64,000 nucleotides of DNA from Bradyrhizobium diazoefficiens. Its GTDB lineage: Bacteria; Pseudomonadota; Alphaproteobacteria; Rhizobiales; Xanthobacteraceae. This document shows, in pieces, positions 1 through 64,000 of the stretch. Every line of letters begins with the position of its first letter. The stretch's first letter is position 1. The position numbers and the translations under genes are program-made. The notes under the pieces were generated by a model. That model had not been told where the DNA came from. It saw nothing but the letters and a program-made list of their open reading frames with translations, and did no database searches. The DNA lies in the NCBI RefSeq assembly GCF_016612535.1, contig NZ_JAENXS010000001.1, forward strand, positions 1,451,501-1,515,500. Reading direction: 5' to 3'.

Positions 1-619
1 GACAAACGGGCTCGAGCAGAAAGCCCCGCAGCTCTGGGAGATAGCGCACGCACAAAACGTGACGTTCGAACATGTCCAAGAGTCCGGGGCTGCGGCGCTC
101 GACGAGCTTCGTCGCGCGTTCTCATCGAACTACCTTCGTCAGGTCTTGGACGCCGGACGGGCCGCCTTTGAACACGCCATCGGAGTCCAGTGCGACCCAG
201 CTTGGCTCAACGTCGGCAACTTCGACAGCGAAGCTCTGTATGGTCTGAGGCGCGATGCCGAAGGCGTCTCAGCGGCAGAGCCGGCCAAACTCCTGCGCCC
301 TGCAAATCCGGAAGCCCTCGGCTTTTTCCACTTGCTGCTCCGTCAGGCTGGGGCTGTTGAACGGGCTGACGGTTATGATCTGAACGGCCGGACCATCCGC
401 GTCCTCAACGGAGCTCAATCCGTCCTCGGAACGCTTCGTGGGAAGTTCGTCGAGCCGCCTGCCGCGATGCAGTCTGACATCGTTGTAGCAGTGGGCGCGA
501 CAGACCTGGGCGTCCCGGACAACGTCGTGCGCAGCGGACGCGCCGGCGACGTCATTCGTCCTGATCCAGCGGGCGAATGGTACGACCTCCCTGGGGCAAG
601 AGCGGCGTTGGGCATCTGA
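1..619 (+). CDS. C-terminal part of an unrecognised protein (start lies before the window)
   Basis: The frame is open from base 2 to the TGA at 617-619, so the gene very probably starts upstream of the window; the GTG at 59 is only the first internal start candidate. About 205 residues are visible. They are soluble, with no membrane segment or signal peptide and no motif I recognise. The end of the gene overlaps the ATG of the next frame (TGATG), a translational-coupling arrangement. I assign no function. The adjacent broken partner and the decayed DNA after it suggest a transferred pair of genes at an island edge, which is inference. Confidence 0.5.
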   Translation, partial: TNGLEQKAPQLWEIAHAQNVTFEHVQESGAAALDELRRAFSSNYLRQVLDAGRAAFEHAIGVQCDPAWLNVGNFDSEALYGLRRDAEGVSAAEPAKLLRPANPEALGFFHLLLRQAGAVERADGYDLNGRTIRVLNGAQSVLGTLRGKFVEPPAAMQSDIVVAVGATDLGVPDNVVRSGRAGDVIRPDPAGEWYDLPGARAALGI

Positions 620-930
620 TGGACATCTTCACACAAGCCGAAATCCTCCTTCGCGACGCCCAGTATGAGACCTGGACGTGGACTGGCTCAGCCGGCCCCG
701 TGACCTGTTTCGAAAACGCGGCGCTCATGGGATTCGTCCACGTCTTCGACACCGCCCTATCTGCTGCCCGACGATCTTCGAGAAACCATCACCGTCACCG
801 TTTCGTTCGTCGACGACAGCGGTGCTCCCGCCGGCCAGCGAAGCCGCGCGGACGCGAGAATCCGGGCGGGCCATCGAGGGCGGCCGAAATCGACGAGGTC
901 CTGCCCGAACACGTGCCGAAGAGCGGGCCC
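619..930 (+). pseudogene. Frameshifted partner of the upstream unknown gene
   Basis: An ATG at 619 overlaps the preceding stop and begins a plausible protein (MDIFTQAEILLRDAQYETW, continuing FENAALMGFVHVFD). After about 46 codons the reading becomes arginine-rich and unlike protein. A different plus frame then reads sensibly (LPDDLRETITVTVSFVDD) for about 20 codons. This pattern suits a frameshift or small deletion near 760-770. The family is not recognised. The coupling to the upstream gene suggests the two worked together when intact. Confidence 0.4.
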
Positions 931-1406
931 TGAAATCGTCGATGTGCGAAGCGGTGGCCCATGACCGGGATTTCACAATCGACGAGCGGGCGAACCAGCG
1001 GCGAGCCCTGGCCATCAGCCATGCCCGCCTCATCGAATTCCGCGGTCGGCGGCGGCTTCCGAACCTTCCAATGCACCGAGCGCGCCACCGCCCCAAATTC
1101 GTGCGCGGGTCAAAGAGAAATCCTCTTCGAGGCGGCGCTCGAGCATGGCGCGGTTGTGGCGTCCGGATCAACTTCGGACGCGGCCACGAGCGGCACCTTC
1201 CAGGGCGAGGAGATCCTGCCTTCCAGGACCAACGCAAAGCAGCCGGCCTCTTCAGGGGAGGTGGCGAAGGTGGAGGCGCTGGCCGCGGCGCGGCGACGGA
1301 TTACATCATTGGCGTCGGGCCGCCGCGCTCAGCCTGGATCTCACCGGCGCCTTGCGGCTGCTCGGGGACGCGTCGCTGCTTCAAACAGAGCGGCTGCGTC
1401 ACGCGT
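931..1406. other. No supportable gene; probably decayed coding DNA
   Basis: Several long open frames exist on both strands, but they are rich in Arg, Ala, Ser and Pro as expected of out-of-frame high-GC DNA, and none has recognisable motifs. I see no repeat, terminator or operator here. The stretch lies between two broken genes and is best read as an eroded island boundary. Confidence 0.4.
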
Positions 1407-1963
1407 TCAACAGCCTGTTCTGAACTGTGTCGTTTCGAAGTTGGACGCGCCGAGCAGCGCATCGTCGGAACAAATCCGACTCGCTTGCCAGTGGCTCATC
1501 GGAGATCCCCTTCCCGCATCGGCGGCGGCGTGCGCGCCGCCCATTTCGGTCCGGACCAAACCGGGGGCCGGTATTCCCACCAGCACGCCGTCGCCAGCCC
1601 ATTCGCGCGAGAGCTCCGCATGCCGCTTGTTGAGCGCTGCCTTCGAGGCCCGATACGCATATCTATTGATGTCGGCGCTGGCGGCGCCGATATAACCGAG
1701 ACTGGTGGAGCCCAAGCCGCTGCTGCACCCAGCTTCTTCTCGGAGCCACGCCTCGAGTTCTCCTTCAGCGCCTCGACAATGAGTACGGGACCAAGGGCGT
1801 TGACACGCAGGGTAGTCATCCAGCCCTCGGCTTCGATGCAGGCGGCCGACTGGCCGATCGGGCCGATGATTCCCGCGTTGTTGATGATGATGTCGATCGG
1901 TTGATCGACAAGAGCGTGCTTGAGGCGCGCGATGGAGGCTTGGTCAGCTGCATCGAGCGCCAT
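1407..1963 (-). pseudogene. Short-chain dehydrogenase/reductase, frameshifted
   Basis: The minus strand holds an SDR in two pieces. The upstream piece (to about 1720) has the NNAG motif (IIINNAGIIGP) and the following helix ALGPVLIVEALKEN. The rest continues in another frame with the catalytic YxxxK (RYAYRASKAALN) and the VxPGxVxTxMG-type segment (GIPAPGLVRTEMGG). One frameshift near 1720 separates them. The N-terminal glycine-rich cofactor motif is also missing, so the gene is truncated as well. It starts 20 bases after bioA and may be the relic of a gene once co-transcribed with the bio operon. Confidence 0.8.
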
Positions 1964-1982
1964 GCACCGACGCCGGATACTT

Positions 1983-3269
1983 CTACGTTACATAGTTGCG
2001 CCTCCAAGCCGTCGCATCGGCCGCATCGCGGATTGCGCCGTAGATCTCATCAAGATCTGATGCCGTGACACAATATGGCGGCATGACATAAATCGTGTTG
2101 CCAAGCGGTCGCAGAAGTAGATTTCGTTCGATAAAGAATGCCTGAAGTTCGGGACCGATCTTCGCAAGATAGCCCGCTTCGCTCGTTCTTAGATCGAGTG
2201 CTGTGACGGTACCGGTCCGACGGACGTTTGCAAAGCGTGGATCAGTACGGAATGGCTCAATCGCCCGCTCCTGCATCCTGGCTACCGATGCCACGCGCTG
2301 ATGAGACTGCTGATCCTGCCAAATTTCCAGATTGGCCTTCGCCGCGGCGCAGGCTATTGGGTTTGCGGTATACGAACTCGAATGAAAAAACGTCCGGGCG
2401 CGATCCTTCGAATAGTGCGCATCAAAGATGTCTGAGCGGCAGAGTGTTACTGCGAGCGGAAGCGCTCCTCCGGTCAGTCCCTTCGAATAGCAGGCGATAT
2501 CGGGCGTGACGTTGGCCTGCTGACAAGCAAACAATGTACCAGTGCGGCCCCACCCCGTCATGACCTCGTCAGCAATGAACAAGACGCCCGACGCCTCGCA
2601 GATCCGCTTCATCTCCTTCAACACCCAGGCGGGGTACATCAGCATTCCGCCGGCCCCAAGTATCAGGGGCTCGACAATGAAGGCGGCCGGACTATCCTTT
2701 TGACATGCAGTCTCAAGCGCATCGAGCGTTATCTGCTCACGGCCGCTGGCCGGAAACGGGACTGATATCACGTCGAACAGCAACGGCCCGTATGGCGCAT
2801 TGAATACGGATCTGGCACCCACTGACATCGCACCGATCGTATCGCCGTGGTAGGAGTGTTGCATCACAACGATGCGCGTTCGCTGCTTCCCGAGATGACG
2901 CCAATAGCCAAGCGCCATCTTCAAGGCGACTTCCACGCTTGTGGAGCCACTATCGGAGAAGAAGACATGATCGAGGCCGGGCGGCGCGAGTTCCAACACA
3001 AGCGCTGCAACCTCCTCGGCCGGGTCATGCGTGTAGCCGGCGAAAATGATCTGGTTGAGCTTGGCTGCCTGGTCTTGAATGGCGTTCACAATACGGGGAT
3101 GGCAATGGCCGTGGGTTACGACCCACCAGGATGAAATCGCATCCAGGATACGACGTCCATCAGACGTGCTGAGGTAAGCACCATCCCCACGCACAACCCT
3201 CGTCATCTCGTCTTGAAGCGCGTGTTGCGTGAATGGATGCCAGATTGGCGAGTTCTTCTTTGGCATCAT
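1983..3269 (-). CDS. bioA: Adenosylmethionine-8-amino-7-oxononanoate aminotransferase
   Basis: BioA makes 7,8-diaminopelargonate from 7-keto-8-aminopelargonate, using S-adenosylmethionine as amino donor and PLP as cofactor, in the cytosol. The 428-residue protein has the class III aminotransferase core: the SWWVVTHGH region near residue 50, the cofactor Asp in FIADEV (about 234) and the Schiff-base Lys in CYSKGLTGG (about 263). A longer frame exists upstream, but those extra 89 codons are the bioD antisense frame; the ATG at 3269 overlaps the bioD stop (ATGA). It is the last intact gene of the bioB-panD-bioF-bioD-bioA unit. Confidence 0.95.
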
Positions 3270-3901
3270 GGATTCAAGAAATGAGCAGGGATGAATGCGT
3301 TCTGGAACACGGTCTGCAGCGTGTCTGCCGCAAGTGGCGAAAGCCAGGGCAATCGGCCCAGCCAACGAACGCGCCCGATCTCGCAAATCGCACTCTCGGT
3401 TTCGGGACTTCTTTCCCCGATGAACGCGATCCCAAGAATGCGAATCTGCCGCTTTCGAAGCGCCTCTATCGAAAGCAGCGAGTGATTGATCGTACCAAGC
3501 TGCGTTCTTGCGCAAAGCACGACAGGAAGGTCCCACCGCTCGAAGACGTCAATGTAGAGCATGCCAGAATTCAGCGGCACCATCAGCCCACCGGCGCCCT
3601 CGATCACCAGAGGCCGCTGCCCGGCCTCAGGCAGATGCAGGGACTCCACGTCAATGCGCACTCCATCGATTTCCGCCGAATGATGGGGGGATGCAGGCGT
3701 TCGGAGTCGGTAAAGTTCCGGCATAATGCGATCCGCGGAGAGACCGCCCAATCGTGCGACCACGTCTGTGTCGGTCTCTTCTTCGAGACCCGCCTGAATC
3801 GGCTTCCAATAGCTCGCACCCAGGAGATGAGCGAGTCCTGCTGAAAACACGGTTTTTCCGATGCCGGTATCGGTCCCCGTCACCACGATCCGCTGGCTCA
3901 T
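3266..3901 (-). CDS. bioD: Dethiobiotin synthetase
   Basis: BioD closes the ureido ring: ATP-dependent carboxylation of 7,8-diaminopelargonate to dethiobiotin. The 211-residue protein begins with the family P-loop GTDTGIGKT (about residues 8-16) and has the conserved [12 protein letters not shown] segment near residue 100. The length is typical. Both ends overlap neighbours by 4 bases (ATGA with bioF and with bioA), so translation is tightly coupled. Confidence 0.95.
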
Positions 3902-5052
3902 CGAACCCAGTCCCTCGTCTCCTCGGTGAGCGCATCGAGCATCGCAAGCACGTCGCTCTTCTCCACGTTGAGTGTCAGTGAAATTCGCAAGCGCGCTGTT
4001 CCCGCCGGGACGGTTGGTGGCCGGATTCCGCGGACGTCGAAGCCATGGCCCTGCAATGCAGAGGCAAGGCGCATTGCACGTGCGTTGTCCCCGACGATAA
4101 ATGGCACGATCTGAGAGTCCGAAGGGCTCTCCAGACGCCGTTTGCGGATCTCCTGATGGGAGAACGCGACCAGATCGGCTAGACGCTGCTGGCGGTCCGG
4201 TTCGTCTCGGAGGATCAATAATGCCTCCCGTACGGCGATCGCCATCAATGGCGACGGGGCGGTCGCGAAGATGAACGGACGGCAGCGATTGACCAGAAAA
4301 TCACGCAGCACGCGTGGCCCGGTCACGAGTGCGCCGGCAGCCCCCAGAGCCTTGCCGCAGGTATGAACCACCAGGACGTTTTCATGCCTCTCATAGGGTG
4401 CGGTCAGTCCTCGCCCGTGGTCGCCGAACACGCCCGTGGCATGGGCCTCGTCCACCATGAGGAACGCATCATACCGGTCGGCTATTGCTACGAGATCCTT
4501 CAGTGGCGCGAAATCGCCATCCATGCTGTAGAGGCTTTCGACCACGATCCAGACCCGGCCGATCCCGCCATTCGCATGCCACTCACGAATTGTGCTTTCG
4601 ACCGCGTCAGGATCGTTGTGGGCGCTTATCCGGAAGTCGGCCCGGCCCGCCCTTGCGCCCTCATGGATACTCGCGTGCACGAGCGAATCGAGAACGAGCA
4701 AATCATCACGTTGCGGCAGCGTCGTCAGGACGGCAAAGTTTGCAACATACCCCCCGCCAAAGAAGAGAGCGGTCTCCGCTCCAAAGAACTGAGCCGCCTC
4801 CATTTCGAGGCGCTCGTGCTCGTCGCAATTGCCTCGCAAAAGCCGGGAGCCGCCGGCCCCGATCGGCGTCCCCGCCTCCAGCGCGCCCGTTATAGCCTTC
4901 TTCATGCGCGGTGCGCTTGCCAGCGCCAGGTAGTCGTTCGATGTAAAATCGATTCCCGAGCGCGGTTTGAGGCCACGCAGCCGGTTGTCTTCTTTCAGCG
5001 CGTGCAGCGCGGCGGCATACTGCGCACCTTTGGTTGGCGGGACTGTAGACAT
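3898..5052 (-). CDS. bioF: 8-amino-7-oxononanoate synthase
   Basis: BioF condenses pimeloyl-CoA (or pimeloyl-ACP) with L-alanine, a PLP-dependent alpha-oxoamine synthase reaction that enters the ring-building part of biotin synthesis. The 384 residues show the GSRLLRGN loop (about 68-75), [10 protein letters not shown] near 201-210 and the PLP lysine in [10 protein letters not shown] (about 234). The C-terminal [18 protein letters not shown] segment is typical. It overlaps bioD by 4 bases and follows panD after 85 bases. No bioC, bioH or bioZ is present in the window, so the pimeloyl precursor must come from elsewhere. Confidence 0.95.
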
Positions 5053-5137
5053 TCTTCACTCTCGAACTCGTCGCCAATTGCGCAAGAGCACCATTGGCCT
5101 GTTAGAACAGCACTTCTAACGTCAAGCATGCGGCGGT

Positions 5138-5491
5138 TTAACCGGCGAGGCTGCGATTTTCGCGGTCAACCCGCACAATGCGGGGTGCGAATGATTTCGC
5201 TTCGGTCTCGTCAAAGCAGGCATATGCAACGATCATGACCTTATCTCCGGGCACCGCGAGGCGCGCGGCCGCACCATTCAGGCTGATCGTGCCGGAGCCT
5301 TGGGGCGCCTCGACAACGCAGGTTGCAAAGCGCGCTCCGGTTTCGACGTTGTAGATGTCGACGCGTTCGTTGACGATAATTCCCACGGCGTCCAACAGCG
5401 CACGATCAATCCATATCGAGCCTTCATGGTGAAGATCGGCCTCCGTCACCGACGCGCGATGAATTTTGCCTTTCATCAAGGTCACTTGCAT
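5138..5491 (-). CDS. panD: Aspartate 1-decarboxylase (pyruvoyl enzyme)
   Basis: PanD makes beta-alanine for pantothenate and CoA. The 117-residue proenzyme has the self-cleavage site Gly24-Ser25 (HHEGSIWID); Ser25 becomes the pyruvoyl group. The [14 protein letters not shown] start and the [19 protein letters not shown] segment are diagnostic. It lies inside the bio operon, 55 bases after bioB and 85 before bioF, which couples CoA-precursor supply to biotin synthesis. An island-borne bio cluster is known from Mesorhizobium symbiosis islands; a panD in this setting is from memory. Confidence 0.95.
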
Positions 5492-5546
5492 TTCTCACCT
5501 CAAATTGGACTGGCGTACCACATGCGCCTTTGGTGAGCCATTTTGC

Positions 5547-6542
5547 TCAGTCGAACCCGGACGTCATGCCGAGCCGAGCCAGCAAATTGGCGTCGCGCTC
5601 GGCTCCCGGATTGGCTGTGGTCAGGAGCACATCGCCGATAAAGATTGAATTCGCGCCGGCCAGGAAGCACAGCGCCTGCAGTTCATCGCTCATATGCCGC
5701 CGTCCGGCGGACAGGCGCACCACGCTCTTCGGCATCATGATGCGGGCCGTCGCGACCAGGCGCACCAGGGCGATGGGGTCGGGACGGTCCGCTGTGTCGT
5801 TGACCGGCACAGCTTTGACCTCGTTCCACAGGTTGATCGGCACGCTTTCCGGATGCGAAGGGAGATTGGCGAGCAGGACGAGCATGGCAAGGCGATCCTC
5901 GACGCCCTCGCCCATTCCAATGATGCCACCGCAGCACACTTTGATGCCGGCGTCGCGTACATGCGCAAGTGTATTGATGCGATCCTGCAAGATCCGGGTC
6001 GTGATGATCTTGCCGTAAAAGTCGGGCGAGGTGTCGACGTTATGGTTGTAGAAGTCGAGCCCGGCATCGGCGAGTCTTGCGGCCTGTTCTGGTTTGAGCA
6101 TGCCAAGCGTGACGCAGGTTTCCATGCCCAGAGACTTGACTGCACTGACCATGTCACAGACCTGATCAAGGTCACGGTCTTTCGGACTGCGCCACGCCGC
6201 AGCCATACAGAAGCGGGTCGCGCCGGCGTCCTTCGCGCGTTGTGCGGTCGCAACCACATCGGCGCGATCCATCAGGGGGGTGGCCTTCAGGCCAGTGTCA
6301 TAATGCGCGCTCTGCGAACAGTAGCCGCAATCCTCAGGGCAGCCGCCCGTCTTGATACTGAGCAGGCTCGCGGTTTCGACATGGTTCGGATCGAAGTTCT
6401 CACGATGAACGCTTTGCGCCTCAAGCATCACGTCGGCAAATGGCAGGCCATAGAGGGCATTTACCTCGGGACGATTCCAATCCCTGCGAAGCAGCGCGAG
6501 AGCGCCCGCCTTCTCCCATTGTGCTCCAGCACCAGCATCCAT
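5547..6542 (-). CDS. bioB: Biotin synthase (radical SAM)
   Basis: BioB inserts sulfur into dethiobiotin using a radical-SAM [4Fe-4S] cluster and an auxiliary [2Fe-2S] cluster. The CxxxCxxC motif is Cys68, Cys72 and Cys75 (GCPEDCGYC). The [12 protein letters not shown] and [14 protein letters not shown] segments are typical of the family. I place the start at 6542, giving 331 residues, because AGGAG precedes that ATG by 7 bases; an upstream in-frame ATG at 6563 would fall inside the first BioR-like box. It is the first gene of the bio unit and is divergent from bioR. Confidence 0.95.
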
Positions 6543-6559
6543 ATGCTCACTCCTGCAAA

Positions 6560-6588
6560 TCATAGATAATCGTGTGAATTATCTATAG
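6560..6588. promoter_or_regulatory. Two BioR-like operators upstream of bioB
   Basis: TCATAGATAA (6560-6569) and TTATCTATAG (6579-6588) each match the rhizobial BioR palindrome TTATAGATAA/TTATCTATAA at 9 of 10 positions. They are centred 19 bases apart and sit 18-46 bases upstream of the bioB start, where a bound repressor would block the promoter or early transcription. Confidence 0.8.
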
Positions 6589-6643
6589 TCATCATGCTCG
6601 AATGGATGCTAATCGAGCCTCCTCGCCGATGCACCCGTTTTTG

Positions 6644-6653
6644 CGATAGATAA
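6644..6653. promoter_or_regulatory. Third BioR-like operator, at the bioR start
   Basis: CGATAGATAA matches the BioR palindrome at 8 of 10 positions and ends 3 bases before the bioR ATG at 6657. Its place suggests autoregulation of bioR, probably a nearly leaderless transcript or one whose ribosome access is blocked. Confidence 0.65.
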
Positions 6654-6656
6654 TCT

Positions 6657-7292
6657 ATGATCGCTGATGAGAACACGACGGTCGTCGCGCGCATTGCGGA
6701 CTCAATCGCTGAGCGCATCATCAGCGGGACACTGCAGCCAGGCGCTCCCCTCCGGCAGGATCACATCGCGCGGGAATTCAATTCCAGTCACGTCCCGGTG
6801 CGCGAAGCCTTTCGGCAATTGCAGGCCCAACATCTTGTGGTAGCTGTACCGCGTCGCGGTGTCCGGGTTGCACCGCTTGATACACATGCAGTGAAGGAGA
6901 TCGCCGAGATGCGTGCCGCGCTCGAAGTGGTCGCGTTGCGCAATTCGGCGCCAAGACTCACATCGGTTCATTTGGCACGGATCGAACTCGCCCTGATTGA
7001 AAGCGACAATGCCCAGACTATCGAGGAGTTTGAGAGGACCAACCGCGCTTTTCACCAGGCGCTGGTGATGCCGTGCGCCATGCCGCGCCTTCTCGCGAGC
7101 CTCGACGGACTCCAGCTTGCAAACTCTCGATTGGTGTTCGCGATGGCGAGGACTGCCGGCTGGCGACCGCGGTCTAACCAGGATCACCGCCTGATTCTGC
7201 AAGCGTTGCGCGCTCGCAACTTCGACCACGCTTGTAACCTGCTCGCGCGTCACATTCAAACCATAGAACGGCTTACCCTTCCCGCCTCATGA
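6657..7292 (+). CDS. bioR: GntR-family biotin repressor BioR
   Basis: BioR is the alphaproteobacterial transcription factor that represses biotin synthesis genes through TTATMKATAA boxes. This 211-residue protein has an N-terminal winged helix (about 8-75, including GTLQPGAPLRQDHIAREFNS and PVREAFRQLQAQ) and a C-terminal FCD-type helical domain (from about 85, EIAEMRAALEVVALR). It is divergent from bioB, with three BioR-like boxes in the 114-base gap. FCD GntR proteins are a large group; the naming rests on the neighbourhood and the boxes. Confidence 0.9.
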   Translation: MIADENTTVVARIADSIAERIISGTLQPGAPLRQDHIAREFNSSHVPVREAFRQLQAQHLVVAVPRRGVRVAPLDTHAVKEIAEMRAALEVVALRNSAPRLTSVHLARIELALIESDNAQTIEEFERTNRAFHQALVMPCAMPRLLASLDGLQLANSRLVFAMARTAGWRPRSNQDHRLILQALRARNFDHACNLLARHIQTIERLTLPAS

Positions 7293-7454
7293 GCCGACAA
7301 GATTTCGCCTGGTTGCCTCGATCCTCCGAAACGTCTCAACAGAGCCAGATCATCGATCCTCTCACTGCGCGAGGCGACAAGCTGAGCGAGAGGTTGCGGC
7401 GAGCTGCGTCCGACGATAGTTATGAATTCCTTGCGACATCACTCCACGGCTTCC

Positions 7455-7766
7455 ATGATCCGTCACATCGTTCTATTCACCGCCAAAGATAAGTCCCACA
7501 TTGACCAAATCGTCGATGGCCTGTTGGTTCTCACCACGATCCCGCATGCACAACGGCTCGAGGTCGCTCGTAACCGCAAGACTGATCAGCTCGGCAATGA
7601 CATCGATATCGTGGTTTATGGGGAGTTCGACAACGAGATGGAACTTGCAGCTTACAAAGCGCACGATCTCTATCAGGAAGCAATCAGACGAGTTCGACCG
7701 CTCCGGGAGCTGCGGTTCGCAGCCGATTACATTGTCCCTTCCGATTTGCCCGAAGATGGACCATAG
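7455..7766 (+). CDS. Dabb (stress-responsive alpha/beta barrel) domain protein
   Basis: This 103-residue protein begins MIRHIVLFTAKD, the hallmark opening of the ferredoxin-like Dabb family (dimeric alpha/beta barrels), and ends AADYIVPSD, another typical piece. Members include stress proteins and small enzymes acting on polyketide-like or aromatic substrates; this one has no assigned reaction. A frame starting at 7422 exists, but the conserved domain begins at 7455. It stands alone between bioR and pabB on the same strand. Confidence 0.8.
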   Translation: MIRHIVLFTAKDKSHIDQIVDGLLVLTTIPHAQRLEVARNRKTDQLGNDIDIVVYGEFDNEMELAAYKAHDLYQEAIRRVRPLRELRFAADYIVPSDLPEDGP

Positions 7767-7915
7767 GCTGTCCACATCGCCAATGTACCCATAGCAGAAG
7801 TTGACCTGATGATCGGCCTCTTGAGTGGGTGGAGCGATCGCCGCTCGCCTGGCAGTCGGTGTCACATTGGCGGCGCCGGTCCAGGCGCGTCAGCATTCCG
7901 AAACTGATCAGTCGG

Positions 7916-9301
7916 ATGCATGTTCGCGAGCTGCCCTGGATTGAGCCAATCACAGCAATGCAAAAGCTGGCGCATCGCGCCAACCTTACGTTCTTCGATA
8001 GCGCAGCAAGCAATGAGTTGCTCGGGCGCTATTCGTATCTGTCTTGCGATCCCTTCAGCACCTACAAGGTCGTGGACGGGCGAGCGTTCTGGAACGATGA
8101 GGCTCTCGACGGCGATCCATGGGAACTGCTTCGGGCACGGCTTGCGAACTATCCGCAAGAGTATCGACCCGATCTTCCACCGTTCCAGGGAGGCGCCGCC
8201 GGATTCTTCGGTTATGATCTAAGCCGGACATTGGAGCGCTTGCCGGCGCAACGTACCGACCTCGGTCTGCCGCAATCCATCCTGCATTTCTATGACGTTG
8301 TCGTCAGCTTCGACCACCCTCATCGCAGATGCTGGATCGTGTCAACGGGATGGCCGGAGCAGGATCCCGCCCGCCGAAGGGAGCGAGCACGCGGTCGCGC
8401 CAAGGAGTTTGCCGCACTCCTTGCGAAGCCAAAACCGCCCGCCGCCGAACACACCGTTGCAGTGGGGACATGGCACTCGAACTTCCATCGTGAGGATTAC
8501 GTTGCGGCCGTACGGCGTGTCATCAACCTGATTCTGGCTGGAGAGGTCTTCCAAGCCAATATCGCGCAGCGCTTCAGCGCCCGCTTGCCGACATTATTTG
8601 ACCCGGTTGGCTTCTATTGTCGGCTCCGATCCTTGAACCCGGCCCCCTTCGCTGCCCTTCTGCGCTACGGCATGCTGACGGTCGCCTCGAGCTCTCCGGA
8701 ACGATTCGTCAAGCTCGACGGGCGGCAGGTCGAAACGCGCCCGATCAAGGGGACGATCGCGCGTTCGGCTGATTTCGAGGAAGACCATCGCCGCGCCGAA
8801 ACCCTTCTTAATTCCGAGAAGGATCGTGCCGAGAACACGATGATCGTCGATCTCTTGCGCAATGATCTGTCACGTGTTTGCACGCTACATTCCGTTGCGG
8901 TTCCAGTGCTGTGCAAGCTCGAATCCTATGCTTCGGTGCACCACCTCGTTTCGGTCGTGACCGGTGAGCTTGAAACAGATGGAGACGCCCTCAGCCTGCT
9001 TCGCGCCAGCTTTCCCGGCGGCTCCATTACGGGAGCACCAAAGGTTCGATCGATGGAAATCATCGCTGAAATTGAGGGGATCGCAAGGGACGTCTATTGT
9101 GGGGCGATTGGCTACATCGGCTTCAACGGGTACATGGACACAAATATTGCGATTCGTACGGTGACGATTGAAGGGGATCGCGCGGTCTTCCATGCGGGTA
9201 GCGGGATCACGGCCTTGTCGGACCCAGACGCCGAATACGAGGAGACGCTTGCCAAGGCGGCACGGATCTTCGATGCATTTCGTGCACCGGGCGCGTCGTG
9301 A
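7916..9301 (+). CDS. pabB: Aminodeoxychorismate synthase component I
   Basis: PabB aminates chorismate to 4-amino-4-deoxychorismate, the step leading to p-aminobenzoate and folate. The 461-residue chorismate-binding protein carries the PIKGT motif with Lys278, which separates PabB from TrpE (PxAGT). It also has SSSPERFVKL, EKDRAENTMIVDLLRNDL and FPGGSITGAPK. I chose the ATG at 7916; an upstream frame from 7829 is not protein-like, and no strong ribosome site is seen. It overlaps pabA by 4 bases (GTGA). Confidence 0.9.
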   Translation: MHVRELPWIEPITAMQKLAHRANLTFFDSAASNELLGRYSYLSCDPFSTYKVVDGRAFWNDEALDGDPWELLRARLANYPQEYRPDLPPFQGGAAGFFGYDLSRTLERLPAQRTDLGLPQSILHFYDVVVSFDHPHRRCWIVSTGWPEQDPARRRERARGRAKEFAALLAKPKPPAAEHTVAVGTWHSNFHREDYVAAVRRVINLILAGEVFQANIAQRFSARLPTLFDPVGFYCRLRSLNPAPFAALLRYGMLTVASSSPERFVKLDGRQVETRPIKGTIARSADFEEDHRRAETLLNSEKDRAENTMIVDLLRNDLSRVCTLHSVAVPVLCKLESYASVHHLVSVVTGELETDGDALSLLRASFPGGSITGAPKVRSMEIIAEIEGIARDVYCGAIGYIGFNGYMDTNIAIRTVTIEGDRAVFHAGSGITALSDPDAEYEETLAKAARIFDAFRAPGAS

Positions 9302-9918
9302 TTATCATTATCGACAACTACGATTCGTTTGTCTTCAATATTGCTCGCTACTTCCGCAGGCTCGGTGAGGCAACCGAGGTGATCCGCAACGACGCGGTCG
9401 GCGTCAGCGACCTTGTTGGCCTCAAGCCGCGCGCCCTGGTTATCTCCCCGGGGCCATGCACTCCAAACGAGGCCGGAATATCCACCGCCGCCGTTCGTGA
9501 ACTTTCCGGTAGGATCCCAATTCTCGGAATCTGTCTAGGACATCAATGCATCGGGAGTGTTTTCGGCGGACGGGTAACTCGTGCACGCCGCCCTATGCAT
9601 GGCCGATCTTCTCGCATATCGCATAACGCTCGCGGCCTCTTCGAAGGACTTCCGTCTCCGCTTCGCGTCGGGCGCTACCATTCTCTTGTCGTCGAGCTCG
9701 ACAAGTTGTGCGCGCCGGAGCTCACAGTGACCGGGCGTTGCGAAGAAGGCGAGATCATGGCCCTTGCCCATCGCCATCAGCCGACTTATGGCGTGCAGTT
9801 CCATCCGGAGTCGATACTGACCCAACACGGCGACGAGCTGCTTTCAAACTTCTTGCGACTGGCAGATGCGGTCCGATCGTCGCCGTCGGACCATCTGGCG
9901 AGCCGTTCGCTGCCCTAG
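9298..9918 (+). CDS. pabA: Aminodeoxychorismate synthase component II (glutamine amidotransferase)
   Basis: PabA supplies ammonia from glutamine to PabB. The class I amidotransferase triad is visible: Cys79 in GICLGHQ, and His169 and Glu171 in VQFHPES. The DNYDSFVFN start is typical of PabA and TrpG. Pairing with a PIKGT-type partner makes the folate role the better choice, though PabA-like subunits can serve both enzymes. It starts with GTG inside the pabB stop. The last few codons lie in DNA shared with the 54.3 kb region, so the original 3' end may have been replaced. Confidence 0.9.
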   Translation: MIIIIDNYDSFVFNIARYFRRLGEATEVIRNDAVGVSDLVGLKPRALVISPGPCTPNEAGISTAAVRELSGRIPILGICLGHQCIGSVFGGRVTRARRPMHGRSSRISHNARGLFEGLPSPLRVGRYHSLVVELDKLCAPELTVTGRCEEGEIMALAHRHQPTYGVQFHPESILTQHGDELLSNFLRLADAVRSSPSDHLASRSLP

Positions 9919-9985
9919 TGGTGGGCTTCTGCTTCACTCGTTTGATCGTTCCGGAAAACGTGAGCAGCAGCCGTTCGCCAGATTG
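9917..9985 (-). pseudogene. C-terminal remnant of a hotdog-fold thioesterase
   Basis: The minus strand encodes SGERLLLTFSGTIKRVKQKP, nearly the same as the last residues of the intact thioesterase at 54364-54840 (SGKRLLLTFSGTIKRVRRKP). Nothing upstream in that frame continues the thioesterase. DNA similarity also runs a few bases into the end of pabA (TCTGGCGAGCCGTTCG near 9894 and near 54320). This is one edge of a rearranged block shared with the 54-60 kb region. Confidence 0.85.
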
Positions 9986-10083
9986 CGCGCTCCTGGTACA
10001 AGCCTTCCCCACGGTCCTGCTTTCACGAGTGCGATTTGATTATGCCCTGCTGACACCGCATGCGCTCAGCGACGGAGAGCAAC

Positions 10084-11715
10084 TCACTGCGGAAATCGTT
10101 CTCGCAGCTTCGCTTTCCAGAACTTGCCGGTCGACGTTCGCGGAACTGAGTCGATGAACTCGTAGCGATCGGGCAACTGCCATTTTGCGAAACTGCGCGC
10201 CAGGAGGTGCGCACTGAGCTCCTTCGTGTCCGCCTGCTTGCCAGGCTTGAGTACGATGCAAGCGAGCGGCCTCTCGCTCCATTTCTCGTTTGGGATCGCG
10301 ATCACCGCTGCTTCGGCGACCGCGGGGTGCTCCATCAATGCATTCTCGAGATCGGCCGAGCTGATCCATTCGCCGCCGGATTTGATGAGGTCCTTTGTCC
10401 GGTCGGTGATCCGCACGAAACCGAGCGGATCGATTGAGGCGACGTCGCCGGTGCGTAGCCAGCCATCCTCGGTGAACTTGTCGCTCGAAACGGGCGTATC
10501 GTGATAGGATCCCGTAATGAACGGCCCACGCACCTGAATCTCGCCTACACTCTTGCCGTCCCACGGCTGCTCGCCTTCGTCACCGCACAGCCGCAGCTCC
10601 ACCAGTGGCACAGGCACGCCGGCCATGGCGGCGCGACGGTACTTCTCCTCATTGCCTGCATCGCGCAGTTCCGCCCGCCGGTACGATCTGGTGCAGAGAG
10701 GAGACGTTTCGGTCATGCCCCATCCCTGCTCGATCCACACGCCATGCCTGTCGAGCGCGCGAATCAAAGACTCGGGCACGGTTGCGCCGCCGGTCACGGC
10801 GCGCAGCGGTTTCGGCAACTTCCATCGGCCGCGGTCGGGCGAACCTTCGGCCTGCGCCGCCTCGAAGGTCTGCAACAAGGTCATCCAGATTGTCGGCACT
10901 CCGAAGGCCATCGTCGGCGGCTCGATCTGCATCAGGTCGAGGATGTCGTCGGAATGCAGGTGCGGTCCGGGGAACACGAGCTTCGCACCCAGGTTCACTG
11001 CACCGTAGGGAATACCCCAGGCGTTCACGTGGAACATCGGCGTGATGGGCAGCAGTACGTCGGTGCTGCGCAGCGCCCAGAACTCGCCCAGGCTTCCGAC
11101 CAGCATGTGCAGGATGGTCGAACGGTGGGAGTACACCACGCCTTTCGGACGGCCGGTCGTACCGGACGTGTAGCACATTGCAACCGGGTCGGTTTCCTCG
11201 TGCGCCTCATATTCGAAAGCTTCGGGATCGGCGCGATTTAGCAGGATTTCGTAATCTTCCGTGTCCGGCGGAACCCGCGCCCCCGAGAACGGGAAGACGA
11301 TCACGCGCTCAAACTGGTGCAAATGCGCGAATTGCTTGTACAGGGGCAAGAGGATATCGTCGACGATCAGGAAGCGGTCGCCAGCGTTTGCCGCAATCCA
11401 GCCGATCTCGTCGGGCGTCAGTCGCAGGTTCAGCGTGTGCATCACACCGCCCGCCGCTGGGATGCCGAAATAGCACTCCAGGTGAGCGTGATGATTCCAG
11501 CACAGCGTGGCAACGCGGTCACCTTTCTTAAGACCGAGCCGCTGCAGCGCCGACGCGAGCGAGCGCGTGCGCCGATAGAATTCACCGTAGGTGTGCCGGC
11601 GAAGGCTCTTGTCAGGCAGCCGTGAGACGATCTCGTTAGAGGCAAAAATCTTGCCCGCGCGCTCCAGCAGATGATTAAGCGAGAGTGGCACGTCCATCAT
11701 CGTGCTTTGGAACAC
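10084..11715 (-). CDS. Fatty-acid/aryl-CoA ligase (AMP-forming, ANL superfamily)
   Basis: It activates a carboxylic acid to an acyl-adenylate and then a CoA thioester. The 543 residues contain the AMP-binding loop CYTSGTTGRPKGVVYSH (about 192-208), GWGMTETSP (about 335), WLRTGDVASID and the C-terminal RTKDLIKSGGEWISS. The catalytic lysine is in TSTGKFWKAKLRE at the C-terminus. It begins with GTG at 11715 after AGGAAG. It resembles medium/long-chain ligases such as AlkK; the substrate is unknown. It overlaps a small ORF and follows the MBL gene on the same strand. Confidence 0.9.
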   Translation of the reverse strand: MFQSTMMDVPLSLNHLLERAGKIFASNEIVSRLPDKSLRRHTYGEFYRRTRSLASALQRLGLKKGDRVATLCWNHHAHLECYFGIPAAGGVMHTLNLRLTPDEIGWIAANAGDRFLIVDDILLPLYKQFAHLHQFERVIVFPFSGARVPPDTEDYEILLNRADPEAFEYEAHEETDPVAMCYTSGTTGRPKGVVYSHRSTILHMLVGSLGEFWALRSTDVLLPITPMFHVNAWGIPYGAVNLGAKLVFPGPHLHSDDILDLMQIEPPTMAFGVPTIWMTLLQTFEAAQAEGSPDRGRWKLPKPLRAVTGGATVPESLIRALDRHGVWIEQGWGMTETSPLCTRSYRRAELRDAGNEEKYRRAAMAGVPVPLVELRLCGDEGEQPWDGKSVGEIQVRGPFITGSYHDTPVSSDKFTEDGWLRTGDVASIDPLGFVRITDRTKDLIKSGGEWISSADLENALMEHPAVAEAAVIAIPNEKWSERPLACIVLKPGKQADTKELSAHLLARSFAKWQLPDRYEFIDSVPRTSTGKFWKAKLRERFPQ

Positions 11716-11896
11716 TTGTCTTCCTTTCGAACGAATTGAGGTCTGGCCAAGCGGCGGCTAGCCGCCAGCCTTGGGAATTTAGCAGATCGAGGATGTCTCC
11801 GACGGCGAGCTCGGTCGTCGGGATCATGAGATCATCGGAGGCTCCGAATGTCGGCGTGTGCAGATAGCCATTCTGCTCTAATCCGGCGAAGTCCAT
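11675..11896 (-). CDS. Small ORF translationally coupled between the MBL protein and the ligase
   Basis: A 73-codon frame starts at an ATG that overlaps the end of the MBL gene (stop at 11878) and runs 41 bases into the ligase gene. The protein (MDFAGLEQNGYLHTPTFGAS, then MIPTTELAVGDILDLLNSQGW) is acidic and soluble, with no known motif. The double overlap and protein-like composition favour a real gene, perhaps a small partner or carrier-like subunit of the ligase. No family is recognised. Confidence 0.5.
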   Translation of the reverse strand: MDFAGLEQNGYLHTPTFGASDDLMIPTTELAVGDILDLLNSQGWRLAAAWPDLNSFERKTSVPKHDDGRATLA

Positions 11897-13755
11897 GCCA
11901 GAGCCTCACAGATGGGCCCCTGCGATACACCGTCGATCAAGATCTCAGCGGTCATGAGCCTTCGTCGTGGATCGGCCCGGGACGGTGCGATCGCACTGAA
12001 CAATATTTCGCCTCGCTCGCCAGGCTCAAGCGGAATGCTTTCCAGGCCTCCATGCGAGGTCCATCCAAATGCCGGTAGCAGCCGGGCGCTGAAGACGGCC
12101 GAGCGCTCAAGATTGTTACGAATCTTGACCGCGTATGCGACTTCGCTGTTCGGGCGCGCCTCTAAAAGATAGGGCAGCATCCGCGCCCAGAACAGATCGA
12201 TGAAATGGTTTGCGGGTTCATTGACGACTTCGCGGAAGGCTGTCTCCTTGCGGTCGATATAGTCGGTATACTCTGCGACGCGCGATTGAGTCATGGGGAT
12301 CAATTCTCCATGCCCGGGGCATAAAAGATCGGGTTTCATCACGCGCATCACATTCGCGCAGCGGCGATGCATGTCCAACTGAAAACTGTTACGCATGACT
12401 GTCGACTGGATGGCAATGTCGCGATCAATCTCCCCCGCCTGAGGATTGAACAGGAAGAGATTATCCCCGCCGAACACGATCCGCTTGCCATCGATCTCGC
12501 CTAAGATCATCGCATGGTATTCGGTCTGACCTGGAGCGTGATGGATCTCGAAATCGAATCCTCTCCAATGAAACTCTTCGCCATCTCGCAGTGTGCGTTG
12601 CACCTGTATAGGCCGGTGGAAACAACAAGGGGTACTCGCCCACGCATCGGGTGCCGTAATGACCTCGGCGACACAATCAAGAGCCCAGCACTGAGTACCG
12701 AAATGCCGCTGGAGAAACGGTATGCCACAGACATGGTCGTCGTGAATGTGGGTGGGAATGACGAGTTCAATCTCCCGCACCCCGTAGTCGTCGCGCAGCT
12801 GCTCGAGGTGATGCTGAACGAAACGCAGGGCCTGATAGCTACCATGATCATTGGAAATATGGAGATGGGCCAAAGAAGTCAGCCCGTAGTCAATCAGCAT
12901 GGCGTGGCCGCTACCACTCAGCACGACATAGAAATTGGAGCAGGTGTATGGTCCTGCCCACAGCAGGTGCTGGGTGATCGGCTGAAGTTTGCTCTCGCGT
13001 ATAGTCTGCCAGTCCTTGAAGAAAATACTACTGAAGCCCGACGTAGAAAGCCTGCCTAAATCCGCAAGCGCCTCAAGTCTCGATTCGAGCTTGCGAATGT
13101 CCCCTGCTACTTCTCGTATCGGCGTCCCATGTGATGGGTATGCAGTCGCCACATTCTCTCGTTTCAAGGCGAGAATCGACTGCATTGTAAATTCAACGCC
13201 AACCAGGCTGCCGTAGCTATATTCCATTGCATGAAGTTGATAGAGCTTACCGCCGCTCGTCATCAGATCGCCGGTAAACGCGACCTTTCGGCCGTCCACT
13301 TCGGCGATGAGGCTAACCATGCCGTACGTATGTCCCTTCGCCGGCAGCACACGAAACTCGTACTCCTTCCAGACAAAAGTGGCGTAATCTTCGAGGATTG
13401 CATCGACAGGAACGTTGGTTCCTAGTGAGAAGAATGTGTTGGTGTCATTGTAGTTGCCGTAGATGCGCTTCGCTTGCCAATAGGCCTCTACATTGTCAAA
13501 CAGGTGTCGCTCGTATTCAGGTACGGCAATTTTCGCTCCGGCCTTCTGGACGACAGACGTTCCCCAGCATTGATCGCGGTGGTGATGGGTGTGAAGAACC
13601 CAGGCGACCCGCTCGATGCCGATACCGGGGAGATGCTGCATAACCGCCCCGGATCCTGTATCGATCAGCAGGCATTCGGCGCCACTCTTCAGGATGTAAA
13701 CGTTACAAGTGTCTCGAAACTCAAAGAGGTTCTCGGAGTGTTTAATCAGAGACAT
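11878..13755 (-). CDS. Tandem metallo-beta-lactamase-fold protein (two MBL domains)
   Basis: This 625-residue protein has two MBL-fold domains. Domain 1 (about 1-230) has THHHRDQ at 56-62, where the usual final His of HxHxDH is Gln; it keeps likely ligands His142 (KGHTYG), Asp163 (FTGDLM) and His209 (PSHGT). Domain 2 (about 260-500) has a complete HIHDDH at 336-341, HAPGQTEYH and FGGDN. A C-terminal part of about 120 residues is not recognised. MBL hydrolases act on esters, thioesters, lactones and similar bonds; the ligase next door suggests an acyl-CoA or ester substrate. It starts right after the stop of a dehydrogenase remnant (TGAATG). Confidence 0.85.
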   Translation of the reverse strand: MSLIKHSENLFEFRDTCNVYILKSGAECLLIDTGSGAVMQHLPGIGIERVAWVLHTHHHRDQCWGTSVVQKAGAKIAVPEYERHLFDNVEAYWQAKRIYGNYNDTNTFFSLGTNVPVDAILEDYATFVWKEYEFRVLPAKGHTYGMVSLIAEVDGRKVAFTGDLMTSGGKLYQLHAMEYSYGSLVGVEFTMQSILALKRENVATAYPSHGTPIREVAGDIRKLESRLEALADLGRLSTSGFSSIFFKDWQTIRESKLQPITQHLLWAGPYTCSNFYVVLSGSGHAMLIDYGLTSLAHLHISNDHGSYQALRFVQHHLEQLRDDYGVREIELVIPTHIHDDHVCGIPFLQRHFGTQCWALDCVAEVITAPDAWASTPCCFHRPIQVQRTLRDGEEFHWRGFDFEIHHAPGQTEYHAMILGEIDGKRIVFGGDNLFLFNPQAGEIDRDIAIQSTVMRNSFQLDMHRRCANVMRVMKPDLLCPGHGELIPMTQSRVAEYTDYIDRKETAFREVVNEPANHFIDLFWARMLPYLLEARPNSEVAYAVKIRNNLERSAVFSARLLPAFGWTSHGGLESIPLEPGERGEILFSAIAPSRADPRRRLMTAEILIDGVSQGPICEALAWTSPD

Positions 13756-13955
13756 TCAGCGCGCTCCCTGCACACGGTAGACTTGGAAGACCTCGGTATG
13801 ACTGTCGCCCTGTGGATGGGACAGGACGCCGCGATGGCGCTTCGGGTAGAGCAGCCGATCTCTGTCCATCCCCAGGATCTGCAGGTGATCGCCAACCTGC
13901 GCGAATAGTCGCGTGGCCGCCTCGAATACGGGACCGCTTCAGCTTGATCTGGCAT
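13756..13955 (-). pseudogene. N-terminal remnant of a Glu/Leu/Phe/Val dehydrogenase
   Basis: The minus strand reads GPVFEAATRLFAQVGDHLQI, then GMDRDRLLYPKR and TEVFQVYRVQ, matching the start of the intact dehydrogenase at 58758-60023 (GPVFEMARQQFEQVANHLQI, MDRDRLLYPKR). The start codon is lost, a TGA replaces an early Tyr codon, and the frame stops at 13756 directly before the MBL start. Only the first 60 or so codons remain. With the sRNA just upstream, this reproduces the sRNA-dehydrogenase order seen at 60 kb. Confidence 0.9.
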
Positions 13956-14003
13956 TGCCGGTCGTCCAAACTCATCCAAGTGTAAAGTCAAGAGCTCACG
14001 CGG

Positions 14004-14075
14004 AAGAAAAATGGCCGCCCCAAGGAGGGGCGGCCAGTGATGGTCCGTCGCGGGAGGAAGTTGCGACGAACAACC
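14004..14075 (-). ncRNA. mmgR: suhB/mmgR (alpha-r8) family small RNA, copy 1
   Basis: On the minus strand a 9-bp stem (14063-14071 with 14043-14051, one G-T pair) closes a loop containing CTTCCTCCCG. A strong terminator hairpin follows (GGCCGCCCC/GGGGCGGCC, 14013-14035) and then a T-run. The known suhB/mmgR family of Rhizobiales is about 77 nt and has an exposed UUUCCUCCCU-type loop that can pair with ribosome-binding sites, plus a Rho-independent terminator. The match in layout and sequence to copy 2 at 60 kb supports the call. Exact ends are estimated. Confidence 0.75.
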
Positions 14076-14118
14076 TCAAAAGATCGCCAGCAGAGGAATT
14101 GCCCTGAATCCTTGTTCG

Positions 14119-14137
14119 GCGGCTCTGTTACAGCCGC
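14119..14137 (-). terminator. Hairpin after the hydantoinase B gene
   Basis: GCGGCT and AGCCGC form a 6-bp stem around a 7-base loop, about 55 bases downstream of the stop of the hydantoinase B gene on the minus strand. There is no clear T-run, so it may stabilise a 3' end rather than terminate transcription alone. The sRNA terminator just beyond could also end this transcript. Confidence 0.3.
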
Positions 14138-14191
14138 GCGAGCAATCACCGTCTTCACGTTGTGCAATCCGCCCAATAGTTTCCTTGTGGC

Positions 14192-15922
14192 TTAGTCTCC
14201 ATGCCTTGCCTTGGTCGATACTATCGACTTCCGGTCTGCTGAGATCTCGACGCCATAAACCGCCAGAGCAGTTTCTGGCGAAACGAGTTCATCACGGACA
14301 TCGCGCAGGACTGCGCCTGCATCGCGCTTGTGAGGATGGCCCCAACCGCCCCCCGCGGACGATTCGATAACGATACGAAACGGCTTGACCTGCTGAACAC
14401 CGTATTGCGGGCAGTAGAATTCATCTCCCGTCGCCAAATCGAAGGCTTTCAGCGAGCCTTTGGCGCCCCAAAGCCCGCCATTGACGCCCGCGCCCGTCGG
14501 TTTGCGGGCGCCCTCACCACGCAGTGAGTGCTCTCCGCCGGCCAGGATATCGGCAACATAGTCGACGCCCGTTCCGCCCCGGTATTGGCCGGCGCCCGCG
14601 GACTCGGAGCGCATCTGGTAACGATGGATGCGGATCGGATAACTCTGCTCATAGGTTTCCACATTCGGGATGAACATTCCGCCCAGCGTCATCTGATGGC
14701 TGCTGGTCGGGAAACCATCGCGCCCGTTCACCGCTCCGCCACCTGCGCTGCCATGCCAATGGTAGAGGACGAAAACCTCACCAGAGGCCTTCTTTCCGGC
14801 CGAGCTGCTATGGACGGACTTGCCCCAGCCCGCGCACGCGCGACCTGGCTCTGCTTGCGCTAACGCTCGCCAGCATGCATTCATGATATCGATCGCTGGA
14901 AACACGGTATTCATCGTCATGGGAGCCGGCGGCAGCGCATTTACGATCGTACCTTCCGGAGCAATGATCTTGACGCAACGATAGACACCCTCATTACGGG
15001 GAATATCGGGATCCAGGAACGAAGAAAGGGCGCAGTAGACGGACGAGTGCGTGTTGGCGATGCCGCTGTTTTTAAACCCTTTGATTTGCGGCGACGTACC
15101 GGTGAAATCGAACGTGATTTTGTCGCCGGAGATCGTCACCTTCACTCGCGTCTCAACATCAACGCTTTCGAAGCAATCCGTGTCGCTAACATCGAAACCT
15201 TCCCAGGTGCCGTCCGGGAGTGCCGAGATCGCTTGGCGCATTCTCCGCTCGCCGTAGTCCAGCAGAGAGGTCAGATATGATTTTCCCCTCTCGACACCGA
15301 GCTGGCCGACGATCTCGGCCGTCCGATTAGCACCGATGCGCGTGGAGCCCAGCATCGCCCCGACATCACCCTCCATCAGATCGGGGCAACGGGAATTCAG
15401 CAGCAGCAGTCGCCAGAGGTCGTCCCGTCGCTTGCCCCTTTCGATCAGTTTGAGAACGGGCAGCCGAATTCCCTCATGAAAAATCTCAGTGGCAGCCGCA
15501 TTGTAGGTTCCTGCGGCGCCGCCACCAATGTCGGATTGATGAGCCCGGTTGCTGCAGAATCCCACCAACTCGTCGCCGACAAATACCGGACGGATGAGGG
15601 TCCAATCGGGCAGATGGTTGCCGCCCGCAACATAGGGATCGCTGAGAATGAAGACGTCGCCATCGTCGATCTGGTCCGCAAAATCCCTAAGTACGGCGCG
15701 AACAGCGAAACCGCCGCCGCCGGAATGGACCGGCAGTCCGTCGGCCTGTGCGATTGTCTCGCCCGCTGCGCTGCTTATGAAACAAGAAAAATCGTGGCTC
15801 TGGCTAAAGATGGGGCTGCGTGCCGTGCGGGTCATAATCGCGCCCATCTGCACACTGATGTGGTCAAGCTGCTTCTGCAGAATGGCCAACAGAACAGGAT
15901 CGTAACTCACCGCGGTGCTCAT
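14192..15922 (-). CDS. Hydantoinase/oxoprolinase B-type subunit (HyuB family), copy 1
   Basis: HyuB-family proteins pair with HyuA proteins to open cyclic amides such as 5-oxoproline or N-methylhydantoin with ATP; some pairs carboxylate ketones instead. The 576-residue protein has the family opening (DPVLLAILQKQLDHIS), FSQSHDFSCFI, GGNHLPDWTLIRPVF, CNRAHQSDIGGGAAG and a glycine-rich end (ESSAGGGWGHP). I start at 15922, preceded by AGGTGA; a frame reaching 16081 is antisense-like. It follows hyuA after about 110 bases. The similar protein at 54896-56644 is its paralogue. Confidence 0.85.
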   Translation of the reverse strand: MSTAVSYDPVLLAILQKQLDHISVQMGAIMTRTARSPIFSQSHDFSCFISSAAGETIAQADGLPVHSGGGGFAVRAVLRDFADQIDDGDVFILSDPYVAGGNHLPDWTLIRPVFVGDELVGFCSNRAHQSDIGGGAAGTYNAAATEIFHEGIRLPVLKLIERGKRRDDLWRLLLLNSRCPDLMEGDVGAMLGSTRIGANRTAEIVGQLGVERGKSYLTSLLDYGERRMRQAISALPDGTWEGFDVSDTDCFESVDVETRVKVTISGDKITFDFTGTSPQIKGFKNSGIANTHSSVYCALSSFLDPDIPRNEGVYRCVKIIAPEGTIVNALPPAPMTMNTVFPAIDIMNACWRALAQAEPGRACAGWGKSVHSSSAGKKASGEVFVLYHWHGSAGGGAVNGRDGFPTSSHQMTLGGMFIPNVETYEQSYPIRIHRYQMRSESAGAGQYRGGTGVDYVADILAGGEHSLRGEGARKPTGAGVNGGLWGAKGSLKAFDLATGDEFYCPQYGVQQVKPFRIVIESSAGGGWGHPHKRDAGAVLRDVRDELVSPETALAVYGVEISADRKSIVSTKARHGD

Positions 15923-16031
15923 GGTTTCACCTATCATTCTTGCGCCAACCGGCGGACGAGCCCATCTGCATTCACATCCGATACGCCATTCGGTCCGCCG
16001 GCCATAACCTGGCCAGTCACAGCCCTTCGCC

Positions 16032-18110
16032 TTATGCTCCAGCTCCGGCGTGAGCGATGGACACGCGATAATTGCCCGCATCAGTTATCGCGAGCCGATC
16101 GCCTGGCCCGACGAAGATCGTGGTGGTGGCCTCCTCGATGACCGCGGGGCCGACCAGTTGCTGACGCGGCGTAAGGATTGTGCCGTCATAGACAGGAATG
16201 GTGGCAAACCCAGTCTCTCTGTCGATCCACACGCGCCGTTGCGATTGCGGCACCGGATCTGCACCAACGGGGAGAGCGCCAGTGATCTCGAGCGGATCCA
16301 GCCTGCCGATCGCTGCAACGCGCAGGTTTACGATTTCAATTGCCCCACCAGGCTGCACGTATCCAAATAGACGTTCATAGGCAGTTTCGAAACTGGCGCG
16401 AACGATTACGGGGTCGGTCGAGGGACATTCAACGGCAACTGTCCATTGTTGACCGAAATAGCGCAGATCGTAGCCGCGTCGAAGAATTGCGCGACTCCCC
16501 TCGAAGCCTTCTCGCGTCAGGACTTCGCCCGCCGCCGCCTCAATCTGTTGGAACCCGTGCTCGAGCTGGTCTCGTGATGAACCGGTTTTGCCGTCGAGGT
16601 CCTGCAGCCAACTTCGCAGATGGTCATGGCGAAGATCCGAATTGCACATGCCGAAGGCGCAGAACACGCCGGCAAGACGGGGCACGTACAGGGTTGAACT
16701 GCCAAGCAGTCTAGCCGCGGCGGATCCATGCAGAGGCCCCGCCCCACCTGCCGCCACAAGCGCAAAGCTTCTTGGATTGTAGCCCTTCTCAAGCGAGGAA
16801 CGTTCCACCGCGTGAAGGATGTTGCGTTCAACCAGCTGGATGATGCCGGCGGCGGCGTCCTCAACACTCAGTTTCAACGGCTGGGCGATGTGAATTTCGA
16901 TCGCCCTCCTCGCCTTGTCCAGATCCAACATAATGGCGCCGCCGGCATACGGACCGGGCTTGAGGCGACCCAACACCAATTGGGCATCCGTCACGGTGGG
17001 ACGTTCACCGCCGCGGCTGTAGCAGGCAGGGCCCGGCATCGAACCGGCACCTTCAGGCCCAGCTTTCAGAAGACCCGCGCCATCTACTGAGGCGATGGTC
17101 CCGCCTCCCGCGCCGACCGTGTGAATGTCGACGGCTGGAATATTGAGATGGTAGCCGTCGAGCACGATCTGGTCGGTCATGCTGACCTCACCGCGCTGCA
17201 TCAAGGTGACATCACAACTCGTGCCGCCAACCTCTATCGAGATCAAATGGTCCGAGCCCGCATCTTTTCCGAAGAACCTCAGCGACCCAACGCCTGCTGC
17301 AGGACCGGATAGGACCAGATTTACCGGCGCATGGCCGATCTCGTCGATTGAGATTGCACCACCGTTCGACTGGATCATCAGCAGTTTGCGCGGCAGGCCC
17401 AGGGCAGCCAATCGCTCGGACAAGCTTTTTAGGTAGGGAACGACCCGCGGCGCCACGTATGCGTTGACGACGGTCGTCGAGGTTCTTTCATACTCCCCGA
17501 TTGTTGGGGCGATGTCTGATGACGCACTCACCCATACCTTGGGAAGGAGCTTCTGCAGCTCAGCCTTCGCGGCACGTTCGTGTGCAGGATTCACGTAAGC
17601 ATGAAGAAAGCAGATCGCAACCGCCTCTACCCCCTCTTCCGCGAAGACGCGCGCTGCGGCCGCAACGGATTCGGGATCGAATGGAATTCGTACAGTACCG
17701 TCAGCCTCTATCCGCTCCGTGACGGGTAGCCGAAGATATCGAGGAACGAGGACTTGCGGAAACGGCCGACGGTGATCCCAAACGTCCTCCCGGATAGAAC
17801 GACGGATCTCCAGCGAGTCACGAAAGCCGTCCGTGACCAACAGCCCCACCTTCGCTCCCTTCTTTTCGAGCAGCGTGTTCGTGGCGACCGTCGATCCATG
17901 AACGAACAAGCCCGTGTTGGAGAGGAAGGCTTTAACGCTGCTATTCAGTGATTTAGCGGCCAGCTCGACTGTCGCGAGAACTCCCTCAGCGGGATTTGCA
18001 GGAACTGATGGCGACTTGAATGCCTCGACCCTTCCCCGAGCGTCAACGAGCACAAGATCGGTAAAGGTGCCACCAACATCAACTCCGATTCGAAACGGCG
18101 CAACTAACAT
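16032..18110 (-). CDS. Hydantoinase/oxoprolinase A-type subunit (HyuA family), copy 1
   Basis: This is the ATPase-fold subunit that pairs with the B subunit downstream. The 692 residues begin with the acetate/sugar-kinase-like phosphate loop GVDVGGTFTDLVL (about 8-20). They also show HGSTVATNTLLEKKGAKVGL, EYERTSTTVVNAYV, GGTSCDVTL and GAGGGTIASVDGAG. Substrates in the family range from 5-oxoproline and N-methylhydantoin to acetophenone; none can be chosen here. It lies 75 bases downstream of the aminotransferase gene and is probably co-transcribed from the paired-palindrome promoter at 19592-19636. Confidence 0.85.
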   Translation of the reverse strand: MLVAPFRIGVDVGGTFTDLVLVDARGRVEAFKSPSVPANPAEGVLATVELAAKSLNSSVKAFLSNTGLFVHGSTVATNTLLEKKGAKVGLLVTDGFRDSLEIRRSIREDVWDHRRPFPQVLVPRYLRLPVTERIEADGTVRIPFDPESVAAAARVFAEEGVEAVAICFLHAYVNPAHERAAKAELQKLLPKVWVSASSDIAPTIGEYERTSTTVVNAYVAPRVVPYLKSLSERLAALGLPRKLLMIQSNGGAISIDEIGHAPVNLVLSGPAAGVGSLRFFGKDAGSDHLISIEVGGTSCDVTLMQRGEVSMTDQIVLDGYHLNIPAVDIHTVGAGGGTIASVDGAGLLKAGPEGAGSMPGPACYSRGGERPTVTDAQLVLGRLKPGPYAGGAIMLDLDKARRAIEIHIAQPLKLSVEDAAAGIIQLVERNILHAVERSSLEKGYNPRSFALVAAGGAGPLHGSAAARLLGSSTLYVPRLAGVFCAFGMCNSDLRHDHLRSWLQDLDGKTGSSRDQLEHGFQQIEAAAGEVLTREGFEGSRAILRRGYDLRYFGQQWTVAVECPSTDPVIVRASFETAYERLFGYVQPGGAIEIVNLRVAAIGRLDPLEITGALPVGADPVPQSQRRVWIDRETGFATIPVYDGTILTPRQQLVGPAVIEEATTTIFVGPGDRLAITDAGNYRVSIAHAGAGA

Positions 18111-18184
18111 TGAGTGGGTCCCATCAACACATTCCCGGTTCTATCCTGGCGGTCGAACTGCTGCATTGTCGGCGCGGCCGCTGA

Positions 18185-19561
18185 TCAGCCGACAGCGACG
18201 CGTTCATGCCCCGCCACTTCCCTGGCAACGACGGCCACTAGCTTGTCCGCGATCAAGGAGACCTCAGCCTCAGTCATTGGAGTCGATAGTGCGCCTGAGC
18301 AGTTTGGCGTGAGCAAGATACCCTCATCCAGCATCGCAAACTGTATCCGCCGGATGAGCTGAGCCTTCTCCGGGCTGGCATACGCCGTCCGGTAGCCGGT
18401 GATATGGGCGCTCCCCAAATGAAGCCTGAACAGCGATCCCATTCCCGTAAAGCTTGCTTCAACCCCGGCCGCAGAGAAGCCGTCTCTGACCTTATTGCGC
18501 AGCCGATCGCCCAGTCCGTTCAGCCGTTCAATCGCTGACTGCGAGTAGTGCGCAAGAGACGCGAGCCCCGCCGCCATGCTCAGCGGATTGCCACTGAATG
18601 TCCCACCCATCGAGACTTTCGGTTTGCCCTCGGCATGATTGAAGATCGACATCAGATCTGCCGAGCCGGAGACGGCTCCGATGGGCAAGCCGCCGCCAAT
18701 GATCTTTGCGGTTGCGATCAGATCCGGCTCGAGGCCGAAAGATCGCGATGCTCCATCAAACGAAAGACGAAAGCTGATGACCTCGTCTGCGATCAGCAAA
18801 ATCCCATCACGCTGGCACGCCTCGCGCAGAACAGCCGTCGTCTCTCTCGACATTGGCACCGTTCCCGCCCGAGAGGCGAGAGGATCGACAACGATTGCAG
18901 CTAGAGATCGCCCCTCGCGGCGAAGAATGTCAGCGCAACGTTGAGCATCGTCATACGGCAACACGACTGTTTCGCGCAGTACCGACTCGGGCGCCCCCGC
19001 ATTGCACCGCACCGAGGCGGGATCGCCATTCTCATCATTCCAATTGACAGGCGCGGGATCGAGACTGACTTCCATCCAATCGTAGGCACCGTGATAGCAA
19101 CCTTCGAATTTCGCAATCCTCTCCCTTCCGGTGATGGCGCGAGCCCCCTTCACCGCAGAGAGCACCGCCTCTGTTCCAGAATTGCAGAAACGCGTCTGCT
19201 CCATCCTTGGATTGCGAGCAGCCAGCGCCTCGGCAAGCAAAATCTCGCTTTCGGTTGGCAGCCCGAATGCCGTACCGCCGGCCATCGCACTGTGCACCGC
19301 CTCAAGGATCGGAGGAAACGCATGACCATGAATGAGCGAAAAGAAGTTGTTGGCACAATCGAGTATGCGCCGACCGTCGATGTCAATGACCCAACACCGC
19401 TCACCCCGCGCAGCATAGGGAGGGTGGGGCTTGAACCATTGAGCGGCGCGCATCGATCCGCCCGGCACGACTTTGGCTTCGCGTAGATAGGCGGCCTCAG
19501 ACCGCGATTTTGCTAGCGGCGCGCTCACCCCTGCGCCAGCTCCCCGACCTGGACCCGTCAT
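18185..19561 (-). CDS. Class III aminotransferase, glutamate-1-semialdehyde-aminomutase-like
   Basis: This PLP enzyme resembles HemL and related catabolic aminotransferases. It has GTAFGLPTESEILLAEAL, RFCNSGTEAVLSAVKGAR (phosphate-binding region), the cofactor Asp in LIADEVISFRL and the PLP Lys in TAKIIGGGLPIGAV. The start at 19561 is preceded by GGAGAG. It heads the operon with the hydantoinase pair, which argues for a catabolic amino-group transfer rather than heme synthesis. A second, partial member ends the window at 63537-64000. Confidence 0.85.
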   Translation of the reverse strand: MTGPGRGAGAGVSAPLAKSRSEAAYLREAKVVPGGSMRAAQWFKPHPPYAARGERCWVIDIDGRRILDCANNFFSLIHGHAFPPILEAVHSAMAGGTAFGLPTESEILLAEALAARNPRMEQTRFCNSGTEAVLSAVKGARAITGRERIAKFEGCYHGAYDWMEVSLDPAPVNWNDENGDPASVRCNAGAPESVLRETVVLPYDDAQRCADILRREGRSLAAIVVDPLASRAGTVPMSRETTAVLREACQRDGILLIADEVISFRLSFDGASRSFGLEPDLIATAKIIGGGLPIGAVSGSADLMSIFNHAEGKPKVSMGGTFSGNPLSMAAGLASLAHYSQSAIERLNGLGDRLRNKVRDGFSAAGVEASFTGMGSLFRLHLGSAHITGYRTAYASPEKAQLIRRIQFAMLDEGILLTPNCSGALSTPMTEAEVSLIADKLVAVVAREVAGHERVAVG

Positions 19562-19591
19562 TCGCACTCTCCGGAAAATCAGATAGGCCAA

Positions 19592-19636
19592 TGAACAACA
19601 TGATCCACACTTCTGTCAAGTGGATCATTTGATCCA
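19592..19636 (-). promoter_or_regulatory. Paired palindrome operator/promoter, site 1 (aminotransferase-hydantoinase operon)
   Basis: The strong box TGGATCATTTGATCCA (19621-19636) and the weaker TGAACAACATGATCCA (19592-19607) start 29 bases apart. On the minus strand a TTGACA (19619-19614) lies in the 13-base spacer, 1 base after the upstream box, so the boxes flank or cover the -35 and -10 region. The promoter points at the aminotransferase gene. The RpiR gene lies just upstream. Confidence 0.7.
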
Positions 19637-19701
19637 ACGGCACAAAATGTGACCCGCTGCCGCGCGCAAGCTTCGAGCGGCGAACTCGTCCGCGGGCCTG
19701 G

Positions 19702-20673
19702 CTAACGCTTTTTTCGCTTATCTTTTGCTGGGCGCTTTCGCGAAGCCGCGACGGCGGGGCGCCGGCGTTTGATAAGTTTTCCCGAGAGGAGATATTCGCC
19801 AGATCCGTGCAGGAACCGCTCGTTTTCGCGAATCCTGGTTTGTGCAGGCTCGCCAAGACGTCCGATCGCCAAGGCTGCGAGAAGATTGGCTATGGCAATC
19901 GCCCCGAGGGGCGACTCTGGAAATGCCTGGCCGGACGTTTGCGCGACAAAATGCAGACCCGCAAGCTCACTCACAGGCGCAGCGAAACTATCGGTGATCG
20001 AGATTATCTGCCCTCCCGATTGGGCCGCCTTCTCAGCGAGTCGATGAACGACCCGATTGAAGGGTGCAAAAGTTACCGCCACAAACGCATCGCCGGGCAA
20101 GAGGTCCTCGAGAAGACTTTCGGGTGCTCCTCCCGGGCTGTCTAAGAGAATAACGTTTGGCCGCGCCTTTCGTAAGGCATATGCCAATGTATAAGCTGGT
20201 GTGAATGTAGTCCTTCTGCCACAAACAAATACTTTTGGCGCATGCGCCAGAAGATCGACTGCCTCGGTCACCTTTTCCTCGGACAGATGCGCACGAGCCC
20301 GCCTTACAACATCGAGCTCCGCTGCGAAAAACGATTCGATGATGTCATCCAATCGGGCGCCTTCGCCCATTTTGTGGATTAGTGCTCTTGCGGTTTGTTC
20401 GTTGCGAGTGGTCGACAGGCGATCCCTCTGCTGACGATCGCGCATCGTGTCGATGAAGCGCTGCCGCAGTTCGCCGTAGCCGGGCAATCCCATGCGCTGG
20501 GCCAGCCGGACAAGGCTCACGGGGGGGACGTTTGCACGTCGAGCGATTTCCCGCATCGAGTGGAAAGCCGCTTCGTCCGGATTGTTGATAAGATAATGAG
20601 CCGCCTCGACGGCCTGCCCGGACAAATCGACGCAAATTTCCTTGATTTCCTCAACCAGCTCCACTGATCCCAC
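19702..20673 (-). CDS. MurR/RpiR-family transcriptional regulator
   Basis: RpiR proteins combine an N-terminal helix-turn-helix domain with a C-terminal SIS domain that binds phosphosugars or related ligands. This 323-residue protein has the helix-turn-helix in about 35-75 (SMREIARRANVPPVSLVRLAQ, next LPGYGELRQRF) and a SIS domain from about 125 to 270 (KVFVCGRRTTFTPAYTLAYA, ITDSFAAPVSELAG). The tail is very basic (KRRRPAVAASRKRPAKDKRKKR region). It starts with GTG after AGGAG. It is the only regulator in the catabolic part and sits beside paired-palindrome site 1, so it is the first candidate to bind those sites. Confidence 0.85.
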   Translation of the reverse strand: MGSVELVEEIKEICVDLSGQAVEAAHYLINNPDEAAFHSMREIARRANVPPVSLVRLAQRMGLPGYGELRQRFIDTMRDRQQRDRLSTTRNEQTARALIHKMGEGARLDDIIESFFAAELDVVRRARAHLSEEKVTEAVDLLAHAPKVFVCGRRTTFTPAYTLAYALRKARPNVILLDSPGGAPESLLEDLLPGDAFVAVTFAPFNRVVHRLAEKAAQSGGQIISITDSFAAPVSELAGLHFVAQTSGQAFPESPLGAIAIANLLAALAIGRLGEPAQTRIRENERFLHGSGEYLLSGKLIKRRRPAVAASRKRPAKDKRKKR

Positions 20674-20864
20674 GCAGCATCTCCTATCATGCCAGTCCGG
20701 CTGACCGGCAGATATATTCTAGCGACGCCTTGGGTATATAGCCATCCGTCTCTTGGCCATACCGGCGGATGCGCGGGGCCACTCTTCAGCGGAAGAGCAG
20801 CAGCGACGGCGACAGTTCGGCTGTGAAACGCAATAGTCCCGTAGCCTTGATGTCTATATCGGTC

Positions 20865-21773
20865 TCATTGAAGCGAGATGTCCGAATCGCCAAAAAGATC
20901 AACCCGCTTGAGCCGGTTTCGCAGTTCGCCCAGACCTGTCGCGCGTACGATAACCTCGTCCCCCTCAGCCAACAGGACGGGCGGAGTACGGGCAAAACCA
21001 ACGCCGCTTGGCGTGCCGGTCAGCAGTATGTCACCGGGCCTCAATGTCATCCCAAATGAGAGCTCCGCAATCAGCCTCTCCACAGAAAACGCCATCTGGG
21101 AGACCAGAGCATCCTGGAGAACTTCTCCATTCAATAGGCATTGAAGCCTGACTGTACTGAGGTCGACTTCGTCAGGGGTTACAAGGTATGGACCGATCGG
21201 CATCGTCCCATCGATGCTCTTACCCTTGAGCCACTGGCCGCCGTGCCGGCGCTGCAAGTCCCGCTGCGAAACATCATTTGCCAGACAATAGCCGAAGATG
21301 TGGGCCGCGGCTTCGTGCTCGGGGATGCTGCGGCCGGCCTTTCCGATGACCACGGCCAATTCTGCCTCGTAGTCCCATTTGGTCGAGATTCTCGAGTCGA
21401 ATGCGATGGGATCGCGTGGCCCGATAACGGTATCGGGCCCCTTCGTAAAGAAAGTCGGCGCCTTCGGTAGCTCCTTGACATCTTGACTGGCGCGCTTCTC
21501 TTTGCCTTCGTTAAAGTGGTCGAGATAGTTCCATCCCGTGCAAAGGATGTCACGGCGAAAGCGCCGGATGGGCGGGAGAAGCGCCATATCTGCAAGCGCC
21601 ACGTGCTCAGCTTCCTCCCCGCCGACCAGTCGCTTTACTTCGGCCAGCGCTTCGGCCCCACCCTCTATGATTGGCAAAAGATCGCTAAATTCCGTCGGGA
21701 GCAGGATCGCTGTTTCGCCCGAAACGACTCCCACGCGGGGCATATCGCGATAGACTGCAGACACAAGTTTCAT
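20865..21773 (-). CDS. Fumarylacetoacetate hydrolase (FAH) family protein
   Basis: FAH-fold enzymes cleave or decarboxylate beta-diketo acids or hydrate dienoic acids, with a divalent metal. The 302-residue protein has GWNYLDHFNEG, FFTKGPDTVIGP, the metal-ligand region DYEAELAVVIGK and FGYCLANDVSQRDLQ, then LLTGTPSGVGFAR. The start at 21773 has AAGAGA upstream. It follows the FAD-linked dehydrogenase by 13 bases, so the two form one unit. This pairing suggests handling of a 2-hydroxy- or 2-keto-acid. Confidence 0.85.
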   Translation of the reverse strand: MKLVSAVYRDMPRVGVVSGETAILLPTEFSDLLPIIEGGAEALAEVKRLVGGEEAEHVALADMALLPPIRRFRRDILCTGWNYLDHFNEGKEKRASQDVKELPKAPTFFTKGPDTVIGPRDPIAFDSRISTKWDYEAELAVVIGKAGRSIPEHEAAAHIFGYCLANDVSQRDLQRRHGGQWLKGKSIDGTMPIGPYLVTPDEVDLSTVRLQCLLNGEVLQDALVSQMAFSVERLIAELSFGMTLRPGDILLTGTPSGVGFARTPPVLLAEGDEVIVRATGLGELRNRLKRVDLFGDSDISLQ

Positions 21774-21786
21774 TTCTTTGATCTCT

Positions 21787-23241
21787 TCAAAGAGCGTCAA
21801 TACGATGGGTGGCCAGCACCTTGCCGGGATTCATGATGTTACCTGGATCGAAAGCTCTCTTGATCCGAGCCATCATTTCAAGATCGACATTGCTTTTGAA
21901 GCGCTCGAGTTCCTCGATGTGCATCAGTCCAACGCCGTGCTCGGCGCTGATGCTGCCCTCGAGGTCAACACTTGCTTCATGAACAATGAAGTTGGCGCGC
22001 GCAGCCGCCTTTTCTCGCTTTTCGTCCGTGTCATAGACACTTCTATCGAAGACTATAATGACGTGAATATTCCCGTCCCCCACATGACCTGCATAGTACA
22101 CGTCGGCGGCTTCGAACTCCTGCTTGAGCCTCTCATCCACCTGTTCGATAAAGAGCGCTATCTTGGAAATGGGAACGGACGTGTCGTTGGCAACTGAGAA
22201 TCCCTTTCGCATGTTCGCTTCAGAGATTGTATGCCTCAGTTTCCATAGTCGCTCGGCCTTCTTGGAATCCGAGGCAATTACTGCGTCATGGACCAAATCG
22301 CGCTCGACCGCCCCCGCTAGAATTTGCTCAAATATCTCGTTCGGATCCCAATTGGTGCTGCTGTCCGCAAGCTCAATCATGACATACCATGGAGAGGAAA
22401 GAGGCATGGGGGACGGCTCTCCGTGATGCGCGAGAACGTTCTCGAGCTGTCCCTTGGAGATGATTTCGAACGCCTCGACTTTGCCTCCTGCGCTTTCCGC
22501 AAAGATCCTCAGAAGGTCGACAGCCGCCTGTATGTTTGGCAGTGACACCATCGCCGTTCCGCTATTCGTTGGCTGCGGAAAGAGCTTAAGCGCTGCGGCA
22601 GTCACGATCCCCAACGTTCCCTCTGATCCGATAAAGAGCTGCTTGAGATCGTACCCTGAATTGTCCTTCCTCAGGACCTTCAGGCCATTCCAGATCTTGC
22701 CGTCCGGCAGGACGACTTCCAAGCCCAACACGAGGTCGCGCATGTTTCCATAGCGCAAGACATTTACGCCACCAGCGTTGGTAGAAACCAGGCCGCCAAC
22801 TTGGCAACTCCCCACACTGCCAAGCAGCATTGGAAACAGCTTGCCGGCCCGCTCTACGACCTCTCGCAGAGTCGCCAGAATGCAGCCGGCTTCGACAATG
22901 ACCGAATTGTTCAGACCATCTACTTCTCTCACCCGGTTCATTTTTGAAACGTTGAGGATCATGGAAGGACGATCGTTGATGGGGATAGCACCTCCGGTCA
23001 TTCCGGTATTTCCCGCCTGCGGCACTATTGCTATCCCGAGCCTGGAACACAGCTTGACCAGTTCCGAAACCTGCTCCACGCTCGTGGGCAACACTACGGC
23101 CAACGCCTCGCCCTTGTAACGACGCCGCCAATCCATCAGGTAACCAGCCGTCTCGGCAGGCGACGACAGAATCCCCTTAACTCCAGTAATCTCAGTTGCG
23201 GCCGAAATCAGCCGTTGACGCAGCTCGTTTACGTCGGACAT
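21787..23241 (-). CDS. FAD-linked 2-hydroxyacid dehydrogenase (GlcD / D-lactate dehydrogenase type)
   Basis: It oxidises a 2-hydroxyacid to the 2-keto acid with FAD; D-lactate, glycolate and D-2-hydroxyglutarate are usual substrates. The 484 residues carry the FAD-binding PP-loop (VPQAGNTGMTGGAIP, about 73-87), GSVGSCQVGGLVSTNAGGVN, GSEGTLGIVTAA and the C-terminal GHVGDGNIHV and SAEHGVG motifs of the FAD-linked oxidase family. It is the first gene of a two-gene unit with the FAH protein, behind paired-palindrome site 2. Confidence 0.9.
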   Translation of the reverse strand: MSDVNELRQRLISAATEITGVKGILSSPAETAGYLMDWRRRYKGEALAVVLPTSVEQVSELVKLCSRLGIAIVPQAGNTGMTGGAIPINDRPSMILNVSKMNRVREVDGLNNSVIVEAGCILATLREVVERAGKLFPMLLGSVGSCQVGGLVSTNAGGVNVLRYGNMRDLVLGLEVVLPDGKIWNGLKVLRKDNSGYDLKQLFIGSEGTLGIVTAAALKLFPQPTNSGTAMVSLPNIQAAVDLLRIFAESAGGKVEAFEIISKGQLENVLAHHGEPSPMPLSSPWYVMIELADSSTNWDPNEIFEQILAGAVERDLVHDAVIASDSKKAERLWKLRHTISEANMRKGFSVANDTSVPISKIALFIEQVDERLKQEFEAADVYYAGHVGDGNIHVIIVFDRSVYDTDEKREKAAARANFIVHEASVDLEGSISAEHGVGLMHIEELERFKSNVDLEMMARIKRAFDPGNIMNPGKVLATHRIDAL

Positions 23242-23279
23242 GGCCTAAGCATTCTCCAGTCTCTCGCGGCATGAAATGT

Positions 23280-23324
23280 TGAACCATTTGGTTCATCCCA
23301 TTGTCAATAGCTTCATTCGTTCCA
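23280..23324 (-). promoter_or_regulatory. Paired palindrome operator/promoter, site 2 (FAD dehydrogenase-FAH unit)
   Basis: TGAACCATTTGGTTCA (23280-23295) is a near-perfect dyad. At a 29-base offset lies a weaker partner, AGCTTCATTCGTTCCA (23309-23324). The minus-strand TTGACA (23307-23302) sits in the spacer just after the upstream box, exactly as at sites 1, 6, 7 and 8. The FAD dehydrogenase starts 39 bases downstream. Confidence 0.6.
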
Positions 23325-23327
23325 ACC

Positions 23328-23597
23328 CTACTTTGCCGTCAGTTGCGAGGCTGATGCAGGGCCGGACTGAGCTGCATTTTGCCGTGCCTTGGCGAAGGTG
23401 CGGTCGGCCACCATGAAGCGCTCGCTCATCGGCGCGATCAATTCGGCAGGCTCGGTCGGCGTCGTCGCACCTCCGCTACGCGTCACAATCTCGGCGTAGC
23501 TCTTGGGATCCCTGAAGACCGCCGCCCGGCAGTTCGATCGTGAGCTTGACCGGCTTCTCGTCTTGGAGCCGCCCAAGCTTGAGCTTCGTCGTGGTGT
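23328..23597 (-). pseudogene. DUF2274 conjugation-operon protein, frameshifted remnant
   Basis: The minus strand encodes TTKLKLGRLQDEKPVKLTIELP, then after a one-base insertion FRDPKSYAEIVTRSGG and ELIAPMSERFMVADRTFAKARQN. This fits the small DUF2274 proteins usually encoded after trbI in trb-type conjugation operons. The start codon is missing and the frame is broken at the run CCGGGCGG. It is a footprint of a lost conjugative element. Site 2 of the palindrome set lies at its 3' end. Confidence 0.7.
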
Positions 23598-23629
23598 GCC
23601 TCCCTTACCGTACGGCGACAGCACCAAAT

Positions 23630-23796
23630 CCCACATGACGATGCCGGTACCTACATCACCGAACACTCGAGGCGATCATCGACGGCCATTTCCCATAGCA
23701 GGATCGAAGACCTCATGCCGTGGCGATTCCGCAAGACTTCAAGCCAGCCTCAATGACTTCAAGCCAGCCTCAATAGGGTCCCGGCTAAGCGCTTAC
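23630..23796 (+). mobile_element. 3' end of an IS66-family element (transposase C-terminus and right end)
   Basis: The plus strand keeps the IS66 transposase C-terminal signature, with frameshifts: LEAIIDGH followed by SRIEDLMPWRF. The end of the block (..GGCTAAGCGCTTAC at 23796) read on the minus strand begins GTAAGCGCTTAG, the usual start of IS66 terminal repeats. The rest of the element is gone. Confidence 0.7.
23735..23774 (+). repeat. 20-bp direct tandem repeat inside the IS66 remnant
   Basis: GACTTCAAGCCAGCCTCAAT occurs twice without gap or mismatch (23735-23754 and 23755-23774). It lies right after the transposase C-terminus. It is too short and too few to be a CRISPR array and looks like slippage or aborted recombination at the IS end. 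Confidence 0.9.
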
Positions 23797-23819
23797 AGTT
23801 AATGTTGAGCGAGGACTGC

Positions 23820-25427
23820 TTAATTGTCGGCCAAAATCATGTCCGACGCCTTTTCCGCGATCATGATCGTCGGCGCGTTGGTGTGGCCACGCACGTTTGA
23901 TGGCATGATCGACGCATCCACCACACGCAACCCCACAATACCCCGCACCTTTAATCGGGAATCAACCACCGCATCGTTCCCAACCCCCATGGCGCAGCTC
24001 CCAACGGGATGCAGGCAGGCCGCGCCACGGCTCCTTATCTCCTCCAGTAGCTGCTCATCCGTCGCGATAGACGGGCCGGGTAGAACTTCCTCAACGACGA
24101 GATCTTTCAAGGCAACTTGACCAGCAATTTTGCGTGCAGTCCGAATTCCGGTTATCATCGCCTGGTTGTCGTAAGCGCTACGCAGGAAGTTGAACCGGAT
24201 TTCCGGCTGAACGATCGGGTTGCGGCTTTTGAGTCGAACCGTCCCACGACCTTCTGGGCGCAGGTGCTGAACGCCCACGCCGAAGGTCGGAAATGGATGA
24301 GGGATTAGCTTTTTAGCGGTCCGTCCCATTGTGCTGTACGCTCTCATGATCATTTCGAGATCTGGACGATCCAGCCTTGGATCGCTGCGGAAAAATACGC
24401 CGACATGGATTCCGGTTTGAGCCAATGGTCCACTACTATGGAGGATATATTTCAGTCCTGCCGCAAGTTGATGGGGCAAACTCCCGCGGAGGTGGTTCAT
24501 AGACAGTCTTCGATTGATCCGCCAAGCGCATGGAATGCCGAAGTGCTCTTGCAAATTGGAGCCGACGCCCGGGAGTTCATGAAGGACAGGAATCCCCATA
24601 TCCTGGAGGTGCTGTCCTGGACCAACGCCCGATAGCAACAGAAGATGCGGCGAACCGAAGGCACCGCCGGAGATTATGATCTCGCGGTTGGCATATGCTC
24701 TGGAGATTTCGTTTCTAGATCGAAATTCGACTCCAACTGGTTTGTGATTTTCGATGACAACTCGTGTCGCGTGAGCTTTCGTCAAAATCGTGAGATTTCT
24801 TCTGCCCCGAGCGGGCTCCAAGTATGCGGTAGCAGTACTCCACCGACGCCCTGCTTTCAGCGTCGCCTGAAAGTAGCCCGCACCGTCCTGCTGAACACCA
24901 TTAAAATCGGGGTTATATGGGATGCCCGCCTGGACACACGCTTCGAGCAGCAACTCGGCAAGCGCTTGGTTGGGCTGGTTCGAGACATGCAACGGTCCAC
25001 CGACGCCATGGAATTCATCCGCGCCGCGTTCGTTGTCCTCGGCCCTGCGGAAATAGGGTAGGACGGATTTGTAGTCCCAGCCTTCACAGCCCAACTGGGC
25101 CCAATCATCGAAATCGGCCCGGTTGCCCCTTATGTAGAGCATACCGTTGATAGAACTTGTGCCGCCGAGGACCTTGCCTCGCGGCTGAAACATGGGCCGA
25201 TTGTTTAAGTTCGGCTCGGGCTTGCTTTCGGAGAGCCAGTTTACACGCGGGTCGGTAAAGGTCTTCGCATAGCCGACAGGAATATGAATCCATGGGCTGT
25301 TGTCCTTGCCTCCCGCTTCAACGAGTAAAACGGAATGCTTCCCGGATTCAGATAACCGAGACGCTACAACGCAGCCGGCGGAGCCTGCGCCAATGACAAT
25401 GAAGTCGTATCTATCGGAGCAGCGCAT
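23820..25427 (-). CDS. GMC-family FAD oxidoreductase, copy 1
   Basis: GMC enzymes oxidise alcohols (choline, glucose, long-chain or aromatic alcohols) with FAD. This 535-residue member has the Rossmann dinucleotide motif [17 protein letters not shown] (about 12-28), [18 protein letters not shown] (about 84-101), the active-site segment [11 protein letters not shown] and the C-terminal [15 protein letters not shown]. No signal peptide is seen, so it is probably cytosolic or membrane-peripheral. It starts 17 bases after the amidohydrolase stop and is co-transcribed with it. Confidence 0.9.
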
Positions 25428-25444
25428 CGTGATGTAACTTTCGG

Positions 25445-26542
25445 TCAGGTTCGACGTTCTGGAAGATGAAGTTTGTAAAAGGAGGCGGCCGTTCCGGCGA
25501 ACAGCGCGTTCGTTTCGTCGTCGGAATATTGAGCGGCAATCCGTTTGAAGGCGTTAAATAGCACTTGATAGCTGCACTGGTCGTTGTCTGGTGGGAAATT
25601 GCTCTCGAACATGCATCGGTCGGGACCGAATGCATCGATGCAAGTTTCGATGAATGGCCTCCAGGCGGCCGCAAGTTGCTCGGAGGAAGGTGGTTTGGGC
25701 TGCTGATGGAAATTGCTGCCAAACAGCCGCATTGCGAGGCCGCCAAGCTTCACTACAACATTTGAACATTTGCTAAGATCTTGGATCGCTGCTTTCCAGA
25801 CAGCGAATGTCTCTGCGCTCAATGCGGCATAGCTACCGACGCCGATCGGCCCACCGCAATGGTCAAGCACGATTTTCGTATTAGGAAATGCACGGGCAAG
25901 GTCGGCCAGTTCGCCGATTTGTGGATGGAATAGCCAAGCATCGAAGCTAAGATCAAGTGGGGCGAGCTGCGCAAACCCCGTCCGGAAGACCGGATCAAGC
26001 AACAATCCTTTGGACCTGTTCACATAGATTCCGGGGACATTTAGATCGTCGTCCCAATTGGTCGAATGACGAATGCCTCGGAAGCGGCCGTTGCCGGCAG
26101 CAATCTCAGCCTCCAGCACCGATACGGCCCTCTCGCCGAGCAATAGGTTAACGTGGCCAACGATGCCAGCGCATATCAGCGCGGGGCCATAATTGCCACT
26201 AGCACTCATCGCCGCAATGCCGTTCGCAAACTCAACCTCGCCCACCGGACGATACTCTTCGGGTCCAGATGCGCGGTACATCGAGCTACACTCGACGTAA
26301 ACTGTTCCGACAACATTGTGCCCGCTCGCAATATCTGCGCATATTTCCTCTATGAGATACCTGCTCGCTCGGTGGCTCCAAAGATGATGATGAGGATCAA
26401 CAATCGGTCGGTTTGGATCAATGATCTCCTCGCTGCGCAGCGAGAGCCACTCTTGGCGCGGATGATCAAACAAAATGGTCTTTGACGTGAGCTTGCCAAC
26501 CGTGGCCACGCTTATTTGACTCCCATTCTGAACTGTCCTCAC
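25445..26542 (-). CDS. Amidohydrolase family 2 (TIM-barrel metal-dependent hydrolase)
   Basis: The 365-residue protein belongs to the COG3618-type group of lactonases and decarboxylases. The first metal-binding motif is DPHHHLW (about 49-55). GRFRGIRHSTNWDD, LDHCGGPIG and the late FESNFPPDNDQCSY (metal or active-site Asp) follow as usual. Related enzymes hydrolyse lactones of sugar acids or aromatic-pathway intermediates. It starts with GTG at 26542 with only a weak ribosome site. It precedes GMC copy 1, a fitting pair: oxidation to a lactone, then opening, though this is inference. Confidence 0.8.
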   Translation of the reverse strand: MRTVQNGSQISVATVGKLTSKTILFDHPRQEWLSLRSEEIIDPNRPIVDPHHHLWSHRASRYLIEEICADIASGHNVVGTVYVECSSMYRASGPEEYRPVGEVEFANGIAAMSASGNYGPALICAGIVGHVNLLLGERAVSVLEAEIAAGNGRFRGIRHSTNWDDDLNVPGIYVNRSKGLLLDPVFRTGFAQLAPLDLSFDAWLFHPQIGELADLARAFPNTKIVLDHCGGPIGVGSYAALSAETFAVWKAAIQDLSKCSNVVVKLGGLAMRLFGSNFHQQPKPPSSEQLAAAWRPFIETCIDAFGPDRCMFESNFPPDNDQCSYQVLFNAFKRIAAQYSDDETNALFAGTAASFYKLHLPERRT

Positions 26543-26780
26543 ATTCTCAATGCGAGATTGACTAACTGGGTCGGCTTAGAGCCTGCGGCACCGGATCACG
26601 GCGTCGCACGCCCTGGAGCCCAAGGCGACAAGGGCACGTGACCTATAGGTAGGTCGCGAGAACCACGATTACCGCACTCAGTACTAGCCTGCGTACAAGC
26701 GCCTTTTTGAAGCTCGGCATCAGTTTCGGCCGCCGCCTTGAGCTAACAATCATTCACGCAACGTGGCATCTTCGGTGTTC
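26543..26780. other. Intergenic, no feature seen
   Basis: About 240 bases between the ThDP enzyme and the amidohydrolase. I find no palindrome of the recurrent type, no terminator with a T-run and no protein-like frame. Confidence 0.5.
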
Positions 26781-28529
26781 CTATTGATATTCGCCGCTTG
26801 CTTTCTTCCGTCTCATCAACGGCGACGTGACCGCCTCATAAGTCAAATTCTCAAGACCGATCGCGACATCGATCACAGTCGGCCTTCCACAAACTAGCGC
26901 TTCCTGCAAAGCCTCTCCGATTTTGTCCGGATTCTCCACACGGATACCGTGACAGCCCATGGACCGTGCAATTGCTGCAAAATCGAAGTCGCTAAATTTC
27001 GTGAATGCCCCTCGACCATGCAGCACCCATCCCAAAGCACTGTTGTTGAACACGACAGTAATGATTGGGATATCTTGCTCAATGGCGGTCATGAGACCAT
27101 TCATGGTCATCGCAAACCCGCCGTCGCCTGCGACCGCCACCACCACCTTATCAGGATGGACGAGCTTGGCAGCCAGGGCGGCCGGAACCGCGAAACCCAT
27201 CGGTCCGGCGCCGGCAGCCATAAGAATCCCGCCAGCCTGCTTTATTTGATAGAGGTTGGTCATAAATATCCGGTTCTCGCCCGCGTCGCAGGTAACGATG
27301 GATTCCGCTGGCAAGTGCTTCATCATCTCGCCAATGACACGCTGAGCATGGATAGGTTTGTCTTCTGATTGGTAGGCGGCCTGGTTGAAATATCCGTGCT
27401 CTTTACGGAACCGTTCGACCCGCTTGGCTCCCTCATTGTTCTGACTGTCTGTTCGGACAGCACGGAGGGCGGTCTTCATGTCGTCCATGATGATCGCGGC
27501 GTCGCCGATCAGCTGGTAATCGACAGGGAAGGTCCAAGCTGCGTTTTTTGTTTCGATATCGATCTGTGCAAACGTTTGACGTTCGGGATCGAGGAGGTCG
27601 GGGTGCTCCCTACAGGTGTCGCTTGCGCCGAGTTTGGAGCCAATAACCACGACAAAGTCAGAGTCGGCTACGCAGGCGTTTGCGGCTGCAGTGCCAAACG
27701 GTCCAAACACGCCGAGCGAAAGGGCGTGGGTTTCGGGGAAGCATCCCTTTCCTGATGCCGTGGTGACCAGGGGAACATTCAGCGCCTCCACGAGCGTCTG
27801 AAGCTGCGAATAACCATTGGCTATGCGCACACCATTGCCCGCGATGATCACCGGCTTCTTGGCGGCGCGGATGGCGGCGACGACCTGGCCCACAGCTTCG
27901 ATGCTTGCTCCCTGCGGTCTTGGAGGCAAATACCGGGACGTAGGATAGATCCGAGGCATCGAATCGGGACTGATTGTGCCGATGAGCGCATTCTGCCCGA
28001 AAAGTACTGCGACCGGACCTTTCTGACCAGCCATGGCATGCTTGATCGCGAGTTGAACGGCCTGAACGGCTGGAACAGGGTCAAAAGCACTGAATACTTC
28101 CTTTGAGACGCTCTTGAAACCGTTGCGGACATCCCAACCGCCATAATCGCCGCTACCGGATTGATAGGGGGCGTGCATGTTGAACTGCGTTAGATCCGAG
28201 AAGTCGCTGAGCAACAGCATGGGGGTACTGGACAGATATCCCTCCAGAATACCAATCATTCCGTTGCCCAGTACCCATGGCCCTTGTCCAATCATCACAC
28301 CAGGCAACCTCTTGAGTCGTCCGTAGACTTCGGCCATGACACCTGCGAGGGACTCTTCGCGTACCAAGATAGTTCGTATGCGGTTCTGTTGCCCCTGAAG
28401 CGCGTTGAATAGCGGCCCCGTATGGCCGCCCGACATGCCGAATACCATGTCGATCCCCGCGTCACTCAATGCTTGCGCAATCACTTCAGCGGCGACCGAT
28501 TCCGTTTTGAGCATGCGAGCCACAGTCAT
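26781..28529 (-). CDS. ThDP-dependent enzyme, acetolactate-synthase/benzoylformate-decarboxylase superfamily, copy 1
   Basis: The 582-residue protein has the three-domain layout of the ILV/POX group. The N-terminal pyrimidine domain has the catalytic Glu in LVREESLAG, the middle domain includes PVIIAGNGVRIANG, and the C-terminal domain has the ThDP/Mg motif GDGGFAMTMNGLMTAIEQDIPIITVVFNN. The start at 28529 follows GGGGAAATCACA. The usual FAD-binding features of true acetolactate synthases are not evident to me, so decarboxylase, lyase or carboligase activity is possible. It lies downstream of GMC copy 2 in the same direction. Confidence 0.85.
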   Translation of the reverse strand: MTVARMLKTESVAAEVIAQALSDAGIDMVFGMSGGHTGPLFNALQGQQNRIRTILVREESLAGVMAEVYGRLKRLPGVMIGQGPWVLGNGMIGILEGYLSSTPMLLLSDFSDLTQFNMHAPYQSGSGDYGGWDVRNGFKSVSKEVFSAFDPVPAVQAVQLAIKHAMAGQKGPVAVLFGQNALIGTISPDSMPRIYPTSRYLPPRPQGASIEAVGQVVAAIRAAKKPVIIAGNGVRIANGYSQLQTLVEALNVPLVTTASGKGCFPETHALSLGVFGPFGTAAANACVADSDFVVVIGSKLGASDTCREHPDLLDPERQTFAQIDIETKNAAWTFPVDYQLIGDAAIIMDDMKTALRAVRTDSQNNEGAKRVERFRKEHGYFNQAAYQSEDKPIHAQRVIGEMMKHLPAESIVTCDAGENRIFMTNLYQIKQAGGILMAAGAGPMGFAVPAALAAKLVHPDKVVVAVAGDGGFAMTMNGLMTAIEQDIPIITVVFNNSALGWVLHGRGAFTKFSDFDFAAIARSMGCHGIRVENPDKIGEALQEALVCGRPTVIDVAIGLENLTYEAVTSPLMRRKKASGEYQ

Positions 28530-28693
28530 TGTGATTTCCCCGATCAATAGATGTTCTGTTAGAGTTATTTTCCGAGGCCCATATCAATCAGGCAGCTGCT
28601 TGACTAAGGCGCGATCCTATACGAGTGCTCGGTTCAATCCTTCGGCGGGCGTGGCCCCCTCGAACGGAAAACCGTAGACCACACTTCAGCTCC

Positions 28694-30307
28694 TCACGGT
28701 CCGAGCGGCCCGAGTTGCTTGGCATCTTCCTTGATCATGCTGGCCCCCTTCTCAGCTATCATAGTCGTGGGCGCATAAGTGTTACCTGAGGGGACAGTTG
28801 GCATAATCGACGCATCGATCACCCGCAGGCCTACAATCCCGTGCACGCGCAGTCGATCATCGACCACGGCCAGCGGGTCATGACCCATTCTGCAAGTCCC
28901 GGTATGATGGCCATACCCCCTGCCGGTTCGACGTGCATAGTCGAGCAATTCATCGTAGTTCTGAATTTTGTCGCCGGGTCTCATCTCAAAAGCGAGGTAT
29001 TTCGCGATCGCAGGATGGTTCATTATCTTGCGCGCGATCTGCATGCTTGCCACGGCGCAATTGCGGTCGGTTTCAGCCGAGAGAAAATTCGGCCGGATCG
29101 CAGGCTCGCTGCCGGGTACCGGAGATTTGATATGGATCGTGCCCCGTGAAAGCGGCCGGCACTGGCTGGTCGCCACCGTCATACCAGGCTCTCTCTCCAG
29201 GCGCCCGAGCTGTGCCGGATCGTAGCTCCCTGGCCCTATGGCGAACTGCGCGTCAGGCGTTTTTACGCTGGGTGAAGTACGTACAAAGCCGAACACAGGG
29301 GCTGCGGCCCGTGTGAGCACTCCGGTGCCACTGACATAATATCGCACGACTTCCCGCAGAAGGTTGAAGCCCCGGGCCAGCTCATTAAACGTTATCGGCT
29401 GGTTGACGCGCCAAGCCATATTCTGAGCGTAATGAGTACCGTAGCTTTCACCGACACCTGCCAGCTCGTGATGCACCGCGATACCGTGCCTCGTGAGAAG
29501 TTCTGGCTGGCCTATGCCGGACCGTTCCAGCATGCCCGGCGATTGGAGTGCGCCGCACGAGATGATTACTTCGCCGCGGCATCGCGCCTCGCGCATTTCG
29601 TTGTTCAAGGTATAGGCGACGCCAGCCGCCCGTTTCCCCTCAAGCAGGACGCGACCTACCAGCGCCTCGGTCTCAATATGCAGATTTGGCCGGCTCCGCG
29701 CGGGATCCAAGAAAGCTCGGGCTGCCGACCAACGGCGACGACCCTTGATGGTCGCTTGGTAGTAGCCAAACCCTTCCTGATTCCCATCGTTATAATCGCC
29801 ATTGCGCGTGAAGCCAGAGGCCTCGGCAGCGTGAATGAAGGCGTCCCCGAGGGGGTGAGGCTTCTGATCAGATATATTGAGAAGACCGCCTTTGCCGCGA
29901 GCTTCGCCATCCCGGCCCTCATAGTGCTCAACTTTTTTGAAGTAAGGCAGTACGTCCTCGTACGACCATCCGCGATTGCCAAGTCGACCCCAAGTATCAT
30001 AATCGAATGGCTGACCGCGCACGTAGAGCATTCCGTTGATGGAACTCGTGCCGCCCAACCCGCGACCGCTTGAACATGGAAGACACCGCCCGGCCGCACC
30101 TTCATCCGCTTCCATCTGGAAGCTCCAATCGAACTCCCTGTGGTTCCGGAGCTTGGTGAAGCCTGCAGGAATATCGATCCACACTGATTTGTCGCGCGGT
30201 CCAGCCTCGAGCAGCAAGACCTTCAACTTCGCATCATCGCTCAGGCGATTAGCAAGCACACAGCCTGCCGCGCCGGCACCAACGATGATGTAATCCCATA
30301 CGGGCAT
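28694..30307 (-). CDS. GMC-family FAD oxidoreductase, copy 2
   Basis: The 537-residue enzyme has the FAD motif IIVGAGAAGCVLANRLSD (about 6-23), [39 protein letters not shown] and SGNTYAPTTMIAEKGASMI. I start at 30307 (MPVWDYIIVG), with GGGAAG upstream; a longer frame to 30409 runs into the palindrome promoter. By eye it is about two-thirds identical to copy 3 (37283-38887), much closer than to copies 1 and 4, and both share the same promoter layout. It precedes the ThDP enzyme. Confidence 0.9.
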   Translation of the reverse strand: MPVWDYIIVGAGAAGCVLANRLSDDAKLKVLLLEAGPRDKSVWIDIPAGFTKLRNHREFDWSFQMEADEGAAGRCLPCSSGRGLGGTSSINGMLYVRGQPFDYDTWGRLGNRGWSYEDVLPYFKKVEHYEGRDGEARGKGGLLNISDQKPHPLGDAFIHAAEASGFTRNGDYNDGNQEGFGYYQATIKGRRRWSAARAFLDPARSRPNLHIETEALVGRVLLEGKRAAGVAYTLNNEMREARCRGEVIISCGALQSPGMLERSGIGQPELLTRHGIAVHHELAGVGESYGTHYAQNMAWRVNQPITFNELARGFNLLREVVRYYVSGTGVLTRAAAPVFGFVRTSPSVKTPDAQFAIGPGSYDPAQLGRLEREPGMTVATSQCRPLSRGTIHIKSPVPGSEPAIRPNFLSAETDRNCAVASMQIARKIMNHPAIAKYLAFEMRPGDKIQNYDELLDYARRTGRGYGHHTGTCRMGHDPLAVVDDRLRVHGIVGLRVIDASIMPTVPSGNTYAPTTMIAEKGASMIKEDAKQLGPLGP

Positions 30308-30397
30308 AGACTTCCCTGCTCCTTCACACGACCGGCAGAGTGCCCGCGCCACTTGTGATTTCAGCGCATGTGATGCCCGCAATTTATCCAATGGATC

Positions 30398-30442
30398 AGG
30401 AACAGTCAATCCCGCTACAAGGATTCCGGATCATTTGGTTCC
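30398..30442 (-). promoter_or_regulatory. Paired palindrome operator, site 3 (GMC copy 2)
   Basis: CGGATCATTTGGTTCC (30427-30442) is followed on the minus strand by GGGATTGACTGTTC (30413-30400), with box starts 29 bases apart. No TTGACA is present in the spacer, unlike sites 1, 2, 6, 7 and 8. The whole element lies 91-135 bases upstream of the GMC start. The weaker box shares the sequence TCAATCCCG (plus strand) with sites 4 and 5. Confidence 0.6.
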
Positions 30443-31436
30443 TTGTCGACCTATACTGGATTGGAGTTGCGTCTGATCCTACGGCAACCCAAGTTCAGCT
30501 GTGCATCGGGCACCAGCTGTTTAGTTCTTTGTTGAAAGACATCTGAGAGATGGAATGATTTCGTGCCCTGTGTCGCAGTCCTTCGATTGCATGCCCGCTC
30601 CGATTGCGAACAGCAGTACTGACCTCGCCACAAGGATGTCCGCCTGTTCTCGATCGGCAACCTAGGGCCACTAGAGGCTCGATGCCCCGAGAAACGCCTC
30701 CCCGCCGCATTTTAGACCGGTAGCACTTTAGCGATCGCGCGAATCGTCTCTCCGGCGTACTGAACCGAACGGACGCCAGCATGCGGTGGACGCGGACCAG
30801 GGCGAAGCCGTACGGAAGGTCAGGGCCTGCTGTTCGGGTGCTCGCTCCAGTCGGGTAAGGGGGCGCGCTGGCGCAAGTAGTCGAACCACGTTGGCAGTGA
30901 TGGCGCTCGGCACCTGTCTGATCGTAATCGCCGACGCCAGGATCTCTTGCCCGCGACTACCAAGCGCACGGCTTCTAATTTGGTACGGCCATAGGCTAAA
31001 CTTACGACGAAGTCCTTCCAAACGACGCGTCCTTCGACGTGAACGAGACGCCGATTCTGCAAGAACGCCGCAGCTCTCGCCTTCCGGAGGCACTGCTGCT
31101 TCATTTGCACTGAGCAGCGCATCCAACGATCCCCTTAGCGTAAATCCTCTCCGTAGACTCATCAGTCAAATCGCTCTAGTCAAAGTTAGCCTTGTTGCTG
31201 CCATCCCAGATGCTCGACACCGTTCTTTCCGCTCCAAAACACAGGACGTCGCCTCAGGAGTCATCGGAGCAGAAAGCAATAGGGCGAAGCGCGGAAGCGG
31301 GGAGCCAGAGCCGTGTTCGATGGGCAGCGGGGCGGCTACAAAGAGGCAGCGGCGGGAGACGAGCTCCAGGTTGGCCACGCATTCGAGGATCAGGATGCCG
31401 TTTGGGAGCCAGTGCTTCATATGCCCCGGCAGGACG
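30443..31436. other. About 1 kb without a recognisable gene
   Basis: Open frames exist on both strands (for example 30728-31162 minus and 30786-31481 plus), but they are Arg/Ser-rich and lack motifs, as expected of chance frames. No repeat, tRNA or terminator is seen. The stretch lies downstream of the collapsed ABC transporter and may be its eroded tail. Confidence 0.5.
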
Positions 31437-31640
31437 TCAGTCGAAACACCGTCCACCAACGCCGCTTCTCATTCCGTTTGAGAGAACAATGATGAATATA
31501 GAACCAAGGAGGGCCGTGCCGACGCTGCCACCCGAAAAGCTCCCGCCGCCTACGATGGCTGCGGTTGCGGATTGCAGCGATAGAGCTCCGCCGATGGTTG
31601 GTTCGGCCGGCCGCGCTTTGAGCATCGCGGTGATCTAAGA
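31437..31640 (-). pseudogene. C-terminal remnant of a sugar ABC permease (RbsC type)
   Basis: ARPAEPTIGGALSLQSATAA, followed by IVGGGSFSGGSVGTALLGS and IFIIVLSNGM, is typical of the C-terminal third of RbsC-like permeases (ATAAVVGGTSLSGG..). It is joined directly to the middle of the ATPase remnant through LKAR, a sequence expected in the ATPase (ATLKARGV) and near the permease site. A deletion has therefore removed the rest of the ATPase and most of the permease. Confidence 0.75.
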
Positions 31641-32217
31641 GCCGCCCAGACTCCCGCTCGGTGTGCGATGCAGTCGGCTTATCGAGGATCAGGATCCTCG
31701 GATCGCTGAGCAGCGTTTTCGCGATCTCAACCATCTGTTGATGAGCGCGTGACAGCGCGCCGACCAAGCGGGTCAAGATCGAGATCAAAGCGCAGTTCCT
31801 CGATGAATCGGCACCCGCTTTCGCGTGGCCGCAAGATCCAGACTTCCGTTGCGCTTGACCTCACGACCGAGAAAGACGTTCTCGACGACCGTGAGATTTG
31901 GCGCTAGCGAGAAGCCTTGGAAAACAGCGCTGCTTCCCGCGCCGCGCGCCTGATGCGGAGTCAGCCGGCGCACATCACGCCCCTTCGAACAGATAAGTGC
32001 CCTCGCCCGGGGAAAACGTGCAAGCAATGATGTTTGTCAACGTCGACTTGCCTGCGCCGTTTTCGTCGAAGAGCACATCCACCTCGCCTGTTCGAAAGTC
32101 GAAGTCCACTTCGCGCAGTGCGGTGACACCCTCGAAACATTTGGTGACGCCCCGGATGATCAAAGCCGGGTCGGCTTCCTTTACCTGCTGAGGCGGCGCG
32201 ACTAACGCTTCCGACAC
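31641..32217 (-). pseudogene. Sugar ABC transporter ATPase (RbsA/MglA type), frameshifted and truncated
   Basis: Three frames together give one ATPase. MSEALVAPPQQV.. with a degenerate Walker A (FDENGAGKST) comes first, then RDVRRLTPHQARGAG..FQGFSLAPNLTVVENVFLGRE, then RLVGALSRAHQQMVEIAKTL and ILILDKPTASHTERESG. Frame changes occur near 31985 and 31800. The last piece is close to the other decayed ATPase at 42080-42890. It follows the intact binding protein on the same strand, so the transporter was SBP-ATPase-permease. Confidence 0.85.
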
Positions 32218-32238
32218 CTGATCCCCCGACGCGGATCG

Positions 32239-33318
32239 TCACTGCTTGACGTTGTAAACGGGACTCCAGTTGGCCGGGGCCACGAACGTCGATGTATCCA
32301 ACTTATCTATTGAGCCCTTGTCGACCACCGTCGGAATCGGCTGGGCAAGCCGGATGAAGGGCCGCTTCTCCAGGATGCGCACGGCCTGATCAATAGCCAC
32401 GCGCCCTTCGATAACGCCGTGCTGAGTCGGGAATGCGATTACGTCGCCTCGCTTAACCGCATCGAGCATCGCCGGACTTTCGTGACTCGCAATGATCTTC
32501 ACGTCACCGCGGTCACTCGCAGCCAAGGCACCGCTGGCCGCCTCTGCCATCGTCGCAGTCCCCCACATGTAATTCATGGACGGGTAAGTCTGCAGCGCGT
32601 CCTGGACCAGCTGGAGCTGCACCGCAACACCAGTGTCTCCAAACTTGGAATCAAGCACCTTCACTTTCGGATTCTTGGCGACGACCTCCTTGAAGACCTG
32701 ATTCATCGTCTCGGCCCAACCTGAACCTGCTGGACCAGGGAACGTTACCACATTGACTGTTTCTCCCGGCTTGATACTGGCCAGCAAGGCGTTGGCCGAC
32801 GCTGTAGCCATGGCTTGAAGGTCGATGAAGACACCTGCGCTCAAGTCCGGTGAAATGAATGGGTTCGTGACGGCGACTACTGGAATGCCCTTGGCTTTCG
32901 CAGTTAACACCTGCTTGGCCACCCCAACGGGGGAGATTGCCGCAATCACGATCGCATCGATCCCGCTCGCGATACAGTCATCAAACTGCGACAGCTGCTT
33001 GGGCAGATTGTCGTAGCCGCCAGCTTCATAGAGATTCATGTTAACGCCAAGCGCCTTTGACTGCTCGGCGATGCCGTAGTCGACCGAAATCCAGCCAGGG
33101 TCTTTCATGTGAGGGAAAAGGACGCAGATGTTATAGGGCTTTTCCGCTCTATCAAGCGGCGAGTACTCAATCGCCTTCGGTGCGCCGGAAGAAGCGTCAT
33201 TCATCGCGAAAGGATACCACTTTGTGCCAGATGCACCGGCCGGCGCAATCTGGGGCACAAGGGGAAGCGCGACGGAGATCAGTAGCAGCCCCCAGAACTT
33301 CTTCCTCGAAATCATCAT
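32239..33318 (-). CDS. Periplasmic sugar-type ABC substrate-binding protein, TorT-like
   Basis: The 359-residue protein has a signal peptide (MMISRKKFWGLLLISVALPL.. to about 29, ending APAGASG) and a periplasmic-binding-protein type I fold. It shows KWYPFAMND, YSPLDRAEKPYNICVLFPHMKDPGWISVDYG and GIPVVAVTNPF, as in TorT-like proteins. It binds an unknown ligand for import or sensing. Its ATPase and permease partners downstream are destroyed, so it is an orphan unless it serves another system. It is expressed from paired-palindrome site 4. Confidence 0.85.
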   Translation of the reverse strand: MMISRKKFWGLLLISVALPLVPQIAPAGASGTKWYPFAMNDASSGAPKAIEYSPLDRAEKPYNICVLFPHMKDPGWISVDYGIAEQSKALGVNMNLYEAGGYDNLPKQLSQFDDCIASGIDAIVIAAISPVGVAKQVLTAKAKGIPVVAVTNPFISPDLSAGVFIDLQAMATASANALLASIKPGETVNVVTFPGPAGSGWAETMNQVFKEVVAKNPKVKVLDSKFGDTGVAVQLQLVQDALQTYPSMNYMWGTATMAEAASGALAASDRGDVKIIASHESPAMLDAVKRGDVIAFPTQHGVIEGRVAIDQAVRILEKRPFIRLAQPIPTVVDKGSIDKLDTSTFVAPANWSPVYNVKQ

Positions 33319-33388
33319 GCTTCCCCCTAATCAAAGAGCGGTCACGCCGCCTTAAACGCAATTTAATATCACAAAAACGTCGCAACAC

Positions 33389-33433
33389 AAGAACAATCAA
33401 TCCCGACTTTGCGAAATTGGATCATATGTTCCG
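33389..33433 (-). promoter_or_regulatory. Paired palindrome operator, site 4 (TorT-like binding protein)
   Basis: TGGATCATATGTTCCG (33418-33433) pairs with AAGAACAATCAATCCC (33389-33404) at a 29-base offset. Read on the minus strand the order is CGGAACATATGATCCA, 13-base spacer, GGGATTGATTGTTCTT. A possible promoter (TTGCGA, then GATATT) lies just downstream at about 33380-33360. The binding-protein gene starts at 33318. Confidence 0.65.
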
Positions 33434-33530
33434 ACTACAGATAATGTTGGGAGGTGCACCCCAGGCAAACCAGTGCGTGGGACTGACTTACGCCGTCGCA
33501 AGCCCGGCTCGACCCGAACCCTAGTTGCTA

Positions 33531-33606
33531 CGCGGCCTCTCTCGGCGGCGTTGTTGGACAGGCACACACGTCCGTCCTCAAGGAGCAAATTCGCCCACCG
33601 TTTCAG
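33531..33606 (-). mobile_element. IS66-family transposase fragment
   Basis: The minus strand reads LKRWANLLLEDGRVCLSNNAAER, the conserved IS66 segment around the last catalytic residue (normally DGRV..NNxAER). No other part of the transposase or terminal repeat is seen nearby. It is a short relic between the binding-protein promoter and the E2 gene. Confidence 0.75.
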
Positions 33607-33634
33607 GGAAGGATGAGGCCGGCGTCGTGCACCC

Positions 33635-34897
33635 TCACACCATCATCATCGTGGGATTTTCAATCAGCCGCTTGAACGCATCCACGAGTTCGGCGCCGAG
33701 CGTGCCGTCAATTGCGCGATGGTCACAGGAGAGCGTAACGCTAGCGCGACGTGCGATGTCGATGTCCCTGCCGCGCACCACTGCACGATCCTCGCTGGTA
33801 CCGACCGCGAGAATGCTCGCATGCGGGGGATTTATGACCGCAGTAAAGTCCTTGATTCCATACATTCCGAGATTTGAGACGGCGGTTGTGCCGCCTTGAT
33901 ACTCTTCCGGCTTCAGCTTGCGGGCGCGAGCGCGAACAGCCAAATTCTTCATTTCATCTGAAATTGCCGATAGCGACTTGATTTCTGCCCGGCGGATAAT
34001 CGGCGTGACCAATCCGCCGGGGATCGCGACCGCAACACCGACGTCGGAATGCTTATGTTTGACCATCCCGCTATCGGTCCAACTCACGTTGCAGTCTGGA
34101 ACTCGCTGCAAGGCGAGTGCCATTGCCTTGATGATGAAGTCATTGACGGACAGCTTGTAGAGCGGCGTCCTATCCGCGTCGGTTGGCGCTTGTTTGTTGA
34201 TCTCTTCGCGAGCGGCGATCAGCTTCCCGATATCGCAATCAACGTTCAGGTAAAAATGCGGGACGTTCTGCACCGATGCAGTGAGCCGCCGTGCGATCGT
34301 CCGACGCATGCCATCATGCGGCACGATGTGGTAGCTGCCCGCCTCGAAAAGTGCGAGGATCTGCTGGTCTGACATGGACGACGCGAAAGTCGACGCGCCG
34401 GCAGGCGCGGGCGCCTTCAGACCCACCTCGGATCTTGCCGGGTCGATGTCGCGTTTCTGAATGCGCCCGCCCGGACCCGTACCGATTACGGTCGAGAGGT
34501 CGATCATGCTCTCCTTGGCGAGGCGCCTGGCCAGAGGGGTCGCAATGACGCGGTTGCTACCGGCCTTTGAGGCTACCGCGGTATCACCAGGAGTGGAGGC
34601 AGGTCTTGGGTTCGATGTCGATCGGTCGACGATCTGTTTATCGGATTGAACCACCGCTTCATTCGGCGGAAAAATCCGAGCGACGGTTTCACCGACCCTT
34701 ATTCTCTCGTCGCATGAATGAGAGAACTTGATCGTGCCGCTGGCGCAAGCTTCGACCTCGACCGCGACCTTGTCGTTCTCCACTTCAAATAAGATCTGGC
34801 CTTGTGAAACGGCGGAGCCGTCCTCTACCAACCAGCGAGAAATGGACCCGATATCCGTCTCGAGGCTTACCTTTGGAAATACAATATCGACTGCCAT
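33635..34897 (-). CDS. 2-oxoacid dehydrogenase E2 (dihydrolipoamide acyltransferase)
   Basis: E2 carries the acyl group on a lipoyl arm and transfers it to CoA. The 420-residue protein has one N-terminal lipoyl domain (about 1-78) with the lipoyl Lys in VENDKVAVEVEA, and a peripheral subunit-binding domain (ATPLARRLAKESMIDLSTVIG, about 118-150). The catalytic domain ends with the active-site motif SCDHRAIDGTLGAEL. The start at 34897 has GAGGAA upstream. It lies 80 bases after the fused E1 gene. No E3 gene is present in the window, so a housekeeping dihydrolipoamide dehydrogenase is probably used. Confidence 0.9.
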   Translation of the reverse strand: MAVDIVFPKVSLETDIGSISRWLVEDGSAVSQGQILFEVENDKVAVEVEACASGTIKFSHSCDERIRVGETVARIFPPNEAVVQSDKQIVDRSTSNPRPASTPGDTAVASKAGSNRVIATPLARRLAKESMIDLSTVIGTGPGGRIQKRDIDPARSEVGLKAPAPAGASTFASSMSDQQILALFEAGSYHIVPHDGMRRTIARRLTASVQNVPHFYLNVDCDIGKLIAAREEINKQAPTDADRTPLYKLSVNDFIIKAMALALQRVPDCNVSWTDSGMVKHKHSDVGVAVAIPGGLVTPIIRRAEIKSLSAISDEMKNLAVRARARKLKPEEYQGGTTAVSNLGMYGIKDFTAVINPPHASILAVGTSEDRAVVRGRDIDIARRASVTLSCDHRAIDGTLGAELVDAFKRLIENPTMMMV

Positions 34898-34977
34898 TTG
34901 AGCTTCCTCAGCAATTCCTCTCTCAGCACCGGCGCAGCTTTTCAGCGACTGCACATAGATCGGTACCGTCAGGCCAG

Positions 34978-37152
34978 CTAAGCGTTCGCAATCGAGATTA
35001 AAGCATTTCGAAGTTTCTCGGACGAAGCGAGGGCCGCGCGATTGAGCAGGGCGGAGACCACAGGCGCGGCGATGCTGCCTGTAACATGGAGAATCTCGTG
35101 ATCGAGGTCATTGAACGCGCGCGACTGGATCTCTGCGATCCAATGTCGGCCTAAAGCAAGACCGTTTGTCATCTGCTCCGCGATTAGTACGCGATTGGTC
35201 TTGGCGACCGATCCGAGTATGAGCGGCCAGTCCGTGCTCAGTTGTCCCAGACTGCGCAAGTCGATGATTTCGGCATCTATACCCGTGTCCTGCACGACCT
35301 TAATCGCCATCGGCACCATCACCGATGTGGCGAGCAGAGTGCAGGTGGAACCCGGGCGAACCACCTTCGCTTTGGCAAGCGGAATGCAATAGTCCCTGTC
35401 GGCACGTGGCACGAGTCCTTCTTCTTGATAGAATTCGACGTGCTCGACGATCATTACGGGATCATTCGAGCGCAGGGCGGTGTTGAGCATGCCGATATAG
35501 TCGAACGGAGTGGTTGGCGAGAATATGTGCCATCCCGGATACAGATGAAAGAGCGCCGACATGTCACCCGAATGCTGAGAGCCGTAGCCCCCATGTGGCG
35601 CCACGCGCACGCGCATGACGATTGGCACTGGGAATCCATCGCCGAACATGTGACGCACTTTTGCAACAGCGTTACAAATCTGATCAGCGGCGACCAGGCA
35701 GAAGTCGCCGAACATGATTTCCACGATTGGGCGAAGGCCGCGAAGGGCAGCACCGAGTGCAACGCCGGTGAAACCATTCTCGGCGATTGGCATCGCCAGG
35801 ACCCGCTCCGGGAACTTTTCCAAAGCCTTGGTTGTAAAGCCGCTTACGCCGCCGCGAAACCGATGAACGTCTTCGCCCATCACAACGATCGTCGGATCGG
35901 CTGCCATTGCTGCGCCCAACGCTTCCGCTGCGGCGACCACGAACCGAGACTTTTGCAGTTCATCTGGTCTGTAGTCTTCCAACTCCCTGAACTTTGCACC
36001 CTCAAACTCGCTGCCATCACTCAGAATACCCTCATCGACAGATGATGTAGAGGGCCAGTGGTTTTCCGGGATGCGCAGCACGTTGCTACCGGGGCTCTTC
36101 TCCGTGAGCTGCTGGACCGCCCGCTGGATGGCGGCGGTCACGCGCTCGTCGAGCAAGGCAAACCCGTCGTCGTCCAGTGCCTTCGTACGGCGAAGGTGAT
36201 CGCTAGCCACTCGGAGGGGATCGCGACTGCGCCATTGGTCTTCCTCCTCTTTACTACGGTAGCCCAGCTCACTTCCCTTCTTGCTACCGCTTTGATGCAG
36301 GAACCGGTAGCACGTCGCCTCAATGACGACCGGCCCACGACCGCTGCGAATTGCCTTTAGCGCGAGATCCATGGCTTCGTGCACGGCGACGACATCCATG
36401 CCGTCGCATTCGATGCCCATGAAACCAAGCATCGGTCCGCGCGAAGCTAGCCGGGTCTCGCCCGTCACATCCTCGATATGTGTTGAAACGCCGTAGAGGT
36501 TGTTTTCGATAAAAAAGATAACGGGCAGCTTGTAAGCCGCAGCGATGTTCATGGATTCATAAACCGCTCCCTGGAGAGCGGCGCCGTCGCCGAAAAAAGC
36601 GACGGACACGCCATCACGATGAAGGACGTGATCAGCAAGGGCATAGCCTACCGCATGAGGCACATTGCCACCAACGATCGCACTGGTCCCGGCGACGCCC
36701 GAGCCCGGATCACGCATGTGCATCGACCCGCCGCGACCGGCACAACACCCAGGCTTCAAGCCCATGATTTCAGCCATTAAACGATAAATGGCGTCGTCCA
36801 TCTCCGGCGTGAAGTCCTGCTTTCGTACATTAAAGCCAGCGGGAATTTGAGCATTGATCAGTTTAGTCAGCACCTGATGGTGCGCGCGATGCGTACCGTT
36901 GATCTGGTCATGCGAACCGAGCAGCGACATCGCGCCGACGGCTGTGGCCTCCTGACCGATACTGGCATGAGCGGGGCCATGAACGAGCCCGGCCGATTCC
37001 AGTTCGAGGATTTTTTCCTCGAAGCGGCGGACGAGCAACATCTGGCTATACCAACGGACCAAATCATCCTGCGAGAACTTCGCCCAGTCTGCTTCGTCGA
37101 CTTCGACACGATACCAATCCGCAGACGGGCTGAGTTCTACTTTATGTGCCAC
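34978..37152 (-). CDS. 2-oxoacid dehydrogenase E1, alpha and beta subunits fused
   Basis: E1 decarboxylates a 2-oxoacid with ThDP and passes the acyl group to E2. The 724-residue chain contains an alpha-like half (about 25-340), with ThDP motif GDGAALQGAVYESMNIAAA..IENN and HASIGQEATAVG, and a beta-like half (about 385-724), with VVMGEDVHRFRGGVSGFT, PIAENGFTGVALGAAL and GGYGSQHSGD. The halves are normally separate in acetoin, pyruvate and branched-chain complexes; fused forms exist. The E2 gene follows. The substrate may be acetoin, pyruvate or a branched oxoacid. Confidence 0.9.
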   Translation of the reverse strand: MAHKVELSPSADWYRVEVDEADWAKFSQDDLVRWYSQMLLVRRFEEKILELESAGLVHGPAHASIGQEATAVGAMSLLGSHDQINGTHRAHHQVLTKLINAQIPAGFNVRKQDFTPEMDDAIYRLMAEIMGLKPGCCAGRGGSMHMRDPGSGVAGTSAIVGGNVPHAVGYALADHVLHRDGVSVAFFGDGAALQGAVYESMNIAAAYKLPVIFFIENNLYGVSTHIEDVTGETRLASRGPMLGFMGIECDGMDVVAVHEAMDLALKAIRSGRGPVVIEATCYRFLHQSGSKKGSELGYRSKEEEDQWRSRDPLRVASDHLRRTKALDDDGFALLDERVTAAIQRAVQQLTEKSPGSNVLRIPENHWPSTSSVDEGILSDGSEFEGAKFRELEDYRPDELQKSRFVVAAAEALGAAMAADPTIVVMGEDVHRFRGGVSGFTTKALEKFPERVLAMPIAENGFTGVALGAALRGLRPIVEIMFGDFCLVAADQICNAVAKVRHMFGDGFPVPIVMRVRVAPHGGYGSQHSGDMSALFHLYPGWHIFSPTTPFDYIGMLNTALRSNDPVMIVEHVEFYQEEGLVPRADRDYCIPLAKAKVVRPGSTCTLLATSVMVPMAIKVVQDTGIDAEIIDLRSLGQLSTDWPLILGSVAKTNRVLIAEQMTNGLALGRHWIAEIQSRAFNDLDHEILHVTGSIAAPVVSALLNRAALASSEKLRNALISIANA

Positions 37153-37282
37153 GCTTTCTTCTCCTCATAGATGGCGCCAAATGCGGGTCTGACCTTCAAA
37201 CACTTCCGGGGCTGCTATACCGCGGTGCGCATTGTCCGAAGTCCTTCACAAGCGGCGAAGGAAACGGGTCAGTACACGAGGC

Positions 37283-38887
37283 TCACGTCCTCCTTGCATC
37301 CTCTTTGATCATGTCGGCGCCTTTCTCGGCCACCATGATCGTGGCCGCGTAGGTGTTGCCGGAGGGCACGGTCGGCATAATCGAGGCATCGATCACGCGT
37401 AGCCCGGCAAGGCCCCGCACGCGCAGGCGGTCATCGACTACCGCCAAAAGATCATTACCCATCTTGCAGGTCCCGACGATGTGGCAAATTCCAATCCCCG
37501 CGCTTCGCGCGTAGTCGAGCCAATCGTCGTAGTTCTGCACCTTGTCCCCGGGGCGGTTCTCGAAGGCGACGTATTTCGCGATCGCAGGATGCCTCATGAT
37601 CGTGCGGATGATCTGCATGCCACTCACAGTGCAGTCGCGATCGGTCTTTGTCGCGAGGAAGTTTGGCCGGATCGCGGGCTCGGCGCCGGACGCCAGCGAC
37701 TTGATATGGATGGAGCCACGCGACTCGGGTCGGCACTGGTACAGCGAGACGGCCATGCCAGGTTCTTTCTCGAGTTCGATCCGCGGCCACGGCGCGGCTG
37801 ACGTGGCGCGCGACATGAATATCTGCGCGTCGGGCGTCGCAAGATCGGGCCGCGTGCGCACGAAACCAAACACCGGGCCCGCGGTGCCCAAGAGCGCGCC
37901 GGTGCCGCTCGTGTAATAGCGCGCTATCTCGCGCAGCAGCCTTAGGCCGCGCGTCTGTTCGTTCAGCGTGATCGGCTGGTTGACCCGGTGAGAGGTGCCC
38001 ACGATGAAGTGGTTGCCGCAGTTCTCGCCCACGCCCTTGAGCTCGTGGCGCACCTCGATGCCGACCTTCTGCAGCACCTCCGGCTGGCCGATGCCGGAGC
38101 GCTCCAACACGCCAGGGGACAGCAGCGTGCCGCACGACAGGATCACCTCGCGGCCGCACCGCGCCTCGTGCTTTTCTCCGCGCGCAGTATACATGACGCC
38201 AATGGCGCGCTTGTCTTCGAGCAGGATGTGACTCACGAGCGCATCGGTTTCCACGCGCAGGTTGGGCCGGCTGCGCACCGGATCTAGATAGGCACGAACC
38301 GCGGACCAGCGCCGGCTTCCTTTGATCAGCACCTGATAATAACCGAAGCCTTCCTGCTGCCCGCTATTGTAGTCCTCGTTACGAGGAAAACCGCTACCAA
38401 CGGCGGCCTTGAGAAAAGCGTCGCACAGCAGATTACGCCCCGTCGTCTCGCACACGTTCAGGGGTCCGCCCTTGCCTCGCGATGCGTCTCCCTGGCACTC
38501 GTAGTGCTCAGATTTTTTGAAATAGGGCAGCACGTCCTCGTAAGACCAGCCGCGATTGCCGAGCGCGGCCCAGCTGTCGTAATCGAGCGGCTGGCCGCGC
38601 ACATAGAGCATGCCGTTGATCGTGCTGCAGCCGCCCAGCCCACGGCCGCTCGGAGAGGGAGAGCGCCGGCCACCGATGCTTGGGTCGGGCTCCATCTGAA
38701 ACTTCCAATCGAACTTTTCGTGGTTGAGCAACCTCGTGAAGCCCGCTGGAATGTCGATCCACATCGATTTATCGGGCGGCCCGGCCTCGAGAAGGAGGAC
38801 CTCAACACTCGGATTTTCGCTCAGACGGCTAGCCAATACGCAACCGGCCGAGCCACCGCCGGCGATGATATAGTCCCACTTGGGCAT
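37283..38887 (-). CDS. GMC-family FAD oxidoreductase, copy 3
   Basis: The 534-residue enzyme has the FAD motif [37 protein letters not shown] and CHIVGTCKMGNDLLAVVDDRL, then SGNTYAATIMVAEKGADMI. I prefer the ATG at 38887 (MPKWDYIIAG), which matches the start of copy 2; a GTG at 38902 is possible. It is a near duplicate of copy 2, including the operator region, and probably arose by a recent duplication. The intervals after it lead toward the E1-E2 genes in the same direction. Confidence 0.9.
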   Translation of the reverse strand: MPKWDYIIAGGGSAGCVLASRLSENPSVEVLLLEAGPPDKSMWIDIPAGFTRLLNHEKFDWKFQMEPDPSIGGRRSPSPSGRGLGGCSTINGMLYVRGQPLDYDSWAALGNRGWSYEDVLPYFKKSEHYECQGDASRGKGGPLNVCETTGRNLLCDAFLKAAVGSGFPRNEDYNSGQQEGFGYYQVLIKGSRRWSAVRAYLDPVRSRPNLRVETDALVSHILLEDKRAIGVMYTARGEKHEARCGREVILSCGTLLSPGVLERSGIGQPEVLQKVGIEVRHELKGVGENCGNHFIVGTSHRVNQPITLNEQTRGLRLLREIARYYTSGTGALLGTAGPVFGFVRTRPDLATPDAQIFMSRATSAAPWPRIELEKEPGMAVSLYQCRPESRGSIHIKSLASGAEPAIRPNFLATKTDRDCTVSGMQIIRTIMRHPAIAKYVAFENRPGDKVQNYDDWLDYARSAGIGICHIVGTCKMGNDLLAVVDDRLRVRGLAGLRVIDASIMPTVPSGNTYAATIMVAEKGADMIKEDARRT

Positions 38888-38902
38888 ATTCTGCAGTTCC
38901 AC

Positions 38903-39245
38903 CTTCAGACGAGCACGACGGACTGGCGGCGTTCTGGGCCGTGCCCGCGAGGCTGTCTAAACCATCTTAGGCGGCAGGTGCGGAGCAATCAATCCCGCTG
39001 ACATATATTGGATCATATGGTCCAACAACACTGCTGAACTCGTTGCGCCCAAGCGGCGTAGGATAAGGTAACTCCTGGCGATGAACGCGCGGCACATCGA
39101 AATCTGCGATAAGGGGAGACAAAATCGGCTTGAGCACGGGCCGCTTACGCGCTCCCCTCCTAGATGCGCTCTCTTGCGATCGCCTCCGACAGAGGAGGCT
39201 AACCATCAGAAGAGCCCGATCCGTCGCGAAATCGCGGACGGCTCC
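38903..39245. other. Intergenic region holding palindrome site 5
   Basis: This is the space between the Gfo/Idh gene stop and the GMC copy 3 start, both on the minus strand. Apart from the paired palindrome at 38981-39024, I see no gene-like frame, repeat or terminator. Confidence 0.6.
38981..39024 (-). promoter_or_regulatory. Paired palindrome operator, site 5 (GMC copy 3)
   Basis: TGGATCATATGGTCCA (39009-39024) pairs with CGGAGCAATCAATCCC (38981-38996) at a 28-base offset. The order and the shared AATCAATCCCG are those of sites 3 and 4. The elements lie about 95-137 bases upstream of the GMC copy 3 start. Confidence 0.65.
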
Positions 39246-40232
39246 CTAGCATTCGACGGTGACGAAACGGTCCTCTCTTACTGACTGGAAAACCGCGTCG
39301 AGCGCGCCGATGCCCCTCACAACATCGTCGAGGGGAATTGGATACTCAGTCTGATCGACGACAGACTTTGCGAAAGCCTCGAGTTCTGCGCGTTCGATAT
39401 CGACCGCGGCGAACTGTGTCGTTTGCGCATCTTGGCCGACCGCTGCGAAAGTGAGTTGCCGATAACCGCGCATCTCGGCCCAGCCCGCCGTTCCGAACAC
39501 CTGCAGTCTCCAATTGTGAGCTGTCGCCGGTACTGTGCTGAGATAGCCGGTAGAACCACCTGCGAACTCGATCTGGACGTCCGTGGTATCGTCCATGTCG
39601 ATCTGGAGAAACTGTCTTCGTGACCTTGCTCTTACGCCAGAGATGGCACCCGCTAGACCAATCATCGCGTCGAGGATGTGGATGCCCATCAACGTCATAC
39701 CGCCCGCGGGAGTTTGGGAGTGATCCGCCCGCCAATCCTCCGGTGAGAAATGCAGGGCTTGTGGTGCCGAAAAGTTGCCCTCAATATGCAAGACTCGGCC
39801 GAGCCGACCGCTATACAGAATCTCTTTCAAGTTCGAGTACGCAGGTAAGAACCTGCGGTTGAACCCGACGGCAAGTTGCCTTTCCGCATCCCGGGCAGCG
39901 CCTATTGCTTTCACCGCACCAGCAACATCCAGGGCTAGCGGTTTCTCGACAAAGATGTGCAAACCGGCATCTGCAGCCGCGCAGATCTGATCGACATGCT
40001 CACTATGAGGTGACGCGATAACGACGGCATCAACAGACTTGGATTGCAGGAACTCTTGATAACTGTCGAAGAGGTGAAGCTTCTCCTGGAGAGCGAACGT
40101 ACGGTGCTTGCTTGGTGATCGCGTGTAGCCTGCTGCAAAATGGAAGAGCTGGCTCTTGGGAATTCCATCCTCTTGAATTGCCCGCACAAGCTTCTGGCCC
40201 CACTGCCCGAGCCCCACTATGCCTAATTTCAT
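39246..40232 (-). CDS. Gfo/Idh/MocA-family NAD(P)-dependent oxidoreductase
   Basis: These enzymes oxidise or reduce sugars, inositols or related compounds. The 328-residue protein starts MKLGIVGLGQWGQKLVRAIQ, a Rossmann nucleotide-binding motif. It has the family EKP motif in FVEKPLALD (about 90), then NRRFLPAYSNLKE and GGMTLMGIHILDAMIGL with the conserved His. GGAGGAGT lies upstream of the ATG at 40232; the longer frame to 40277 is not needed. It stands between GMC copies 4 and 3 on the same strand. Confidence 0.85.
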   Translation of the reverse strand: MKLGIVGLGQWGQKLVRAIQEDGIPKSQLFHFAAGYTRSPSKHRTFALQEKLHLFDSYQEFLQSKSVDAVVIASPHSEHVDQICAAADAGLHIFVEKPLALDVAGAVKAIGAARDAERQLAVGFNRRFLPAYSNLKEILYSGRLGRVLHIEGNFSAPQALHFSPEDWRADHSQTPAGGMTLMGIHILDAMIGLAGAISGVRARSRRQFLQIDMDDTTDVQIEFAGGSTGYLSTVPATAHNWRLQVFGTAGWAEMRGYRQLTFAAVGQDAQTTQFAAVDIERAELEAFAKSVVDQTEYPIPLDDVVRGIGALDAVFQSVREDRFVTVEC

Positions 40233-40374
40233 TATTGGTGACTCCTCCAAGGACAGTCGCTCGGTCATTTTGGCCATTCCGAAGCGTCGGTACGAGTACT
40301 AGCTCCTGCAGACAAAGCGATGCAGGAGTGTGGCGCGGCACTTTGGCCGCGGGGTTTGGCTTGCCATGTCCACT

Positions 40375-41964
40375 TCAAGCAGCCTTCAGCCATTCAGCTA
40401 GCCTTTCTCCAATCATCATGCAGGTTGCGCTTAAGTTCGCACTGACGACGAAAGGCATAACGGACGCATCGGCCACGTAAAGATTTTGTACACCGTACAC
40501 GGACAGCCTACTTCCGACCACGGCGAAAGGATCAGTCCCCATCTTGCAGGTTCCGGCAGGGTGAAAGATTCCCTTTGCCGTCTCTTTGACGAAAGCCTTC
40601 AGGGCATCGTCGCTTTGAAGTGACACGCCAGGTCTCAGCTCTTCTATTGCGCGGGCCCGAAGCGGCTCCGTGTCGAAGATCTCTCTCAAGATTTTATGGC
40701 CCGCAACGAGAGTGTCAGCGTCGCGCTCGTCGGCAAAGAGATTCGGATGAATCTTAAGCGGCTCGCGCGCATCAGCCGAGGCCAATTCGAGATGGCCGGA
40801 AGAATATGGACGATGAACGTTTACGATCGCCGTGACCGCAGGCCGATCCAAAAATCGGGGACCATTTGGGCCAAGGTCATAGGCGCCGGGCGTGAACAGG
40901 ACTTGAAAACGGGAAAGCTGGTTTCCGGAATCCAGCTTTCGAGTCAGGACGACTTGGGTCATGGAGCTTGCTGCTGGCCCCTGCCCAAGAAAAAGCCAAC
41001 GCAATCCGGCCGCCAACTTCTCCATCGGCCCGATTATCATGTTGAGCGTCCGGGTATCGACTCGAACCACGTGACGCGTGCCAGCATGATCCTGTAAATT
41101 TCTGCCTACCCCAGGGGCGTCAACCAGAACATCAATACCTACGCGCCTCAATTGCTCGGCAGGTCCGATGCCTGAGAGCATAAGAATGTGCGGCGAGCCG
41201 AAGACTCCACCGCTCAGCACAACTCCTTTGCGGGCCTTGAAAATGGTGCGACGACCACCTCTGATAACTTCGACGCCAGTTGCCCTGCGATTCTCGAACA
41301 GCACTCGTCGAACCTGCGTCTGCAAGAGCAGCCGAAAATTTCGACGTTTGGTCGCGGGCCAGACGTATGAGCGCGCCGCGCTATATCGCGAGCCTTTGAG
41401 CTGCGAGACCTGAGGAAAGCCAGCTCCTTCGTACTCTCCGCTGTTGAGATCGGGTATGTGCTTAGCTCCATGACGGACGGATGCGTCCAGAAATATCTTT
41501 GACATCGGATGGGCGGACCTCAAGAAGGACACCGGCTGCGGGCCAGTATTGCCGCGCGTCACGTTTTCCCCACCCTCATAACTTTCCAACTTACGAAAAT
41601 AGGGGAGAACACTCCGGTAATCCCAGTCCTCGTTGCCGAGTGAAGCCCAATCATCGAAATCTTCGATGCTGCCGCGGAGAAAGCACATTGCGTTAATCGC
41701 GCTCGTCCCCCCGAGAACTTTTCCGCGCGGCATGTAGTCGCGCTGTCCCGCCCGCGTCTGGTCAGACTCTGCAGTGAAGCACCAGTCATATTTCGGATCC
41801 CCAAAGAGCGAACTGGCGAGGCCTGGCATGGCGATCTTGAGAGACTTGTCTGACCCACCGGCCTCCACGAGAAGCACCGACAAGTTCGGATCCTCGGACA
41901 ACCTGGAGGCCACGACGCTCCCGCCCGAACCCGAGCCCACCACGATGTAATCAAACTCTGATTG
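40375..41964 (-). CDS. GMC-family FAD oxidoreductase, copy 4
   Basis: The enzyme has [18 protein letters not shown] near the N-terminus, [42 protein letters not shown] and the C-terminal SANLSATCMMIGERLAEWL. The longest frame begins with TTG at 42042, but those codons are the -35 element and palindrome of site 6. I therefore place the start at the GTG at 41964, preceded by GGAG at 7 bases, which gives 529 residues. It is more distant from the other three GMC copies in the window. Confidence 0.85.
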   Translation of the reverse strand, partial: QSEFDYIVVGSGSGGSVVASRLSEDPNLSVLLVEAGGSDKSLKIAMPGLASSLFGDPKYDWCFTAESDQTRAGQRDYMPRGKVLGGTSAINAMCFLRGSIEDFDDWASLGNEDWDYRSVLPYFRKLESYEGGENVTRGNTGPQPVSFLRSAHPMSKIFLDASVRHGAKHIPDLNSGEYEGAGFPQVSQLKGSRYSAARSYVWPATKRRNFRLLLQTQVRRVLFENRRATGVEVIRGGRRTIFKARKGVVLSGGVFGSPHILMLSGIGPAEQLRRVGIDVLVDAPGVGRNLQDHAGTRHVVRVDTRTLNMIIGPMEKLAAGLRWLFLGQGPAASSMTQVVLTRKLDSGNQLSRFQVLFTPGAYDLGPNGPRFLDRPAVTAIVNVHRPYSSGHLELASADAREPLKIHPNLFADERDADTLVAGHKILREIFDTEPLRARAIEELRPGVSLQSDDALKAFVKETAKGIFHPAGTCKMGTDPFAVVGSRLSVYGVQNLYVADASVMPFVVSANLSATCMMIGERLAEWLKAA

Positions 41965-42015
41965 CACGCGCGCTCCAAATCTTCGGCCTTGTGACCAGTC
42001 CACCGTACGTCCATT

Positions 42016-42060
42016 CGGATCATGTGATCCATTATTTGTCAAGATGGATTATATGGTTCC
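42016..42060 (-). promoter_or_regulatory. Paired palindrome operator/promoter, site 6 (GMC copy 4)
   Basis: CGGATCATGTGATCCA (42016-42031) and TGGATTATATGGTTCC (42045-42060) start 29 bases apart. A minus-strand TTGACA (42042-42037) lies 2 bases after the upstream box. Transcription would begin near 42010, so the annotated TTG start at 42042 is in the promoter. Confidence 0.75.
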
Positions 42061-42079
42061 ATAGGCTCTCGACCCGGGC

Positions 42080-42890
42080 GTTTGCGTCAGAAACGGCTGG
42101 CGCCTCCGCATTACCGCCGATGGCGTATAGTAGCGACCCAGCACCGTCCGCTGTTGCGCGATAGCGCCAGCATCTCCGCCAGTTCGGAGGACACCCGCAC
42201 GATCGCGGCGCCCGCCTCGAGCAGCCGTCCGCCGTCACACGGTTGGCGGGGGAGTCAGCGACGCAGCGGCGCCGCCTCTGTCTCGGTGAGAGCGTCGACG
42301 GGGATTGGTCCTGACGCCGGATGGCACCGCGCTCAATGTCCTCAGGTCCGTAGATGGCGCGCACCGGTTTTGATTTCCCGCAGCCGATCAGGCCGGCGAT
42401 GCCCGTGATCTTGAACCGAACCGGGCTGCGAAGTTTACGTCGCGGACCGCACCTCCAGGTCGACAAGCCCGCGACCTCCATGGCAACTCGCCCTAACTGC
42501 TGATCGAACTTCGGAAACAGCCCGTCAATCTTGCGGCCTGTCACCAGTTCGACGAGGTCGCTGTCCCATGCTCCGGCCGCCTCCAGCGTGCGGACAAGTT
42601 GCCCATCCGCAGGACGGTGACGCCGATCGGCCAGGGCGCGTATTTCCTGCATCCCATGCGAGACATAGATGATCCCGACGCCACGAGCCTTGAGCGTCGC
42701 CACCAGTTCGAAGAGCCACCCGGCCTCCCGCTCGGTGAGCGATGCGGTCGGCTCATCGAGGATTAGGATTCTAGGCTCGACGAGCAGCGCCTTCGCGATC
42801 TCAACCATTTGTTGATGCGTCCGGGAGAGCCTGCCGACGAGGTGGTTGGGATCGAGATTGAAGCCCAGATCCTCGCCATTGTGTTTTTCC
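42080..42890 (-). pseudogene. Sugar ABC transporter ATPase (RbsA/MglA type), truncated and frameshifted, copy 2
   Basis: The minus strand has DLGFNLDPNHLVGRLSRTHQ, QMVEIAKALLVEPRILILDE, ERE and IIYVSHGMQEIRALADR, then a frame change (RVTVLRMGNL in another frame), then GRKIDGLFPKF and ITGIAGLIGCGKS (second-half Walker A). The first nucleotide-binding site is missing, and the end is out of frame (Arg-rich). The retained part is close to the remnant at 31641-32217. Its 5' end abuts the divergent promoter at 42917-42961. Confidence 0.85.
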
Positions 42891-42916
42891 CCCGCTTCGA
42901 TCCCAAACTCGCTCGT

Positions 42917-42961
42917 TGGATCATACAATCCACATTGACATACATTGGATCACATGATTTT
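42917..42961 (+). promoter_or_regulatory. Paired palindrome operator/promoter, site 7 (Pot-type ABC operon)
   Basis: TGGATCATACAATCCA (42917-42932) and TGGATCACATGATTTT (42946-42961) start 29 bases apart. A plus-strand TTGACA (42935-42940) lies 2 bases after the upstream box. This is the mirror orientation of sites 1, 2, 6 and 8 and points to the plus-strand transporter operon, the only plus-strand unit in this part of the window. Confidence 0.75.
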
Positions 42962-43405
42962 GTCTTGCACAAGGGCCGGAGAACGCGCGCTCAACGAAGG
43001 TAGAGGAGACCCCATGGGCAAGTTCGGCGAAACCATGCTGCTCAGATTGCCACTCGCGGGCGGTCCCGCGCGGGAAAAAGATAAGGCCAAGATCGTTGCA
43101 TCGATCCCTTGTCTGGTGGGGCGTTGGCGATGTTGCGCTCAATCACTACCGGTTTCTCACCGACCCTGAATGGCAAGTGCGGACTCGTTAGCCAGTCGGG
43201 TCGAAATCAACCCGTTCCACAACATGCCAATCCCGCATGAAAGCCTAGTCCCGGCGTGCAAGGCGATTGACGCCTATGGCGTTCGGCATCGGCTCGTCCG
43301 TCGCCAGCGCCGTTTTCGTGACAGGTACAACGAACGCGAGTTCAGCCACGCGACGTTGCACTTCAACTACGCTGCGTCAGGCACTCCATCAAAGCGAGGT
43401 CTTAG
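42962..43405 (+). other. Leader of the ABC operon with possible gene remnant
   Basis: A frame from the ATG at 43014 (MGKFGETMLLRLPLAGGPAR) is protein-like for about 30 codons and then changes character. Other plus frames then read GDVALNHYRFLTDPEWQVRTR (to a stop near 43190) and LASRVEINPFHNMPIPHESL. This suggests a decayed gene of about 130 codons that once headed the operon. I do not recognise the family. No terminator is seen before the ATPase gene. Confidence 0.35.
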
Positions 43406-44368
43406 ATGTCGAATATCCGTCTCGAGGGCGTGTCCAAGCGCTACGGTAACTTCGCTGCCGTGGACAACGTCGATCTCGAGGTTTCGCAAGGCGAGTTCGT
43501 CACGATCCTTGGACCAAGCGGGTCGGGCAAGACCTCCCTGTTGTCGCTGATCGCGGGCCTCAACCAGCCTACTGCTGGCCGGATATTCATCGGCGGTCGC
43601 GATGTCACCGACGCCCCGCCGCAAACTCGCAACATCGGATTGGTATTTCAGTCGTACGCCTTGTTCCCGCAGATGACGGCGCTGAATAACGTGATGTTCC
43701 CCCTGGGCGTGCGCGGCATCAACGGCTCACTCGCACGCGACCGTGCACTCGAGGCTTTGAAGTTGGTGAGGCTGGAGGGATTGGGCGATCGACGTCCCTC
43801 GCAGCTATCGGGCGGACAGCAACAGCGCGTGGCGCTGGCGCGTGCGTTCGTTTTCAAACCGGACATCCTGCTCCTCGACGAGCCGCTGGGCGCGCTCGAC
43901 CGCAAGCTGCGCGAGGAGTTGCAGATCGAGCTGAAGCAACTCCAGCGCACCCTCGGTGTCACCACCATCCTGGTGACGCACGATCAGGAGGAGGCGCTGT
44001 CGCTTTCCGATCGCATCATGGTGCTCGGCAACGGACGCACGCAGCAGGTGGCGACGCCGGCCGAATCCTATCTGAAGCCCGCCAACCGCTTCGTTGCGGA
44101 ATTTCTGGGCATCGCCAATTTCATCGGACTGCAGGATGGCCGCAGTGGCGTAGTGCGCCCCGAGCGCATACGCCTCGCGGCGAACGGCGAGGGCAAAGCT
44201 GCGCGGGTCGTCGAGGCGATCTATCTAGGCCAGATGGTGCGCTATTATCTGGCGGTGGAAGAAGGAGAGCCCTTGGTGGCTGCAGTGCCGTTCCTCGGTT
44301 CGAACTTCGCAAAGGACGAACGTGTGGTTGTTTCGTGGGACCCCGGCGACGTCTGGCCGGTGGCATAG
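43406..44368 (+). CDS. Spermidine/putrescine-type ABC transporter ATPase (PotA-like)
   Basis: It powers import through the two permeases downstream. The 320-residue ATPase has Walker A GPSGSGKTS (about 36-44), the signature LSGGQQQRVALARAF, Walker B ILLLDEPLGALD and the H-loop VTHDQEEA. A C-terminal regulatory domain ends at about 320. This family also moves other small cations, opine-like and amino compounds, so polyamine is only the family default. It is the first intact gene behind site 7. Confidence 0.9.
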   Translation: MSNIRLEGVSKRYGNFAAVDNVDLEVSQGEFVTILGPSGSGKTSLLSLIAGLNQPTAGRIFIGGRDVTDAPPQTRNIGLVFQSYALFPQMTALNNVMFPLGVRGINGSLARDRALEALKLVRLEGLGDRRPSQLSGGQQQRVALARAFVFKPDILLLDEPLGALDRKLREELQIELKQLQRTLGVTTILVTHDQEEALSLSDRIMVLGNGRTQQVATPAESYLKPANRFVAEFLGIANFIGLQDGRSGVVRPERIRLAANGEGKAARVVEAIYLGQMVRYYLAVEEGEPLVAAVPFLGSNFAKDERVVVSWDPGDVWPVA

Positions 44369-44388
44369 TTCATATCGGAGGGATGAAG

Positions 44389-45423
44389 ATGATCAATCGT
44401 CGTCGTTTTGTGGGCGCGGCTGCCGTCGGGCTGCCGGCAGTCAGCTTTTTGGGCACGCGCCCCGCACGTGCCGAAATCAAGGAAATTCGCATCCTCGAGG
44501 ACGGAGGCATCTCCTCGAAGGCGTGGGAAGCAGGCTTCATCACACCTTTCACCAAAAAGACCGGGATCAAGGTAGTGCAGGAGAGCCCCAACTCGCTGGG
44601 CAGACTGCGCGCGCTGGTCGAGGCCCGACAGACCGATGTCGTATTGTCTACCGGCATGAGTTCGGTCAACATGTTGATCGCGCAGCGCCTCGAGTTGCTC
44701 GAGCCCATCGACTGGGCGGCTGTCAATCCTGCGCCGATCTTTCCGGAAGCCAAGAAGGAGTACGGCCTAGGCCACCAGTACTTCTCAACTGTCATGGCTT
44801 GGCGCGCCGGCATGAAGGAACTCAAGAGCTGGGCCGACTTCTTCGACGCAACGGCATTCCCGGGCAAGCGTGTTCTGATTGATATGCCCCACTATTGCCT
44901 GCCATTCGCCGTTTTGGCGACCGGCGTTGCGGTCGAGAAGCTATACCCTCTCGACGTTGACGCCGGTTTCAAGAAGCTTCGCGAGTTTAAGAACAACGTC
45001 TCTGTGTGGTCGACCACGGTTCCACAAGGGGCGCAGCTCTTGCGGGACAACGAGGTACAGTACGGCATCTGCTTTGCGACCAGAGTAGTTGGCGATTCGG
45101 CCTTGGGCATGACCTGGGCTGGTGGCAAGCTCGATATAGCCTACGCCTGCATTGTCAAGAATTCCAAGCTCGAGGATCGGGCTGCGGCATACAAGCTGTT
45201 GCATGAGATGACACTCCCGGAGAACGAGGCGAAGTACGCGGAGATCCACACTACCCTCGGCGCCTCCGTCGACCTCGAACAGTATCTCCCCAAGGACCAA
45301 CTCTGGAAATTCGCAAATAGCAAGCAAAACAAAATGGTTCAATGGCTCGAAAATTCTCAATGGTGGGCCGACAACGGCGAAGCCGTGAATAAAGAATGGC
45401 AGCAATTCAAGCTTAGCCTGTGA
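44389..45423 (+). CDS. Periplasmic extracellular solute-binding protein (PotD/family 1 type)
   Basis: The 344-residue protein begins MINRRRFVGAAAVGLPAVSF and has a Tat-like signal (RRRFVG) with cleavage after PARAE-type residues near 28. The mature part (FTKKTGIKVVQESPNSLGRL.., TFNLP-like DVVLSTGMSSVNM) fits binding proteins of polyamine-type transporters. I use the ATG at 44389 because GGAGGG lies 6 bases upstream; the ATG at 44383 is too close to it. It lies between the ATPase and the permeases. Confidence 0.85.
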   Translation: MINRRRFVGAAAVGLPAVSFLGTRPARAEIKEIRILEDGGISSKAWEAGFITPFTKKTGIKVVQESPNSLGRLRALVEARQTDVVLSTGMSSVNMLIAQRLELLEPIDWAAVNPAPIFPEAKKEYGLGHQYFSTVMAWRAGMKELKSWADFFDATAFPGKRVLIDMPHYCLPFAVLATGVAVEKLYPLDVDAGFKKLREFKNNVSVWSTTVPQGAQLLRDNEVQYGICFATRVVGDSALGMTWAGGKLDIAYACIVKNSKLEDRAAAYKLLHEMTLPENEAKYAEIHTTLGASVDLEQYLPKDQLWKFANSKQNKMVQWLENSQWWADNGEAVNKEWQQFKLSL

Positions 45424-45464
45424 ACGAGATCAACTCTCCTCTTCTTAGGGAAAGGCTGGAATAG

Positions 45465-46421
45465 GTGCTGGCCGATTCACAATCCGATACGCTCAATGAG
45501 TCATATGCGAACATTTCCCGTTCCTCCGCGCATGAAATGGCGCCTCCTCCGCATAAGAATGAAGGTGAGTTGGCCACGAGCCGCTCTTGCGGCTCGGGAT
45601 TCATCACATCAGGCTTTGGCTTCCTGATCCCCTTGCTGGTGCTGATCGTCGTCGCCTTCGATGCCCCGATCGGATACATGCTGAGCTTGGCCTTCTGGGA
45701 CAATACGAAGGGTTTCACTTTCCAGTCCTACGAGAGTCTCTTGGAAGCGCCGATCTATCTGCGCGTGCTGGCCAACACCTTGGGCATCTCCGTGATTGTC
45801 ACCTTTGCAAACGTCGCGATCGGCTATCCGTTGGCACACTGGATGCGAAGTCTGAGCGGTCGCGCCAAAATCATCGTGATCGCTCTAGTCGTGCTGCCGT
45901 TCTGGGTTAGCGTTCTAGTGAGGACCTATGCCTGGATCGTCATTCTGGGCAATGATGGCCTCGTCAACCGCACGCTGCAATGGCTGGGGCTTACCCACAC
46001 TCCGGTGCAATTCCTTTACAACGCGATTGGCGTGACCATCGGCATGACCGCCGTGCTGCTGCCATTACTGGTGCTGCCTCTGTACGCAGCCATGGTTCGC
46101 ATTGACGACCGACTACTGCGGGCGGCGGCGTCGCTGGGCGCCCCGCCGCGAATGATATTCTGGAAGATCTACTTCCCGTTGACGATGCCGACGCTGGCCG
46201 CCTGCGCATTGCTGGTCTTCATGTTCTGCCTCGGCTTCTACATTACGCCCGCCATCCTCGGCGGCGGCCGTGTCTCCATGATCGCCAATGTACTCGACAT
46301 GCTGATAAACCAGTTTCCGAATTGGGCACAGGCGTCGGCCATCTCGACAATACTTCTGGTCGTTATGCTGCTCATCTTCGCAGCCTACCGTCGTGTGGAT
46401 CAAAAGGTATCGGCAAAATAG
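45465..46421 (+). CDS. ABC transporter permease (PotB-like)
   Basis: An inner-membrane permease of 318 residues with about six membrane segments after a hydrophilic N-terminal extension of about 45 residues. The cytosolic EAA-type loop is LLRAAASLGAPPRMIFWKIYFPLTMP (about 220-245; key residues AA..G), which couples to the ATPase. It begins with GTG at 45465. It is followed by the second permease after 16 bases. Confidence 0.85.
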   Translation: MLADSQSDTLNESYANISRSSAHEMAPPPHKNEGELATSRSCGSGFITSGFGFLIPLLVLIVVAFDAPIGYMLSLAFWDNTKGFTFQSYESLLEAPIYLRVLANTLGISVIVTFANVAIGYPLAHWMRSLSGRAKIIVIALVVLPFWVSVLVRTYAWIVILGNDGLVNRTLQWLGLTHTPVQFLYNAIGVTIGMTAVLLPLLVLPLYAAMVRIDDRLLRAAASLGAPPRMIFWKIYFPLTMPTLAACALLVFMFCLGFYITPAILGGGRVSMIANVLDMLINQFPNWAQASAISTILLVVMLLIFAAYRRVDQKVSAK

Positions 46422-46437
46422 GCATGAAGAGGAATGC

Positions 46438-47250
46438 ATGATCGGTAGTTCTTTGTGGGCGCGGAGCATCCTGGCAGCGATCGGAATTGCTGGCCTTCTG
46501 TTTCTTACGGCGCCGCTAGCCATCGTCATTCCGATGTCATTCTCCTCGGAGTCGGTGCTGACCTTTCCTCCATCCGACCTGTCACTGCGCTGGTATGAGG
46601 CATTCTTCGGCGATACGCGCTGGATGGATGCGATGCGAACGTCGGCGGTTTTGGCGCTGATCTCGTCGATCGTTGCGCTTGGCTTAGGCGGTCTTGCGGC
46701 CTACGGGCTGCGCCGCAGCTCTATTGGGGGCCGTGGCTGGGCAGAGGGAAACTTCCTTGCGCCCCTTTTCGCGCCCACGATCATCATCGCCGTCGCCCTC
46801 TATATCGGGCTCGCTAAAGTCGGCCTGCTTGGCAGCTTCATTGGGCTTGTCTTGGCGCACGCGATACTCAACGCGCCGCTCTGCGTGATGGTGCTCGGAG
46901 TCGCTATCGAAGAGTTCGATCTACGTATCGAGCAGGTGGCATGGAGCCTCGGGGCATCATGGTTCCTTACGCTGCGTAAGGTCGTTCTGCCTGTCCTGGC
47001 GCCCAGCCTATTGACGTCATGGATATTCGCTTTCATGGGCAGCTTCGACGAAGTGATCGTGACGTCTTTCATCGGCGGCACGTACCAGACGGTGCCGAAG
47101 ATGATGTTCAATCAGTTGAAGATCGAGGTAGATCCGACCATTACCGTAATCGCAACCCTGCTCACCACCTTTACGGTCTTGGCGTTGGCGGCGGTTGCGG
47201 CCATTCGTGCCCGCTTGAGTAAATTCAAACCATTCGCGGTCGCCCAGTAG
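46438..47250 (+). CDS. ABC transporter permease (PotC-like)
   Basis: A second inner-membrane permease of 270 residues with six predicted segments and the EAA-type loop RIEQVAWSLGASWFLTLRKV..LPVLAP (about 160-185). AGAGGAA precedes the ATG at 46438 by 4 bases; a frame from 46393 overlaps the previous gene. It completes the PotA-D-B-C set. No clear terminator is seen between it and the IS element. Confidence 0.85.
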   Translation: MIGSSLWARSILAAIGIAGLLFLTAPLAIVIPMSFSSESVLTFPPSDLSLRWYEAFFGDTRWMDAMRTSAVLALISSIVALGLGGLAAYGLRRSSIGGRGWAEGNFLAPLFAPTIIIAVALYIGLAKVGLLGSFIGLVLAHAILNAPLCVMVLGVAIEEFDLRIEQVAWSLGASWFLTLRKVVLPVLAPSLLTSWIFAFMGSFDEVIVTSFIGGTYQTVPKMMFNQLKIEVDPTITVIATLLTTFTVLALAAVAAIRARLSKFKPFAVAQ

Positions 47251-47381
47251 AACGCGTAAATTGCTCATCGCGTTCTGGCGCCTGACAACGACAGTCGAAA
47301 CGCCCGCAGGGATTAAGTTACGCCCAGTAGCATGAACGCGAGACAGGAAACATCAATTAGGGCTTGGCGAAGCAACCGCTG

Positions 47382-48578
47382 AACCCTGATACTCCGAGGT
47401 GGCGGTGATCCGCGCTACAACTTGATATGACCTCGCGGAAGAATGGGCCCGCTGCCCGAGCTTCGCTCGAGATGCGCATTGTACAAGTTGTAGCCGGCCG
47501 CGGCGAGGACGGCGTTGATGGCGCCGTCCTGGCGGTGCGAGAGGTAGTTGCGGCCCATCCGGTGTTCGGATTTGAGATGGCCGATGACCGGCTCAACAGC
47601 GGAGCGCCGGCGCAGCTCGCGCTTGATCTGTAGAGTTAGCCGCCGCTTCTGGCCTGAGATGAACACCCTGAACTTATACTCGGGCGGGGCATGGTGACCG
47701 CGGTAGCCTTTGTCGAGCAACATGCGCTCGATGACGTTGCCGATTAGCGCTTCCATGTCCGGGATCACGGTTTTGAGCGTATCGCCGTCATAGGGGGTGC
47801 CGGGCAGCGCCTTCACATGGGCGACGAACTGACCGCCGCGGGCGTGCGCCGCCGTGGTGGCGACCGAGACCTTGACCCCGAACTCGTAAGGCCGGTGCGC
47901 CTTGCCCTTACGATGCATTCGAGCTCCGGCGCATGCAGCGAGTAGACCTTCGGACCACGCTGGTGCTGCTTTTGATCAAGCAGCCGTCGCGCCCATGACA
48001 GCATACGGCCGAGCGCGAACTCATTGAGCAAGTCGACATTGCCGGCGTCGGTCGGGAACATGACGTTCTTGGGCTGCACCGTGATGTCGATCATGACATG
48101 ATTGAGGTCGGAAGGCTTGATCGCCTCGGTCTTGGTGGCGACCGAGAGGCTCTCCTGCAGCAACGCTTGCAGCTTCTTCCCGCCCATGCGCTGGCGCCAG
48201 CGCGTCAGTGAGGAGCGGTCAAACACCAGGCGATGCTGGAAGAACTCCTCGCCGCAGAAGAACTGGTAATAGGGCTTCTCCAGCCAGCGCTCGCACAACA
48301 CCTCGTCGGAGAGGTCGAAGGTGTGCTTCAGGATCGAGAGCCCCGCCATCAGGCGCATCGGCAGCGGCGGCCGACCCGGCTTATCCCCGTAGACGGCCCC
48401 GAACCGCTCCTCAAGAAGGACCAGTCGATCGTCCGCGCCAGCTTCACCAGCGCATGGTTCGTGTCTATGATCGCGTCTAGCCGCAAGCGCAGAAGATCGG
48501 CCTGTCCGCTGTCCCGCCGTTCCATGCGTCGCATCGTCCCCTCGTCGAACCCTCTTGCGACCACAGAATATCAGATTT
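47382..48578 (-). mobile_element. IS5-family insertion sequence, inactivated
   Basis: An element of about 1.2 kb bounded by imperfect inverted ends: CCTGATACTCCGAGGTGGC on the left (from 47385) and, on the minus strand from 48575, TCTGATATTCTGTGGTCGC. The two ends match at most positions in outward orientation. It encloses a broken IS5-type transposase. It lies between the Pot and Liv transporter operons. I could not see a target-site duplication with certainty. Confidence 0.75.
47415..48525 (-). pseudogene. IS5-family transposase, multiply frameshifted with internal deletion
   Basis: Pieces in three frames make one transposase. MERRDSGQADLLRLRLDAII..ARTIDW comes first, then LEERFGAVYGDKPGRPPLPM..MAGLSILKHTFDLSD and FDRSSLTRWRQRMG, then YSLHAPELECI joined by a frame change to GKAHRPYEFGVKVSVAT and LLDKGYRGH..ERMLLD. 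The catalytic-region segment after FPTDA is shortened compared with intact relatives, so part of the middle is deleted. Transposition activity is not expected. Confidence 0.85.
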
Positions 48579-48777
48579 GCAAGGAAACCCTCTTCGCAAC
48601 CGCGATCCCGGCAAGTCCTAATGCACGTTCGTTGCTCCTTCCGATTCCACATCGAGGCATTGTTGGTTCTTCACGGACAGCTGCGTCAAGTCAGTCGGCC
48701 GGCGAGAACTCTTCTTGGTGATCACACCCCAGTGTAGAACTGGTTCTTCAGGCACGTTGCTGCTGCCTCATTCCCTG

Positions 48778-49476
48778 CTACACCTCCAGCCATTCCTTCC
48801 GGATTGTAGCGTTGGCTTTGAGGTCGGCCGGAGTTCCTTCGAACACCATGCGTCCGTGACCCATCACATAGAGCCGATCTGAAATGCGAAGGGCGATCGA
48901 GAGCTTTTGCTCGACCAGCAGGATCGCCAAGCCGCGCCTGGCGATGGCGGCGATCAGATCCCCGACCTGCTGCACAATCAGCGGCGCGAGTCCCTCGGTC
49001 GGTTCGTCGATCATGACGAGTTCTGGGTCACCCATCAGGGTGCGGCAGATCGTCAGCATTTGCTTCTCGCCGCCGGAGAGCACGCCCGCCGGGGTGTCGG
49101 CGCGGCACTTGAGATTGGGAAACATGTCCAGCATGTCCGCGAGGCTCCAACGGCAAGGCTTGCGCGGCCCCTTGACGCCCATCAGGAGGTTCTGGCGCAC
49201 GGTGAGCGTTGGAAAGATGTCGCGATTCTCCGGTACATATCCGAGCCCGAGCCTTGCAATGCGATAGCTCGGCAGGCCGGCGATCTCGATGCCTTTGAAG
49301 CGGATCGAGCCGTGCGGCACGACCTCCCCCATAATCGCCTTGACCGTTGTTGAGCGGCCCACCCCATTGCGGCCGAGAAGGCTAACCACCTCGCCAGAGC
49401 GGACCTGCATGTCGACGCCCTGAAGAATGTGGCTTTTGCCGTAGTAGGCGTGCAGTTTCTTAACCTCGAGCATCAC
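48778..49476 (-). CDS. livF: Branched-chain amino acid ABC transporter ATPase LivF
   Basis: One of two ATPases of the Liv system, 232 residues, with the signature LSGGEKQMLTICRTL, Walker B LVMIDEPTEGLAP and the family start MLEVKKLHAYYGKSHILQGV. The Walker A reads GRNGVGRSTT (about 35-44): the essential Lys of GxxGxGK[ST] is Arg, checked at the DNA level (CGC). This should weaken or abolish ATP hydrolysis by this subunit. It overlaps livG by 4 bases and is last in the operon. Liv-type systems also carry amides, urea and aromatics. Confidence 0.9.
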   Translation of the reverse strand: MMLEVKKLHAYYGKSHILQGVDMQVRSGEVVSLLGRNGVGRSTTVKAIMGEVVPHGSIRFKGIEIAGLPSYRIARLGLGYVPENRDIFPTLTVRQNLLMGVKGPRKPCRWSLADMLDMFPNLKCRADTPAGVLSGGEKQMLTICRTLMGDPELVMIDEPTEGLAPLIVQQVGDLIAAIARRGLAILLVEQKLSIALRISDRLYVMGHGRMVFEGTPADLKANATIRKEWLEV

Positions 49477-50234
49477 GCCACCTCCACGCCGAGATAGGCT
49501 TCCTGAACCCGGGCGTTGTTGCGGATCTCATCCGGCGTGCCCGAGGCGATGATCTGGCCGTAGACCAGCACCGATATGCGATCGGCAAGGCCGAACACCA
49601 CGCTCATATCATGCTCGACGATCAAGAGAGTTCGGCCTTCAGTGAGGCGGCGGATCAAGGCCACCGCACGTTCGGTCTCGGCGTGGCTCATACCCGCTGT
49701 CGGTTCGTCCAGCAGGATGACCTTCGCGCCGGCGGCTGTGGTGATACCGATTTCGAGTGCGCGCTGTTCGGCATAGGTGAGAAGTCCCGCCGGCGCCTGG
49801 GCACGTCCAACAAGCCCAACGTCCTCGAGGATCTTTTCGGTACGCTCACGCACATCGCCCAGGCGATCGACATTCTTCCAGAAGGAATAGCGGTGACCAG
49901 CGGCCCACAACAGCGCACAACGCACGTTCTCCCACACGCTCATGCGCGCGAACACGTTGGTCACCTGGAAGCTGCGGGACAATCCACGGCGGTTAATCTG
50001 GAACGGCGGCAACCCGGAGATTACTCGGCCGTTGAGCAGAACCTCGCCAGAGGTAGGCGCCATGTAGCCGCTGATCAGGTTGAAGGTTGTCGACTTGCCG
50101 GCGCCGTTCGGGCCGATGATGGCGTGGCGCTCGCCAGCGGCGACGCTCAAGTTGAGCCCGCGGATGATCTCAAGGCGGCCAAAGCTCTTGCACACCTCGC
50201 GCGCTTCGATAGCCAGCGGCAAGGAGGACGTCAT
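49473..50234 (-). CDS. livG: Branched-chain amino acid ABC transporter ATPase LivG
   Basis: The second Liv ATPase, 253 residues. It has a normal Walker A GPNGAGKSTT (about 40-49), NVFARMSVWENV, a signature-like LLTYAEQRALEIGI, Walker B VILLDEPTAGMSHAE and the H-loop IVEHDMSVVF. The LivG-specific insert between Walker A and the signature is present. It overlaps livM and livF by 4 bases each. Confidence 0.9.
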   Translation of the reverse strand: MTSSLPLAIEAREVCKSFGRLEIIRGLNLSVAAGERHAIIGPNGAGKSTTFNLISGYMAPTSGEVLLNGRVISGLPPFQINRRGLSRSFQVTNVFARMSVWENVRCALLWAAGHRYSFWKNVDRLGDVRERTEKILEDVGLVGRAQAPAGLLTYAEQRALEIGITTAAGAKVILLDEPTAGMSHAETERAVALIRRLTEGRTLLIVEHDMSVVFGLADRISVLVYGQIIASGTPDEIRNNARVQEAYLGVEVA

Positions 50235-51532
50235 GTGAGATACCCTTCGGCGCGGGCGGCTGTCATGGCGTCGTCCCAGGCGCGAGCGACGCCGGTCCAG
50301 GTGACGCGGGCGATTGCGAAACCGCCGAGCGTCAGCACTGCCGCGATCGCCCAGCTCAACGGCCCGCTGGTGTCCATGCTGAGGCCGAACAGGTGCATCA
50401 TCGGATTGTCGCGGCTGTCAACCGCGTGGCGCGCCACAATCTCGACGCCAAGCACCAGGCCCGTCAGCATCATCGCTGTGGGCGGCGCCGCAACCAGATA
50501 GGCACGCAGCACGCGCATGATCTCGCCGGCGCGCCAGATCGGCCGGTGCCGCAGCAGCAGCCCCGCGATGCCTTCTGGAGCGAACGCCACCACGGCGATG
50601 AAGATCAGTCCGAAATAAAGCTGCCATACGGAACTCAGATCGCTCAGCACCAGCGAGAGATAGGTGATGAAGATCGCGCCAACGATTGGCCCGATGAAGA
50701 CGCCGATCCCGCCGATATAGGCGGCGAATAGTGCTAACCCCGACTGCTGAGCGCCGAGGTACGCGGAATTGGCGATTTCGAAGTTGATCGCTGACAAGGC
50801 ACCAGCGCTGCCAGCGAAAAAGCCGGCAAACGTGAATGCAATGAAGCGGATGACATGGGGATCGAAGCCGATGAACTGCACACGCTCCGGGTTGTCTCGT
50901 ACCGCATTGCACATCCTTCCAAATGGTGTGCGGGTCAGCGCGTACATCGCGACCAGTGCGATGATCGTCCAAGCCGCCACAAGATAATAAATCTGGATTT
51001 GCAGTCCGAACGAGAAGCCGAATGAGTGCAACAGCTTGGTGCGATTGGTGGTAATGCCAGCCTCGCCGCCGAAGAAACTGCGCAAAATCAAGGTCGACGA
51101 GGCGACCAACTCGCCAACCCCCAGCGAGATCATGGCGAAGGCGGTGCCACCGCGACGGGTAGATACCCAGCCCAACAGAAGCGCGAACGCAAGGCCGGCG
51201 AAGCCGCCAATTAGCGGCACGACCGGCAACGGCACCGGCCATTTCGCCGCCCCCAGGAAATTGATGGCGTGAACGGCGAGAAAGCCGCCGAGTCCGTAAT
51301 AGACCGCGTGACCAAACGACAGCAGGCCGGTCTGGCCGAGCAGGATGTTGTAGGATAGCGCAAAGATGATGGAGATGCCGGCCAGGCTGAAAGTCGTTAG
51401 CGAGCCGCCGGACGAGAACACCCGCGGCAGAATCAGTATCACGAGGATGACCGCCAACCAGGTTCCATAGAATCGCAGTGCATCGCGTCGTGTCGAAGAC
51501 GCTCTAAGCGGGAGCGGGGTGACAATGGTCAT
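50231..51532 (-). CDS. livM: Branched-chain amino acid ABC transporter permease LivM
   Basis: A polytopic inner-membrane permease of 433 residues with about ten hydrophobic segments. It shows LLGQTGLLSFGHAVYYGLGGF, a hallmark of LivM, and the cytosolic coupling segment PFGRMCNAVRDNPERVQFIGFD. About 90 residues at the C-terminus extend beyond the usual end and include one more hydrophobic segment. It overlaps livH and livG by 4 bases. Confidence 0.9.
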   Translation of the reverse strand: MTIVTPLPLRASSTRRDALRFYGTWLAVILVILILPRVFSSGGSLTTFSLAGISIIFALSYNILLGQTGLLSFGHAVYYGLGGFLAVHAINFLGAAKWPVPLPVVPLIGGFAGLAFALLLGWVSTRRGGTAFAMISLGVGELVASSTLILRSFFGGEAGITTNRTKLLHSFGFSFGLQIQIYYLVAAWTIIALVAMYALTRTPFGRMCNAVRDNPERVQFIGFDPHVIRFIAFTFAGFFAGSAGALSAINFEIANSAYLGAQQSGLALFAAYIGGIGVFIGPIVGAIFITYLSLVLSDLSSVWQLYFGLIFIAVVAFAPEGIAGLLLRHRPIWRAGEIMRVLRAYLVAAPPTAMMLTGLVLGVEIVARHAVDSRDNPMMHLFGLSMDTSGPLSWAIAAVLTLGGFAIARVTWTGVARAWDDAMTAARAEGYLT

Positions 51533-52476
51533 GTTGCGCGCGTTCCCAACAGGCCCATCGGGCGGAAGATCAGGATCAGCACCAGCAGCAGGTAGGGCAG
51601 CACGGGGGCAATCTGAGCGATGCTGACGTTCCAGATGTCCGTCAAAAGCGAGGGCGCGTGTGCCGGATCGAGCGAGCCAAACAGACTGCCCAATGAGGTG
51701 TTGATCGCGACAGCAAACGTCTGCAGCAAGCCGATCAGAAGCGAGGCGATGAGGGCGCCAGGTAACGAACCGAGCCCGCCTACCACAATCACCACGAAGA
51801 GGATCGGGCCGAGCAGCGCCGCCATGTCGGACTGGGTCACCAAAGCCGGACCGGCGATTACACCGGCGACTGCAGCGAGCGCGGTGCCGAGCCCAAACAC
51901 CAGCATGAAGATCTGCCCCACATTGTGGCCGAGATGGGCGACCATCTGTGGGTGGGTCAGTGCGGCTTGCACGATCATACCGATCCGGGTGCGCTTGATG
52001 CCGAGCAGCAACACCGCGAAAATCACCAATGCCATGGCCAGCATGAATACCTTGTAGGCGGGGTAGTTGGTGGAGAAGACCGTGAAGGCCGGGAAGTCGA
52101 GCAACTCTGGCACCCGGTAATCCACCGGCGCCTTGCCCCAGATCACCTGCACGGTTTCCTGGATGACATAGGCTAAGCCGAAGGTGAACAGCAGCTCGGC
52201 GGCGTGGCCGTTCCGGTGCACATTGCGCAGGCCGTAGTGCTCGACCGCTGCGCCGAGCGTACCCGCGGCCAGCGGCGCGATCAGCAGTGCCGGCCAGAAT
52301 CCGAACCAGCGACTGAGCTGATAGCCGAAGAAGGCACCGAGCATGTAGAACCCGGCATGGGCGAAATTGAGTACGCCCAACATGCTGTAGATGACGGTCA
52401 GGCCGCTCGCCATCAGGAACAGCAGCATACCAAACAGGATTCCATTGAGCGTGGACGTGAAGATCAACTCAGACAT
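51529..52476 (-). CDS. livH: Branched-chain amino acid ABC transporter permease LivH
   Basis: A 315-residue inner-membrane permease with about eight hydrophobic segments, the LivH hallmark GLTVIYSMLGVLNFAHAGFYMLGAF and the coupling segment RTRIGMIVQAALTHPQMVAHLG. It follows the binding-protein gene after 120 bases and overlaps livM by 4 bases. Confidence 0.9.
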   Translation of the reverse strand: MSELIFTSTLNGILFGMLLFLMASGLTVIYSMLGVLNFAHAGFYMLGAFFGYQLSRWFGFWPALLIAPLAAGTLGAAVEHYGLRNVHRNGHAAELLFTFGLAYVIQETVQVIWGKAPVDYRVPELLDFPAFTVFSTNYPAYKVFMLAMALVIFAVLLLGIKRTRIGMIVQAALTHPQMVAHLGHNVGQIFMLVFGLGTALAAVAGVIAGPALVTQSDMAALLGPILFVVIVVGGLGSLPGALIASLLIGLLQTFAVAINTSLGSLFGSLDPAHAPSLLTDIWNVSIAQIAPVLPYLLLVLILIFRPMGLLGTRAT

Positions 52477-52596
52477 GCGCCTCCTTGCAGTACGTCAATT
52501 ATTGCGCTGCGCACGCAACAGGCCGTCGCGTGCACTTGTTTGAAGTGCCTTCACCGCCCCCTAGTCCCGCGTCGTCAAGGGAGACGTCGGACCGGC

Positions 52597-53832
52597 TCAG
52601 GGGCGTTCCATCTTGCAAGTGGTGGGCAGAATGGTCTGCTGCGTGTCAATCTTTCCCAATTGACGCCAGCCCCATCCGGTCTTCTCCTCGTCGAACGGTT
52701 CCTTCTCGCTTCGCTCGCCGAACGAGGAAATGTACATCGGCCTGAAGAACTGGTGATCGTCCTTCCGCATGAAACCGTTACCGCCATCCAGCACTTCGTA
52801 CGGCATGCCCTCAAGCGCTTTGGCTATTTTGATCGGCTCGAGCGACTTTGTCTGCTCGACTGCGAGCTTGAGCATCATCATCTCGTCGCTAATGACCGCA
52901 CGCGGATAGGCGCTGACGCCATACCTGGCGCGGAATGCCTTCTCGAACTCAGCCAGACCGGGAGCACCCAGATTCGGTACGCCTTCCGAGATCTGAAAGA
53001 CCTGATGGTCGAGCCCGGCCTGCTTGATCGCGGTCGGGCCGCCAATGTTGCTGGCATAGTAGGTGTACCAGTTGGCTTTGAGGCCAGCGTCGGCTGCGGC
53101 CTTGAGCAGTAGCGCGAAATCTTGACCCCAGTCTCCGGTGATGACGCTGTCGGCGCCCGACGCCTTGATCTTGGCGACATAAGGAGCGAAATCGGTGACT
53201 TTCAAAAGCGGGTGCAACTCGTCTCCGACGATCTGAACGTCGGGCCTCTTCGCTGCAAGCATCTTACGGGCCTGAGTTCGTACCGATTCGCCAAACGAAT
53301 AGTCCTGGTTGATCAGATAGATCTTCTTCACCTGCGGCGCTGTCTTTATGTAGTTGGTGAGGGCCTCCATCCGGACGTCTGAGTTGGCATCGAACCGGAA
53401 ATGCCAAAAACTGCACTTCTCGTTGGTGAGCACCGGATCGACTGCGCCCCAGTTGAGATATAGCACTTCGTGGTCGGGGTTGCGCTCGTTGTACTTGGTC
53501 ACAAAATCTGTCAGGGCGCCGGCGACCGACGAGCCGCCGCCATGGGTCAGAATCCGAATCCCGCCATCGATTGCCTTCTGCGCCTGAATCAGACTCTCCT
53601 GCGGATTCGTCTTACCGTCGAACGGGATGACTTCCACCTTCTTGCCCAAAAGGCCGCCCTTGGCGCTGAGTTCGTCTGCGAGAAACTTAAACTGCTTGAG
53701 TACAACCTCTGCGCCAGCGGCGCCGCCGCCAGATAGCCCATCGATTAAGCCGATTCTGACAGTGTCCTCCGCTCGTGCAGCACCGATCGCAAGCGGCAGC
53801 GCGACGAGCAGGGTAGCGACAGATGTGCGCAT
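52597..53832 (-). CDS. Branched-chain amino acid ABC transporter periplasmic binding protein
   Basis: The 411-residue Leu/Ile/Val-type binding protein has a signal peptide (MRTSVATLLVALPLAIGAAR, cleavage after ARA near 21) and a two-lobe core: IGLIDGLSGGGAAGAEV, GGSSVAGALTDFVTKYNERN, FRFDANSDVRMEALTNYI and GDWGQDFALLLKAAADAG. GGGAGGAAA lies upstream of the ATG at 53832; the longer frame runs into palindrome site 8. The ligand may be a branched-chain amino acid, an amide or an aromatic acid. It heads the livJHMGF-type operon. Confidence 0.9.
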   Translation of the reverse strand: MRTSVATLLVALPLAIGAARAEDTVRIGLIDGLSGGGAAGAEVVLKQFKFLADELSAKGGLLGKKVEVIPFDGKTNPQESLIQAQKAIDGGIRILTHGGGSSVAGALTDFVTKYNERNPDHEVLYLNWGAVDPVLTNEKCSFWHFRFDANSDVRMEALTNYIKTAPQVKKIYLINQDYSFGESVRTQARKMLAAKRPDVQIVGDELHPLLKVTDFAPYVAKIKASGADSVITGDWGQDFALLLKAAADAGLKANWYTYYASNIGGPTAIKQAGLDHQVFQISEGVPNLGAPGLAEFEKAFRARYGVSAYPRAVISDEMMMLKLAVEQTKSLEPIKIAKALEGMPYEVLDGGNGFMRKDDHQFFRPMYISSFGERSEKEPFDEEKTGWGWRQLGKIDTQQTILPTTCKMERP

Positions 53833-53895
53833 GGAATTTCCTCCCGTTTTCCTCAGCAAGTCCGACAGCCCACAACGTCCAAACATACGTGAAAT

Positions 53896-53940
53896 TGGAA
53901 CATCTGATCCACGAATTGTCAACATGGATTGTATGTTTCC
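53896..53940 (-). promoter_or_regulatory. Paired palindrome operator/promoter, site 8 (Liv operon)
   Basis: TGGAACATCTGATCCA (53896-53911) and TGGATTGTATGTTTCC (53925-53940) start 29 bases apart. The minus-strand TTGACA (53922-53917) lies 2 bases after the upstream box. The binding-protein gene starts 64 bases downstream. Confidence 0.75.
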
Positions 53941-54363
53941 GCCGTTAACGAAGACCTTGAAGAGATCCGCGTCGGCGAGCGCCTAGCCATTCTTGCCAAA
54001 CCTATGGCGTACAAATAGCGCAGCAGTTTGGGGGGCCGAACGTCGACTGCGGCACCCTGAAGCGCGACCCGTCCGCTAGCGGTCGTGCGAGACGAGGCCG
54101 GCGGCCCCGCCCGTCAACTAACTTCAACTTGCTCGATTGTGTTCGCAACAGTTGCGCATACGAGGGCAGATCCGAGCGCCAGGAAGGGATAGTTGGGGCG
54201 CGGCAAGGTGCGGCACTTCGAAGAAGCCGGCCGGAATTGCTTCTCCCGGGATGCGCACCAAGCTTCACGACGATCTCAGGAGAACGGCCATGCGGGAAGC
54301 GGATGCTGAAGGCCTATCTGGCGAGCCGTTCGACGCTCTGGTATTGAGGTGGTCCGATAGCGC
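53941..54363. other. Intergenic region between Liv promoter and thioesterase
   Basis: About 420 bases. A short plus-strand piece (VNEDLEEIRVGERLAILAK, 53943-54000) looks coding but has no context. The right part (from about 54318) is shared with the end of pabA near 9893. No tRNA or clear terminator is seen. Confidence 0.4.
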
Positions 54364-54840
54364 TCACGTGCTGGGCTTCCGCCTCACTCGTTTGATGGTG
54401 CCGGAAAACGTCAGCAGCAGCCGTTTGCCGGACTTCAGTTCACCTCGGACAAATATCAGCGAACCGCCGGCGCGGGTAACCTGGCCTGTGGCCTCGATCA
54501 GCTCATTCTCGTGCGCCGCGTCGAGGAATTCGCTGGACAGGGAGACCGTAACCCCGGGCCCCTCCAACACGAGGCCTGCGATGGCAAATACGCAATAGTC
54601 CACGAAAGCCATGAAGCATCCGCCATGAACGTTCCCGTGGCCATTGAGGTGTTTCTTCTGCACGCGGAAAGCACAATGTACCGTTCGATCCGCGTCCACA
54701 CGATGCCAAAACGGTCCGTTCTGGTTCAAGAAACTATCGAACGTCCAGGTGCGCCAGCCTTTGAACTCACCCTCCGTCGCTTCATGCAGATCGGGACGTG
54801 TAAGCAGGGCTGACTTGCTGATGTCGCTCAAGTCGTGCAC
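54364..54840 (-). CDS. PaaI-type hotdog-fold acyl-CoA thioesterase
   Basis: A 158-residue hotdog protein that would hydrolyse acyl- or aryl-CoA. The core NVHGGCFMAFVDYCVFAIAG contains the HGG motif typical of the PaaI/YbgC-like group. The C-terminal end is SLIFVRGELKSGKRLLLTFS. I start at the GTG at 54840 because GGAGG lies 5-9 bases upstream; a TTG at 54852 is possible. It is the last gene after the hydantoinase pair. A remnant of a sister copy lies at 9917-9985. Confidence 0.85.
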   Translation of the reverse strand: MHDLSDISKSALLTRPDLHEATEGEFKGWRTWTFDSFLNQNGPFWHRVDADRTVHCAFRVQKKHLNGHGNVHGGCFMAFVDYCVFAIAGLVLEGPGVTVSLSSEFLDAAHENELIEATGQVTRAGGSLIFVRGELKSGKRLLLTFSGTIKRVRRKPST

Positions 54841-54895
54841 ATGGGCCTCCAAATGTAGGGTTTTGCGCGGTCGAGCCTTTCAGAGCACGCTTTGG

Positions 54896-56644
54896 TTATG
54901 CTCCGATTTCGCCCTTCTTGAGCTGCTCACGCCGCACGCGCGTTGCTTCTTCATCGATTTGCAGATCTTTACCGGTCAGAACAACTCCGTAGTCCGCCTC
55001 CGCCATTTCACGGCTGACCATTCCATCGAGAACGTCGTTGAGGACCTCTTCCGCAGGCCGCAGATATGGTGATCCGAAGCCGCCACCGCCCGCGGCCCTG
55101 ATCGTGAGTGTCAAGGGGAGAAGCTTTTCGACCCCGAAGCGCGGTGGCGCGTAAGACGAACCATTCTCGAACTCGATTGAACAGCTCCCAATGCCCGCTG
55201 CATGTCCACCCAGGACGCCGAAGGACGTCGGATTGCCGTTGCCTTCGCCGCGGAATGAGTACTCTGCGGGGTACTGCACTTGGACGGTTGCTACCGCACC
55301 AGTGCCGCCCCGGTAGCGGCCCGGCCCACCACCATCGGTGACAAACTCCTGACGCTCGACAAGGAAGGGATAGCTTGTTTCGAAGTCTTCAACATCGGGC
55401 AATGCGAGACCGCCGAGCGTAGTGATCTGCCCCATGACATTGAATCCGTCTCGGCCTTTGACGGCGCCGGCTCCCGGTTGCGCCAACCACTGATATGCAA
55501 CGTAGTATCTTCCGCTGCCATCCGTCCCGGACGTATTGCAGTGGGAGATCCGGCTCCAGCCTGCGCAGCTCAATTCGGGAGCCGTTGGGCTCAATGCCTG
55601 CCAGATCGCATGTATAATCTGATGGGCTGGATAAGTGGTCGCGGAGGTGACCGGAGCTGGCGGCTTCGCGTTGACGAGCGATCCCTCAGGGGCCTCGACG
55701 CGAACGCGGCGGAAGACGCCATCATTACGCGGGATGTGTGCGCCGAGAAACGAGATCAGCCCAAAAAGCACGGCTGATCGTGTATTCGCCAGTGAACTGT
55801 TCTTGAAGCCGCGCATCTGGGGGCTCGTGCCCGCGAAGTCGACCAGAAGTCCGTCCGTGCCAATGGTGACGGCAGCCTTGATGCGTGCCTCGATGGGCTC
55901 GAAGCAGTCGTGATCGAAAAAGTCCTCGCCGAGGTATGTTCCTGGCTTCAGCTTGCGGATCGCCGCCAGGAAGCTTTCCTCTGCCCAGTCGAGCAGCGAC
56001 GCAAACAACTGGCTCAGCCCCTCGCCTCCCATGGGCCTCGCCATGTCCTGAACGCGCTTGGCGCCGATTTCGGTGGAGCCCAGCATGGCACGGAGGTCGC
56101 CGTCGAGAAGGTCGGGAGTTCTCGAGTTCAGAAGGATGAGGCGCCAAAGATCATCCTGGATCTCTCCTCGCGAGACCAGCTTTATGACGGGTATGCGCAG
56201 GCCTTCGTGAAAAATCTCCTCCGCCTTCGGATTGTAGGTCCCGGCCGCGCCGCCGCCGATATCGGACTGATGGGCACGATTGCAGGTGAAGGCAATGAGT
56301 GCGTCGTCCAGGAAGACTGGTCGCATGACCGTGAAATCAGGCAGATGATTGCCGCCGGCGACATAAGGATCGTTCGCCAGGAAACAATCGCCGGGGCTGA
56401 TGCGGCCCTCGAAAGTCTCCAGAAGCCGCGTCAGCGCAATCCCACCTCCTCCGGTATGAATCGGAATACCGTCGGCTTGGGACACGACCTGCCCAGATCT
56501 GCTTCCGATGAAGCACGAGAAGTCGTGCGACTGGCTGAAGATCGGGCTTCGCGCGGTTCGCGCCATCACCCAGCCCATGGTGCGACAGATGTGATCGAGT
56601 TGCTTCTGGCCAAGTGCCAAGCTGATTGGATCGATTGTCCTCAT
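54896..56644 (-). CDS. Hydantoinase/oxoprolinase B-type subunit (HyuB family), copy 2
   Basis: The 582-residue B subunit shows DPISLALGQKQLDHICRTMG, FSQSHDFSCFIGSRSG, GGNHLPDFTVMRPVF, CNRAHQSDIGGGAAGTYNP and RAAGGGGFGSP, in the same order as copy 1 (14192-15922). It overlaps hyuA copy 2 by 4 bases (ATGA), tighter than in the first module. The reaction is ATP-dependent opening of a cyclic amide or a carboxylation, depending on subgroup; the substrate is not evident. Confidence 0.85.
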   Translation of the reverse strand: MRTIDPISLALGQKQLDHICRTMGWVMARTARSPIFSQSHDFSCFIGSRSGQVVSQADGIPIHTGGGGIALTRLLETFEGRISPGDCFLANDPYVAGGNHLPDFTVMRPVFLDDALIAFTCNRAHQSDIGGGAAGTYNPKAEEIFHEGLRIPVIKLVSRGEIQDDLWRLILLNSRTPDLLDGDLRAMLGSTEIGAKRVQDMARPMGGEGLSQLFASLLDWAEESFLAAIRKLKPGTYLGEDFFDHDCFEPIEARIKAAVTIGTDGLLVDFAGTSPQMRGFKNSSLANTRSAVLFGLISFLGAHIPRNDGVFRRVRVEAPEGSLVNAKPPAPVTSATTYPAHQIIHAIWQALSPTAPELSCAGWSRISHCNTSGTDGSGRYYVAYQWLAQPGAGAVKGRDGFNVMGQITTLGGLALPDVEDFETSYPFLVERQEFVTDGGGPGRYRGGTGAVATVQVQYPAEYSFRGEGNGNPTSFGVLGGHAAGIGSCSIEFENGSSYAPPRFGVEKLLPLTLTIRAAGGGGFGSPYLRPAEEVLNDVLDGMVSREMAEADYGVVLTGKDLQIDEEATRVRREQLKKGEIGA

Positions 56645-58716
56645 GCCTTGCCTCCTTGAGCCGGAACAGCCAGCCGAACAACGAAGTTGTTCGTCGCGTC
56701 CACTTCCAACCTGTCATCCTTTCCGACGAACACGGTGGTGGTCATATCGTTGATGACTGCAGGTCCAATAAGATGTGCGCCTGGCCGCAGATCCGAGCCT
56801 TCGTAGACGTTTGCGTCTACAGCTCCGATGTCCCGGCTAACGTAGACGCGACGCTGGCCAGAAGGCGGCGGACCGTACTCAGCAACTGCCATTTTCTGGA
56901 CCGAAACGCCCGGAAACTGGCGAGCCCCGCTGACACGTAGCGCGCACGTCATGATCGGTGAATGCTTGTGAGCGTGCCCATACAGGAGGCTGTAACGCTC
57001 CTCGTAGGTCGAGACGATGTTGTCGATACTGTCATCCGCCCATTCAATAGAGAGCTGAGACTGCTGATCCAGGTAATTGAGATCGATGTAGCGGGTGAAA
57101 CGCGGATGACTGCCCGCCTCGCCGTACGCCATGAGACGTGCGCGCAGCCCGATTTCCAGCTGGTGCGCAACCCGCTCCAGCTCCTGGAGGGCCTGCTGAT
57201 TGAAGGGGCGGCGGATCGTTCGGACCTCGTCGAGCCGTACGTCGGAATTGAGCATACCGAACGCGCAGAAGACGCCGGCGAGCCGCGGGATGTAAACCGT
57301 CGAGCAGCCGAGGCTTCGGCCGACCGAACTTGCGTGCAAGGCGCCGGCACCACCAACAGCGACAAGCGTAAAGTCGCGAAGGTCGAAACCGCGCTCCGCA
57401 CTCACATGCTCCACGGCATGGCGCAAGTTCTGGTCCATCAGCTCGACAACGCCGAGAGCGGCCGCTTCGGGTGCAAGGCCGATAGTATCGCCATAGACAC
57501 GCTGCAGCGACTGCCGGGCCGCCTGATCGTCAAGATCGAGCGTGCCGCCGGCGAACGGTCCTGGGGCAAGACGGCCGAGGACGAGCTGGGCGTCCGTGTT
57601 GGTCGGGTTCTGCCCGCCGCGCCGATAGCAGACCGGGCCTGGTATCGATCCGGCGCCATCGGGCCCGAGCGTAACCATTCCGCCAGCATCCAGCCGGGCA
57701 ATACTGCCGCCGCCCGCGCTCACAGAATGAATGTCTACACTCGGCACAAGGGCGAGGTATCCCGCGATATCGATCCGGTCGGTCGAATGGACGCGCCCCC
57801 TTTCCATCAAGGCGAGGTCGCAGCTCGTCCCTCCCATTTCCAAAGAGATCAGATTGTCGGTTCCCGCTGTCGCCGCAACATGTCTCAGCGCACCAACTTG
57901 TGCCGCAGGTCCGGAAAGAAGGAGGCAGGCGGGATTGCGCGCGATTTCGTCTACGGATGCGATACCCCCGTTGCTTTGAATGAGGAGCAGCGGACCGAAC
58001 AGACCGTTCTGCCGCAAAATGCCTTCCAAAGACCGCAGGTATGGAACGACACGTCTTGAGACGTAGGCGGCAAGGACAGTCGAGGACGTACGACCATATT
58101 CGCCAGCATATGGCGAGATCTCGTGGGAGCAAAAAATCGCGTCCGGATCCCAGTCCGCCGAAAGGATCTCCATGGCCCGACGCTCCTGCGCGCCGTTGGC
58201 ATAGCTATGCAGGAAGGACACTGCGACACAATCGAGGCCCGCAGCCTTGAATGCCGCCGATCCCGCCTTGACGTCATTTTCATCCAGGGCCGTGAGCTCT
58301 TGCCCATCCTTGTCGAGCCGTCCCCCTACTGGCAGGCGCCAGCGGCGTGGCACGAGCACTTTGGGAAACGACGGACGATGGTTCCAGGGCTCTTCGCGGA
58401 TACCGCGTCGGATTTCAAGCGTGTCGCGAAATCCTTTGGTGGTGAGAAGCCCGACTTTGGCGCCCTTGCCCTCGAGCACGGTGTTCGTCGCAATCGTCGA
58501 GCCATGCACGAGCATCGAGCAGCCGCCAAGCAGCTCCTTCGTGGCGAGCCCAATACGTCGCGCGAGCCCCTCAAGTGCCGCCATCACGCCAGCGGTCGGA
58601 TCGTCCGGCCTGGAAGGCGATTTCAGAACCTCAATCTGACCATTGGCATCTATTGCCACGACATCGGTAAAGGTGCCTCCGATGTCGATTCCGATGCGCC
58701 AGGGGGCAACAAGCAT
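56641..58716 (-). CDS. Hydantoinase/oxoprolinase A-type subunit (HyuA family), copy 2
   Basis: The 691-residue A subunit begins MLVAPWRIGIDIGGTFTDVV, almost the same as copy 1 (MLVAPFRIGVDVGGTFTDLV). It has HGSTIATNTVLEGKGAKVGL, EYGRTSSTVLAAYVSRRVVP and GGTSCDLAL. GGAGAG precedes the ATG at 58716; the longer frame to 58953 overlaps the dehydrogenase gene and is not supported. It follows the dehydrogenase by 41 bases, so dehydrogenase, hyuA, hyuB and thioesterase form one unit. Confidence 0.85.
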   Translation of the reverse strand: MLVAPWRIGIDIGGTFTDVVAIDANGQIEVLKSPSRPDDPTAGVMAALEGLARRIGLATKELLGGCSMLVHGSTIATNTVLEGKGAKVGLLTTKGFRDTLEIRRGIREEPWNHRPSFPKVLVPRRWRLPVGGRLDKDGQELTALDENDVKAGSAAFKAAGLDCVAVSFLHSYANGAQERRAMEILSADWDPDAIFCSHEISPYAGEYGRTSSTVLAAYVSRRVVPYLRSLEGILRQNGLFGPLLLIQSNGGIASVDEIARNPACLLLSGPAAQVGALRHVAATAGTDNLISLEMGGTSCDLALMERGRVHSTDRIDIAGYLALVPSVDIHSVSAGGGSIARLDAGGMVTLGPDGAGSIPGPVCYRRGGQNPTNTDAQLVLGRLAPGPFAGGTLDLDDQAARQSLQRVYGDTIGLAPEAAALGVVELMDQNLRHAVEHVSAERGFDLRDFTLVAVGGAGALHASSVGRSLGCSTVYIPRLAGVFCAFGMLNSDVRLDEVRTIRRPFNQQALQELERVAHQLEIGLRARLMAYGEAGSHPRFTRYIDLNYLDQQSQLSIEWADDSIDNIVSTYEERYSLLYGHAHKHSPIMTCALRVSGARQFPGVSVQKMAVAEYGPPPSGQRRVYVSRDIGAVDANVYEGSDLRPGAHLIGPAVINDMTTTVFVGKDDRLEVDATNNFVVRLAVPAQGGKA

Positions 58717-58757
58717 TGGTCTCTCCGTTTCGGTGCTATGGGTCGGAACAACAGTCA

Positions 58758-60023
58758 TTACGGAAAAAGGCCTCTGGTACGCTTGGCCGATTGCACAACA
58801 CTTACGCCGATTGCCATCGCTGCCAAGCGATGAGAAATGCCGTCGCGCTTGGCGCGGGCAATCACTTGCTGAAAGGAGCGCTCGAGAATCCGGTAGAGGC
58901 GGTCGAACACTTCGGCCTCCTCCCAGAACAGGCGCTGCAGATCCTGCACCCATTCGAAATAGCTGACGATGACCCCGCCCGCGTTGCAGAGAATATCGGG
59001 CAACACAAAGATCTCGTCGCGTCGTTGATCAAGGATGGCATCCGCTTCGGGCGTCGTCGGACCATTGGCGCCTTCGGCCAGAATGCGGCATTTCAGCTCG
59101 GAGGCATTCTGGCCCGTAATAACCTGCTCCATCGCAGCCGGGACGAGCACATCGCACTTTCGCAACAGCAGCTCCGAAGGCTCTATCGTGCTCTGCGTCG
59201 AAAACCCCGCAAGCTGGCCTCTCCTGGCCACGTGTCGTTGGAGCTCCGCCACGTCCAGTCCGGCTGGATCATGGTACGCGGCGGTGTGATCGCTGACACC
59301 GATAATTTTCACGCCTTTCTCCGCAAGGGAATATGCGGTCACTGACCCGACGTTACCGAAACCCTGGACGATAGCGGTCGCGCTGCCCGCAGCGATCCCA
59401 AGATGATCAAGGGCCCGAGCGACGAGATAGGCGACCCCGCGGCCGGTCGCCTCGCGTCGGCCAAGCGTGCCTCCTGCCGACACCGGCTTTCCGGTAACGA
59501 TCTCATTGACGGTCTGGCCCTGGTACATGGAATAGGTGTCCATGAACCAGGCCATGACCTGCTCATTCGTGCCCATGTCCGGCGCCATGACATCGGTGTG
59601 CGGCCCGACGAAGGGTATCATCTCCTGCATGTAGCGGCGTGATAGCGCTTCGAGTTCGCGTAGCGACAGAGTGTAGGGATCGACGGTGATGCCTCCCTTT
59701 GCTCCGCCATAGGGAAGCCCCGCGAGAGCGCACTTCCAGCTCATCCAGACTGCCAATGCTGCGACCTCGCCGACATCCACCGATGGAGCGAACCGGGTGC
59801 CGCCCTTCGTCGGCCCAAGCGTCAGGTGATGCTGCACCCGGTAACCCTGAAAGACTTCCGTTCGACCGTCGTCGCGGTGAATGGGACAGGACACGGCGAT
59901 TGCGCGCTTCGGATAAAGCAGTCGATCCCTGTCCATTTCCGGAATCTGCAGATGATTGGCAACCTGCTCGAACTGCTGCCTTGCCATCTCGAAGACGGGA
60001 CCGCCATAGATTGATCTACTCAT
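58758..60023 (-). CDS. Glu/Leu/Phe/Val dehydrogenase (glutamate dehydrogenase family)
   Basis: The enzyme oxidatively deaminates an amino acid (usually glutamate) with NAD(P). The 421 residues include the substrate region GGTRFAPSVDVGEVAALAVW, the catalytic-Lys segment GLPYGGAKGGITVDP (about 105-119) and the Rossmann motif IVQGFGNVGSVTAYSLAEKG (about 214-233). EGANGPTTPEADAIL follows. Beside two amide-opening enzymes it may release ammonia from a pathway product. A suhB/mmgR-type sRNA lies 60-134 bases upstream, as in the decayed copy at 13756-13955. Confidence 0.9.
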   Translation of the reverse strand: MSRSIYGGPVFEMARQQFEQVANHLQIPEMDRDRLLYPKRAIAVSCPIHRDDGRTEVFQGYRVQHHLTLGPTKGGTRFAPSVDVGEVAALAVWMSWKCALAGLPYGGAKGGITVDPYTLSLRELEALSRRYMQEMIPFVGPHTDVMAPDMGTNEQVMAWFMDTYSMYQGQTVNEIVTGKPVSAGGTLGRREATGRGVAYLVARALDHLGIAAGSATAIVQGFGNVGSVTAYSLAEKGVKIIGVSDHTAAYHDPAGLDVAELQRHVARRGQLAGFSTQSTIEPSELLLRKCDVLVPAAMEQVITGQNASELKCRILAEGANGPTTPEADAILDQRRDEIFVLPDILCNAGGVIVSYFEWVQDLQRLFWEEAEVFDRLYRILERSFQQVIARAKRDGISHRLAAMAIGVSVVQSAKRTRGLFP

Positions 60024-60082
60024 CGTCAGTCATCTCATCGAACTGGATCTGAAGCCCATCCAGAAGGCTCAGTCTGGAAAAG

Positions 60083-60157
60083 GAAAAGTGGCCGCCCCCT
60101 AAAGGGGCGGCCAGTTGGCGTTCGTCGAGGGAGGAAAGACACTGACGACGAACGAAT
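60083..60157 (-). ncRNA. mmgR: suhB/mmgR (alpha-r8) family small RNA, copy 2
   Basis: On the minus strand a perfect 9-bp stem CGTTCGTCG/CGACGAACG (60154-60146 with 60127-60119) holds a loop with TTTCCTCCCT (60137-60128), the hallmark of the mmgR/alpha-r8 family. It is followed by the terminator GGCCGCCCC..GGGGCGGCC (60090-60112) and ACTTTTCC. The total of about 75 nt fits the known 77-nt MmgR of Sinorhizobium, which limits polyhydroxybutyrate storage. The loop can pair with GGAGG ribosome sites. It lies between the aldehyde dehydrogenase stop and the dehydrogenase start. Confidence 0.85.
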
Positions 60158-60171
60158 CGAACACAGCGGGC

Positions 60172-60190
60172 CGGGTGAATGATTCACCCG
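60172..60190. promoter_or_regulatory. Perfect 19-base dyad upstream of the sRNA
   Basis: CGGGTGAATGATTCACCCG has 9-base arms around one centre base. As RNA it could end the aldehyde dehydrogenase transcript, but no T-run follows. As DNA it could be an operator for the sRNA promoter, 15 bases upstream of the sRNA stem. It has no counterpart at the first sRNA copy. Confidence 0.5.
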
Positions 60191-60212
60191 CACTCGACAC
60201 AGCTTGCGGCTG

Positions 60213-61649
60213 TTAGAGACCATGGCGGATCGTCACGGTTTTCAGAACACCAAAACCGTACAGCGCCTCAAATCCCTTCTCCCGACCAAAACCCGATCCT
60301 TTCACACCGCCAAACGGCAGTTCAACGCCACCGCCGGCGCCATAAATGTTCACGAATACCTGGCCTGCTTCGATGCTGCGCGACAGGCGCATCGAACGGC
60401 CAAGATCGGATGTCCACACGCCGGCAACGAGCCCGTACGGAGTATCGTTTGCGATACGCAGCGCGTCCTCCTCCTCACTGAAGCGCAACGCGACCAGCAC
60501 CGGACCGAAGATCTCTTCCTGCGCCAGCGCATGATCTGCAGGGACATTGCCGATCAGCGTCGGTTTGACGTAGTAGCCGCCCGCAGGGAGGTTCGTGCCG
60601 AACGAGCCTTCCGCCAGAATCTGCAACTTGTCCCGTCGAGCCGTATCCAGATAGCTCTCGATCCGGTCCCGCTGCGCGGCATTGACGACAGGGCCGAGAT
60701 CGAGGTCCTGGCTCGCGGAGCCGACCCGAAGCGCCTTGAACCGCTTGGCGAGCTGGCTTGTGAATTCATCGTAGATGTCGTCCTGGATCAAGACGCGCGA
60801 GCCGGCACTGCAGGTCTGACCTGAATTGTGCACGATGCCTTTGACGATCGTGGCACCCGCGTCTTCCAGAGGCGCATCCGAGAAGACGACCTGCGGTGAT
60901 TTTCCACCCAGTTCGAGCGTGACCGGGATCGTGTTCCTGGCGGCCGCGGTCTGGACCAGCCGGCCGACCTCACGAGAGCCGGTGAAGCTGATGTGCCCAA
61001 TACCTGGATGGACCGACAGCGCCGCGCCAGCTTCTTCACCAAGGCCTGTGACGACGTTGAACACACCCGGCGGAAAGCCTGCCTCCTCCGCAAGTCTTGC
61101 CAGCGCAAGCGCCGAGAGGGAGGTGTCCTCGGCAGGTTTAAGAACAATCGCGTTGCCCATGGCGAGCGAGGGCGCCACCGACCGGCCGGTCATCTGCAGC
61201 GGGTAATTCCAGGGCACGATATGCGCCGTCACGCCGTGCGGTTCATAGAAAGTCAGGACGGTGAAACCAGTCTGAAACGGGATGGTCTCACCATGCACCT
61301 TGTCGGCGGCAGCGCCATAATACTCGAAGTAGCGCGCACAGACCGCTACGTCAGCGAGTGCGACAGTCATCGGTTTGCCGACGTCATCGCTCTCCAATTT
61401 GGCAAGCTTCTCGGCGTCGCGGCGAATGAGGTCGGCCATTCTGAGGAGGAGACGGCCGCGTGAAACCGCGTCCATTTTTCCCCATGCTCCCTTGCGAGCG
61501 GTTCGAGCTGCGGCAACCGCAGCGTCGATCTCCGGCGCTCCGCCACGAGATATCTCGGCCATCTTCGTGCCATCGGAGGGATTGATCACGTCCAGCGTTT
61601 TGGCGGACTCGACCCAGCGCCCGGCGATATAGTGTCGATAAAGGTCCAT
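60213..61649 (-). CDS. NAD(P)-dependent aldehyde dehydrogenase
   Basis: It oxidises an aldehyde to the acid. The 478 residues have IVPWNYPLQM (about 143-152), GSREVGRLVQ, catalytic Glu in VTLELGGKSPQVVF (about 253) and catalytic Cys in HNSGQTCSAGSRVL (about 288). The C-terminal PYGLVAGVWT is also typical. Substrate preference cannot be read; betaine- and semialdehyde-type enzymes look similar. It follows the ThDP enzyme after 175 bases on the same strand. Confidence 0.9.
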   Translation of the reverse strand: MDLYRHYIAGRWVESAKTLDVINPSDGTKMAEISRGGAPEIDAAVAAARTARKGAWGKMDAVSRGRLLLRMADLIRRDAEKLAKLESDDVGKPMTVALADVAVCARYFEYYGAAADKVHGETIPFQTGFTVLTFYEPHGVTAHIVPWNYPLQMTGRSVAPSLAMGNAIVLKPAEDTSLSALALARLAEEAGFPPGVFNVVTGLGEEAGAALSVHPGIGHISFTGSREVGRLVQTAAARNTIPVTLELGGKSPQVVFSDAPLEDAGATIVKGIVHNSGQTCSAGSRVLIQDDIYDEFTSQLAKRFKALRVGSASQDLDLGPVVNAAQRDRIESYLDTARRDKLQILAEGSFGTNLPAGGYYVKPTLIGNVPADHALAQEEIFGPVLVALRFSEEEDALRIANDTPYGLVAGVWTSDLGRSMRLSRSIEAGQVFVNIYGAGGGVELPFGGVKGSGFGREKGFEALYGFGVLKTVTIRHGL

Positions 61650-61824
61650 TTGCAGTCTCGTTCAGTTCCAGGCGCAATGTTGGATGCGCTCATTGGCCGT
61701 CCGCGATGAACGCGGCGATAAGTCAAAAAATGGGCTCACGAGCTCGCCCTGGGCGGGGCCGTCGAGCTATCCCGGACTTCTGCTTCGGCAGGGCGGACGC
61801 CTAGTCGTCCCCCGCAGGTCCTTC

Positions 61825-63540
61825 TCAAACAGCCGCGAGGGCACGGTCGAGCGTCCCGTCGAAAAGCGAGATGGGCGGATGAGCCGATGGATCGGTCACA
61901 ACCTCGATCAACCATGGCCGCTGCTCTGCCAGCGCAAGGTCGAGGGCCTTCCCCAGATCGCCGGGCGCTGACACCACCGCGCCTCCACATCCGCACGCAC
62001 GCGCGATCGCAGCATGATCAACAGGTGAGAAATGGCAGGCTGTCGTGTAGCCGCCGAACTTCACCGTCTCCGCATCTTTCTGAAAGCCGAGAATACCGTT
62101 GTTGAGCACGATAACGACAACGGGCACATTGCTGCGGACCACGGTTTCGAGTTCGGCCCAACTGTGCGCAAAGCCGCCATCTCCGACCAAGGCGACAACT
62201 GGGCTAGCTGGCCGCGCCAGCTTGGCGCCGATAGCAAGTGGCAGTCCCCAGCCAAGTCCGGCCAAACCGCGGGGCGTGATGAAGCGCTGGCCCGCCGTTC
62301 GGCTACGAAGCTGACCGACCACCCACATCGACGAGTAGCTTGCGTCGGCGACAACGATTGTCTCCGGCGTCAAGCGCGCCTGGAGTTCGTGCATCACACG
62401 CTCAGGCCGGATTGGACTTCCAGTGCTGCCCGAAAACACGGAGCGCTCGTTTTCGAAGCTCGTCCAGGCCGCGGCGATACGCTTCTCCAAGCCCGAACGG
62501 CTATCGCGACGCCTTGAAAGGTCAACCTGTTCGATCACACTGCAGAGCGCTTCCAGCGTTGCCGCAGCATCGCCAACAAGACGCGTCGCTTCATAATTTC
62601 GCCCGATCTCCTGGGGGTCGACATCGATATGGATGACGCGCGCAGTTGCAGGAACTTGTCGCCAGCTGTCAGTGCCATTCTGGTTGGTGCGCGTACCGAC
62701 CAGGAGAACGAGATCCGCCTCCTGCAGGATCGGCAGAGTATGCTTGCCGAGCGAGCGCAGACCGACCAGAGCGCCGAGGACTCCGGCGGAGAGCGGGTGC
62801 GTTTCGTCGACAGCACCTTTGCCCATATTCGTGGTGACGACCGGAAGATGCGCGACGTCCTGCAGCTTGGCCAGCGCAGCTGCCGCGGCCGGAGATGCGG
62901 CGCCGCCGCCAGCGAGAACGACGGGAGCCTTTGCCGCCGCAATTGATGCGGCAGCCGCTCGGACCTCTGCATCGCTCGGGCGCGGCCGATCAATTGGCCA
63001 TTCACCAAAGCTCGACCGGCGCTCACGATTGGAAGCGGGCGCATTTTCGCGCAACAGATCGGCCGGCAGTAGCAGGACAGCGGGCCCCGGCCGGCCGCTG
63101 CCGGCAGCGACAAAGGCCGCATCAACATAATCATCAATGCGATCCGCGGTGATGACGCGCCGCACCGATTTGGCGCAGGACGAGAACAGCGCGAAATGAT
63201 CGAGTTCCTGGAATGCATTACGGTCGAGCTGGTTGCGCTCGACCTCCTGGACCAGAGCAACAATGGGAACACTCGCCTTGTAGGCCTCGGCAAGAGGAGG
63301 GACGAGCAAGGTTGCCGCGGGCCCATTCTGAGCCGCAACGACGGCGATCTGACCTGACACGCGCGCAAAGCCGTCGGCCATCGCGCCGCCCATGTTTTCC
63401 TGTCGGTAGGCGAGCTGCCGAATACCGATCGCTTCGCACGCAAGAATGACGGCTGACGGCAGGCTTTGGCCGAAGATCACCTTCACGCCGTGACGCTGCA
63501 AAGCGAAGGCAATACGCTGCGCAACTGTTACTTCGGTCAC
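61825..63540 (-). CDS. ThDP-dependent enzyme, acetolactate-synthase superfamily, copy 2
   Basis: The 571-residue protein has the catalytic Glu in AYRQENMGGAMADGFAR (about 48), the middle-domain APVVLAGGGAASPAAAAAL, and the ThDP/Mg motif GDGGFAHSWAELETVVRSNVP..VLNNGILG (about 435-465). The first residues VTVAQRIAFALQRHGVKVIF resemble acetolactate synthase and related catabolic lyases. It overlaps the aminotransferase by 4 bases, so the two act in one pathway, perhaps C-C cleavage next to transamination. It is only distantly similar to copy 1 at 26781-28529. Confidence 0.85.
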   Translation of the reverse strand: MTEVTVAQRIAFALQRHGVKVIFGQSLPSAVILACEAIGIRQLAYRQENMGGAMADGFARVSGQIAVVAAQNGPAATLLVPPLAEAYKASVPIVALVQEVERNQLDRNAFQELDHFALFSSCAKSVRRVITADRIDDYVDAAFVAAGSGRPGPAVLLLPADLLRENAPASNRERRSSFGEWPIDRPRPSDAEVRAAAASIAAAKAPVVLAGGGAASPAAAAALAKLQDVAHLPVVTTNMGKGAVDETHPLSAGVLGALVGLRSLGKHTLPILQEADLVLLVGTRTNQNGTDSWRQVPATARVIHIDVDPQEIGRNYEATRLVGDAAATLEALCSVIEQVDLSRRRDSRSGLEKRIAAAWTSFENERSVFSGSTGSPIRPERVMHELQARLTPETIVVADASYSSMWVVGQLRSRTAGQRFITPRGLAGLGWGLPLAIGAKLARPASPVVALVGDGGFAHSWAELETVVRSNVPVVVIVLNNGILGFQKDAETVKFGGYTTACHFSPVDHAAIARACGCGGAVVSAPGDLGKALDLALAEQRPWLIEVVTDPSAHPPISLFDGTLDRALAAV

Positions 63541-64000
63541 TTCTGCACCTCAATGCCGTCCAACTCGTTTTGATGATTGTCGAGAAAGCCTTCGAACACC
63601 TCGATGACGACCTCAGCATCGGCGCGCGTCATCGGTGTCGAGAGCGCGGCAGCGGCGCCATAGGGCAAGATGATGCCGTTTGCGGCAAAGAAGCGCGTAA
63701 GCTCCTTCATGAGGGCTGCTCCGCCGGGCGTCGGATAGGCATCGCGATAGTCGATTGGCGGTCGCGCCATGGGATGAATACGGAACAGCGAGGCGGCGCC
63801 CGTCACACAGAGCGAGACTCCCCTCTTTTCGATAGCCCGGCTAATTCCGTCTCGTACAAAGTTGCCGAGCGTCTCCAGATGAGCAAAGGCCGCATGGTCC
63901 AGATGCCGCATCGAGGCAAGGCCAGCGATCATCGACAGGGGATTGGCGGAGAACGTCCCCCCCTGCGGAAGCAGGGGCCGGCCCGCCGAGGCATCAAACA
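63537..64000 (-). CDS. Class III aminotransferase (glutamate-1-semialdehyde-aminomutase-like), C-terminal part
   Basis: The gene runs off the window edge; about 154 C-terminal codons are visible. GGTFSANPLSMIAGLASMRHL is the conserved segment after the PLP lysine region, and IILPYGAAAALSTPMTRADAE is close to ILLTPNCSGALSTPMTEAEV of the aminotransferase at 18185-19561. This supports two related catabolic modules, each with an aminotransferase and a hydantoinase pair. The active-site lysine lies outside the window. Confidence 0.85.
   Translation of the reverse strand, partial: FDASAGRPLLPQGGTFSANPLSMIAGLASMRHLDHAAFAHLETLGNFVRDGISRAIEKRGVSLCVTGAASLFRIHPMARPPIDYRDAYPTPGGAALMKELTRFFAANGIILPYGAAAALSTPMTRADAEVVIEVFEGFLDNHQNELDGIEVQK

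Follow-up and report, generated by a model that had tools for sequence, protein, structure and literature searches.

Eight pairs of palindromes in a catabolic gene island of Bradyrhizobium diazoefficiens are in all likelihood operators of the RpiR-family regulator encoded at 19702-20673, at which two dimers would repress the promoter; this reading draws on sequence comparison, a predicted protein fold and analogy with characterised relatives. All eight pairs were found in the window (the whole stretch of 64,000 nucleotides analysed) at the positions named in an earlier note on this DNA, with box starts 29 bp apart in seven of them and 28 bp apart in the pair 38981/39009. A single box is a 16-bp palindrome with the consensus TGGATCA-NN-TGATCCA, most commonly in the form GGAT-N6-ATCC, GGAA/TTCC halves being in the minority. 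The predicted operators are given below, where R1 denotes a profile built from these eight sites only and the strict matrix is one of two trained on Rhizobiaceae sites.

19592..19636, minus strand: operator 1, 29 bp, TTGACA in gap; upstream of class III aminotransferase and hydantoinase A/B; matched by R1
23280..23324, minus strand: operator 2, 29 bp, TTGACA in gap; upstream of FAD-linked oxidase, FAH and rpiR
30398..30442, minus strand: operator 3, divergent; upstream of GMC oxidoreductase; missed by the strict matrix
33389..33433, minus strand: operator 4, divergent; upstream of TorT-like periplasmic protein; missed by the strict matrix
38981..39024, minus strand: operator 5, 28 bp, divergent; upstream of GMC oxidoreductase; missed by the strict matrix
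42016..42060, minus strand: operator 6, 29 bp, TTGACA in gap; upstream of GMC and GFO/IDH/MocA oxidoreductases
42917..42961, plus strand: operator 7, 29 bp, TTGACA in gap; upstream of Pot-type ABC transporter genes
53896..53940, minus strand: operator 8, 29 bp, TTGACA in gap; upstream of Liv-type ABC transporter genes

The hexamer TTGACA lies in the gap of five pairs (19.6, 23.3, 42.0, 42.9 and 53.9 kb; the canonical class), at 1 bp (19.6 and 23.3 kb) or 2 bp (42.0, 42.9 and 53.9 kb) from box 1, the box upstream in gene direction, just as the earlier note had described. In the pairs at 30.4, 33.4 and 39.0 kb the second box is divergent and TTGACA is missing from the gap; operator 3 contains TTGACT-N17-TAAATT with its -35-like part within box 2, and operator 5 carries TTGATT-N17-TAAGAT. 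The -10 elements near the pairs, read by eye, are weak against the E. coli consensus. An ATG follows 30 bp downstream of operator 1 (preceded by GGAG), 38 bp downstream of operator 2 and 63 bp downstream of operator 8 (preceded by GGAGG), and the nearest ABC ATPase ORF after operator 7 starts only at 43406. It should be added that, of the earlier idea of nearly three helical turns, the fixed spacing of 29 bp stands, and its phase is to be corrected to about 2.8 turns (at 10.5 bp per turn), with the boxes not exactly on one face of the helix.

The putative target genes and the regulator are as follows.

14192..16081, minus strand: hydantoinase B, operator 1
16032..18110, minus strand: hydantoinase A, caprolactamase-alpha-like (629 bits, below the model cut-off of 1000)
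18185..19591, minus strand: class III aminotransferase (Pfam), likely start about 30 bp below operator 1
19702..20673, minus strand: RpiR-family regulator (HTH_6 and SIS; Pfam, orthologues near the operator elsewhere), proposed cognate repressor
20865..21800, minus strand: FAH-family hydrolase (Pfam), operator 2
21787..23241, minus strand: FAD-linked oxidase, GlcD-like (Pfam), operator 2
28694..30409, minus strand: GMC oxidoreductase, operator 3
32239..33318, minus strand: TorT-like periplasmic binding protein, operator 4
37283..38902, minus strand: GMC oxidoreductase, operator 5
39246..40277, minus strand: GFO/IDH/MocA oxidoreductase, operator 6
40375..42042, minus strand: GMC oxidoreductase, operator 6
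43406..47250, plus strand: Pot-type ABC transporter genes, operator 7
48778..53925, minus strand: Liv-type ABC transporter genes, operator 8

Among the matches listed, hydantoinase A and the aminotransferase stayed below the NCBIfam cut-offs, and the TorT-like protein scored above the cut-off in one of two NCBIfam TorT models. Solved relatives of the aminotransferase include GSAM and beta-transaminases.

The consensus palindrome with up to three mismatches occurs six times in the window against 0.20 expected from 100 shuffles, and all six are boxes of the listed pairs. Two outside matrices were trained on 28 Rhizobiaceae sites only, with the window sites excluded. The strict one (symmetric single-box matrix, each box above 0, sum above 14) recovered five of the eight pairs at 29 bp, missing 30398, 33389 and 38981, and gave on average 0.13 pairs at 28-30 bp in 150 first-order Markov windows (maximum 2); in the window it also returned seven pairs at other spacings (16-80 bp), and in five of these a box already belongs to a listed pair. 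The looser one (oriented two-box matrix, sum above 8) found all eight pairs at 28 or 29 bp, some of them scoring higher in the orientation opposite to that of the gene. Since 60 Markov windows also scored with it (mean 1.4, maximum 5), as did many rows at other spacings (up to 25 bits, mostly strong boxes reused), the scores of 13-22 that it gives the three divergent pairs are not enough to secure these. Chance palindromes were ruled out for the five canonical pairs by the shuffles and the strict matrix, and less firmly for the three divergent ones by both outside matrices.

The 8-Mb genome was scanned with R1, whose underlying MAFFT alignment opens a single gap within the spacer of operator 5, the 28-bp pair, and was used unaltered. 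No match at E<=10 lay outside the window among the 150 of 399 first-look candidates that were scored, and the 12 rows obtained were the eight sites and four opposite-strand echoes. Among these candidates the sites are confined to the island and not scattered over the genome. The earlier note had also named a dispersed repeat as the alternative to a regulon, and this was ruled out both by the placement of all genome matches in a single island (candidates scored) and by the unconserved spacer and upstream flank in the Rhizobiaceae set.

Larger genome searches were run with stricter filters and only the best first-look candidates were scored, so that weak sites may be missed; within this scope, R1 at E<=0.02 matched 6 of 148 Rhizobium genomes. 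An RpiR orthologue at E<=1e-60 was present in the identical six, and all listed Rhizobium matches lay within about 16 kb of rpiR. Such co-occurrence would be seen just as well with other genes of this mobile cluster, and on its own it therefore cannot single out RpiR. Orthologues of rpiR were found in Bradyrhizobium, Rhizobium, Sinorhizobium, Agrobacterium and Ochrobactrum, several of them on plasmids. Bradyrhizobium genome G602 has an orthologous site of operator 1 (L054:14316) and a counterpart of operator 6 (L055:7158), there upstream of a MocA homologue; operator 2 has counterparts at L054:10616 and L016:7287. Matches without an orthologue occurred once each in G266 and G330 (E 0.003-0.004, inside an ORF in G330) and once, partially, in G591 (E 0.015). 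An Ensifer contig (L019) encodes the orthologue, yet no pair was found in its 9 kb. Genome G136 of the order sample, with an RpiR homologue of 50% identity, had no R1 match at E<=0.01; weaker pairs with TTGACG or TTGCAT lie near this homologue.

Spacing was also assessed without selection in 320,458 bases of fetched loci around these genes, outside the window. Of the 36 boxes there that score above 17 bits, 33 are accompanied by a second box above 3 at exactly 29 bp, and any other distance between 10 and 80 bp has at most two partners; some pairs contribute both boxes to these anchors and many anchors are orthologous. In seven orthologous aminotransferase promoters, 13 of 16 columns are invariant in box 1 and likewise in box 2, as are 6 of the 7 columns formed by TTGACA and its preceding base; the rest of the gap (0/6) and the upstream 60 bp (0/60) hold no invariant column, and the downstream side 9 of 40. 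Among 40 curated sites, TTGACA stands in the gap of 37 (promoters predicted from sequence), and 39 are spaced by 29 bp, partly by selection as the input was limited to 28-30 bp. The curated set omits L055:14673, two pairs in L067 and one each in L068 and L069, as well as loci duplicating the same contigs (L017, L018, L021, L022, L023).

Four named plasmids that entered none of the models gave the same picture, with 12 of 12 pairs at 29 bp and with TTGACA in a search limited to 28-30 bp. When they were scanned whole at E<=1, every match lay no more than about 22 kb from an rpiR gene, and RpiR was the one regulator type that the annotation places close to the core genes in every plasmid. A TetR gene adjoins rpiR on one plasmid, and a response regulator lies near rpiR on another. 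Plasmid pRme41a of S. meliloti Rm41 carries orthologous rpiR, aminotransferase, hydantoinase A/B, GMC and FAH genes together with the operator.

The product of 19702-20673, already named in the earlier note as a candidate regulator, is the best one found. It is the sole transcription factor recognised by Pfam among the 40 window ORFs scanned, with an N-terminal HTH_6 domain (PF01418, 34.1 bits, cut-off 28.3) and a C-terminal SIS domain (PF01380, 31.3 bits, cut-off 25). Its gene follows operator 2 on the same strand in the order FAD oxidase, FAH, a 191-bp gap and rpiR, and is therefore probably autoregulated. The predicted fold resembles RpiR-family structures, MurR among them (SIS domain, TM 0.89 on the target, 2.0 A); RccR structures rank at the top, and the SIS fold also resembles 3sho. 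The Ser/Thr phosphate-binding loop of the SIS domain is not conserved, with T-F-x-P-[FY]-[NS] in 19 aligned homologues at the place where VvNanR has S-S-S-G-S-T. Structure 3sho, itself filed under the RpiR family, likewise departs from this loop. The loop is a feature of the four studied members in the accessible part of PMC12713135; the family model does not include it.

No description of the operator or of these genes was found in the literature searched, where few subscription journals were covered and absence weighs little. The earlier view of an undescribed operator holds to that extent, against which stand the paired sites of MurR and the palindrome of IolR as precedents. By analogy, the paired-site architecture has its RpiR-family precedent in MurR: the E. 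coli operator likewise consists of two adjacent palindromes covering -35 and -10 (here of predicted promoters), and in the text available from PMC12713135 the EcMurR tetramer is proposed to bridge them over 47 bp. According to the same portion, the sites are 17 bp apart there, as against 13 bp here, and MurR binds a sugar phosphate, whereas in the present protein the phosphate loop is not conserved; here a single geometry recurs across a large regulon with many promoters. Alphaproteobacterial IolR, in the sections of PMC2597717 at hand, is an RpiR-type repressor of a catabolic module with a SIS domain and the palindrome GGAA-N6-TTCC, from which our half-sites, mostly GGAT(C), differ. In the Caulobacter iolC promoter the two motifs precede the start codon by 104 and 45 bp (same sections) and do not form a 29-bp pair, and the pathway is a different one. 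Pseudomonas RccR, also of the RpiR family, has two palindromic site copies upstream of aceE; these are 68 bp apart and read TGTAGT/ACTACA, with KDPG as ligand (PMC5489143, in part).

Based on this, one RpiR dimer would occupy each 16-bp palindrome, and two dimers, perhaps as one dimer-of-dimers tetramer bridging both sites as the EcMurR precedent suggests, would cover about 45 bp. Canonical pairs have the -35 hexamer TTGACA in their gap, and the downstream box would overlie the spacer and -10 region, so that bound repressor would exclude RNA polymerase from the promoter until a substrate or intermediate of the pathway releases it. The local regulon with two dimers over the promoter, as proposed in the earlier note, is supported by comparative genomics, with a qualification for the three divergent pairs. 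For these (30.4, 33.4 and 39.0 kb) it is conceivable, if rather doubtful, that they are single boxes whose second element is due to chance or differently used: the strict Rhizobiaceae-trained matrix misses all three, their gaps are devoid of TTGACA, and in 80 kb from Bradyrhizobium G602 neither counterparts nor the GMC genes were found. Against this, their first boxes are strong (16.5-23.2 bits with a window-trained matrix), all three second boxes share GGGATTGAYTGYTCY at 29 or 28 bp, and a TTGAYT-N17-TAARWT-like promoter is present at two of the three.

The same paired operator and RpiR could also act in activation, the upstream dimer above -35 recruiting polymerase and the downstream one remodelling the spacer. 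Box 1 indeed ends 1-2 bp upstream of TTGACA, and a box ending just above -35 is close to the position of class II activators. We consider activation unlikely, as box 2 falls between -35 and -10 and the perfect -35 hexamer argues for a strong promoter held down. Furthermore, in the portion of PMC12713135 consulted all reported RpiR regulators are called repressors except the activating SpNanR, a statement contradicted by the title of PMC6528599, which names GlaR of Lactococcus an RpiR-family activator; deletion of IolR derepresses (PMC2597717, in part). It is very improbable that the operators serve another regulator, whose gene would be an unscanned ORF or lie at a different place in the genome, with RpiR as a mere passenger of the mobile cluster. 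Physical linkage of operator and rpiR leaves room for it, since co-occurrence cannot separate RpiR from the other cluster genes, as does a regulator scan covering 40 window ORFs and some ORFs of the Rhizobium loci; in the ORFs scanned or annotated, however, no regulator besides RpiR recurs in the window, Bradyrhizobium sp. 190, Rhizobium and the four plasmids alike, and GGAT-N6-ATCC resembles the GGAA-N6-TTCC given for RpiR-type IolR in the accessible text of PMC2597717.

In distantly related bacteria associated with roots, this switch again accompanies the gene for this regulator, which points to a single repressor for the use of one compound, probably of plant origin. The neighbouring transporters leave the substrate of the pathway unrevealed; our guess would be a lactam or a polyol with nitrogen that comes from plants, perhaps a nortropane of the calystegine type. 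Calystegine use by rhizobia has been known since the 1980s. Calystegine catabolism was attributed to plasmid pRme41a (PMC3556828), and the presence of the cluster on this plasmid suggests a possible inducer of nortropane type; none of the sources examined says which pRme41a genes act on calystegines. More speculatively, a plasmid- and island-borne RpiR subfamily without the sugar-phosphate loop might respond to a plant alkaloid or lactam that carries no phosphate, calystegines being one possibility, and govern a calystegine-type nutritional regulon of rhizobia and agrobacteria via a rigid double operator. The analysis offers a candidate regulator with its operator and a delimited set of genes for a catabolic pathway without characterisation in the literature searched, one that plant-associated Bradyrhizobium, Rhizobium, Sinorhizobium, Agrobacterium and Ochrobactrum have in common, in several cases on plasmids. 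The 29-bp pair, repeated over many promoters, is a good natural test of clamping by RpiR tetramers. If the link to pRme41a holds, the genetics of calystegine use by rhizobia becomes directly testable. Compared with pRme41a, the Bradyrhizobium island has more genes.

The paired operators are real, conserved and well bounded. All eight pairs lie exactly at the coordinates proposed in the earlier note, and its TTGACA, one or two bases into the gap, was likewise found in five of the eight. Read in gene direction, the upstream and downstream boxes of each pair are separated by 13 bp (12 bp at 38981).

Canonical pairs, TTGACA in the gap: 19592, 23280, 42016, 42917 (plus strand) and 53896
Divergent pairs, gap without TTGACA: 30398, 33389 and 38981
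RpiR, proposed cognate repressor: 19702-20673, minus strand

In the divergent pairs the second box reads GGGATTGA(C/T)TG(T/C)TC(C/T). Since two of the three carry TTGACT or TTGATT within this box and TAAATT or TAAGAT 17 bp further on, the position of the promoter against the operators may there differ by about 16 bp; the 33389 pair has no comparable -10.

With up to three mismatches allowed, the consensus picked out 6 of the 16 boxes; chance would give 0.20 matches across the window. So that no site was scored with a matrix derived from itself, the test matrices were built exclusively from 28 Rhizobiaceae sites. The strict matrix recovered the five canonical pairs at 29 bp, with 0.13 such pairs on average in Markov windows, and missed 30398, 33389 and 38981. 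The looser matrix listed all eight, with a Markov background at 28-30 bp of 1.4 on average (maximum 5), and it also gave scores up to 25 bits at other spacings through reused strong boxes.

The spacing is kept outside the window. In relatives' loci totalling 320,458 bases, the window-trained single-box matrix gave 36 boxes with scores over 17; 33 of them had a second box (score above 3) at exactly 29 bp, and any other distance between 10 and 80 bp had at most two. Across seven orthologous aminotransferase promoters, 13/16 columns were invariant in each box, 6/7 in TTGACA with its preceding base, 0/6 in the remaining gap, 0/60 upstream and 9/40 downstream. The upstream box is a near-perfect palindrome in most sites outside the window; the downstream box keeps TGGATCA in one half and varies in the other, where a GTGTTCA-like form is the commonest, as expected if this box must also serve the -10 region. 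Divergent promoters of Rhizobium and Agrobacterium often carry two pairs of this kind, oriented back to back.

The genome scan suggested in the earlier note placed matches to R1, the profile of the eight window sites, exclusively in the window; elsewhere in the 7,989,248-bp genome there was none at E<=10 (150 of 399 first-look candidates scored). Among 397 genomes of the order, R1 matched four at E<=0.01 (the own genome G000, G023, G266, G330) and RpiR three at E<=1e-60 (G000, G023, G136). Within the own genus (195 genomes) RpiR matched G000 and G602, and R1 these two and, weakly, G591. In 148 Rhizobium genomes, the genus of G023, both were found in the same six; under independence the chance is arithmetically 1 in about 1.3e10, but independence is not a null that could point to RpiR in particular, since the genes are linked in one cluster. 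Close to a contig end in G136 (L067), a 50% RpiR homologue is accompanied by weaker pairs, which have TTGACG or TTGCAT and lie near a homologue of the aminotransferase; this may be a form of the system that branched off early.

RpiR was the only transcription factor recognised by Pfam among 40 window ORFs scanned. Its orthologues (66-81% identity) occur in Bradyrhizobium, Rhizobium, Agrobacterium and Ensifer contigs, 7/8 of which have operator pairs within 10 kb of the gene; no pair was found in the short Ensifer contig L019. The gene also occurs on nine plasmid records, with pairs in 4/4 examined, and in scans of these four records over their whole length every match fell no further than about 22 kb from an rpiR gene. 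The predicted structure (mean pLDDT 83, pTM 0.66) matches RccR, NanR, 3sho and MurR in fold.

The window pairs would be a variant of the paired operators already known for the RpiR family, and would control a pathway of which we found no description in the literature. Their 45-bp element fits the arrangement proposed for E. coli MurR in PMC12713135, with two dimers flanking and covering -35 to -10 as one bridging tetramer over 47 bp. RpiR would act as a repressor released by an inducer, a mode favoured because the second box falls between -35 and -10. The same preprint has all reported RpiR regulators except SpNanR as repressors; the title of PMC6528599 names an RpiR-family activator in Lactococcus, so that the statement is not strictly true. 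The preprint also describes the phosphate loop as highly conserved in four studied family members. As T-F-x-P-[FY]-[NS] replaces the serine-rich phosphate loop of VvNanR at that position in an alignment of 19 homologues, we weakly infer a ligand other than a sugar phosphate.

The Rhizobiaceae core with rpiR comprises aminotransferase III, hydantoinase A and B, GMC oxidoreductase and FAH-family hydrolase, often accompanied by ETF genes and an ABC transporter. Calystegine catabolism has been attributed to S. meliloti Rm41 plasmid pRme41a (PMC3556828), where an orthologous cluster and the operator are present. A polyhydroxy nortropane would suit polyol oxidation, lactam-type hydrolysis and transamination, but pRme41a has many other genes, and we put forward a link of the cluster to calystegines as a hypothesis. 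On NC_018682.1 (L070), the known calystegine-catabolic plasmid of Rm41, the rpiR/aminotransferase/hydantoinase/GMC/FAH cluster lies in the region of about 135-158 kb, with operators at two places, 144509 and 135222.

Between the plus-strand operator and the Pot-type ATPase ORF there are about 445 bp (42961-43406). Since the alignment with the ATPase of a relative begins at 43406 with that protein's first residue, the leader is either of unusual length or contains some element that was not recognised. The interval 47415-48652, between the Pot genes and the Liv genes, contains transposase fragments, with DUF772 and a DDE domain in overlapping ORFs. Just right of the window (L025:1-10000) are further relatives of the island genes (TorT-like 75%, hydantoinase A/B-like 32-34%); a scan of 20 kb there found no paired operator. 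The Bradyrhizobium relative G602 (L054, C1:1596385-1609246) has two rpiR copies 12 kb apart, 92-93% to that of the window, and a lone strong box adjoins the minus-strand copy.
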